From: Roseburia sp.
GTDB taxonomy: Bacteria; Bacillota; Clostridia; Lachnospirales; Lachnospiraceae
Assembly (NCBI GenBank): GCA_023662875.1
Contig: JAMPIG010000038.1
Location: 1-34,670, forward strand
Reading direction: 5' to 3'
Length of the DNA: 34,670 bases
Shown here: positions 1-34,670 of the stretch, one piece after another
Layout of the letters: every line of letters starts with the position of its first letter
How positions within the stretch are numbered: the stretch's first letter is position 1
Program-made: the position numbers and the translations under genes
Notes under the pieces: generated by a model
The model's input: only the letters and a program-made list of their open reading frames with translations
What the model was told of the DNA's origin: nothing
Database searches by the model: none

Positions 1-2
1 CA

Positions 3-158
3 GTTTCAAAATATAGACACATTCCTTTTATCCAGTTTTTATATGGAGCGGATAACCTTAGTTCTGATACATGGGAAATTAGGGATTTAATGTCTTATGG
101 TTTTACCAATGCAGAAAAGTATATGGTTCTTGCTTTTGAATGTGGGCTTGCTATGTAA
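3..158 (+). CDS. C-terminal end of an unrecognised protein (5' end outside window)
   Basis: An open frame runs from the window edge to a TAA at 156-158 and gives 51 residues, ending in the segment EKYMVLAFECGLAM. Codon use looks like normal coding sequence and nothing in the frame is low complexity. I do not recognise the family and no motif is visible in this piece. It is followed by about 100 bases of AT-rich spacer before the GH43 gene, so the two are probably not tightly coupled. Confidence 0.5.
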   Translation, partial: VSKYRHIPFIQFLYGADNLSSDTWEIRDLMSYGFTNAEKYMVLAFECGLAM

Positions 159-261
159 AAAGCATTATGGTATTCGCCATAAATTCCAATTTATAAAGCG
201 GTTGATATAGGAGTACTTTTTCGAAAAGGGAATAAATAAAAGTGCCGAAGGAGGGCGTCCC

Positions 262-2262
262 ATGAAATATTTTTGCAACCCCATCAACATCGACTACCGC
301 TACCAGTTCAACGCGGATCCGCGGAAGCCGAAGCTTCAGATCTGCCGGGAGGCGGCGGATCCGTCCATGATCTGCTTCCAGGGGAAGTATTACATCTTTG
401 CGTCCATGAATCTGAGCGTGTGGGTGTCGGAGGATATGGCTCACTGGGAGAGCTATCGCCTGCCGGAGAATTTGCCCTTATATGATTACGCGCCGGATGT
501 ACGGGTCGTGGGAGAGTATGTGTATTTCTGCGCCTCGAAGCGGGGAGAGGTATGCAACCGCTACCGGACGAAGGACATTGTGAACGGGCCTTATGAGGAG
601 ATCCCGGGAAATTTCGATTTCTGGGATCCGAATTTATTTCAGGATGAGGACGGAAGGATTTATTTTTACTGGGGCTGCTCCAATGTGACGCCGGTCTGGG
701 GAGTAGAGCTGGATCCGGAGACTATGCTGCCCTTGGGGGAGCGGGTGGTTCTGATTGAGGGGGATCCGTGGAGCAAGGGCTTTGAGCGGATTGGCGAGGA
801 TCACTGTAAGTATCCAAAGAGCGAGGCGGAGGTAGACGCGGCGCTGAAAGCGTTTCTTCGGGCGCAGAGCGCGAGCGCGGGGAAGCGGGACGATAAAGAA
901 CAGAGCTCTGGGGAAGAAGAACCCCCGGAACAGAGCTCTGGGGAAGAAGGCATCCAAGAATTGAGTACTAAGGGACAGGACGCCCAAAAGCAAGGTTTCC
1001 AGGAACGGGATTTCGAAGAGCAGGACTTCGGGAAGCAGGATCAGACTACGAAGGAACAGTCTTCCAAGGCGCAGATTCCGGAACAGATCCCGGCGGAGTA
1101 TATTCCCCTGATTCGCGGGATGCTCAGCGACGAACCGTACATTGAAGGACCGTGGATGGATAAATATCAGGGGAAGTATTACCTGCAGTATGCCTGCCCG
1201 GGGACGCAGTACAATATTTACGGAGACGGCGTTTATGTGGGAGATTCGCCGCTGGGGCCTTTTACGCTGGCGGAGAATAATCCCTATTCCTACAAGCCGG
1301 GCGGTTTCTTCCCGGGAGCGGGACACGGCTCTACCATGCGGGATCTGCAGGATAATCTCTGGCACACGGCCACCATGCGAATCAGCGTAAATCACGATTT
1401 CGAGCGGCGGGTGGGAATCTGGCCGGCGGGATTTGACGCGGACGGCGAGCTTTTCTGCAACCAGCGGTATGGGGACTGGCCGATGAAGGTGGAGGCGGAC
1501 AGGATGGATCCCTGGAAGAATCCGGAATGGTACTTATTGAGCTACGGGAAGCCGGCGACGGCGTCTTCCTTTACCGAAGGGAAGGGGCCGGAGCGGGCTG
1601 TGGACGAGAATGTGCAGACCTGGTGGCAGGCGGCGTCCGCCGGGAGCGGGGAATGGCTGGAGATTGATCTGCGGGGCGCGTATACCGTGAATGCAATTCA
1701 GATCAATTTTGCGGACGATGAGATCGACATACCGGTTCCTGGGAAGATTCGGGGAACGACTCAGGCCCGCTATATCGAGGAGAAGGATCATGCGACGTGC
1801 TGGAAGCTGGAGGGCTCGTCAGACGGAAAGAATTATTTTGTGATAGAGGACAAGTCCGCCGCGGAGACGGATCTGCCCCATGACCTGGTTGTGCGGGAGG
1901 AAGGGCTGCGGGTGCGCTTTCTGAGGCTTACGGTTTTTGAGGTTCCTTACGGACAGAGACCCTGCGTTTCCGGGCTGCGCGCGTTCGGCGTCGGGGAGGG
2001 AGAAAAGCCTCGGAAGCCGGAGTTTGAGGCGGTAAGGGAAAACGATCTGGATATGCGGGTGACGATCGCGGAGGACAATGCGACGGGCCACAATATTTTA
2101 TGGGGCAGCAGTCCCGAAAAGCTTTACCACAGCTATATGATTTTCGGGAACAGTCAGCGTGTGGGCGCGCTCGTAAAAGGGCGGGAGTATTATGTGCGCG
2201 TGGACGCCTTTAACGAAAACGGGATTACCGAAGGGGACACTGTGCGGCTTTCCGCCGTTTAA
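262..2262 (+). CDS. Glycoside hydrolase family 43-type protein with F5/8 C (discoidin-like) and C-terminal Ig/FnIII-like regions
   Basis: A 666-residue beta-xylosidase/arabinofuranosidase-like enzyme of the five-bladed propeller GH43 type. No signal peptide is visible, so it probably acts in the cytoplasm on imported oligosaccharides. Candidate catalytic residues fit the family: D33 in AADPSM as base, D122 in WDPNLF as pKa modulator, and E295 in YIEGPW as acid. Residues about 420-580 form an F5/8 type C carbohydrate-binding module (WWQA, GEWLEIDL, LEGSSDGKNY), and about 590-666 resemble a fibronectin-III tail. Residues about 203-278 are a Glu/Gln/Lys/Ser-rich insertion between propeller blades, with a duplicated EQSSGEE segment, which is unusual for the family. 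GGAGG lies 8 bases before the ATG. Substrate cannot be told from sequence. Confidence 0.88.
   Translation: MKYFCNPINIDYRYQFNADPRKPKLQICREAADPSMICFQGKYYIFASMNLSVWVSEDMAHWESYRLPENLPLYDYAPDVRVVGEYVYFCASKRGEVCNRYRTKDIVNGPYEEIPGNFDFWDPNLFQDEDGRIYFYWGCSNVTPVWGVELDPETMLPLGERVVLIEGDPWSKGFERIGEDHCKYPKSEAEVDAALKAFLRAQSASAGKRDDKEQSSGEEEPPEQSSGEEGIQELSTKGQDAQKQGFQERDFEEQDFGKQDQTTKEQSSKAQIPEQIPAEYIPLIRGMLSDEPYIEGPWMDKYQGKYYLQYACPGTQYNIYGDGVYVGDSPLGPFTLAENNPYSYKPGGFFPGAGHGSTMRDLQDNLWHTATMRISVNHDFERRVGIWPAGFDADGELFCNQRYGDWPMKVEADRMDPWKNPEWYLLSYGKPATASSFTEGKGPERAVDENVQTWWQAASAGSGEWLEIDLRGAYTVNAIQINFADDEIDIPVPGKIRGTTQARYIEEKDHATCWKLEGSSDGKNYFVIEDKSAAETDLPHDLVVREEGLRVRFLRLTVFEVPYGQRPCVSGLRAFGVGEGEKPRKPEFEAVRENDLDMRVTIAEDNATGHNILWGSSPEKLYHSYMIFGNSQRVGALVKGREYYVRVDAFNENGITEGDTVRLSAV
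901..950 (+). repeat. 30-bp-period tandem duplication inside the GH43 gene
   Basis: The 19-base segment CAGAGCTCTGGGGAAGAAG occurs at 901 and again at 931. The period is 30 bases (10 codons), so the frame is kept and the protein shows EQSSGEE twice. It lies in the charged low-complexity insertion of the hydrolase. Confidence 0.85.
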
Positions 2263-2360
2263 TACGGGCAGCCGGAAGAAAGACGAGGCGGCGCAGGGCG
2301 TTTTCAATGCCAGACCTGCGGGGCTGGCGTCAAAAGGCAAACATTGATTGGTATGCATAG

Positions 2361-2381
2361 GAGGGGTGTTTATACACCCTC
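2361..2381 (+). terminator. Short stem-loop between the GH43 gene and the next small gene
   Basis: GAGGG-G-TGT pairs with ACACCCTC across a four-base loop, with one bulged G. No T run follows, so it is a weak terminator candidate; it could equally be a stabilising or processing hairpin in a longer transcript. Confidence 0.35.
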
Positions 2382-2406
2382 TTATGAAGCACAAAGGGGT
2401 ATAAAG

Positions 2407-2637
2407 ATGAATCCGGGATCCATTATGAGGTTAATGAGCGCGAAGGCGCAGTTTGAGAGAAATCATCCAAAGTTTGTCGCATTTGCAAAAACGGTGCTTT
2501 CCAGGCCTATCGAGGAAGAGACGGTTCTGGAGGTAACGGTTACGCGCCCCGGGGAGACGCCGATCACCGCTAATATTAAAGTACAGCAGTCCGACCTGGA
2601 GCTGTTGGCGGAGCTGAGAGAGATGGGGCAGCAATAG
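2407..2637 (+). CDS. Small conserved hypothetical protein (76 residues)
   Basis: The ATG at 2407 begins MNPGSIMRLMSAK, placed after an AAAGGGG Shine-Dalgarno-like tract; a longer in-frame extension to 2344 lacks a good ribosome binding site and spans the stem-loop. The protein has a basic helical N-terminus (about residues 1-30) and an acidic beta-like C-terminal half with the segment EVTVTRPGETPITANIKV. I recognise this as a type of short protein common in clostridia but know of no established function. It sits 58 bases before a GNAT gene and may share its transcript. Confidence 0.7.
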   Translation: MNPGSIMRLMSAKAQFERNHPKFVAFAKTVLSRPIEEETVLEVTVTRPGETPITANIKVQQSDLELLAELREMGQQ

Positions 2638-2664
2638 AAGGTCGGCGGAGCTGAGAGAGATGGG
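2607..2664 (+). repeat. 21-bp direct repeat at the end of the small gene
   Basis: The segment starting GGCGGAGCTGAGAGAGATGG occurs at 2607-2627 (inside the gene, encoding AELREMG) and again at 2644-2664 in the spacer, a 37-base period. It looks like a partial tandem copy of the 3' end of the coding sequence placed just before the GNAT ribosome binding site. Confidence 0.8.
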
Positions 2665-2695
2665 ATAATCGTAGCTCTCTTTGGAGGATAAGATA

Positions 2696-3151
2696 ATGGG
2701 CGAGAGTCAAAGTCAGGACAGGCGGAAGGATTATAACAAGGCGGTAATCTACGAAAGCTTTCCCCAGGAGGCAAAAGAAATTCGCGAAGAGGTTTTTATA
2801 AGAGAGCAGGGTTTTCAAAAGGAGTACGATGAAATCGACCATGAGGCGGTGCATATCGTATTGTACGATGCGGAAATACCAGTCGCAACCTGTCGGATTT
2901 TCTGGAATGAGGACATGGGCGCTTATACGCTGGGAAGGCTTGCGGTAAGAAAGGAATACCGGGGTCAGAATATCGGTTCCCTTATGCTGAGGGAAGCGGA
3001 AAACCTTGTGCGTCGGAAAAATGGTAAAGAGCTTATTCTTCATGCGCAATGCCGCGCGGCGGATTTTTACAGGAAATCCGGGTTTGCGGAGTTTGGCGAA
3101 GTGGGGGACGAGGAGGGCTGCCCTCACGTCTGGATGCGGAAGGAAATTTAA
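2696..3151 (+). CDS. GNAT family N-acetyltransferase (ElaA/YjcF-like)
   Basis: A 151-residue acetyl-CoA-dependent acyltransferase. The ATG at 2696 is chosen because GGAGG lies 8 bases before it; a TTG at 2681 overlaps that site. The N-terminal segment EIREEVFIREQGFQKEYDEID is the signature of the ElaA/YjcF-like branch of GNAT proteins. Motif A is visible as LGRLAVRKEYRGQNIGSLML, where RGQNIG is the acetyl-CoA pyrophosphate-binding loop, and the C-terminal AADFYRKSGF is the usual motif B. The substrate is unknown; these proteins are soluble and often single-gene units. Confidence 0.88.
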   Translation: MGESQSQDRRKDYNKAVIYESFPQEAKEIREEVFIREQGFQKEYDEIDHEAVHIVLYDAEIPVATCRIFWNEDMGAYTLGRLAVRKEYRGQNIGSLMLREAENLVRRKNGKELILHAQCRAADFYRKSGFAEFGEVGDEEGCPHVWMRKEI

Positions 3152-3251
3152 GGAATTCCGCGGATCCGATAGATTTTGTGGGGACGGTTTTGTGCCGCCG
3201 CAGGCGGCGTGACGGGAAGTATGTTATGTAAAAGGGAAGGCATGGTTGTAA

Positions 3252-3932
3252 ATGCAATATACAGGGAAATACGAGTCGCCGCTCGGCGGTATTGTACTGG
3301 CGGCGGATGAAATCGGACTGACGGGGCTATGGTTTGAGGGACAGAAATACTTCGCACTTTCCCTTGACCCGGAAAACGAGGAGAGAGAGCTGCCTGTATT
3401 CGAGCAGGTCAGAGAGTGGCTTGACCTTTATTTCGGTGGTCGGGAGCCGGATTTTAAGCTGCCGCTTCATTTTACGGGAAGCGCATTCCAAAAGGCGGTG
3501 TGGGAAATTCTTTGTCAGATTCCCTATGGGCGGACGACTACTTACGGGGAGATTGCGAAGCAGCTGGCAGGGCGGCGGGTCGCCCCGGGAGGAGAATCCG
3601 CAGGGATGTCCGCTTGGCACCGCGAGCCAAAGGATGAGCGTATTCCGGCCTTGGGAGGAGAATCCGCAGGGATGTCCGCTTGGCACCGCGAGCCAAAGGA
3701 TGAGCGTATTCAGACCTCGGGAGGGGAAGTCATGGGGATGTCCGCCCAGGCGGTGGGCGGCGCGGTGGCGCGTAATAATATATCGATTATCGTGCCCTGC
3801 CACAGGGTAGTCGGCGGAAACGGGAGTCTTACCGGATACGCGGGGGGCATTGACAGGAAGATTGCCCTCCTGAAGCTGGAAGGGGGATACAGGGATACGT
3901 TTTTTATCCCGAAAAGGAGTACCGCGCCGTGA
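3252..3932 (+). CDS. ogt: Methylated-DNA-[protein]-cysteine S-methyltransferase with repeat insertion
   Basis: Repairs O6-alkylguanine by moving the alkyl group to its own cysteine. The active-site IVPCHRVVG is present (C183), as are the family segments FQKAVWEILCQIPYGRTTTYGEIA and GSLTGYAGG. The protein is 226 residues against roughly 155-175 for most members. The excess is an insertion at about residues 112-165, made of two near-identical 22-residue units (GGESAGMSAWHREPKDERI core) plus a third partial one. It falls inside the helix-turn-helix, between GEIAKQLAGRR and the recognition-helix segment AVGGAVARN. The frame is intact and the catalytic end looks normal, but whether DNA binding survives is uncertain. 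The ATG at 3252 follows a GGAAGG at 3235-3240. Confidence 0.9.
   Translation: MQYTGKYESPLGGIVLAADEIGLTGLWFEGQKYFALSLDPENEERELPVFEQVREWLDLYFGGREPDFKLPLHFTGSAFQKAVWEILCQIPYGRTTTYGEIAKQLAGRRVAPGGESAGMSAWHREPKDERIPALGGESAGMSAWHREPKDERIQTSGGEVMGMSAQAVGGAVARNNISIIVPCHRVVGGNGSLTGYAGGIDRKIALLKLEGGYRDTFFIPKRSTAP
3587..3746 (+). repeat. 66-bp tandem repeat (about 2.4 units) inside the ogt gene
   Basis: Units begin at 3587, 3653 and 3719. The first two are almost identical for about 59 bases; the third keeps GGGAGG and GGGGATGTCCGCC but diverges elsewhere. Each full unit contains a short stem (TTGGC/GCCAA). The period is 22 codons, so reading frame is preserved through all copies. Confidence 0.92.
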
Positions 3933-4011
3933 GGAGCAGGCGGTCGGCAGCCGTCAAAGTACCTGTTCCTGAAAGCCTGGAGTTTGTGCGTAAGTTTGTG
4001 CAAAACTACCT

Positions 4012-4040
4012 TTGACAAAATTCAGAAATCAGACTAAACT
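4012..4040 (+). promoter_or_regulatory. Sigma-A-type promoter ahead of the first MATE gene
   Basis: A consensus TTGACA at 4012-4017 is separated by exactly 17 bases from TAAACT at 4035-4040. The predicted start near 4047 leads directly into a hairpin with a T run, giving a leader of about 200 bases before the MATE gene. Confidence 0.7.
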
Positions 4041-4049
4041 AAAGAAAGT

Positions 4050-4096
4050 GCGTAGCCAAAGAGGCGTAAGTCCAGCTTCTTGGGCTACGCCTTTTT
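4050..4096 (+). terminator. Hairpin with T run immediately downstream of a promoter (possible attenuator)
   Basis: GCGTAGCC at 4050-4057 pairs perfectly with GGCTACGC at 4083-4090 and is followed by CTTTTT. Inside the loop, GGCGTA (about 4063) can instead pair with TACGCC (about 4086), so two exclusive stems compete. This could be a plain terminator for the alkyltransferase gene, but its place some 3 bases after the expected transcription start of the downstream promoter suggests an attenuator or a very short RNA. Confidence 0.6.
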
Positions 4097-4101
4097 GTAT
4101 G

Positions 4102-4173
4102 ATAGGAAAGTTTGTCTCAGCCGGGGAAGAATGCGAAGCATTCTTCTAAGCGTCGCGAAGAGACGCTTTTTTA
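4102..4173 (+). repeat. Dispersed double-hairpin repeat, copy 1
   Basis: Family layout: an AGGAAA(C/G)TT(C/T)GTC lead, then hairpin AGAATGC-GAA-GCATTCT, then AAGCGTC-loop-GACGCTT followed by T residues. The second hairpin with its T run is a good rho-independent terminator. Related copies are at 4178-4238, 8249-8320 and 24450-24520. Confidence 0.8.
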
Positions 4174-4177
4174 TCCA

Positions 4178-4238
4178 GTAGGAAACTTCGTCACGATCAG
4201 GGAAGAACGCAAAGCGTTCTTCTAAGCGATGTTTTATG
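4178..4238 (+). repeat. Dispersed double-hairpin repeat, copy 2 (truncated)
   Basis: Directly follows copy 1. The lead AGGAAACTTCGTCAC and the first hairpin (AGAACGC-AAA-GCGTTCT, with paired compensating changes relative to copy 1) are intact, but the second hairpin stops after AAGCG. It abuts the ribosome binding site of the MATE gene. The compensating base changes suggest the hairpin structure itself is maintained. Confidence 0.78.
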
Positions 4239-4253
4239 CAAGGAGGAATTTTT

Positions 4254-5654
4254 ATGGAACAGAAAACAAATAACTTTTTGGAGCAACAGCCCGTCGGGAC
4301 ATTAATGAAAAAATACGCGGTTCCCTGCGTGATTTCGCTGCTGGTGGCGGCGCTCTACAATATCGTAGACCAGCTTTTTATCGCCAACGCAAGCTATCTT
4401 GGCTCCTACGGCAATGCGGCGAATACGGTAGTCTTTCCCCTGACGGTGATCGCCCTGGCGATCGCGGTTATGATCGGGGACGGCTGCTGCGCCTTCGTCA
4501 GCATCTCCCTGGGAGCAGGCCGGAGGGATAACGCCCACAGGAGTATCGGCAGCGCCGTGCTGCTTTGCGTGATCAGCAGCGTGGTTCTCGCGGCGGTTTA
4601 TCTGATCTTTCAAAACCCCATTCTGACGGTTTTTGGCGGACGGGTCAACGAGGAAACCTTCCTTCAGGCGAAGGAATATTTTCTCTGGATCAGTCTGGGA
4701 ATCCCGTTCTATATGTTCGGGCAGGCTATGAACCCGATCATCCGCTCCGACGGGAGCCCGAAATTCGCCATGCTGTCTACCCTGGCGGGGGCTGCCGTCA
4801 ATATAGTCCTCGACCCGATTTTTATCTTTGTCTTTCGATGGGGCATGATGGGAGCGGCGGCAGCTACTGTGCTGGGACAGGTTCTGACGGCGGCGCTGGC
4901 GATATGGTATCTTTGCCATATGAAGGCGGTTAAGCTGGAGGCCGCAAGCTTCCGTATCCATGGGAGGCTGGCCGGGAAGTACCTGGCGCTGGGTATCACC
5001 AGCTTCCTCTCTCAGATTTCACTGGTGGCGTCGATGGCGGCCGTCAACAACATGATTCGGAAATACGGGGCTTTGGATTCGGTATTCGGGCAGGCTGAGT
5101 ATGCGCAGATTCCTATGGCGGTAGTCGGTATCGTCATGAAATTCTTCCAGATTGTCATCTCGATCGCCGTCGGGACGGCGGCGGGCTGCATCCCCGTCGT
5201 AGGCTATAATATCGGGGCGGGGAGAAAGGATCGGGTAAGGGAGCTTTTTACCCGTCTGCTGACGATGGAGGCTGTTGTGGGAGCCGTCGCCCTGCTGATT
5301 GTGGAGCTGCTTCCCCGTCAGCTGATCAACCTGTTCGGGGCGGCGAACGAGAGCGTCTACTATACGGAGTTTGCGATAAGAAGCTTCCGCATTTACCTCT
5401 GCATGGTGATTTTTGCTACCGTGAACAAGGGAACCTTTATCTTTCTGCAGTCCCTGGGGAAGGCTGCGGCGTCCACCGTTATTTCCATGATCCGGGAGGT
5501 TGTGTTCGGCGTGGGCTTCGCGCTGCTGCTGCCGCGGTTTTTCGGGCTGGACGGCGTGCTCTACTCCATGCCGGTGTCCGACCTTTTGACCTTCCTGATC
5601 GCGACGGTCGTTATCGTGAAGACATACCGGGAGCTGGGTGGACAATCCGCCTGA
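4254..5654 (+). CDS. MATE family efflux transporter
   Basis: A 466-residue, 12-helix membrane exporter of the multidrug and toxin extrusion family, expected to expel cationic or drug-like compounds using a sodium or proton gradient. The N-terminal LMKKYAVPCVISLLVAALYNIVDQLFIA and the internal-repeat counterpart (ITSFLSQISLVASMAAVNNMI) are typical of the clostridial MepA/DinF-like group. The PIIRSDGSPKFAM loop after helix 4 is a family hallmark. The start at 4254 is preferred over an in-frame ATG at 4236 because AAGGAGG (4240-4246) lies 7 bases before it. It has its own promoter at 4012. A second MATE gene follows after a 556-base spacer and may be an ancient paralogue. Confidence 0.93.
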   Translation: MEQKTNNFLEQQPVGTLMKKYAVPCVISLLVAALYNIVDQLFIANASYLGSYGNAANTVVFPLTVIALAIAVMIGDGCCAFVSISLGAGRRDNAHRSIGSAVLLCVISSVVLAAVYLIFQNPILTVFGGRVNEETFLQAKEYFLWISLGIPFYMFGQAMNPIIRSDGSPKFAMLSTLAGAAVNIVLDPIFIFVFRWGMMGAAAATVLGQVLTAALAIWYLCHMKAVKLEAASFRIHGRLAGKYLALGITSFLSQISLVASMAAVNNMIRKYGALDSVFGQAEYAQIPMAVVGIVMKFFQIVISIAVGTAAGCIPVVGYNIGAGRKDRVRELFTRLLTMEAVVGAVALLIVELLPRQLINLFGAANESVYYTEFAIRSFRIYLCMVIFATVNKGTFIFLQSLGKAAASTVISMIREVVFGVGFALLLPRFFGLDGVLYSMPVSDLLTFLIATVVIVKTYRELGGQSA

Positions 5655-5768
5655 GATATTTCACCGGGCGGCGTTGGCGTATCGACCTGTTTTGTCGGAC
5701 GGGGACGACAGCGCCGCTATAGCGAGCCGGACAGAACCGACATTCGGAGCGGGCAGCGCGGATATACC

Positions 5769-5858
5769 GTGCAATCTGCGCAGGCAAGGGCGAAGCAGAC
5801 ACTGAGTCTGTATTTCGCTGTATCCCCCGGTGCAATCTGCGCAGGCAAGGGCGAAGCA
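5769..5858 (+). repeat. 29-bp direct repeat, 61-base period
   Basis: GTGCAATCTGCGCAGGCAAG and the nine bases after it are identical at 5769-5797 and 5830-5858. The copies are non-coding and lie upstream of the second MATE promoter. Confidence 0.85.
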
Positions 5859-5914
5859 CCGCTCCGGTCAATTTCTCCAGTATGCTGCGAATGCAGTTTT
5901 GGTAAAAACAGCCT

Positions 5915-5943
5915 TTGCGGTTCGCGGGATATTTTGCTATACT
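5915..5943 (+). promoter_or_regulatory. Promoter ahead of the second MATE gene
   Basis: TTGCGG, 17 bases, TATACT, with TGC directly before the -10 giving an extended -10. Transcription would begin near 5950 and run through two T-tract hairpins before the coding start at 6211. Confidence 0.55.
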
Positions 5944-5980
5944 GATAATAAAGATTATAAAAGGAATACAGTCATTCAAC

Positions 5981-6045
5981 GACACATGTGGTGCATTGCA
6001 CGTAAATCTGATCACGGTACGGTAATGCTTTCATGTGTCTTTTTT
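5981..6045 (+). promoter_or_regulatory. Structured leader hairpin with T run
   Basis: GACACATG (5981-5988) pairs perfectly with CATGTGTC (6032-6039), followed by TTTTTT. The 43-base interior can form a smaller GTGC-ATT-GCAC stem. It fits a terminator with an aptamer-sized apical part, so a riboswitch or attenuator is possible. I cannot match it to any known riboswitch class. Confidence 0.45.
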
Positions 6046-6210
6046 GTCGAAAAAAGGCGTATGCGGGAAGCTGCGCTTTTTTAATGGTCGGACTCATAAC
6101 GGGAACGTATTGAGTTTTCTGATCGGTTCGGTAAAACCGTTTTTTCGAAGCTGCCTGCTGAGAGAATCCGGGAAGCGTTTTCGACTGTATGCAAAAAGGG
6201 AGGTATCTTT

Positions 6211-8178
6211 ATGACAGAAAACAATTATCTTGGCAGGGAAAAGGTAGGAAAGCTGCTGCTGCAATTTGCGATTCCGAGCACGCTGGCCCTCATTATTTCC
6301 TGCCTCTACAACATCGTGGATCAGATCTTTGTGGGCAACGGCGTCGGCTACCTGGGTAACGCCGCTACGGGAATCATCTTTCCCATCACGGTAGTGGGCT
6401 GGGGGGCCTCCGTCCTCTTCGGGGACGGTATGGCTACCTTTCTCAGCCTTTCCCAGGGAGAGGGAAACACATCCGGGGCCGGGCGCTCTGTGGCTAACAG
6501 TATTTTAGGCTCTTTCCTTTCAGGAATCGTAATCGTCGTCGTTTGCTACGCCCTGGGCGACAGGCTTCTGTATACGCTGGGGGCCACCGAGGCCACCATC
6601 GGGCTGACCCGTGACTACGGGAATATTATTTTTCTGATGATGCCCTTCGCGCTGGTACAGAACACGCTGGCGTCGATCATCCGGGCGGACGGCAGCCCCA
6701 GGTACTCTATGGCGGCTATGATGGCGGGCGCTGTGATCAACATAATCGGCGACCCGGTAGCGATTTTCGTGCTGGACTGGGGGATCCGGGGCGCGGCCTT
6801 CGCTACGATCCTGGGGCAGTTTGTCAGCTTTCTGATCTGCGCCGCCTATCTGCGGAGGAGCCGGGTATTCCGGGTAAAAGCGTCCGATTTCATCCCCAGC
6901 TGGAAGCATCTGAAGCCGGTTCTGCCCCTGGGAACCGGGAGCTTTCTGACCCAGCTCTGTATTGTGGCGACCACGATCGCCAACAATATCCTGCTCAAGA
7001 TTTACGGCGCGCGGAGTCAGTACGGCTCGGACATTCCGCTGTCCGCCTTTGTGGTCATCATCAAGCTTTTTCAGATTATCCTGAATATCGCCTGCGGGAT
7101 TACCGCCGGAGCTCTGCCGATTATGGGCTACAACTACGGGGCCAGACTGTACAGCCGGGTAAAGGAGACGTTCAAGCTGGTGGTCATTTCGACTCTGACC
7201 GTGTGCGTTATCGCTACGGTTCTGTTCGAGAGCGTTCCGCTGATCTTTGTGCGGATGTTCGGCAGCGACGGCGGCGAGCTGTATACGGCCTTTGCTGTCG
7301 GCTGCCTGCGGATCTATTTGTCTCTGGTAATTTTTACCTGCCTGCAGAAGGCCTGCGCCATGTTCCTCCAGTCCATCGGCCACGCCAGGGCGGCTGTTCC
7401 GCTGTCTGTCCTGCGGGATGTATTGCTGATTGTTCTGGCGATTGTGATGCCGGTAAGGATGGGGATTACGGGAATCCTGTGGTCCGCCCCGGCGGCCGAC
7501 CTGATCGCTATGGCGATTACGGCGGTTGTGGTGGCCCAGGTCTGGAAGCGTCTCAGTCAGCCTGACGCGGCGGAGACCGAAGGCGCGCAGGCTATTTTAC
7601 AGAAGTCACGTCCCGGCGTGATCGTTACCATCGCCTGGGAGCACGGCTCGGCAGGGAAGCAGATCGGTCAGCTGGTGGCGCAGAAGCTGAATATTCCCTG
7701 CTACTATAAGGAGATGACCGCCCTGGCCGCCCAGGAGAGCGGATTGACGAGGGAGTTCATCTCCGGTATCAACTCGGATGAAAACGCCGTTATGCGAGAG
7801 CTGTACCTCAGCACCAGCGTCGTCCAACAGGCAGTCGCCGCCCAGGAGAAGGCGATCAATATGATTGCCGACCAGGGCTCCTGCGTTATCGTAGGACGCG
7901 CGGCGGATTATGTTCTGCGGAATCGGGAGAATATCGTGCGTATCTTTATCCATGCGCCTAAGGATTACCGGGTCAGGAAGGTGATGGAGATGTACGGCGA
8001 TACGGAGCAGGAGGGACGGAGGAGTATCGCCCGCTCCGACGCGGCCAGAGGCGCTTACTACAAGAGCATTTCCGGCCAGGACTGGGGCGATCCCCATCAG
8101 TATGAATTGAGCGTGGACAGCTCCGTGGGAGCGGAAAGGACGGCAGAGCTGATCTACGGTTATGTCAGGGGGATGTAA
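6211..8178 (+). CDS. MATE transporter fused to a C-terminal cytidylate-kinase-like domain
   Basis: 655 residues in two parts. Residues 1 to about 455 are a complete 12-helix MATE exporter (ALIISCLYNIVDQIFVGNG, IIRADGSPRYSM, LPIMGYNYGARLYSR). After a short linker, about 468-655 form a soluble P-loop domain of the cytidylate-kinase-like family: VTIAWEHGSAGKQIGQLVAQ is a modified P-loop near residue 477, CVIVGRAADYVLRN is the usual second strand, and RVRKVMEMYG with YYKSISGQDWGDPHQYELSVDS matches the lid and C-terminal region. The frame is continuous with no sign of an assembly join. The domain should face the cytosol. AGGGAGG precedes the ATG. I infer a regulatory or substrate-modifying role for the kinase-like part; nothing in the sequence shows which nucleotide it binds. 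Confidence 0.9.
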   Translation: MTENNYLGREKVGKLLLQFAIPSTLALIISCLYNIVDQIFVGNGVGYLGNAATGIIFPITVVGWGASVLFGDGMATFLSLSQGEGNTSGAGRSVANSILGSFLSGIVIVVVCYALGDRLLYTLGATEATIGLTRDYGNIIFLMMPFALVQNTLASIIRADGSPRYSMAAMMAGAVINIIGDPVAIFVLDWGIRGAAFATILGQFVSFLICAAYLRRSRVFRVKASDFIPSWKHLKPVLPLGTGSFLTQLCIVATTIANNILLKIYGARSQYGSDIPLSAFVVIIKLFQIILNIACGITAGALPIMGYNYGARLYSRVKETFKLVVISTLTVCVIATVLFESVPLIFVRMFGSDGGELYTAFAVGCLRIYLSLVIFTCLQKACAMFLQSIGHARAAVPLSVLRDVLLIVLAIVMPVRMGITGILWSAPAADLIAMAITAVVVAQVWKRLSQPDAAETEGAQAILQKSRPGVIVTIAWEHGSAGKQIGQLVAQKLNIPCYYKEMTALAAQESGLTREFISGINSDENAVMRELYLSTSVVQQAVAAQEKAINMIADQGSCVIVGRAADYVLRNRENIVRIFIHAPKDYRVRKVMEMYGDTEQEGRRSIARSDAARGAYYKSISGQDWGDPHQYELSVDSSVGAERTAELIYGYVRGM

Positions 8179-8193
8179 GGGGAAGGATGGCAG

Positions 8194-8225
8194 ACGCCGG
8201 GAATCCGATGGAGGATTCCCGGCGT
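8194..8225 (+). terminator. Terminator-like hairpin after the MATE fusion gene
   Basis: A perfect 13-bp stem, ACGCCGGGAATCC with GGATTCCCGGCGT, closes a six-base loop 16 bases after the stop codon. The following tract is only moderately T-rich (TGCTGCTTT). Confidence 0.7.
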
Positions 8226-8248
8226 TGCTGCTTTGTGGCACGTTTTTC

Positions 8249-8320
8249 ATAGGAGATCTATCATAACTGGCGAAGAATACGAAGCATTCTTTCAGGCGTT
8301 ACAAGGTGACGCTTTTGTCA
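8249..8320 (+). repeat. Dispersed double-hairpin repeat, copy 3
   Basis: A diverged copy of the family at 4102: GAATAC-GAA-GCATTC first hairpin, then GCGTTAC-AAG-GTGACGC followed by TTTT. It lies between the convergent MATE-fusion and DUF11 genes and may end transcription from both sides. Confidence 0.68.
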
Positions 8321-8343
8321 CTTTGCGACGCTTTTAGCGGATT

Positions 8344-8443
8344 GTTCCAGGCACGGTAAGAACAGCGTTACCTGGAACAACAGTCCATTTTAACGAATCG
8401 TTCCAGTCACGGTGAGAACAGCGCTTCCCGGAACGGCAGTCCA
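8344..8443 (-). repeat. Partial tandem duplication of the 3' end of the DUF11 gene
   Basis: About 44 bases covering the last codons of the gene (8400-8443) recur just beyond its stop (8344-8387) at roughly 75-80% identity, with a 56-base period. On the minus strand the outer copy still reads WTVVPGNAVLTVPGTIR but in a different frame from the gene. The period is not a multiple of three, so the gene now stops at the inner copy. Confidence 0.8.
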
Positions 8444-9265
8444 GGCGCCGGTCACAGAATTCTGGCTGTAGGTTGCGGCGGGCACTGTGATAGCGCCTGC
8501 GGTTGTGGCAAATTCGCCGGTTGCGGCGTTGTAGGTGTAGCTGGAGGCGGGCAGAGCGGCACCGTTATAGGTTACGGTGATATTGGAGAGGGCGGGGTTG
8601 AAGGTATCCGTAATCTGTACGTTGTCCGCGGCTGTGGCGGCGGTATTGCCCAGGTTCTGGATATCAAAGGTATAGGTAATGTTCCCGTTCTCCGCGACCT
8701 GCCTCGGAGATACGCTCTTTAAGATTGTCAGGTAGGGCGCTTCCCGGGACGTTATTGCGGAAGTCGCAGTGAGAGGCGCAGAGATTTCGCTGCCGTCGAT
8801 GGTCGCCGTATTTGTGATCGTGCCGGTCGTCCCGGGGTTTGCGAACGAATTGACCTTCGCCTGATAGACAAGCATGGCGTTGCCGCCGGCCGGTACGCTG
8901 ATGTTCTCAACGGTAAGGTCGGTTCCGGATGTCACGGTCGGGGTGGCCTGCTGTACGCCGTTCTGATAGTAGCGGATCGAGTCCGGCACATAGGTCAGAG
9001 GAGTAACCCGCAGCCCGGGTACTGTGCTCGTACCGCCGGACAGGGTATACGCCCCCAGATCGTCGGTCAGGGTCAGACCCGTAAAGGGAGCTGTGCCGGA
9101 GTTGACAAGGCTGACCACATAGGTTACCGTATCATCCGGTTCGTACTCCGTCGACAGAGCCTCCTTTGCCGCAGATAAAACCTCTACGATTTCCCCTGTC
9201 GCAATGTTGGAATTAGTCGTAATGCCGTTATAGGATAAAACAGCCTGATTTGTAAAAGTAGCCAT
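8390..9265 (-). CDS. DUF11 repeat-domain protein (conserved-repeat, surface-type)
   Basis: A 291-residue Thr/Ala/Asn-rich beta protein with no Trp-rich or charged core. It contains the DUF11/TIGR01451 pattern twice: DTVTYVVSLVNSGTAPFTGLTLTDDLG near residue 45, and ILKSVSPRQVAENGNITYTFDIQNLGNTAATAADNVQITDTF near residue 180. Such domains are usually found in secreted or cell-surface proteins. The start at 9265 (MATFTNQAVLSYNG) follows AAGGAAG, and the protein then lacks any signal peptide, LPXTG or membrane anchor. It may be a spore-coat or exosporium component or be exported by an unusual route; both are inferences. The 3' end shows a recent partial duplication. Confidence 0.8.
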   Translation of the reverse strand: MATFTNQAVLSYNGITTNSNIATGEIVEVLSAAKEALSTEYEPDDTVTYVVSLVNSGTAPFTGLTLTDDLGAYTLSGGTSTVPGLRVTPLTYVPDSIRYYQNGVQQATPTVTSGTDLTVENISVPAGGNAMLVYQAKVNSFANPGTTGTITNTATIDGSEISAPLTATSAITSREAPYLTILKSVSPRQVAENGNITYTFDIQNLGNTAATAADNVQITDTFNPALSNITVTYNGAALPASSYTYNAATGEFATTAGAITVPAATYSQNSVTGAWTAVPGSAVLTVTGTIR

Positions 9266-9350
9266 ATTGAAGCTTCCTTTCTTTATGTTGTTGTACTTTA
9301 ATTTATGACAGTTTTTGAAAAAAGGTGTCGAGAAAATTTTGCAAAGCGGG

Positions 9351-9379
9351 TTGACAAATATATCGGAGCATGATATATT
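9351..9379 (+). promoter_or_regulatory. Promoter of the padR operon
   Basis: TTGACA at 9351-9356, 17 bases, TATATT at 9374-9379. Two AT-rich dyads overlap it, as expected for an autoregulated repressor gene. Confidence 0.75.
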
Positions 9380-9410
9380 AATTCTGCGATATATCGAGCG
9401 GCGATGTATC
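9359..9410 (+). promoter_or_regulatory. Probable PadR operator dyads
   Basis: Dyad 1: TATATC (9359-9364) and GATATA (9372-9377) lie in the promoter spacer and -10. Dyad 2: GATATATCG (9388-9396) and CGATGTATC (9402-9410) differ by one base pair from perfect symmetry and cover the transcription start. The shared ATATC half-site is like PadR-family operators. Binding by the adjacent PadR protein is inferred. Confidence 0.55.
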
Positions 9411-9722
9411 ACAGGATGAAATATTTAAGATGCGGCGTGTTGGAAAACGATAGAATCAGGTATGCTGAGCTGGAAAAAATGGGATCCGCGGTTTGGCGGG
9501 TTGAAAAACGACATCTTCCTACTGCGCCTTATTGAAAAGGACATTTTTTGAATATGCGGTATCGACAGAGAGGCGGTGATGGCTGCGATAGACGGGGAGA
9601 TCTTCAGGATATGTGACATTGGCGGGGGAGAGAATTTCAACTGCGATAGATCTGAGAACAGGATCAGAGGGATAAGTTGATTGGATAAAGCGTGGGAATA
9701 TGTTCAAAAGGAGGAGGACAAA
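9411..9722 (+). other. Leader of the padR operon, about 310 bases
   Basis: Mostly featureless. A 39-codon frame with ordinary-looking codons (ATG 9416 to TGA 9535, beginning MKYLRCGVLENDR) starts shortly after the expected transcription start but has no clear ribosome binding site. Three loosely similar segments (GTTGGAAAACGA, GTTGAAAAACGA, ATTGAAAAGGAC) occur between 9439 and 9545. The ribosome binding site of padR, AGGAGGAGG, is at the 3' end. Confidence 0.35.
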
Positions 9723-10046
9723 ATGGATAAAAGCGTACCGCTGACAGAAGCCATCTTCTATATTCTGCTGTCCGTGAGGAAGCCGAACCACGGATATGGT
9801 ATTATTCAGGAGGTGGAAAAGCTGACGGGGGGAAGAGTAACCCTCGGGCCGGGAACCCTGTACGGGGCGATCCAGACGATGACGGCGCGGGGCTGGATCC
9901 GGATTTACAGTGCGGAAACGGATTCCCGGAAAAAGAAGGAATATGTGATTACGGAGACGGGCATGAGAATCTTCGCGGAGGAAAAAAAGCGGCTGGAGGA
10001 GCTTCTGGCGAATGCCGCGCTGATGGAGGTGACAGGAAATGACTAA
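9723..10046 (+). CDS. PadR family transcriptional regulator
   Basis: A 107-residue winged-helix repressor of the short PadR type. The sequence TEAIFYILLSVRKPNHGYGIIQEVEKLTGG followed by LGPGTLYGAIQTMTARGWI is the classical PadR DNA-binding domain, with the wing at KKKEYVITETGMRIF. The C-terminal helix (residues about 80-107) would form the dimer. The ATG at 9723 follows AAGGAGGAGGAC. It overlaps the next gene by 8 bases, so the pair is translationally coupled. It probably represses its own promoter through the dyads at 9359-9410. PadR next to DUF2812 is a very common arrangement in clostridia. Confidence 0.93.
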   Translation: MDKSVPLTEAIFYILLSVRKPNHGYGIIQEVEKLTGGRVTLGPGTLYGAIQTMTARGWIRIYSAETDSRKKKEYVITETGMRIFAEEKKRLEELLANAALMEVTGND

Positions 10047-10869
10047 ATTTCGCTGGTATTACGACACGGACAGGGAGACCGAGTGGCTGAATGAAATGGC
10101 GGAGAAAGGGTATGCCATGGAGGGCTTTTTTCTGGGCTTTTATTTCTTTGAGGAATGCACGCCGGGGAAGTACCTTTATCAGATCGATTTTTCCGAGGAG
10201 TTTGGGCATGTGCATTCCGCCTATCGGGAGTTTCTGGCGGAGACCGGGGTGGAGATTATTAAAATCTGGGGCTTTTGGGTGTATCTCCGGAAGAGAGCGG
10301 AGGAAGGACCCTTTGAGCTTTACTCGGATGTGGAGTCACGGGTAGATCATTACAAAAAAATATGCAGAATATTCCAGGTTGCCTTATTTGTCGAGTTGAT
10401 CTGCGCGATTACCCAGCTTTTCTGCGGGCTGGGGATAATCTCTTCCGTTCTGTGGGGTCAGGATGGACTTTTGTCTTCCTGGAGCTTCGGCAGTCCGGAA
10501 GGGCTTTCGTTCCCGTGGGGCTTTAACGGCTGGGAAGAACTTTCCCTTTCATGGCGTTTCGGCGGCCTGGGCAGGTATTCCTTCTTCTGGGGTCTCGCCG
10601 CGCTGCCCCTGGCGATCGGTATCGCTATGGAGAGGGAAATCGAAAGGATGGGCAAGATGATCCGGGAGCTGAAAAGCCGACAGGGCGAACCGGAGGGAGG
10701 CGGCAGACTTGGCAATCGGCTGCCGTCAAGGATACTTCTTGCCGGATTATTTGTTCTGGCTGCGGCGATGCTGTTCCCCAATCCGATCTGGAAGTGCGCC
10801 GCCACAGGGGTCTGTATGCTGTTGATTCTGATAGGATTAGCGCTGAGTATGCGGAGGAGAAAAGTATAG
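10039..10869 (+). CDS. DUF2812 domain membrane protein with tandem-repeat segment
   Basis: 276 residues. The first 110 residues are a DUF2812 domain (FRWYYDTDRETEWLNEMAEKG, YLYQIDF, IKIWGFWVYLRK), which is cytosolic. A membrane segment follows at about 113-135. Residues about 145-183 consist of four 12-residue repeats with the pattern xxWxFxxxxxLS, and then three more hydrophobic segments (about 180-195, 232-250, 254-270). It ends in the basic SMRRRKV. DUF2812 partners of PadR are thought to act as membrane-linked sensors or anti-regulators, but no mechanism is established. The repeat segment is not part of the family. It converges on the spore-protein gene with a six-base gap. Confidence 0.85.
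   Translation: MTKFRWYYDTDRETEWLNEMAEKGYAMEGFFLGFYFFEECTPGKYLYQIDFSEEFGHVHSAYREFLAETGVEIIKIWGFWVYLRKRAEEGPFELYSDVESRVDHYKKICRIFQVALFVELICAITQLFCGLGIISSVLWGQDGLLSSWSFGSPEGLSFPWGFNGWEELSLSWRFGGLGRYSFFWGLAALPLAIGIAMEREIERMGKMIRELKSRQGEPEGGGRLGNRLPSRILLAGLFVLAAAMLFPNPIWKCAATGVCMLLILIGLALSMRRRKV
10471..10597 (+). repeat. 36-bp tandem repeat (about 3.5 units) in the DUF2812 gene
   Basis: The TGG codon marking each unit falls at 10480, 10516, 10552 and 10588, an exact 36-base (12-codon) period. Units are diverged at the DNA level but keep TTC/CCC-TGG-x-TT(C/T) and CT-TTC. In the protein they read SSWSFGSPEGLS, FPWGFNGWEELS, LSWRFGGLGRYS and FFWGLAALP. Confidence 0.85.
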
Positions 10870-10875
10870 TAGCTA

Positions 10876-12336
10876 TTACTCCCTGCCACGGTTTTTGACG
10901 CTGCCCCTGCGCCAAACCTGAGAGGGCTGGGCCTTGGGCGTAGGACTGCGGAACAGCAGCCTGCCCAGGGCTTTTTTGTTAAAGGGAAAGAGGGGCCAGA
11001 AGTAGCTGAAGCCGCCGAAGGTAGGGGTGGCCGCGGCGGACAGGAGAACCAGCCCCAGACCGATCAGGAAGCCGGGCAGGCCGAAAAACCCGACCGCCAG
11101 AACCAGCAGGATCCGGTAAAGGCGGAGAGCGTCGCTGAATTCCTTTCCGGAGATAGAGAGGGAGGCCAGCAGGGTAACGGCACCGTAAAAGAGGACTTCC
11201 ACGGAGAGCCAGTTCAGGCTGACCGCAATATCCCCGATGATCAGTCCGCCCACCACGGACAGAGAGCCGGAAAACTTGCCCGAGCTTAAGGAGGAAGAGT
11301 ATTTAAACAGATCCAGAATAAATTCCACGGCGAGGACGTAAAAAAAGATTCGCTCCGGCGTGAGATCCTCTGTAGAGAGCAGTTCCCAGCGGGCGGAAAT
11401 CTCCGGAAACCAGGCGGTCAGCAGTAAAAAAACAGGCATCAAAAGAAGACTGACGGGGACGCAGAGGAAGCGGATCAGCCGGAAATAGCTGCCCACGGAG
11501 GGACTATTGTAATAGTCCTCGGGGCTTTGCGTAAACTGAAAAATCGTACAGGGGAGGATGAGGACGACGGGGGAATTGTCAACCAGCAGCAGGATATGTC
11601 CCTCCAGTAGGTAACTGCAGGCCACGTCCGGGCGTTCCGTAACCTGGATCGAGGGGAGGGGCGTCCACCAGCGTTTCGGCAAAAGAAGCTCCTCCAGGCT
11701 CTTCGCGCCCATGGTCAGGGCGCTGACCCGGAGAGAGTCGATCGTCCGGGAGACGGTATCCAGCAGTCCCCGGTTTACGCTTCCTTCCAGATAGGCTACC
11801 GCTACGTCCGTCCGGCTTTCGGTTCCGACGGAATGCATGGAAAAGCAAAGCTTCGGGGAACGCACCCGGCGGCGGATCAGGTTGGCGTTCAGCAGCAGGG
11901 TTTCCACAAAGCCGTCCCGGGAGCCCCGGGTGACCTTTTCCAGATCCGGCTCCGCCACGCTCCGGGCGGGGTAGCTGCGGACGTCGATTAACACGGCCCG
12001 GTTAAAGCCGTCGATCAACAGGACGGAAGGCCCGCTGAGAAGATTCCGGATGATATCCTCCCAGGAGTCGGAGAGGGAGACCTGCGCGTAGCCCATGCGG
12101 GCGCGGACATAGCGCTCCAGATCCTCCACCTTCCCGTCGGTCATATACAGGGGATTTTGCAGATCGGAGAAGATCTGCTGCAAAACCTCCGTCTTACAGA
12201 ATCCGTTTATCCCCAGAAAATAGGCCCTGGTATCTCCCAGAAGAAGATCCCGGGTCATAAGATCGAAGCTGCTGCCGATGGGCAGGGAGGACTTCAGATA
12301 TTCTATATTTTCATCGAGTGTTGCAGAGAGAGGCAT
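10876..12336 (-). CDS. spoVAF: GerA-family spore germination protein, SpoVAF-like
   Basis: 486 residues of the GerA/SpoVAF family. The soluble N-terminal half has the family segments DLLLGDTRAYFLGINGFCKTEVLQQIF, GPSVLLIDGFNRAVLIDVRSYPARSVAEPDLEKVTRGSRDGFVETLLLNANLIRRR, and the membrane half carries about five hydrophobic segments (VSLLLMPVFLLLTAWF onwards) including SLSSGKFSGSLSVVGGLIIGDIAV. The N-terminal GDTRAYFLGINGFCK is closer to SpoVAF, a partner of the dipicolinate channel, than to nutrient receptors, but no other spoVA gene is nearby, so the symbol is tentative. The ATG at 12336 follows AAAGGAGCC. It supports a spore-forming host and would be made in the forespore; no clear sigma-G promoter was found. 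Confidence 0.85.
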   Translation of the reverse strand: MPLSATLDENIEYLKSSLPIGSSFDLMTRDLLLGDTRAYFLGINGFCKTEVLQQIFSDLQNPLYMTDGKVEDLERYVRARMGYAQVSLSDSWEDIIRNLLSGPSVLLIDGFNRAVLIDVRSYPARSVAEPDLEKVTRGSRDGFVETLLLNANLIRRRVRSPKLCFSMHSVGTESRTDVAVAYLEGSVNRGLLDTVSRTIDSLRVSALTMGAKSLEELLLPKRWWTPLPSIQVTERPDVACSYLLEGHILLLVDNSPVVLILPCTIFQFTQSPEDYYNSPSVGSYFRLIRFLCVPVSLLLMPVFLLLTAWFPEISARWELLSTEDLTPERIFFYVLAVEFILDLFKYSSSLSSGKFSGSLSVVGGLIIGDIAVSLNWLSVEVLFYGAVTLLASLSISGKEFSDALRLYRILLVLAVGFFGLPGFLIGLGLVLLSAAATPTFGGFSYFWPLFPFNKKALGRLLFRSPTPKAQPSQVWRRGSVKNRGRE

Positions 12337-12435
12337 GGCTGCGGCTCCTTTCGTGTGACTTTCCCACGGCAATGAGCCGAAGGCTGAGTTTCCCTGACGA
12401 AGCTCTCTGCTTAATTTCCCCTGAAATGGTTTTTT

Positions 12436-12518
12436 TATGTGAAATATTGTGCGGAATGGAGCAGAAATGATGAGCTTAAAAGGCGCGCAGTTTGTAGACA
12501 CTGAGTTTGGCATGGTTA
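12436..12518 (+). repeat. Diverged 80-bp direct repeat, copy 1
   Basis: Begins TATGTGAAATATT and includes GGAATGGAGCAGAAATGATG, CTGAGTTTGGCATGGTTAT. A matching copy lies at 13883-13970, with a 4-base length difference and perhaps 75-80% identity. The two copies bracket the intact Rpn gene. Confidence 0.7.
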
Positions 12519-12649
12519 TAATCTCATATTTCCCGCGTCAAAACGCGCCTAAATACTTGAAAAACCAAGTAAATGCCCAAGTAAATGGCATTTATTTGAT
12601 GGAAGATGCGATTGAAAAAAGCGGGAAGCCATGGTATGATAATTTGTGA
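12467..12649 (+). CDS. Possible small protein upstream of the Rpn gene (60 residues)
   Basis: A frame from ATG 12467, with GGAG 5 bases before it, reads MMSLKGAQFVDTEFGMVI to KSGKPWYDNL and ends 16 bases before the Rpn start. Its first third lies in the duplicated 80-bp segment; in the second copy the same peptide (QFIDPEFDMVM) is recognisable but frameshifted, which hints at a formerly coding sequence. No family recognised. It could be a fragment of a lost gene rather than a functional one. Confidence 0.35.
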   Translation: MMSLKGAQFVDTEFGMVIISYFPRQNAPKYLKNQVNAQVNGIYLMEDAIEKSGKPWYDNL

Positions 12650-12665
12650 AAAGAAAGGCGGCAGG

Positions 12666-13478
12666 ATGAATTCAGGGAATAGAACGGATGTAAAGCGAAA
12701 AGAAACATTAAAGGCAATAGAAACGTTATCCCTTTTGGATGACAACCTTATGACATTAGTGTTTGACAGGAACATAGAGGCCGCGGAGCTGCTGTTGAAT
12801 GTGATTCTGCAGCGGGATGACTTAAAAGTACTGGAAGTGATGGCTCAGAGGGAATATAAGAATTTGCTGCCAGATGGGCGCTCCCTTACCATAGATATTT
12901 ATGCGGCAGATAAGGAAGAAAAAGTTTATGATATTGAGGTTCAGCGGGCATCGGCAGGGGCAGATGTTCACAGAGCGAGGTTCCATAGCAGCATGATTGA
13001 CACGAAAATGCTGAAAGCGGGGCAGGAGTTCAAAAAAATCCATGATTCTTATGTGATATTCATAACGGCAAGCGATGTTTTGGGAGCAGGATGTCCTTTG
13101 TATCATGTCAAACGGATGATTGAGGAGACGGGCACATATTTTGGCGATGGTTCCCATATCATATATGTGAATGGCAGCTACAAGGATGACAATGATCCAG
13201 TCGGGAAGCTAATGCATGACTTTAGATGTTTGAGTTCTGCCGATATGTTCTATCCGGTATTGGCAAGGCAGGTGAAATATTTCAAGGAAACGGAAGGAGG
13301 TCGGGAAATTATGTGTCAGGCATTTGAGGATTTGGCAGAGAAAAGAGTTACTGAGGAGAAAAAAACCTTTGCCCGCCGTCTGATTGCAAGAGGGAAGCAG
13401 ACACTTGAGGAAATTGCGGAAGATACAGATTTGCCAATTGAAGAAGTGAAGGAATTGGCAGGATTGCAATTGGCATAG
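12666..13478 (+). CDS. Rpn family recombination-promoting nuclease / PDDEXK-type putative transposase
   Basis: 270 residues. The PD-(D/E)XK nuclease core is visible: D77 in LTIDIYAAD and E91-x-Q93 in VYDIEVQRA, preceded by SLLDDNLMTLVFDRNIEAAELLLNVIL, which is the usual N-terminal lead. It continues with RARFHSSMIDTKMLKAGQEFKKIHDSYVIFI, a strong family block. The C-terminus carries a helix-turn-helix-like GKQTLEEIAEDTDLPIEEVKEL. Related Rpn proteins cut DNA and promote RecA-independent recombination; in clostridia they exist in many copies. The ATG at 12666 is preceded by AAAGGCGGCAGG. It ends before a perfect terminator. Direct repeats on both sides suggest mobility or duplication. Confidence 0.88.
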   Translation: MNSGNRTDVKRKETLKAIETLSLLDDNLMTLVFDRNIEAAELLLNVILQRDDLKVLEVMAQREYKNLLPDGRSLTIDIYAADKEEKVYDIEVQRASAGADVHRARFHSSMIDTKMLKAGQEFKKIHDSYVIFITASDVLGAGCPLYHVKRMIEETGTYFGDGSHIIYVNGSYKDDNDPVGKLMHDFRCLSSADMFYPVLARQVKYFKETEGGREIMCQAFEDLAEKRVTEEKKTFARRLIARGKQTLEEIAEDTDLPIEEVKELAGLQLA

Positions 13479-13553
13479 AGATGATGCCGTAGGGAAAATT
13501 GTATTTTGCACCATGGCAATCGAATCATAAAGAGATTTAATATGTTATATCGG

Positions 13554-13585
13554 GGTCTTGCTGGGTATTCCAGCAAGACCTTTTT
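13554..13585 (+). terminator. Rho-independent terminator of the Rpn gene
   Basis: GGTCTTGCTGG pairs perfectly with CCAGCAAGACC across a five-base loop and is followed by TTTTT. Confidence 0.92.
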
Positions 13586-13882
13586 CAGATGACAGCGTTC
13601 TTTTTACAGGGTTTCCCCTTCGTATTTGAAAATTCACAGGCTCAATGTCTATTGGGAACATTATAATTTGCAGCATAAGGAATAGGGTGACAAAAATATT
13701 GAAAATCACAGATGATGATTGTCTACACGGAATTAAAATTTTTCGTTTTCCGTGATCTGTTCCACCAGCTCCCTGTCACCATATTGGAACTTTTTCTGAA
13801 TATTGTATATCCCTGGAGTTATTTTACCGAAAAAGGCAAAAAAACAGTTTTTATTGGCAGGGAAAATTTAATCAGCAGACGC

Positions 13883-13970
13883 TATGTGGAATATTATCCG
13901 GAATGGAACAGAAACGATGAGCTTTGAAAAAGAGAACGCAGTTCATAGACCCTGAGTTTGACATGGTTAT
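13883..13970 (+). repeat. Diverged 80-bp direct repeat, copy 2
   Basis: Matches 12436-12518, with TATGTGGAATATTATCCGG, GAACAGAAACGATGAGC and CCTGAGTTTGACATGGTTAT. It lies about 1.45 kb downstream of copy 1, on the far side of the intact Rpn gene. Confidence 0.7.
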
Positions 13971-14013
13971 GAGGGCATCGCTTATGGATTAAGCGGCCTG
14001 CCCAGCCTGGTTG

Positions 14014-14045
14014 TCCATAAGGCGAACCAGAATTCGCCTTATGGA
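14014..14045 (+). repeat. Perfect 13-bp inverted repeat
   Basis: TCCATAAGGCGAA and TTCGCCTTATGGA surround six bases (CCAGAA). No T run follows, so it is not a typical terminator. It sits just after the stop of the regulator relic read on the minus strand and could be the old end of that transcript or part of a mobile hairpin. Confidence 0.75.
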
Positions 14046-14065
14046 TAATACAGTCAAGGAGATTA

Positions 14066-14182
14066 TTAAGAGAAGCTTGAGTAGCGAATAATATCGCCCG
14101 GAGTACATTCCAGCACATAACAGATGCGGGCGAGTACATCCGCTGACGGATAGGGAGCAGGAACAGAAATATATTCGCAGGC
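14066..14182 (-). pseudogene. Relic of a Cro/CI (XRE) family helix-turn-helix regulator
   Basis: On the minus strand one frame reads ISVPAPYPSADVLARICYVLECTPGDIIRYSSF and then stops. The block SADVLARICYVLECTPGDII is the C-terminal part of a small XRE-type HTH domain (compare the common DVLxKICxxLxCxxGDI ending). The first helices and the start are missing, so only about a third of the gene remains. Its promoter and partners cannot be seen. Confidence 0.55.
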
Positions 14183-14403
14183 GGGGATGACGGTGACAAA
14201 CCGCGGTTAAAAACCTGTTGCTTATTATAACGTGAGATGATACAATACATTCAAAGCATATTTTCTTTTGCATCGGCGGCTGTCGATATTTCTTCAGTCT
14301 ATTTTCTATAGAAATTCTTTTGAAAATTCATGCTTTTACTATCACATTACAGGCAGGAGTTTTCAGAAGAAAGCGCTCCTGCACACTTTGCAGGAGGGCA
14401 TAT

Positions 14404-14952
14404 ATGGAAAGGATGAGAAAAAAGTACGAGGAACTGACGATCGTAGACGACTTTATGTTCGGGAAGGTAATGCGGAACCCGAAACACTGCAAGAAACTGC
14501 TGGAGATCATTTTGAATGTGAAAATCGGGAAGATAGAGTTCATTGATGACCAGCAGACAGTAGACCCGGATTACATGGCGCGGGGCATTAGGATCGACGT
14601 CTATGTGGAGGATGACGCCGATACGGTTTATTCTGTGGAAATGCAGGCCAGAAGCACAGGAGAACTGCCGACGAGGAGCCGTTATTACCAGTCGGCGGCG
14701 GCAAAGCAGCATAAGGAGTGGAGGCGGGAGTATATGACGCTGGAACGGATGATGATGGACAGCAAGCGGGAAGGAAGAGCAGAAGGAAAAATCGAGGATA
14801 TATTGCAGTTATTGGGTGAATTGGGCGAGTTGACGGATATTTAAAAAAATCGCATTCAGCAGGAAACGGATTTGCAGATGCTGAAAAAATGGTTGAAAGC
14901 GGCTGCCAGAGCAGAAAGCGTTTCGGAATTTGAAAGTAAAATGGATGCTTAA
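14404..14952 (+). pseudogene. Decayed Rpn/PDDEXK nuclease gene (internal deletion plus nonsense codon)
   Basis: The frame from ATG 14404 gives 146 residues up to a TAA at 14842. It starts with the family opening (ELTIVDDFMFGKVMRNPKHCKKLLEIIL) and keeps the D...ExQ catalytic pattern (GIRIDVYVED, VYSVEMQAR). After RSRYYQS it jumps to KQHKEWRREYMTLERMM, which in relatives lies about 110 residues later, so the middle has been lost in frame. Reading past the TAA in the same frame gives RIQQETDLQMLKKWLKAAARAESVSEF, the normal family C-terminus, to a second stop at 14950. The gene is therefore broken twice. It is the second Rpn-type gene within 2 kb. Confidence 0.8.
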
Positions 14953-14955
14953 AAT

Positions 14956-15540
14956 TCAGAAAACAAGCTGCAAAACCCCCAGCCCGATCAGCAAAAGGCC
15001 GGAGAGCGGGTCTGCCGCTTCCCCGATAAATCGAAGAAACCGGCTGCGGCCCAGGCGGTTGCCTGCCAGCAGAAAAAGAACCGAGCAGGAAAAGGTCGAG
15101 ACAGCGGCGGAAACAGGAAGAAGTCCCGCCAGGCTGGCGCTGAAGCCGATTCCCATATTATTGACGGACAGGCTCAGGCTTAAGAAAGCGATCTCCTGCG
15201 GGTTAAGCGTTTTCCGGCAGGAGTTTACGGGCTGCTTGTCGCTTCCGGCGTCGGCGGGGTGCCGGTTTCGCAGGGTAAAGAGAATTTGCTTTGCGATATA
15301 GTAAATGCCCAGCAGGATCAGCACCAGACTGCCGATGAAGCGCCCCGGGAAGGAGGGCAGCAGGGGAAGCAGACGAGCGCCCAGCAGAGCGGACAGGCAG
15401 GTGCCGAGGAAGGTGACGAGGCTGATGAGTAAATTCTGCCAGAGTAAAATTCTGACCCGGCGCAGTCCGAAGCTGATACCGACGAGAAGGCTGTCAAGGC
15501 TGGCGGAGACGCCGAACAGAAGGGAAGGAAGTAGCTGCAT
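14956..15540 (-). CDS. ytaF: Sporulation membrane protein YtaF (MntP-like fold)
   Basis: 194 residues with six predicted membrane helices. The opening LLPSLLFGVSASLDSLLVGISFGLRRVRI and the internal counterpart LNPQEIAFLSLSLSVNNMGIGFSASLAGLLP form the two-fold repeat, each with the conserved Asp or Asn pair, seen in YtaF and in the related MntP manganese exporters. YtaF is linked to sporulation but its transported ion is not settled. AGGAGCC precedes the ATG at 15540. It converges on the decayed Rpn gene with a gap of only 3 bases, which places the accessory patch directly at a core gene. Confidence 0.85.
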   Translation of the reverse strand: MQLLPSLLFGVSASLDSLLVGISFGLRRVRILLWQNLLISLVTFLGTCLSALLGARLLPLLPSFPGRFIGSLVLILLGIYYIAKQILFTLRNRHPADAGSDKQPVNSCRKTLNPQEIAFLSLSLSVNNMGIGFSASLAGLLPVSAAVSTFSCSVLFLLAGNRLGRSRFLRFIGEAADPLSGLLLIGLGVLQLVF

Positions 15541-15809
15541 ATCGCGGCTCCTATTTATATTCCGTTTCCCTTTACTATATTCCTTTTTTCGCCGCGGGGT
15601 GTCAATTTATTGTTCAGGGCTGCAAAATTCTGTTGTTTTCCCATGGGAAGCTTCGTATCTCTTTTATGAGAAATCTCGCTACGGACGGAGAAGAGCGGCG
15701 GTTTATGGCCGCGAATAATGAGCTAAAGCTTTACGGGAGACGGTGGGTGCCGATAGGGTCAAGCTTCCCGCAGCCTGACGTGTTGTAAGCTTGCCGGAGG
15801 AGCCCTTAC

Positions 15810-16502
15810 TTACGTCAGAAGAAAGAAGACGGCCCCTGTCATCATCAGGACGCCCAGGATTACGGTGAGAGCGGCCCCTGCTTTCTCCAAAAGGCGGCCG
15901 CCCTCCGATAGCTCCGCGTTGTCGTATATCCAGCGGCGGAAGAGGAAATGCATTTTGTCCGGATAGAGAAAGCCGAGGACGCCGTAAAGATAGATCAAAA
16001 GGCCCAGGATAGGAACCGGCCACGCGGAGATGCTGTCGTGCGCGCCGAAGTAGATTCTGGCTAGGGCCTGGCAGGAAGCGGCGTCGCTGAGTCCGACCGG
16101 TTCATTGTTCATGACAATAGAATTTTCAATTCTATTGTTTACAGAAATTGTAATTGCGCCCCAATCCAGAGGCATCCCGTTGGGGGCGGTGAGATGCTCT
16201 CCGTTCCATACGCCGGTCAGAGAAGTCCCGTTTGAAAAGGTAAAACACAGCGCGCCGTCGTCGAAACGAAGAGTTCCCGCCTTTTCGCCGGTCTCCGTCA
16301 CAATGCGAAATTCACCCTGGGAGGTAAGCTCGATATAGCTTGAACGATTGTGCTCATACCTGGTCGAGCTTACCCGGCGAAAGAATTCGTTGTTCAGGTA
16401 GACTCCCTTACGCAGGGTAAAATAGCCGCCCGTCAGCAGGGAAATGACAGCGATCAAAACCGCGCCGATTTTCAGAATTCGTCTTTTTCTGCTTTCGTCC
16501 AT
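15810..16502 (-). CDS. Membrane protein with C-terminal DUF6199-like region
   Basis: 230 residues. After a basic start (MDESRKRR) a membrane segment spans about 11-28. Residues about 50-120 form a beta-rich extracellular domain (YIELTSQGEFRIVTETGEKAGTLRFDDG, CFTFSNGTSLTGVWNGEHL) resembling lipocalin-like stress-sensing folds. Two further membrane helices lie at about 157-174 and 208-228, with the segment GLLIYLYGVLGFLYPDKMHFLFRRWIY between them typical of DUF6199. The ATG at 16502 follows GGAGGACAG. Residues about 122-130 are encoded by a perfect mobile-type hairpin. It follows the M56 gene on the same strand but has its own promoter candidate. Function unknown. Confidence 0.72.
   Translation of the reverse strand: MDESRKRRILKIGAVLIAVISLLTGGYFTLRKGVYLNNEFFRRVSSTRYEHNRSSYIELTSQGEFRIVTETGEKAGTLRFDDGALCFTFSNGTSLTGVWNGEHLTAPNGMPLDWGAITISVNNRIENSIVMNNEPVGLSDAASCQALARIYFGAHDSISAWPVPILGLLIYLYGVLGFLYPDKMHFLFRRWIYDNAELSEGGRLLEKAGAALTVILGVLMMTGAVFFLLT
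16114..16138 (-). repeat. AATAGAATT hairpin repeat inside a coding sequence
   Basis: ACAATAGAATT and AATTCTATTGT form a perfect 11-bp stem around TTC. The flanking CATGACAATAGAATT also opens the copy at 19726. Read on the minus strand it supplies in-frame codons for NNRIENSIVMN in the DUF6199-like protein. Confidence 0.85.
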
Positions 16503-16572
16503 ACTGTCCTCCGTTCCGCCGCCCTGCGGCAAAGGAATAATTCTTTTCGCATAGAGCTTGCTTTTTATAGAG

Positions 16573-16578
16573 ATTATA
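16573..16578 (-). promoter_or_regulatory. Candidate extended -10 promoter of the DUF6199-like gene
   Basis: On the minus strand TGC precedes TATAAT, an extended -10 about 70 bases before the start codon. No good -35 hexamer is seen 17 bases upstream. Confidence 0.4.
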
Positions 16579-16627
16579 GCAGGCAGGAGAGAGTGTGAAA
16601 AGAAAGAAATCGGCATGATATAAGGGT

Positions 16628-18949
16628 CTAATGTGCAACCACTTTTACCCCGGTCAGATTCCCATCTTGGTCATAAACGGTCTGAGCGCTGATACCGCCC
16701 TGTTCCGCGGAAGTAAACGAAAACGCACTGCCGTCGGGAGATACGTCCGCAAAGCGGCTGACTAACTGTCCGTTCAGATACACATTTCCGCGCCCGCTGA
16801 CGCCGTCGGCTTCCTCGTAAGTGATACCGAAATCCTTGTATTGGGCAAAGCGTTCTTCAAAGGTTGTGCCGCCTGTGTCGCCCACAAAACCGAGAGCAGT
16901 CGACTCCTGTGTCATAGTTGGGTTCATCAGGAAACGGTTGTCAAACTCCTCCCGGCTGTACTCCTCGATGCCTGTCAGCCTGCCGCCGGGATCGATGCTG
17001 CCGTCGGCGTTTCGCGTCGCCTGCCGGACGGTGTGAACGTCTACAACGCCGTCTTCGTTTACATAGTCGTAAATGGTCGCCGTGCCGTTTTCCAGGGTAT
17101 AACCGTCAAAAAAGTACCGCACCGTTTTCCCGTTGAAGGAGAAAGCTTTCGTTTCGTCATCCCAGGTCAGGCCGTAAGTCTTATAATCCGCCAGAAGCTC
17201 GGGAGTAAGCGTCTGAGCGCTGCCGGATTCCGCCATATCCCCCGGGATGCTGTCCATGGCGATAGCCATGCCGAGAACCGCTGTTATATCGGTGGCAGTT
17301 GCCTGCAAAGCGGGATCATAGCCAAGCTGTATCATGGTATCGCCGTCAGCCGTGGGCTTGGAAACCTTCATCCCGGCTTGAATATCCTTCAGAGTCTGCT
17401 CATATCGGGCGATCGCTTCATCTGCCATCTCCTGCGTCCAGGTGTACCACCCGTCGGTAGGGTTCCAGCCCCGATCGCCGATGACGGATTGCAGAGCAGC
17501 CTTTTCCTGCTCCAGCCAGGCGGCATACTCCTCCGCCGTCCACCATTCTACACCGTCCCAGGCGCTGTGTTCCTCCGCAGCCCGGTACATCGTCTCTACC
17601 TCTTCATCGGTCAACGCCGTCCAGGTTTTTCCGTTGTCACGGCTGTAATAGGTTTTGCCGTCCTTTGGGTCGGTATAGGACGTTATATTGACGTCGTCAT
17701 AGACCGTCTCGCTATAGGTGCTGGAGAATCGATCAGACTGCTTTTGATCAGGATTCTGCGAATCCTGTCCGCCGTCCTGTGTCTGCGCCGAGGTCGCAAA
17801 GGCGGTCGTTACGCTGAGAATCAGCGCGAGGGCGATAAATGATGACATTCGTGTCGTTTTCTTTATTTTCATAATTGCAAGTATCCTTTCTTCTGTTGCG
17901 TTTTTGCTGAAATTGTTACAGAGGGGCCTGAGGCCGCTCTTGGTTTCCTCCAGACGGATGAGCGTCATGGCGTATGCGGATTTTATGCGCTCTCCAAATC
18001 GACGGATTACCGCTTCGTCACAGCTTAGCTCGATATCCCGGTTGGCGAGGACATACATGGTCCAGACCGTCGGATTGAACCAGTGAATGCAGAGGGCGGC
18101 GGTCAGCGCCAGCTTTGCAACGGCGTCAAAACGGCGGATATGGATGTACTCATGGGTCAGCACATAGTCCAGTGCTTCTCTGTCACTCCAATCCGTGCAC
18201 CCCGGCAAAAGAATCACCGGGCGAAATACGCCGTAGGTCAGCGGTGCAGAAATCCTGTCCGATTGCCGGATTTGAAGCCTGCGGCGGAGCGGATGCGCCT
18301 TGAGCCAGTCCGGCGCAAAACCGCTGTCAACCGGCAGAGATTCCCGAAATTCCCGGCGGCATTTCAGATAGGCAGCCGAGAAGAACGCGGCACAGGCCAA
18401 TACGCCGATGAGCCAGACGGGCGCGTATCGATCGAAGTCGGCGATCCGGGATGCAATATCGTGGAAAATACCGGCAGGTACGCCGGATACAACCCCGCCA
18501 GCGGACGGCACTGCCGCTGTGCCGGACATGGCGTCGAAATCCGGGAGGGCTGTAAAACCGGGAGAAATGACAGAAGTGTCAGCACCGGGCGGATTTGGCG
18601 TTGCCGGTGAGATCAGTCGGCCCAATTTCTCCCAGAAAGAGTAAATGCTGAAAGCCAAACCGCTGTCAGCATGACTCTGTCCTTTACAGAGCAATCTCTC
18701 CCAGAAAGAGTAAGCGCTGAAGGCAAAACCACTGTCAACATGACTCTGCTCTCTACGAAGTAATTTCCCCAATAAGGAATAAATGCTGAAGGCAGACGGC
18801 AGGGAATAAGGAATCAGCAGCCGTGCCAGCGCAACGCCCCACAGGGCGGAAAATGTTCTCTTCGGAAGCCGGTTGATTGTTAATGCGCGGATTATTACGA
18901 TGATCAAAATCATCGCGGCCCCGGAAACGCTTCTTTCCAACAGGCTCAT
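16628..18949 (-). CDS. M56 family metallopeptidase, BlaR1/MecR1-like sensor-transducer
   Basis: 773 residues. The N-terminal part is membrane-embedded, with a zinc-protease HEYIH at residues 266-270 and the downstream CDEAVIRRFGERIKSAYAMTLI block of M56 antirepressors. A further membrane helix (MSSFIALALILSVTTAFA, about 368-385) leads to an extracellular domain of nearly 390 residues. This is not a penicillin-binding domain; it contains two copies of a module with YKTYGLTWD / YKDFGITYE and NGKTVRYFFDG / NGQLVSRFADV at about 584-650 and 698-773. Residues about 50-115 hold a 23-residue tandem repeat (SHVDSGFAFSAYSFWERLL). The start overlaps the BlaI stop by four bases (ATGA). By analogy it senses a cell-wall signal and triggers cleavage of the BlaI repressor; the signal is unknown. 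Confidence 0.88.
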   Translation of the reverse strand: MSLLERSVSGAAMILIIVIIRALTINRLPKRTFSALWGVALARLLIPYSLPSAFSIYSLLGKLLRREQSHVDSGFAFSAYSFWERLLCKGQSHADSGLAFSIYSFWEKLGRLISPATPNPPGADTSVISPGFTALPDFDAMSGTAAVPSAGGVVSGVPAGIFHDIASRIADFDRYAPVWLIGVLACAAFFSAAYLKCRREFRESLPVDSGFAPDWLKAHPLRRRLQIRQSDRISAPLTYGVFRPVILLPGCTDWSDREALDYVLTHEYIHIRRFDAVAKLALTAALCIHWFNPTVWTMYVLANRDIELSCDEAVIRRFGERIKSAYAMTLIRLEETKSGLRPLCNNFSKNATEERILAIMKIKKTTRMSSFIALALILSVTTAFATSAQTQDGGQDSQNPDQKQSDRFSSTYSETVYDDVNITSYTDPKDGKTYYSRDNGKTWTALTDEEVETMYRAAEEHSAWDGVEWWTAEEYAAWLEQEKAALQSVIGDRGWNPTDGWYTWTQEMADEAIARYEQTLKDIQAGMKVSKPTADGDTMIQLGYDPALQATATDITAVLGMAIAMDSIPGDMAESGSAQTLTPELLADYKTYGLTWDDETKAFSFNGKTVRYFFDGYTLENGTATIYDYVNEDGVVDVHTVRQATRNADGSIDPGGRLTGIEEYSREEFDNRFLMNPTMTQESTALGFVGDTGGTTFEERFAQYKDFGITYEEADGVSGRGNVYLNGQLVSRFADVSPDGSAFSFTSAEQGGISAQTVYDQDGNLTGVKVVAH
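18628..18800 (-). repeat. 69-bp tandem repeat (about 2.5 units) in the M56 gene
   Basis: Units starting at 18628, 18697 and 18766 share TCTCCCAGAAAGAGTAA, GCTGAA(A/G)GC, CTGTCA(G/A)CATGACTCTG. The first two are about 85-90% identical, the third is more diverged. The period is 23 codons, so the frame holds; the extra copies lengthen the periplasm-facing loop after the second membrane helix. Confidence 0.9.
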
Positions 18950-19320
18950 GAATCCCCCTCCCTGTCGAAATCCCCGACGATCTGCTTAAGCCGCGCAATC
19001 TGCTCGGCGGTCAGCTTCTTTCTGCCCAGCAGGGAGGCAAACAGCTTGTCCGCAGAGCCGTCGAACAGCTTGCCGATCAGTTCGTCTGTCTCCGCCTGCT
19101 GCGCCGCCTCTCTGGAAATCAGGGCGTGGCACAGAAAGTTGGGCTCGCGGCGCTCGATTGCGCCCTTTGCGATACACTTCTTGATGACCGTGTAGGTCGT
19201 ATTCATATTCCAGCCGATCTCTGCTTTCAGAATATCGGAAATCTGTTTTGCGGTCGTATCACCCTCCTTCCACAAGACGCCCATCACCTTTAATTCGGAG
19301 TCAAAGAGCTTAGTTGCCAT
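18946..19320 (-). CDS. BlaI/MecI/CopY family transcriptional repressor
   Basis: A 124-residue winged-helix repressor. LFDSELKVMGVLWKEGDTTAKQISDILKAEIGWNMNTTYTVIKKCIAKGAIER is the standard BlaI DNA-binding domain, followed by a C-terminal dimer domain (QAETDELIGKLFDGSADKLFASLL). The MNTTYTVI segment is the recognition helix. Relatives are cleaved in the dimer region when the partner M56 protease is activated. The ATG at 19320 follows AAAGGATG; its TGA overlaps the M56 start, so both are co-translated. Two operator dyads lie just upstream. Confidence 0.93.
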   Translation of the reverse strand: MATKLFDSELKVMGVLWKEGDTTAKQISDILKAEIGWNMNTTYTVIKKCIAKGAIERREPNFLCHALISREAAQQAETDELIGKLFDGSADKLFASLLGRKKLTAEQIARLKQIVGDFDREGDS

Positions 19321-19339
19321 ATTGTCACATCCTTTCTTG

Positions 19340-19384
19340 AAACTACTGCAATAGTTTGTAAGTTGTATACTACCACAGTGGTTT
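19340..19384 (-). promoter_or_regulatory. Two BlaI-type operator dyads
   Basis: Dyad 1 at 19340-19357 is AAACTACTGCAATAGTTT. Dyad 2 at about 19367-19384, read on the minus strand, is AAACCACTGTGGTAGTAT. Both share AAAC-(T/C)-ACTG and TAGT, with 27 bases between centres. One overlaps the -10 and the other lies just after the transcription start, as expected for a repressed and autoregulated blaI operon. Confidence 0.7.
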
Positions 19385-19395
19385 CGAGATGTCAA
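19367..19395 (-). promoter_or_regulatory. Promoter of the blaI-M56 operon
   Basis: On the minus strand TTGACA (19395-19390), 17 bases, TAGTAT (19372-19367). Spacing is ideal and the -10 lies inside operator dyad 2. Confidence 0.75.
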
Positions 19396-19689
19396 TACTA
19401 CAGAAAAAATTTCTTGACATGTAAATTGAACCGTGATAGGCTATTAAAAACTTAGGAGAACATGGAAATGCAGAATTTACATCATACAATGAATTATATG
19501 TACATGTATTGCAGACGTACTTAGAAGTAATTGTGTTTCGATTGGATGCACAGTTACGCAGGTGGGCCTGATATGTTTGTGCATATAAATCGGCAGGTGT
19601 AAGCTGTAATTATGATAAAATGCTTGTAAGAACCGATGATTTTAGAAAATGCACTGGACATATTATGTTTGGTGCATTTTTTGTTCATG
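19396..19689 (+). other. Divergent region: plus-strand promoter and terminator without an evident gene
   Basis: TTGACA at 19414-19419, 17 bases and TAGGCT at 19437-19442 form a plus-strand promoter candidate. A terminator follows at 19646-19682. The intervening 200 bases hold only a 20-codon frame (MEMQNLHHTMNYMYMYCRRT, start 19465) behind AGGAGAA. Either a small RNA of about 235 bases or a decayed gene would fit. Confidence 0.45.
19646..19682 (+). terminator. Rho-independent terminator
   Basis: AAAATGCAC pairs with GTGCATTTT, with an inner ACAT-ATT-ATGT stem, and the T run continues to 19682. Confidence 0.8.
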
Positions 19690-19764
19690 ACAACAGAATT
19701 CACGCTTCGCGAGAATTCTATTATTCATGACAATAGAATTTTCGCGGAGCGTAAATTCTATTGT
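19690..19764 (+). repeat. Long inverted repeat of the AATAGAATT hairpin family
   Basis: Arms of about 33 bases (19690-19722 and 19731-19764) pair with only four mismatches, all transitions, around an 8-9-base spacer. Each arm itself contains the shorter CAATAGAATT/AATTCTATTG elements. The right arm ends over the TTG that is the only standard start candidate of the next gene. Confidence 0.85.
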
Positions 19765-20273
19765 TTGGAAAGGGGACAGTTATAAAATTAGCAAACGGAA
19801 CTACAGTCATTGCAAAGCCTTATCAGGATGAGGATGCAGAGGAAATTGTTAATCTGATTATCAGAAATTTTAAAGAAATCAATGTAAAGGATTATGGAGA
19901 AAAAGCGATAGAGGAAATGGTCGCTACGCATGACGTGAAATGGTTTAAAAATATAGCGGAATACGCAAATGTGTATGTATTTTGGAAGGAAGAACAAATT
20001 GTGGGCGTCGGTTCCATATCAAGTTTTTGGGGAAGCCCTACGGAAAGCATTTTACTGACTGTTTTTGTGCTGCCGGAGCTTCACAGGCAGGGAATTGGAA
20101 GCTATATCATGGATACGCTCGAATCGGATCCTCTGTTTTTAAGAGCTGAGAGAGTAGAAATTCCTGCTTCCATTACTGCCGTGGAGTTCTATCGCAAAAA
20201 AGGATATGACTACAAAAACGGCATCAGGGAGTTGGACGATGAACAGCATTATCGGTTGGAAAAATACACGTGA
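19761..20273 (+). CDS. GNAT family N-acetyltransferase
   Basis: About 163-170 residues. Motif A is clear: SILLTVFVLPELHRQGIGSYIMDTLE, with RQGIG as the CoA pyrophosphate loop, and motif B is ITAVEFYRKKGYDY. Substrate unknown. The start is unclear. The only standard start codon is TTG 19761, which lies within the right arm of an inverted repeat and has no ribosome binding site before it. A GGAAAGGGG tract at 19767-19775 lies downstream of that TTG and would fit a non-standard ATA at 19782, giving a natural-looking N-terminus (xKLANGTTVIAKPYQ). The hairpin may have replaced the original start. AT-richer than the neighbouring core genes. Confidence 0.82.
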   Translation: MFGKGTVIKLANGTTVIAKPYQDEDAEEIVNLIIRNFKEINVKDYGEKAIEEMVATHDVKWFKNIAEYANVYVFWKEEQIVGVGSISSFWGSPTESILLTVFVLPELHRQGIGSYIMDTLESDPLFLRAERVEIPASITAVEFYRKKGYDYKNGIRELDDEQHYRLEKYT

Positions 20274-20328
20274 AATCAGCTCTTCTCGCCCGATTTATTT
20301 TGTGCTATACTTTGTTATAGAATTTGGA

Positions 20329-20356
20329 TAATAGAATCTGCTTTTCGATTCTATTA
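20329..20356 (+). repeat. AATAGAATC hairpin
   Basis: TAATAGAATC and GATTCTATTA form a perfect 10-bp stem around eight bases. The arm resembles the AATAGAATT hairpins at 16114 and 19690, so I place it in the same family; no strong T run follows directly. Confidence 0.7.
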
Positions 20357-20490
20357 TAGGTTTATTTTGCCCTTATGAGCGTTCGGTAACGGGGAAAGGA
20401 TATAACTACACGTTTTTGAGAGATGCTTGAAATGGTAAACAGTTGAGAATGTAGCATTTACTTGCATGAGCGGCAGAAAGGAGTGGTATT

Positions 20491-20670
20491 ATGTCCAAAG
20501 CTGAAACATTACATGAATTGTATAATTTATGTAACGAAATTAATTTTGACGATTCTCATGAGATTTTATCCGGTGCTGAGTCAGAAGAAGAGGCGGATTT
20601 TTTTAAGGCGGTTACAGACTTCATTTTGCAGCAGAAACAGAAAAAAGTGATTGCAGAAAAGAGGTTTTAG
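20491..20670 (+). CDS. Unrecognised 59-residue acidic protein
   Basis: The frame from ATG 20491 to TAG 20670 follows a good AAAGGAG at 20477-20483. The protein starts MSKAETLHELYNLCNEINFDD, is Glu/Asp-rich in the middle (ESEEEAD) and ends in a helix with a basic tail (FILQQKQKKVIAEKRF). It is probably all-helical and cytosolic. I do not recognise a family; a small antitoxin-like or adaptor protein would fit its shape but nothing proves that. Its last 106 bases recur at 22273-22377 with one lost base, so a truncated copy of this gene lies 1.7 kb downstream. Confidence 0.65.
   Translation: MSKAETLHELYNLCNEINFDDSHEILSGAESEEEADFFKAVTDFILQQKQKKVIAEKRF
20563..20668 (+). repeat. 106-bp direct repeat, copy 1 (3' half of the 59-residue gene)
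   Basis: Starts ATTTTATCCGGTGCTGAGTC and ends AGAAAAGAGGTTTT. Copy 2 at 22273-22377 differs by one missing A and one A-to-G change. The two copies flank the hydrolase and nitroreductase genes. Confidence 0.95.
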
Positions 20671-20755
20671 GTAATTGTTTTTCGTATGAGAGTTTAGGAA
20701 CAGAACTATAGATCTTGACTTCCCAAAAGCAGAAAATTCCGATTTGCGAGGTAAA

Positions 20756-21553
20756 ATGAAAGAAAAATGTATTGATACGAAACAGGGAAAAGTATATTAT
20801 TGGCTTTCGGATTTCTGGAACGAAAGTCAAAAGACCATTATTTTTTTACATGGCTTAACGGCAGATCATACTATGTTTGAGAAACAATGCGACTTTTTTA
20901 GCGGCAGTTACAACATAGTGACATGGGATGCACCGGCACATGGGAAGTCAAGGCAATACAAAGAGTTTACCTATCAAAATGCGGTTGAGGTTTTAAAACA
21001 AATTCTTGATAAACATAAAATAAATTCTGTAATAATGGTTGGTCAGTCTATGGGTGGATATATCGCACAGTCCTTCCTGTCAAGATACCCTTCCATGGTT
21101 TTAGCGTTTGTGGCGATTGACACTACTCCATATGGAGATATGTATTATTCCAAATCAGATAAATGGTGGTTACGTCAGATTGAGTGGATGTCGTACTTAT
21201 ACCCGTTTCATGCTATGAAAAAGGCTCTTGCAAAGCAAGTGTCTGTATCAAAGAATGGGTATGAAAATATGCTGGCAATGCTTTCTCCTTATACAAAAAA
21301 GGAATTATGTCATTTAATGGGAATCGGATATGCGGAATTTCTGAAGGACAATTCCAATTTGAGCATAAAATGTCCGGTCATGATTTTATTAGGCGATCAG
21401 GATAAGACAGGGAAAGTACAGGGTTATAATAAATTGTGGGCGAAAAATACCGGATTTCCGCTTATAGTTATAAAAAATGCGGCTCATAATTCAAATGTTG
21501 ATAATCCGGAAGCTGTTAATTGTGAGATCGAGAAGTTTATCCAGGCTTTGTAA
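20756..21553 (+). CDS. Alpha/beta-fold hydrolase
   Basis: 265 residues with a complete alpha/beta hydrolase signature: oxyanion motif FLHGLTADH near residue 30, nucleophile elbow VGQSMGGY with S98, acid D216 in LLGDQDKTG, and H244 in NAAHNSNV. The lid region (about 125-190) has hydrophobic helices (WWLRQIEWMSYLYPF) suited to a small hydrophobic ester or similar substrate. No signal peptide. The ATG at 20756 has GAGG 4-5 bases before it; an upstream TTG at 20744 is in frame but overlaps that site. It lies in the repeat-bordered AT-rich unit together with the nitroreductase gene. Confidence 0.9.
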   Translation: MKEKCIDTKQGKVYYWLSDFWNESQKTIIFLHGLTADHTMFEKQCDFFSGSYNIVTWDAPAHGKSRQYKEFTYQNAVEVLKQILDKHKINSVIMVGQSMGGYIAQSFLSRYPSMVLAFVAIDTTPYGDMYYSKSDKWWLRQIEWMSYLYPFHAMKKALAKQVSVSKNGYENMLAMLSPYTKKELCHLMGIGYAEFLKDNSNLSIKCPVMILLGDQDKTGKVQGYNKLWAKNTGFPLIVIKNAAHNSNVDNPEAVNCEIEKFIQAL

Positions 21554-21677
21554 AATAATTTAAAATGAATTTGGCGAAATCAGAATTTGGGTTTGCAGAG
21601 TAGTACGGAATATCAGGAAGTCAGAAGGCAGTTTAAACTTAGAACGAAAGCCGGTAATTGAAAGGATAAATGTGAGG

Positions 21678-22271
21678 ATGATTTCTGCGATTTATGACAG
21701 GCGGAGTATAAGGAAATTTACGGATAAACCAATAGCAGACAAGGACATTGCAGACATTATTCAAAGTGGAATAAAAGCGCCTTCTTCCAAAAACAGACAG
21801 CCATGGAAATACATTGTAGTACAGGGAGAGGCTAAGGAGGAAATGTTAGATGCTTTCCGCCGGGGAATCAAGAGGGAAGAAAACAATAACGCATTGCTGC
21901 CGCAAAGCAGACAACATATAATAACTGCAAAGCATACGATTGATATAATGGCAGAAGCACCGCTTATCGTCTGTGTTGTTAATTCGCTGGGAAAAAGTAT
22001 TGCGGAAGAATTAACCGTAGAAGAACGTGTTTATGAGATTTGTAATATTCAATCGATAGGCGCTTCCATACAAAACATGCTTCTTGCTGCTACGGAAAAA
22101 GGAATCGGCAGCCTTTGGATATGTGATATTTATTTTGGGTATCCGGAGCTATGTAAATGGCTGAATGGCGACGGACAGCTTATTGCGGCCATTGCATTTG
22201 GTTATCCTGACGAATTTCCCGAGGAAAGACCGCGCAAGAGGATTGAAGATGTAGTTGAGTGGAGAAGATAG
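21678..22271 (+). CDS. Nitroreductase family FMN-dependent oxidoreductase
   Basis: 197 residues. IYDRRSIRKFTDKPI is the N-terminal FMN-phosphate-binding motif, IKAPSSKNRQPWKYIVV follows as the second flavin-binding block, and IGASIQNMLLAATEKGIGSLWICD with AIAFGYPDEFPEERPRK gives the usual C-terminal region. Such enzymes reduce nitro compounds, quinones or flavins with NAD(P)H. The start is either GTG 21672 or ATG 21678; AAAGGA at 21661-21666 suits both. The stop lies directly before the second copy of the 106-bp repeat. No promoter of its own is evident, so it may be read with the hydrolase. Confidence 0.9.
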   Translation: MISAIYDRRSIRKFTDKPIADKDIADIIQSGIKAPSSKNRQPWKYIVVQGEAKEEMLDAFRRGIKREENNNALLPQSRQHIITAKHTIDIMAEAPLIVCVVNSLGKSIAEELTVEERVYEICNIQSIGASIQNMLLAATEKGIGSLWICDIYFGYPELCKWLNGDGQLIAAIAFGYPDEFPEERPRKRIEDVVEWRR

Positions 22272-22272
22272 T

Positions 22273-22377
22273 ATTTTATCCGGTGCTGAGTCAGAAGAAG
22301 AGGCGGATTTTTTTAGGCGGTTACAGACTTCATTTTGCAGCAGAAGCAGAAAAAAGTGATTGCAGAAAAGAGGTTTT
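22273..22377 (+). pseudogene. Truncated, frameshifted second copy of the 59-residue gene (direct repeat copy 2)
   Basis: Corresponds to codons 25-59 of the gene at 20491, lacking its start and first 24 codons. One A is missing in the run after GCGGA, which shifts the frame. The AAAGAGG near its end probably now serves as ribosome binding site for the GNAT gene at 22385. Confidence 0.9.
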
Positions 22378-22384
22378 GAGTATT

Positions 22385-22825
22385 ATGGGCGAACAAATCA
22401 CAGTCAGAGAAGAGCGTATCACCGCAGAAGAATATATCAGCTTCTTAAAAAGGACAGACTTAGGCTCCCAATATCCGAAGGAGCGGTTTGCGCAAAGGAT
22501 ATCGAAGCTTGTAAATACGGTTACGATCAGCCTTATCGCAAGAAATGAGGATGGCTTAATCGTCGGCGTTTTGTTTGGATTGACGGATTATGCGTATTGG
22601 CTCTATATAACAGATTTAGGGGTCGATCGGGATTATGAGAGGCGTGGGATTGGAAGACAGCTTATGAAAGCGGCGCATGAAAAAGCGGGCGGTGAAAAGG
22701 ATATTGCGGTATATTTGATCGCAAACGAAAATGCCGTTCCGTTTTATGAAAAACTTGGGATGAAAAAAGCAGACGATGTAATGCAATATAACCGTATCGA
22801 GTGGACTGAATTTACGGTACAATAA
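22385..22825 (+). CDS. GNAT family N-acetyltransferase
   Basis: 146 residues. Motif A is LYITDLGVDRDYERRGIGRQLMKAAH, with RRGIG as the CoA-binding loop; motif B is ANENAVPFYEKLGMKKADD. The N-terminal EERITAEEYISFLKRTDLGSQYPKERF is characteristic of one clostridial GNAT branch with unknown substrate. ATG 22385 is chosen because the family-like sequence begins there; the frame upstream runs through the frameshifted repeat copy. The ribosome binding site appears to be supplied by the end of that repeat. Confidence 0.9.
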   Translation: MGEQITVREERITAEEYISFLKRTDLGSQYPKERFAQRISKLVNTVTISLIARNEDGLIVGVLFGLTDYAYWLYITDLGVDRDYERRGIGRQLMKAAHEKAGGEKDIAVYLIANENAVPFYEKLGMKKADDVMQYNRIEWTEFTVQ

Positions 22826-22925
22826 AAAAGGACGGATTTTCATTTGCAAAACGGCCGGGCGGAGACAGGAAGAAAATGTAGGAAAGTAATATGAGAACGT
22901 AATGCAGGAAACGCAGGAGGAAACC

Positions 22926-23735
22926 ATGATGAGATTTGTGTATCCGGAAGGAAAGAAAAAGGCGTTGACATTCAGTTATGACGACGGGCAGATTTTTGAC
23001 AGAAGGCTGGCGGAGCTGTTGAGAAGCCATGGGATGAAGGGAACCTTTCATCTGAACTCAGGGAAGCTGGATCCTCACGGTGGAAACGAGGTTTATGTGG
23101 GAGCGGAGGAGCTGAAGGAGACCTATGCGGGGCATGAGATTGCCTGTCACGGCGTGGGGCACAGGAATCCTCCTTCCCTCACGGATACGCAGCTGGTGCT
23201 GGAGATTTTGGAGGACAGGAGGGCGCTGGAGCGGCTGACCGGCGGGCTGGTACAGGGAATGTCCTACGCCTTCGGGGGATATGATAAGAGGGTAATCGAG
23301 ATTGCGAAGTCGGTGGGAATAAAGTATTCCAGAACGGTCAACAGTACCCGGGGCTTCTTTCCGCCCGCGGATTTCATGCAGTGGCATCCGACCTGCCATC
23401 ATAATGACGAGCGGCTTTTCGAGCTGGGGGAGCAGTTCCTGAATACGGACGGATTCAACGAGCTGCCGCTATTGTACATCTGGGGGCACAGCTTTGAGTT
23501 TGGCCGCGCTGGGAACTGGAACGTTATCGAGGAGTTTGCGGAGAAGATGGCCGGCAGGGAAGAGGTGTGGTACGCCACCAATATGGAAATCTACACTTAT
23601 GTCAATGCCACCAGGCAGCAGGAATTTTCGGCGGACGGGCGGATCATGTACAATCCGACCGCGGTCAGCGTCTGGATGACGACGAAACAGGGGCTTCGGG
23701 AGGTAAGGCCGGGGGAGACGGTTGAGGCCAGTTAG
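22926..23735 (+). CDS. Polysaccharide deacetylase (NodB-like) family protein
   Basis: 269 residues. The NodB metal-binding motifs are present: ALTFSYDDGQ (D19, D20), and the HxxxH zinc pair H75 and H79 in ACHGVGHRNP. RSHGMKGTFHLNSG follows motif 1 as usual, and YIWGHSFEF supplies the C-terminal His. No signal peptide or membrane segment is seen, so it is probably cytosolic and may act on a small N-acetyl sugar or another amide rather than on peptidoglycan. The ATG at 22926 follows AGGAGG; an in-frame ATG at 22902 is possible but overlaps no good site. GC content returns to that of core genes here. Confidence 0.88.
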   Translation: MMRFVYPEGKKKALTFSYDDGQIFDRRLAELLRSHGMKGTFHLNSGKLDPHGGNEVYVGAEELKETYAGHEIACHGVGHRNPPSLTDTQLVLEILEDRRALERLTGGLVQGMSYAFGGYDKRVIEIAKSVGIKYSRTVNSTRGFFPPADFMQWHPTCHHNDERLFELGEQFLNTDGFNELPLLYIWGHSFEFGRAGNWNVIEEFAEKMAGREEVWYATNMEIYTYVNATRQQEFSADGRIMYNPTAVSVWMTTKQGLREVRPGETVEAS

Positions 23736-23786
23736 GCGCAGGGCGGCTCTGAGAGACGGAAACTGCGGGAAGGAGCATATGCAAAA

Positions 23787-24347
23787 ATGACGGAAGATTT
23801 GACAATTATCGGAGAAGAAGCGTACCGTGCGGCGAAGGAGCTTTTGGAGGCAGCCGGAACGCAAAGGAATCAGATCCTGATCGTAGGGTGTTCCACCAGT
23901 GAAGTAGGCGGCGCGGGGATCGGAACCTTTTCCAGTCCGGAACTGGGGGAGGTGGTTTTCGGCGGGATCTATCAGGCGACCCAGGAGGCGGGAGTTTACC
24001 TCGCGGCACAGTGCTGCGAGCATCTGAACCGGGCGGTCATTTTAGAGAGCGAGGCGGCGGAGCGGTACGGCTATGAGCCGGTGAATGTGATTCCTCAGCC
24101 TAAGGCGGGCGGCTCCTTCGCGACGGCTGCCTATAAAGCTTTCGAGCATCCGGCGGCGGTGGAGCATATCAGGGCGCATGCGGGAATGGATATCGGAGAT
24201 ACCTTGATCGGAATGCATTTGAAGGAGGTGGCCGTGCCGGTGAGGCTGCGGGTCAGACAGATCGGCGACGCGCATGTAGTCTGCGCGCGGACGAGGCCGA
24301 AATATATCGGTGGCGAAAGGGCGGTTTACGACAGAGAGCAAATGTGA
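23787..24347 (+). CDS. ywlG: TIGR01440/UPF0340 family protein (YwlG-like)
   Basis: 186 residues, full length for the family. Hallmarks: ILIVGCSTSEVGGAGIGTFSS, AAQCCEHLNRAVILE, and NVIPQPKAGGSFATAAY near residue 100-115. The two adjacent cysteines in QCCEH and the Cys in GCSTSE are conserved and suggest metal or thiol chemistry, but the function is not established. A GGAAGGAG lies 11 bases before the ATG. It follows the deacetylase gene by 51 bases and may share its message. Confidence 0.9.
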   Translation: MTEDLTIIGEEAYRAAKELLEAAGTQRNQILIVGCSTSEVGGAGIGTFSSPELGEVVFGGIYQATQEAGVYLAAQCCEHLNRAVILESEAAERYGYEPVNVIPQPKAGGSFATAAYKAFEHPAAVEHIRAHAGMDIGDTLIGMHLKEVAVPVRLRVRQIGDAHVVCARTRPKYIGGERAVYDREQM

Positions 24348-24400
24348 GAAAGCGGAAGTAAACCTACGGCAGTCAAGAACAAAATTATGTATTACAATGA

Positions 24401-24436
24401 TTGCGGCGCAGTCGAACAACTTCGAATGCGCCGTAA
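24401..24436 (+). terminator. Large stem-loop downstream of the TIGR01440 gene
   Basis: TTGCGGCGCA pairs with TGCGCCGTAA (one G-T pair), with an inner TCGAA-CAAC-TTCGA stem. There is no T run. It sits between two convergent genes and just before the double-hairpin repeat. Confidence 0.6.
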
Positions 24437-24449
24437 TGTATCTGTTTTG

Positions 24450-24520
24450 CAGGAAACTTCGTCGCAACAAGGGAAGAATGCGAAGCATTCTTCTAAGTGC
24501 CGCTGTGCGGCACTTTTTTA
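24450..24520 (+). terminator. Dispersed double-hairpin repeat, copy 4, acting as terminator
   Basis: AGGAAACTTCGTCGC lead, AGAATGC-GAA-GCATTCT hairpin, then AAGTGCCGC-TGT-GCGGCACTT with TTTTTT. The second stem has a different sequence from copies 1-3 but equal layout, so structure rather than sequence is kept. It lies between the convergent TIGR01440 and murG genes. Confidence 0.88.
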
Positions 24521-24548
24521 CAAAGAGAACAACGAAAAATTTCCCCGT

Positions 24549-25628
24549 CTACTCCGCGGATGGCGCGCTTTGAACTTCCTCCAGCAGATTTAAAATCGTC
24601 CTGATGGAGTCCGGCTGACCGCTGCTGTTCATGGCGTCACGGTAATTTTGACGGTTAAAGTATAGTTCATGCACTCGATCCGTCAGTAGATCTGTAGTCA
24701 GGTCGTCCTCGCTGATTACGATGGAAAAGCCCTGGGATTCAAAGGACTGAGCGTTTAAAAGCTGGTCTCCGCGGCTGCTTTCCGCTGGAAGAGGAATCAG
24801 GATATTGGGCTTTTTCAGCGCCAGCAGTTCGCAGATAGCGTTCGCTCCGGCTCTGGAAATTACGATATCCGCCATGGCGAACAAGTCCTTCAGCTCGGCC
24901 TTGACATATTCAAACTGTCGGTAGCTGGGCGTGTTCAGAAGCAGATTGTCTATCTTATCTTTCCCGCAGATATGAACAATCTGAAAGTCTTCCAGAAGCC
25001 GGGGAAGCGCTTCCCGCACGGCTTTGTTGACGCTGGCTGCGCCGAGACTGCCGCCGATCACCATGATGACAGGCTTGTTGGCGGAAAAGCCGCACATATT
25101 AAGTCCCGCCAGCTTATTTCCCTGGGAGAGCTCGGCCCGGATGGGCGAGCCCGTAAGCACTGCCTTATCGTCGGGCAGCAGCTTCAGGGTCTCGGGGAAG
25201 TTACAGCATATTTTCTGTGCCGCGGAAAGGCAGAGCTTGTTCGCCAGTCCCGGCGTCATGTCCGATTCGTGGATGACGCAGGGAATATTTAAGGACGCGG
25301 CAGCGCGAACTACCGGGACGCTCACGAAGCCTCCCTTGGAGAAGACCACATCCGGCTTGTATTGTTTTAAGAACTTTTTGGCTTCCGTAAATCCCTTGAC
25401 GACCCGGAAAGGATCCGTAAAATTTTTGAGATCAAAATAGCGGCGGAACTTACCGGTGGAGATCCCGACGTAGGGAATGTCAAAATCTCCGATCAGCTTT
25501 TTTTCGATTCCGTCATAGGAGCCCATATAGGTGATCTCGTAGCCGGCCTCTTTCAGAGAGGGAAGCAACGCAATATTGGGGGTAACGTGTCCCGCGGTTC
25601 CCCCGCCTGTCAATACGATTTTTTTCAT
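24549..25628 (-). CDS. murG: UDP-N-acetylglucosamine--N-acetylmuramyl-pyrophosphoryl-undecaprenol transferase
   Basis: 359 residues, normal length. MurG makes lipid II from lipid I at the inner face of the membrane. The N-terminal glycine-rich motif is LTGGGTAGHVTPN; the second domain has VIMVIGGSLGAASVNKAV and the donor-binding segment ISRAGANAICELLALKKPNILIPLP followed by SRGDQLLNA. HESDMTPGLANKL is the family acceptor loop. The ATG at 25628 follows GGGAG. It stands alone, outside a dcw cluster, which is a known arrangement for the second MurG-like gene of some clostridia; whether it is the only murG of this genome cannot be told. Confidence 0.93.
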   Translation of the reverse strand: MKKIVLTGGGTAGHVTPNIALLPSLKEAGYEITYMGSYDGIEKKLIGDFDIPYVGISTGKFRRYFDLKNFTDPFRVVKGFTEAKKFLKQYKPDVVFSKGGFVSVPVVRAAASLNIPCVIHESDMTPGLANKLCLSAAQKICCNFPETLKLLPDDKAVLTGSPIRAELSQGNKLAGLNMCGFSANKPVIMVIGGSLGAASVNKAVREALPRLLEDFQIVHICGKDKIDNLLLNTPSYRQFEYVKAELKDLFAMADIVISRAGANAICELLALKKPNILIPLPAESSRGDQLLNAQSFESQGFSIVISEDDLTTDLLTDRVHELYFNRQNYRDAMNSSGQPDSIRTILNLLEEVQSAPSAE

Positions 25629-25682
25629 GTCAACTCCCAGGCACTGCAAAGGGCGCTTTGCGTCTGCCGTGATGCATACTTT

Positions 25683-25922
25683 TTAGCCTACCATGGTTTC
25701 CAGCGCCCTTGCCAGCTGATCGGGGCAGGAGGTCGGCTTTAGACCGCACTTGATTCCCTTGAGCCTTGAGATGGCGTCCTCTGGCTTCATGCCCTTTACC
25801 AGCGCGCAGATGCCCTTTAAATTACCGTTGCAGCCGCCGGTAAACCGGACGGAATCAATGAGACCGTCCTTTAATTCGATGTCGATTTCCTGAGAACAGG
25901 TTCCCTGTGTTTTGTATTTCAT
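25683..25922 (-). CDS. TIGR03905 family TSCPD domain protein
   Basis: 79 residues. MKYKTQGTCSQEIDIELKDGLIDSVRFTGGCNGNLKGI and the ending GLKPTSCPDQLARAL contain the name-giving TSCPD motif and four cysteines, which probably bind a metal. The domain also occurs at the C-terminus of class II ribonucleotide reductases. Function of the stand-alone protein is unknown. GGGAG precedes the ATG. It lies 54 bases before murG on the same strand and may be co-transcribed. Confidence 0.9.
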   Translation of the reverse strand: MKYKTQGTCSQEIDIELKDGLIDSVRFTGGCNGNLKGICALVKGMKPEDAISRLKGIKCGLKPTSCPDQLARALETMVG

Positions 25923-26015
25923 AAAATCATCTCCCTTTCAGTATATGCAGATAGGGTATATTTTAGCAGATTTTATATTATTCCGCAAGATTTCTGTGCG
26001 GTGAAACGACAAATT

Positions 26016-26046
26016 TTGTTCAGTCGCGGAGAAATCATGATATAAT
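26016..26046 (+). promoter_or_regulatory. Promoter candidate upstream of the MGH1-like gene
   Basis: An extended -10 (TGATATAAT, hexamer 26041-26046) with a poor -35 (TTGTTC) 19 bases before. A second extended -10 (TGGTATAAT, hexamer 26194-26199) lies after the structured element and is nearer to the gene. Confidence 0.45.
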
Positions 26047-26063
26047 GTACGCGATGGCAATGA

Positions 26064-26185
26064 GCAGTGCGCAGACAGAGGATGTGCGAAGAGGGGAGCT
26101 TGCTCACCGAGGCGCATATCCGAATGGATGCATAGGGCGAAGCCCGCGAGCGAGGAAAACCGTAGGTTTTTCGAGCATGCACTGC
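26064..26185 (+). repeat. Structured 122-bp element bounded by GCAGTGC/GCACTGC
   Basis: The ends GCAGTGC and GCACTGC are inverted repeats. Inside are GAGC-TT-GCTC, GCATATCC-GAAT-GGATGC and AAAACC-GTA-GGTTTT stems, so it can fold into a branched hairpin. The composition (CGCGAGCGAGG, GAAGCCCGCG) is unlike the neighbours and is not coding in any convincing frame. It looks like a REP- or MITE-type element or a structured leader placed between two promoters. Confidence 0.5.
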
Positions 26186-26240
26186 GGGGATGGTATAATA
26201 TCCTTATTCAGGGCAGGAATACTTCCGCGGGGGAAAAACA

Positions 26241-27629
26241 ATGGTAAACACAGAGGTTCACTTTACGACAAATCAGCCGCTGCTGCAGAAGCTGGTGGAT
26301 ACGGCGGAAAAAAGATGTCTGGAAAACAAAAAGGATTTCGGCGGAAGAATGGTATTGATCGAGGGCGGCGGCTATGAAAAGATATGGCTGGAGACGCAGC
26401 CCATGGGGGGAGAAATGTACGCCAAACGGGATCTGGAAACAGGGCGGAACAATCAGCTTTTCTTCATGGAAAACATACGCGAGGACGGGAGACTTCCCGG
26501 AAGCATTGCCCTGATCGACGGGGTGGTGACGCCGCAGTTCGATAAGTTTCAGGGCTTCTGTTTTCCGGCTCCGGCCCTGAATCTGTACTATCTTTTGGGA
26601 AAGGATCAGGACTACCTGCAGCTGCTTTACAGCACGCTGGAACGGTTTGACGCGTATCTCTGGCGAACCAGGGATTCCGACGGGGACGGCTGTCTGGAGA
26701 GCTGGTGCAGATATGACACGGGGGAGGATCACGCTGAGCGGTACGGCGACGCGCCCAACGCATGGGAGGCGGAGACGCCTCCGGAGGGCTGCGAGGTCGT
26801 CCCCATGGCTTCCATCGATGTGATGAGCTATTCCTATTCCTGCCGGGAAACGCTGGAAAAAATCAGCCGAATTATGAAAAAAGCGGATTGGGCCGAGGGC
26901 TGGCATAGCAAGGCTCTGCAGGTGCGGGAGAAAATTGCCTCCCTGCTTTGGAGCGAGGAGGCGGGAGCCTGTCTGGATCGGGACAGGCAGCACCGCGTCA
27001 TGAACGTGCTGACGCACAACACGCTGCGGGCCATGTATTGGAACAGCATCACGCCCTATATGGCGGAGCGGTTTGTGCGGGAGCATCTGCTGAATCCCCG
27101 GGAATTTTGGACCAGGATGCCCCTGCCCTCCGTAGCGGTAAACGATCCGCTGTTCCGTAATGTCAGCACGAATAACTGGAGCGGGCAGGCGGAGGCGCTG
27201 ACGTATCAGCGTGCGATCCGGGCGCTGGAAAATTACGGATACGACAATCTGATACCGCTTTTGGGGCGGAAGCTTTTTGCCGCCGTGGGGGAAGGGTGTC
27301 GTTTTGTACAGCAATACGATCCCTTTACGGGGGAGCCGTCCCTTGTGGAGGGGAAGGAGAAGCAGGATTATTACGGCCCGGCGCTGCTCAGCGTGCTGGA
27401 ATATATTTCCCGGATGTACGGTGTGCATATAGAGGGGGAAAGGCTGTACTGGGGCGGCGTGTCCGGCAGCGAGTGCGTTTATGAGCAGCGGTGGGGAGAG
27501 CAATGCTACCGGCTGGAAAATACCGGGAGCAGAGTCGTCGCGTATATCAACGGGAAGAAAAAGTTTACGGTGGAAGCGGGAATGAAGGTGATCACGGATT
27601 TGGAGGGACGGATCACGGAGGTGAGATAA
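26241..27629 (+). CDS. MGH1-like (GH63/GH37-type) glycoside hydrolase
   Basis: 462 residues forming an (alpha/alpha)6-barrel glycosidase. Family-like segments are TRDSDGDGCLESWCRYDTGEDHAERYGD, in which the acidic residues near 145-165 probably include the general acid, then WEAETPP, NVLTHNTLRAMYWNSITPYMAERFVREHLLNPREFWTRMPLPSVAVNDP, NNWSGQAEALTYQRAIRALENYGY, and a final YYGPALLSVLEYI with a small beta tail. Substrate unknown; relatives act on mannosylglycerate, glucosides or similar. No signal peptide. The stop codon overlaps the TetR start by one base, so the regulator is translated with it. Confidence 0.82.
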   Translation: MVNTEVHFTTNQPLLQKLVDTAEKRCLENKKDFGGRMVLIEGGGYEKIWLETQPMGGEMYAKRDLETGRNNQLFFMENIREDGRLPGSIALIDGVVTPQFDKFQGFCFPAPALNLYYLLGKDQDYLQLLYSTLERFDAYLWRTRDSDGDGCLESWCRYDTGEDHAERYGDAPNAWEAETPPEGCEVVPMASIDVMSYSYSCRETLEKISRIMKKADWAEGWHSKALQVREKIASLLWSEEAGACLDRDRQHRVMNVLTHNTLRAMYWNSITPYMAERFVREHLLNPREFWTRMPLPSVAVNDPLFRNVSTNNWSGQAEALTYQRAIRALENYGYDNLIPLLGRKLFAAVGEGCRFVQQYDPFTGEPSLVEGKEKQDYYGPALLSVLEYISRMYGVHIEGERLYWGGVSGSECVYEQRWGEQCYRLENTGSRVVAYINGKKKFTVEAGMKVITDLEGRITEVR

Positions 27630-28183
27630 TGGCTAATTTTACGAAAAAGGCAATCAAGGATACGTTTATCAGGATGCTCGACGAGAAGCCGCTTAGCAGG
27701 ATTACGGTAAAGGACATCGTGGAAGAATGCGGAGTTAATCGGAACTCTTTTTACTATCATTTTCAGGACATTCCAGCGCTGCTTGATGAAATCGTTACGG
27801 AGGACGCAGATCAGATTATTGCGGAGTACCAGACGATCGATTCCGCGGAGACCTGCCTGACTGCTGCGTTGGAATTTGCCAGGAAGAACCGCCGCGCTAT
27901 TCTGCATATTTATCAATCTGTAAACAGGGATATATTCGAGCAGCATTTGTGGAAGGTATGTGAGCATGTAGTGTCCGCATATTCGGATGTGATGTTTGCC
28001 GGAAAACCTGTGAAGGATACGGATCGGGAAGTGATACTCCATTATTATAAAGGAGTTTGTTTCGGTATCGTCATGGAATGGATGAATACCGGAATGAAGG
28101 ATGGGATTTCTGATCGGGTCAGGCGGCTCTGTGAGCTGCGCAGGGGCATGGTGGAGGAGATGGTCGAGCGCAGTTTGCGCTGA
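27629..28183 (+). CDS. TetR/AcrR family transcriptional regulator
   Basis: 184 residues. The N-terminal HTH is KKAIKDTFIRMLDEKPLSRITVKDIVEECGVNRNSFYYHFQDIPALLDEIV, with FYYHF as the recognition-helix end. The C-terminal part (KNRRAILHIYQSVNRDIFEQHLWKV, HYYKGVCFGIVMEWMNTGM) is the TetR_C_8 type seen in DhaS-like regulators. The ATG at 27629 overlaps the stop of the glycosidase and GGAGG lies just before it. A strong terminator follows, so it is not on the same message as the DUF308-MMPL genes, yet it is the nearest regulator to them and could control that operon or the sugar gene. Confidence 0.92.
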   Translation: MANFTKKAIKDTFIRMLDEKPLSRITVKDIVEECGVNRNSFYYHFQDIPALLDEIVTEDADQIIAEYQTIDSAETCLTAALEFARKNRRAILHIYQSVNRDIFEQHLWKVCEHVVSAYSDVMFAGKPVKDTDREVILHYYKGVCFGIVMEWMNTGMKDGISDRVRRLCELRRGMVEEMVERSLR

Positions 28184-28238
28184 CAATTCAAAATTTTTGG
28201 GCATCTTTCGGCGTTTGTCTGTTTTTCAGACATTTCAG

Positions 28239-28275
28239 AGCCCTGTGTCGCAAATTTGGACACAGGGCTTTTCTT
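28239..28275 (+). terminator. Rho-independent terminator after the TetR gene
   Basis: AGCCCTGTGTC pairs perfectly with GACACAGGGCT, followed by TTTTC. A smaller stem TGTCTG/CAGACA at 28216-28232 lies just before. Confidence 0.93.
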
Positions 28276-28282
28276 TGACCAT

Positions 28283-28310
28283 TTTTTCCGCGATTTCTTT
28301 CTGATATACT
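28283..28310 (+). promoter_or_regulatory. Promoter candidate of the DUF308-MMPL operon
   Basis: An extended -10 (TGATATACT, hexamer 28305-28310) with a T-rich weak -35. It lies 32 bases before the DUF308 start. Confidence 0.5.
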
Positions 28311-28341
28311 CCAGTCATCAGAAGACGAGAGGAGGTTTCGG

Positions 28342-28944
28342 ATGATGAAAACGCGTTCTGTGGTTCCCATGAAGATTGCAAAGACAGGGTATGTCGTCAT
28401 GTCGATTGTGTTCTGTATGGCCGGGATTCTGTTTATGACATGTCCTGAGCTGTCGGTAAAGATAATCGGCAGGGCGCTTGGAATTGCCATGATTGTATTT
28501 GGGTGTATTAGGCTGGTAGGGTATTTTTCCAAAGACCTGTTCCGGCTGGCGTTCCAGTATGACCTGGAATTCGGTATCCTGTTGATTGCGTTGGGTCTGA
28601 TTATCCTGGTTAAGTCGGCGAATGTGATGAACTTTATCTTTATCGCGCTGGGAATAGCGATTCTTGCGGACGGGCTCTTTAAAATTCAGATTGCCATAGA
28701 CGCCAGAAGGTTCGGGATCGGCACATGGTGGCTGATTCTCCTGCTGGCGGCCCTGACGGGCGGCGTAGGGCTCCTGCTGGTGTTCCGGCCGGTAGAAAGC
28801 GCCTATGTGCTGACTATGCTCCTGGGGGTTTCGCTGCTGGCGGAAGGGATTCTGAACCTGTGCGTTGTACTGAGTACCGTAAAAATCGTCAGGCACCAGC
28901 GCCCGGACATCATAGACGGCGAATATCAGGAAATCAGGCGATAG
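28342..28944 (+). CDS. DUF308 (HdeD-like) six-helix membrane protein
   Basis: 200 residues. Six hydrophobic helices form three repeated hairpins (YVVMSIVFCMAGILFMTCPELSVKIIGRALGIAMIVFG and similar), as in the HdeD/DUF308 family. Charged loops carry RLVGYFSK and IQIAIDARRFG. Escherichia coli HdeD is linked to acid resistance; the clostridial members are uncharacterised. The ATG at 28342 follows GAGGAGG. It opens a run of three same-strand genes with short spacers (92 bases to MMPL), so a role in the export module is likely but inferred. Confidence 0.88.
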   Translation: MMKTRSVVPMKIAKTGYVVMSIVFCMAGILFMTCPELSVKIIGRALGIAMIVFGCIRLVGYFSKDLFRLAFQYDLEFGILLIALGLIILVKSANVMNFIFIALGIAILADGLFKIQIAIDARRFGIGTWWLILLLAALTGGVGLLLVFRPVESAYVLTMLLGVSLLAEGILNLCVVLSTVKIVRHQRPDIIDGEYQEIRR

Positions 28945-29036
28945 GCGGGATTGCTCCGCGGAAATGTTATTGTCAGGAAGAATAAGGAATCGTCCGGAAA
29001 TAGCCGGGACAATTTCTGAGAAAGGATGATGGAGCT

Positions 29037-31145
29037 ATGAAATTTTCAAAAACAGTGGTGAAATGCCGAACTGCGATATTGGTTCTTGCCCTTGCGCTGA
29101 TGGTTCCGGCGGTATTCGGCATGGCAGGGACAAGAATCAACTATGATATGCTGGACTATCTGCCGACTGACATGGATACTGTGGCAGGGCAGAACGAGCT
29201 GATGGAAGAGTTCGGCAAGGGGGCATTCTCTTTTATTATTGTGGAGGATATGTCTGTAAAGGACGTGTCCCGGCTTAAGAAGGAAATCGAGAAGGTGGAG
29301 CACGTGGAAACGGTGGTATGGTATGATTCCCTGATGGATCTGTCGACGCCCATGGAGCTTCTGCCGGACAGGATTTACCGGGAATTCAATACGGAACATT
29401 CCACCATGATGGCGGTCTTTTTTGACAGCGCCACATCGGCGGATGTCACTATGGACGCCATCCGTGAGGTGCGGGCCGTCTGCGGGAAGCAGTGCTATGT
29501 GTCCGGCATGTCTGCATTGGTGACGGATTTGAAGGATCTGTGCGAAAAGGAGGAACCGATTTACGTAGGGATCGCCGTGGCGTTGGCCTGTGTCGCCATG
29601 CTGCTGTTTCTGGACAGTTGGCTGGCACCCTTTGTCTTCCTTGCTTCCATCGGCATTATGATCCTGTTGAACCTTGGCTCCAATATCTTTTTAGGTGAGA
29701 TTTCCTATATCACAAAAGCGCTGTCCGCTGTGCTGCAGCTGGCTGTCACCATGGATTACTCCATCTTCCTGTGGCATAGCTACAATGAGCAGCGGGAGAA
29801 ATATGAGAAGCCGCAGGACGCTATGGCGGAGGCGGTTCATGAGACCTTGACCAGCGTGCTGGGAAGCTCTATTACTACCGTAGCCGGCTTCATTTCTCTG
29901 TGCTTTATGTCCTTTACCATGGGCAGGGATTTGGGGATTGTCATGGCGAAAGGGGTGCTGTTGGGAGTCCTCGGCTCTGTTACGGTGCTGCCCGCGCTGA
30001 TACTGACGCTGGATAAACCTCTGCAGAGGACGAAGCATAGATCCCTGATCCCGGATATGGGAAGGGTTTCCCGGGGAATCGTGAAAGTATTTCCGGTGTT
30101 CCTCGTTATCTTTCTGGCGCTGATACCGCCTGCGTATTATGGGTACAGCAAAACCAACAGCGAGGTGTACTATGACATGGGGGAATGCCTGCCGGAGGAT
30201 ATGGAATATGTCATCGCTAATTCCAAGCTGCAGGAGGAATTTGATATTGCATCCACGCACATGCTGCTGCTGGATACGAACGTTTCCCCGAAGGATGTCC
30301 GAAAAATGATAAAGGAAATGGAGCAGGTAGACGGCGTGAAATATGTGCTGGGGCTGGAGTCCGTCGTCGGGTCTATGACGCCGGAGGACATTTTGCCGGA
30401 GTCCGTCCGGGAGATTCTGAAAAGCGACAAATGGGAGCTGATGCTCATTAACTCGGAATACAAGGTGGCCAGCGATGATGTGAACGCCCAGATCAACGAG
30501 CTGAACGATATCCTGAAGAAATACGACGGAGGCGGAATGCTCATCGGGGAGGCTCCCTGCATGAAGGATATGATAGAGACTACGGATCATGATTTCAAGG
30601 TGGTCAACGCGGTATCCATCCTTGCTATCTTCGTCATCATTGCCCTGGTGGAAAAGAGCATATCCCTGCCGTTCATCCTGATATCGGTGATTGAACTGGC
30701 GATATTCGTCAATCTGGGGCTGCCTCATTATCTGGGACAGAGCCTGCCGTTTATTGCTCCCATCTGCATCAGCACGATACAGCTCGGGGCTACCGTGGAC
30801 TATGCCATCCTGATGACCACCAGGTATAAAGAGGAGCGCATGGGCGGCGGGGATAAGAAGAAAGCCGTGGGAATTGCCCTGACTACTTCCATTCCCTCGA
30901 TCATTGTGTCCGGAATGGGACTTTTTGCGGCAACCTTTGGCGTAGCGCTCTATTCCAATATTGATATTATCAGCTCCATGTGTATGCTGATGGCAAGAGG
31001 CGCTGCAGTGAGTATGCTTTCCGTTACGGCGATTCTGCCGGCGCTGCTTTTGCTGTGCGACGGGCTGGTCTGCGTGACGACAGTCGGAATGAAGAATAAG
31101 AGCAAAGAAAAAACAAAAAAGAAATGGATGGAGGCGACGACATAA
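29037..31145 (+). CDS. MMPL/RND superfamily transporter
   Basis: 702 residues with the two-fold RND layout. A first helix (about 12-30) is followed by an extracytoplasmic loop of 145 residues, five helices (about 175-315), then the same again (helix at about 345-365, loop, helices about 525-690). The proton-relay pairs are D240-Y241 (TMDYSIFLWHSY) and D588-Y589 (TVDYAILMTTRY). It ends in a Lys-rich cytosolic tail. Relatives export lipids, glycolipids or peptides by proton exchange. The ATG follows AAAGGATGATGGAG. Its stop overlaps the start of the next gene by one base, which implies coupled production of the two proteins. Confidence 0.92.
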   Translation: MKFSKTVVKCRTAILVLALALMVPAVFGMAGTRINYDMLDYLPTDMDTVAGQNELMEEFGKGAFSFIIVEDMSVKDVSRLKKEIEKVEHVETVVWYDSLMDLSTPMELLPDRIYREFNTEHSTMMAVFFDSATSADVTMDAIREVRAVCGKQCYVSGMSALVTDLKDLCEKEEPIYVGIAVALACVAMLLFLDSWLAPFVFLASIGIMILLNLGSNIFLGEISYITKALSAVLQLAVTMDYSIFLWHSYNEQREKYEKPQDAMAEAVHETLTSVLGSSITTVAGFISLCFMSFTMGRDLGIVMAKGVLLGVLGSVTVLPALILTLDKPLQRTKHRSLIPDMGRVSRGIVKVFPVFLVIFLALIPPAYYGYSKTNSEVYYDMGECLPEDMEYVIANSKLQEEFDIASTHMLLLDTNVSPKDVRKMIKEMEQVDGVKYVLGLESVVGSMTPEDILPESVREILKSDKWELMLINSEYKVASDDVNAQINELNDILKKYDGGGMLIGEAPCMKDMIETTDHDFKVVNAVSILAIFVIIALVEKSISLPFILISVIELAIFVNLGLPHYLGQSLPFIAPICISTIQLGATVDYAILMTTRYKEERMGGGDKKKAVGIALTTSIPSIIVSGMGLFAATFGVALYSNIDIISSMCMLMARGAAVSMLSVTAILPALLLLCDGLVCVTTVGMKNKSKEKTKKKWMEATT

Positions 31146-33454
31146 TGAAAAATAAGGCGGTTCAGGATATGATGAGGAGAAAACGGGGAATGAACGGGAT
31201 CATGAGGAAAAGAAGGGTCGCAGGACTTACCGTGGCGGCGTTATGCGCTGCGTTGACGTTGGGCGGGGCAGGAGCCAATATGTACACCTTCGCCGCGGAT
31301 GACAGATCGACTCAGGGAGAGGAGATCGGATCTTCAGAGGGAAATAGCCGCACAGAGGCAGCGAACCGGGAGACATATCATGCGGCGGACGGAAAGGTAT
31401 CCAAGGAGGAAACCGTCTATGTGCTGGCGGACGCGAAAGGAGATACCAGGAAAATTATTGTCAGCGACTGGCTGAGGAATGGAGAAGGGGTCGATAAGCT
31501 GAAGGATGTCTCGGAACTGGCCAATATAGAGAATGTAAACGGGGAAGAAGGATTTGTCCTGGAGGCGGACAATGTAATGGCGTGGGATGCAAACGGCCGG
31601 GATATCTATTATCAGGGCAGCACCGAGAAGAATCCGCCCATCGGCATAGCTGTCACCTATAAGCTGGACGGAAAGGAGATTTCTCCGGAGGAGCTGGCCG
31701 GGAAAAGCGGCAGGGTGACGATCCGTTTCGACTATACCAATGAGCAGTATGAATATGTTGAAATAGACGGAATCCGGACAAAGGTCTATGTACCGTTCGT
31801 CGTGATGACGGGACTGCTGTTGGATAATGAAGCGTTCACTAACGTGGAGATATCAGGGGGCAGGCTGGTCAATGACGGCGGGCGCACGGCAGTAGTCGGA
31901 TTCGCGCTGCCGGGGCTGCGGGAAAATCTGAACATCGGCCCGGATAAGCTGGATATTCCGGATTATTTTGAAGTTACTGCGGACGTCAGGGGATTTGAGC
32001 TGGGAATGACGGCTACCGTTGCCACCAATGCGCTGTTCAATGAGACTGATCTGGAAGACAGGGATATAACCGGAAAGCTGGACGAGTCATTGGAAGAGCT
32101 GACGGACGCCATGGAGCAGCTGAAAAGCGGTTCTTTGGCGCTGTATGACGGCTTATGTACCCTGTTGGAAAAGTCGGGCGGCCTGATAGACGGTATCGAC
32201 AGGCTGAACGACGGCGCATCCCAGCTTCGAACCGGTATAGGTACTCTGGATGAGGGCGCGGCAGAGCTCCAGGACGGGACGGCAAGGCTTCAAGCGGGTC
32301 TGGCCACATTAAATGCCAGAAGCGGCGAGTTAAATAACGGCGCAAGACAGGTATTCGATACTCTGTTGGCAACAGCCGGCACGCAGCTGGCGGCAGCCGG
32401 ATTGAATGTGCCTGCTATGTCAGTTGAGAATTATGCGGAGGTGCTGAATGGAATCATTGCGTCCATGGACGGCGACGCTATCTACCAGCAGGCCTACGGA
32501 CAGGTTTCCGCTGCAGTGGAGGCAAGGCGGGAAGAGGTTAAGGCGGCAGTGACTGCCACCGTGCGGGAAAATGTGGCCTCGAATGTCGCTGCTGCAGTCA
32601 GGGAACAAGTGACAGAGCAGGTAAAAGCGGGAGCCGAGGCAGAGGTGATCAGCGCTGTGCTGCAGGCTATGAACATGACAAAAGAGCAATATGACGAGGC
32701 ATTGGCAGGCGGATTGATCGATGAGCAGACGCGGGCGGCGTTGGAGAGCGCTGTCAGCAGCCAGATGGCTTCTGATGTCGTACAGAAGGAAATTGCCGAT
32801 ACCGTGGACGCGCAAATGGCAAGCGCCGAGGTAAAGGCAATCCTTGACGAGAATATAGACCGGCAGATGGCGGGCGAAGAGATAAAGGGAGTTATCGCCT
32901 CTAATACAGAAGCCCAGGTACAAAAGTTGATTTCAGAGAATATGAGCGGGGAAACCGTGCAGGGACAGCTTGCCGCCGCATCGGAAGGCGCAAAATCCGT
33001 TATTGCGTTAAAGGCGTCTCTGGATAGCTATAATACATTTTATCTGGGTCTTCAGGCTTATACCGCGGGCGTAGCGCAGGCGGCAGGCGGCGCAGGGGAG
33101 CTGAAGGGCGGCATAGACGAGCTACGCAGCGGGACAGGGAGGCTTTACAGCGGATCCTCTGAGCTGTGCGACGGCATTCAGACCATGAAGGATGCGGCTC
33201 CCGCCCTTACAGACGGTATTATACAGCTTCGGGACGGGGCTCTTGAGCTTTTTGATGGGCTCTGCAGGTTCGATGAGGAGGGAGTCCGGAAGCTGGCGGA
33301 AGCTGTGGACGGCGATCTGCACGGCCTGGAGGAAAGGCTTAAGGCTACCGTTGAGGTATCGAAGAATTACCAGTCTTTCTCCGGTATTCACGACGGAATG
33401 GAGGGACAGGTGAAATTCATTTACCGAACAGATTCCATTGAGGCGAAAGAATAA
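31145..33454 (+). CDS. Large exported helical protein, YhgE/Pip-like repeats, partner of the MMPL transporter
   Basis: 769 residues. A basic start and hydrophobic stretch (RRVAGLTVAALCAALTLGGAGANMYTFAAD) form a signal peptide. Residues about 75-300 are a beta-rich domain (GRVTIRFDYTNEQYEYVEIDG). From about 300 the chain is helical with heptads like GIDRLNDGASQLRTGIGTLDEGAAELQDGTARLQAGL, the pattern of YhgE/Pip phage-receptor proteins, then an Ala/Glu-rich coiled coil (about 450-620) and again ELKGGIDELRSGTGRLYSGSSEL. Unlike YhgE it has no C-terminal membrane helices. ATG 31145 is chosen over 31124 because GGAGG lies between them. I infer an extracytoplasmic accessory part for the MMPL exporter; function unproven. 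Confidence 0.85.
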   Translation: MKNKAVQDMMRRKRGMNGIMRKRRVAGLTVAALCAALTLGGAGANMYTFAADDRSTQGEEIGSSEGNSRTEAANRETYHAADGKVSKEETVYVLADAKGDTRKIIVSDWLRNGEGVDKLKDVSELANIENVNGEEGFVLEADNVMAWDANGRDIYYQGSTEKNPPIGIAVTYKLDGKEISPEELAGKSGRVTIRFDYTNEQYEYVEIDGIRTKVYVPFVVMTGLLLDNEAFTNVEISGGRLVNDGGRTAVVGFALPGLRENLNIGPDKLDIPDYFEVTADVRGFELGMTATVATNALFNETDLEDRDITGKLDESLEELTDAMEQLKSGSLALYDGLCTLLEKSGGLIDGIDRLNDGASQLRTGIGTLDEGAAELQDGTARLQAGLATLNARSGELNNGARQVFDTLLATAGTQLAAAGLNVPAMSVENYAEVLNGIIASMDGDAIYQQAYGQVSAAVEARREEVKAAVTATVRENVASNVAAAVREQVTEQVKAGAEAEVISAVLQAMNMTKEQYDEALAGGLIDEQTRAALESAVSSQMASDVVQKEIADTVDAQMASAEVKAILDENIDRQMAGEEIKGVIASNTEAQVQKLISENMSGETVQGQLAAASEGAKSVIALKASLDSYNTFYLGLQAYTAGVAQAAGGAGELKGGIDELRSGTGRLYSGSSELCDGIQTMKDAAPALTDGIIQLRDGALELFDGLCRFDEEGVRKLAEAVDGDLHGLEERLKATVEVSKNYQSFSGIHDGMEGQVKFIYRTDSIEAKE

Positions 33455-33671
33455 ATTTTCAGGGAATCCCGCTTTTGTATTTACAAATTCCTCCAAAAAA
33501 ATTATGCTTAAACTGCAGGAATAAGCAGTCGGCGCAGAAACATTTATCCGGAAAAGACAGCCTTAACAGGGCGCGAGGGGGGGCTCGTCCCCTGTGGAGG
33601 GGAAGGAGAAGCTAACGTGTTGAAATCAGCAGGCGGGAAGGCTGTACGGGCCTGGAGGGAGGAGCATAAAT

Positions 33672-34073
33672 ATGATTCGATATGCAGAGGAGCGGGATTT
33701 TGAACTGTTGAAAAAATACGATAAGCATATTACGGGGGAGGAATTGCAAAAAAGCATAGCCGCCCAAAAAGTTTTAGTCATGTTTCATGATACGTTTAAC
33801 GGGTGGCTGCGGTACAATTTGTTTTGGGATAATATACCGTTTATGAATATGCTGTATTTCCTCGAAGATTTCAGGGGAAAGGGATACGGTAAACAATTAG
33901 TCGATTTCTGGGAAAGGGAAATGCGAAGCAAACAATACAAAATGGTAATGACTTCAACGCAGTCAGACGAACAGGCGCAATTCTTTTATCGGAAAATCGG
34001 ATATACTGACTGCGGCGCTCTGCTGCTGCCCGGCGAGCCGCTGGAAATCATTTTGTCAAAGAGTTTGGATTAA
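33672..34073 (+). CDS. GNAT family N-acetyltransferase
   Basis: 133 residues. MIRYAEERDFELLKKYDKHI is a typical GNAT start; motif A is MNMLYFLEDFRGKGYGKQLVDFWE with RGKGYG as CoA-binding loop; motif B is DEQAQFFYRKIGYTDCGAL. Substrate unknown. GGGAGGAG lies before the ATG at 33672. AT-richer than the MMPL operon upstream, consistent with accessory origin. It is the fourth GNAT gene of this window. Confidence 0.9.
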   Translation: MIRYAEERDFELLKKYDKHITGEELQKSIAAQKVLVMFHDTFNGWLRYNLFWDNIPFMNMLYFLEDFRGKGYGKQLVDFWEREMRSKQYKMVMTSTQSDEQAQFFYRKIGYTDCGALLLPGEPLEIILSKSLD

Positions 34074-34080
34074 CGGCAGC

Positions 34081-34670
34081 TTATTTTATCGCAAGCTCCA
34101 GAGCCATTGTGTAATACACTGTCATGATTCCGCCATTATCCGCTATGGCATGAAAAATCCCCTCAAACAGCTTTTCGCGGACGGCGGATTTTAGCTTCAT
34201 GTGATCCGGGTATGTTTTCAGCAGCGATATATATTCAGCGGCCGTGAAATCTTTTGTTGTATGATACAGCATATGTTTTACATCAACAAAACCGTAGGCA
34301 AGCGCTTTATCAGCCAGCCTTTTTGCATCCGCATCGCTGAACGGGGCGGGAGGGTTCTCCTGATCCATATATTTGCGGTAGAGCTCCTGTATTTCATCAG
34401 TCAACTCTCTGCGCCCTTTATCGGCGCCGGCATGATAGGCGAAACGGGCAAACACACCGCCGCTTTTTAGCAGATTATAAACTCTCCTGTAACCGTATTC
34501 TTCCGGAATCCAGTGAAATGCAGTGGCCGCATATACTAAATCAAAAGAATTATCTGCGCATATATAATCCTGCAAAGTCAGATTATAGCATGAGAAATTT
34601 GCATATTTCCGTAATTTCTCTTTTGCCAGGGCTGCAAGGTTCTCTCCCGGTTCAATTCCAACAAAATGGC
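34081..34670 (-). CDS. Class I SAM-dependent methyltransferase (5' part outside window)
   Basis: The minus-strand frame is open through the right window edge, so about 195 C-terminal residues are seen. HFVGIEPGENLAALAKEKL is the end of motif I and the acidic strand 2; SFDLVYAATAFHWIPEEYGYRRVYNLLKSGGVFARFAYHAG matches motifs post-I to III of Methyltransf_11-type enzymes. The C-terminal EYISLLKTYPDHMKL is typical of the YcgJ/YdaC-like small-molecule group. An internal Met near 34575 is not the real start because homologous sequence continues upstream. Convergent with the GNAT gene, 7 bases apart. Confidence 0.9.
   Translation of the reverse strand, partial: HFVGIEPGENLAALAKEKLRKYANFSCYNLTLQDYICADNSFDLVYAATAFHWIPEEYGYRRVYNLLKSGGVFARFAYHAGADKGRRELTDEIQELYRKYMDQENPPAPFSDADAKRLADKALAYGFVDVKHMLYHTTKDFTAAEYISLLKTYPDHMKLKSAVREKLFEGIFHAIADNGGIMTVYYTMALELAIK

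Follow-up and report, generated by a model that had tools for sequence, protein, structure and literature searches.

Short tandem arrays recur in unrelated genes, at gene edges and between genes of the genome studied here, and their distribution is very probably explained by ordinary tandem-duplication mutation together with purifying selection for reading frame, acting in a clade whose minisatellite load is raised. The window (the whole stretch of DNA analysed, 34,670 nucleotides) is contig C83 of a draft genome of 3.72 Mb in 151 contigs, from which we sampled 583 kb (16%) in stretches. The MurG of this genome is 98% identical to that of a MAG (G106, ~3.6 Mb), which we took as the sister and sampled in stretches totalling 800 kb; many of the next MurG matches are labelled Acetatifactor or Lachnospiraceae. 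Control samples came from eight genus relatives (400 kb), five other families of the order (400 kb), 80 murG loci (1,389 kb), and E. coli K-12 (250 kb). Arrays were detected with Tandem Repeats Finder (TRF) and counted if they had a period of 20-150 and a score of at least 80, and coding and intergenic classes were assigned with a simple codon-model gene finder made for this analysis. To gauge chance, the best self-match of each gene or region was compared with those of 300 three-base-block shuffles.

Repeats inside four genes of the window

The following features of the window concern repeats inside genes:

262..2262, + strand: GH43 glycosidase gene (PF04616 plus F5/8 type C domain; domain match)
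877..1080, + strand: lineage-specific in-frame insert of GH43, ~68 codons, hydrophilic, containing the 30-bp repeat (homologue alignment, shuffle test)
3252..3932, + strand: 6-O-methylguanine DNA methyltransferase (alkyltransferase) gene (PF01035, PF02870), PCHRV motif intact (domain match, alignment)
3579..3725, + strand: alkyltransferase insert of 49 codons, missing in the sister and four other aligned relatives
3586..3728, + strand: 66-bp tandem array, 2.2 copies, 93% matches (TRF)
10039..10869, + strand: DUF2812 protein gene (PF11193; domain match)
10426..10596, + strand: variable segment of DUF2812 with decayed 36-bp (12-residue) repeats, ~4 units (sister ~5; alignment with sister)
16628..18949, - strand: M56 (BlaR1-type) peptidase sensor gene (domain match)
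18623..18794, - strand: 69-bp array, 2.5 copies, 79% matches, a duplicated native SAFSIYSLLGKLL segment in M56 (TRF, alignment)

None of 300 shuffles reached the best self-match of the 30-bp (GH43), 66-, 69-, 37-, 56-, or 40-bp repeats. The 66-, 69-, and 56-bp arrays are strong, and the 30-bp (GH43) and 37-bp repeats are short yet above chance. Among the 28 window genes of at least 100 aa, three (GH43, alkyltransferase, and M56) beat all of 60 shuffles each. The initial annotation had listed period-of-three repeats in four unrelated genes; these three lie above chance, and the fourth, DUF2812, does not when the window is taken alone but is clear in the sister. These arrays have the form of coding minisatellites or VNTRs, with head-to-tail units of tens of base pairs inside an open reading frame.

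The 36-bp repeat of DUF2812 has an identity of 0.55 at offset 36 over 125 positions in the window copy, and 255 of 300 shuffles reach its best score. Because the orthologous insert of the sister carries a clear 36-bp array (TRF score 101), we take the window repeat as a decayed true repeat, and the initial annotation was probably right on this gene. The insert is missing in one distant homologue (G130), in a comparison from which a shared-word filter dropped 10 of 12 homologue loci, and the search matches of G005 and G130 leave out the greater part of it.

The GH43 repeat is a 22-nt exact match at offset 30, with copies starting at 898 and 928. The segment that holds it is missing in all 14 aligned homologue loci, some of which have shorter linkers there, and residues 206-273 are not covered by the matches of the nearest homologue (G136). 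The M56 protein, which is 92% identical between window and sister, presents another picture: its SAFSIYSLLGKLL segment occurs three times in both and once in each of seven other aligned homologues. An M56 homologue from G159 (L217) carries a different repetitive insert at the place of the window's duplication. The duplicated segment follows the conserved N-terminal stretch of the sensor, and the sensor gene adjoins a BlaI-type (Penicillinase_R) regulator gene, the two forming a BlaR1/BlaI-like pair (16628-19395, - strand).

The alkyltransferase insert of 49 residues immediately precedes the conserved MSAQAVGGAV stretch and, from the alignment, is predicted to lie in a loop. Each 66-bp unit includes a copy of the native AGGGATGTCCGC stretch. 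In the DNA alignment, the sister has one AGGGATGTC stretch, whereas the window has three related copies plus two copies of ~45 bp of other DNA; simple duplication of a native segment does not explain the first insert. The alkyltransferase of G026 (L062) has a short repeat of its own, different and in another loop. Since this gene and the G159 M56 gene carry different repeats with other unit sequences, similar events recur independently in the genus.

In GH43, alkyltransferase, and DUF2812, then, the repeat is part of an in-frame insert specific to the lineage, and in M56 it arose by duplication of a native segment. Three of the four named genes therefore hold their repeat within a whole insert that has no counterpart in homologues, so the arrays are not all simple duplications. 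The proposal of a local duplication process stands insofar as the arrays are local and falls short for these three genes. The further statement that the repeats share no sequence holds for most: in an all-versus-all comparison of arrays from the sampled stretches of the two sister genomes, 90 of 108 match no other array at E 1e-5.

Repeats between genes and at gene edges

Three further repeats of the window lie between genes or at their ends:

2607..2664, + strand: 37-bp-spaced direct repeat with a 21-nt exact match, straddling the stop codon of ORF 2344-2637 (shuffle test)
8332..8443, - strand: 56-bp array, 2.0 copies, 82% matches, overlapping the 3' end of a DUF11 gene (8390-9412, - strand; TRF)
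19684..19762, no strand assigned: intergenic 40-bp palindromic array, two copies (sister one; TRF)

The pair at 2607/2644 had been described as a non-coding copy. It is real and above chance but not wholly non-coding, as it spans the stop codon of the ORF; the sister match near it ends at 2636. The repeat reported at 8344/8400 is borne out as the 56-bp TRF array overlapping the DUF11 3' end, of which the sister appears to have one copy. The 19684 array was missing from the initial annotation.

Palindromic arrays of 39-40 bp form one family comprising 11 of the 108 arrays, with a period of 78 in two. Seven are in our genome (L005:5985, L009:137, L011:1450, L015:7005, L028:19200, L042:6056, and L043:320), five of them intergenic, and four are in the sister (L230:5775, L261:572, L263:3301, and L273:10925). 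The core arm of the family occurs 17 times in the own stretches, four times in the sister stretches, and not at all in the genus and order stretches.

A dispersed element of ~75 nt is found in the window at 4101-4175 and 4179-4228 (+ strand), and also at 8269-8316 and 24451-24520. A conserved stretch on the 5' side is followed by a hairpin whose core reads GCGAAGC and by a second stem with sides that seem to covary, and the element closes with a run of T. There are 12 matches, some partial, in 583 kb of the own genome and 15 in 800 kb of the sister, whose genome has it in at least 36 places (40 of 155 candidates scored). No copy was found in 400 kb of genus relatives and 400 kb of order relatives, and there was no Rfam match in the window. 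The element has the look of a repeated terminator or a mobile RNA element specific to the clade.

The palindromic elements of Rickettsia are in-frame inserts inside unrelated protein genes, and the in-frame inserts in unrelated protein genes described here are like them in this respect. Mobile palindromic or hairpin elements inserted into genes would accord with the single family of 11 palindromic arrays and with the folding of four of 11 units far better than shuffles (8332, one M56 unit at 18623, and both 19684 copies), but neither alkyltransferase unit folds better than shuffles, and for the coding arrays of the window, unlike the Rickettsia elements, no shared sequence or dispersed copies were found. 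Elsewhere in its own genome, the 66-bp unit has nothing but chance matches of 14-19 bp; a search for its core pattern turned up no further genome among 138 of the genus (allowing up to 3 mismatches) or among 392 of the order (allowing up to 2), and no exact match in viral contigs; and searches of phages and plasmids returned only short pieces (E 0.1 to 0.4). A dispersed source of this unit was accordingly rejected. This lack of dispersed copies largely refutes a mobile-element origin of the coding arrays, an origin to which we assign next to no probability.

Array density in the sister pair and its relatives

Our genome has 49 arrays in 583 kb (8.4 per 100 kb) and the sister 59 in 800 kb (7.4 per 100 kb). 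Densities are 3.2 per 100 kb in the eight genus relatives (13 arrays in 400 kb), 3.0 in the five other families of the order (12 in 400 kb), 2.8 in the 80 murG loci (39 in 1,389 kb), and 0.8 in E. coli K-12 (2 in 250 kb). Against the genus relatives, whose random stretches are the fairest control, the ratio is 2.6 for the own genome (p 0.0017), 2.2 for its long contigs only (p 0.023), and 2.3 for the sister (p 0.006). Pooling own and sister (108 arrays in 1,383 kb) against all relatives' samples (62 in 2,168 kb) gives 2.7 (p 1e-10), in a pool that includes 79 murG loci (the sister's own omitted) from a conserved neighbourhood, which may understate the relatives and makes the genus-only ratios fairer. 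A density no higher than in relatives would have spoken against the initial annotation; the sister pair is two to three times denser than the sampled relatives. By a re-implementation of the satellite criterion of PMC6749651, the own genome has 32.6 per Mb (22.6 on long contigs only), the sister 31.2, and the relatives 7.3-10, figures from a version uncalibrated against the original program and not comparable with published ones. Literature searches on tandem repeats in Lachnospiraceae and Acetatifactor found no report of such a load in the genus.

The draft state of the genome raises the matter of assembly artefacts, as there are 151 contigs and the array density is higher on short contigs (10.5 per 100 kb, against 7.0 on contigs of at least 20 kb). 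However, the sister, a separate record, shares the 69-bp array at equal length and the DUF2812 array and has a similar density; short-read assembly, moreover, tends to collapse repeats. We regard an artefactual origin as extremely improbable.

A replication or repair change that raises the rate of mid-length duplications in the species pair and its nearest kin would be compatible with mutation plus selection for frame, and would account for the raised density. In its favour, both sisters have 2.3-2.6 times the density of the genus relatives, a rise seen in coding as well as non-coding DNA, and the 11 murG loci nearest by MurG identity take an intermediate position (sister's omitted; 10 arrays in 183 kb; p 0.32 against the sisters). 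Weaker selection, however, would give the same pattern, and the relatives' samples are thin, with two small single-relative samples as dense as the pair (G031, 4 arrays in 40 kb; G039, 8 in 60 kb). The two repair genes examined, MutS and SbcD, are present in each sister, full-length and over the family cut-off, respectively, so that loss of either was rejected as the cause of the raised density. In the murG neighbourhood, own and sister have no indels of at least 8 aa against relatives at 70% identity or more (0 in 121,870 aa). Taken together, we hold such a clade-specific mutator to be possible but rather unlikely.

Perfect stems of at least 8 show no clear excess in the pair (16.1 per 100 kb in the own genome, 16.9 in the sister, 13.0 in the genus, and 25.2 in the order stretches), and a hairpin excess was rejected, the order stretches exceeding both sisters. 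The composition of the units is skewed: the coding-strand purine fraction is 0.659 in 48 units versus 0.556 in length-matched background (p 1e-10), and the intergenic strand skew is 0.138 in 50 units versus 0.091 (p 0.001). Purine-rich units fit slippage-prone DNA and equally fit hydrophilic linkers; they are a correlate of the density.

Reading frame, turnover, and meaning

Across the five data sets, the period is divisible by three in 79 of 82 coding arrays and 26 of 73 intergenic ones (Fisher p 3e-17), a coding count that is partly built in, because an out-of-frame array breaks the ORF and is then classed as edge or intergenic. The intergenic share does not depart from the expected one third (p 0.71). 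By set, the coding counts are 23/24 (own), 24/25 (sister), 7/7 (genus), 4/4 (order), and 21/22 (79 murG loci), and the intergenic counts are 11/21, 11/29, 1/4, 2/6, and 1/13, respectively, the own intergenic figure being inflated by the 39-bp palindromic family. Arrays at gene edges were excluded from both classes (4 own, 5 sister, 2 genus, 2 order, and 2 murG). At least one of the arrays counted as coding is doubtful: L042:6056 is a member of the palindromic 39-bp family, and its ORF is probably spurious. Comparing coding with non-coding periods was the check that the initial annotation had proposed, and its outcome agrees with what was expected there.

Per 100 kb, coding DNA has 4.8 arrays in the own genome and 3.5 in the sister, and non-coding DNA has 26.6 and 32.0; non-coding DNA is thus 5.6 times denser in the former and 9 times in the latter, a pattern that general mutation followed by filtering of genes would give. 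Nine of ten array-bearing genes scanned have a Pfam match, and the matched genes include a UPF0004/radical-SAM protein, Rho factor, a histidine kinase, an SNF2 helicase, and a flotillin-like protein.

Both flanks of an array could be placed in sampled sister sequence for 8 of the 49 own arrays, seven of which differ in length, only the M56 array being equal. In the other direction, 9 of the 59 sister arrays had both flanks in own sequence; three of them were excluded, one for spanning a gene-sized difference and two for having both flanks on one place, and the remaining six all differ. These counts cover 8 own and 9 sister arrays, the other 41 and 50 being not comparable, and include some partial flank matches and one pair (L034:8605 / L240:11717) counted from both sides. 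Copy number thus differs between the sister species, as in VNTRs of close genomes. For the alkyltransferase array and L034:14182-14300, the sister has almost none of the unit instead of one copy, and lengths suggest the same for L034:7902 and L037:2151, whose alignments, like that of L020:3963, were of too low quality for single events to be traced. To account for such cases, one has to assume that filler DNA of other sequence was inserted first or that the sister lost what it once had. We also counted indels of at least 8 aa at 70% identity or more, with 14 in 25,255 aa of own-sister genes (one counted twice via an L119 copy) versus 167 in 2,118,200 aa of murG-neighbourhood pairs; this rate was set aside as a measure because the control genes lie in a conserved neighbourhood. 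Several of the reciprocal gene matches were paralogues at ~30% identity. The picture drawn by the initial annotation, of local arrays that occur throughout the sampled stretches, keep frame inside genes, and turn over, is upheld, with the turnover seen between the sister species.

Recurrent in-frame arrays in unrelated genes, fast turnover, and raised density are what a dedicated system that makes frame-preserving duplications inside genes of this lineage would produce. However, the in-frame rule is equally strong in the genus, order, and murG sets and is therefore not special to the lineage; array density is higher in intergenic DNA than inside genes, contrary to what a gene-directed process would give; and most units match no other. 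We consider such a system highly implausible. The assertion that no described system behaves in this way is not supported either, as the same in-frame rule is seen in other Lachnospiraceae, in five other families of the order, and in a published survey.

Under mutation plus purifying selection, local copying errors would yield tandem duplications of ~20-150 bp genome-wide, probably by replication slippage or template switching, with unequal exchange joining in after a second copy has formed. Intergenic arrays of almost any period would survive; inside genes, purifying selection would leave only period-of-three arrays in loops and linkers that presumably tolerate inserts. Later mutation of the copies would produce arrays ranging from near-identical to barely recognisable. 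A more specific version, which we consider unlikely, ties a raised mid-length duplication rate to purine-rich DNA and has a sourceless filler insert followed by tandem copying, so that proteins, housekeeping enzymes included, would gain new segments of 40-70 residues during the lifetime of a species pair.

In simple-sequence contingency loci (phase variation), units are a few base pairs long and a change shifts the frame. Our arrays are unlike them, with units of 20-150 bp (the only range counted) and the coding ones in frame. According to passages of the survey PMC6749651, more than 4 satellites per Mb are found in just 18 of 119 bacterial species, many satellites have a sequence of their own, abundance is uneven between species, and long-unit prokaryotic satellites are mostly multiples of three that likely code for amino-acid repeats. 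The arrays described here share the mostly unique units, the long units in multiples of three, and the uneven abundance; they differ in also occurring in housekeeping-type genes, and the present lineage is not named in those passages. They also resemble the small variable segments described in PMC2884548, which are short and intragenic, keep frame, and differ between close genomes, but which are defined there by within-species alignments, whereas our comparison is between sister species. The case is therefore a high-load lineage within known coding minisatellites or satellites and not a new system.

The notable point here is a species pair with two to three times the repeat density of its sampled relatives and fast change. 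For homology searches and gene models in the genus, this is a warning that conserved enzymes can contain large inserts of recent origin. The pair also offers a natural setting for studying how new bacterial protein segments originate and are filtered: two sister species can be compared, sites occur both empty and filled, and the independent events are numerous.
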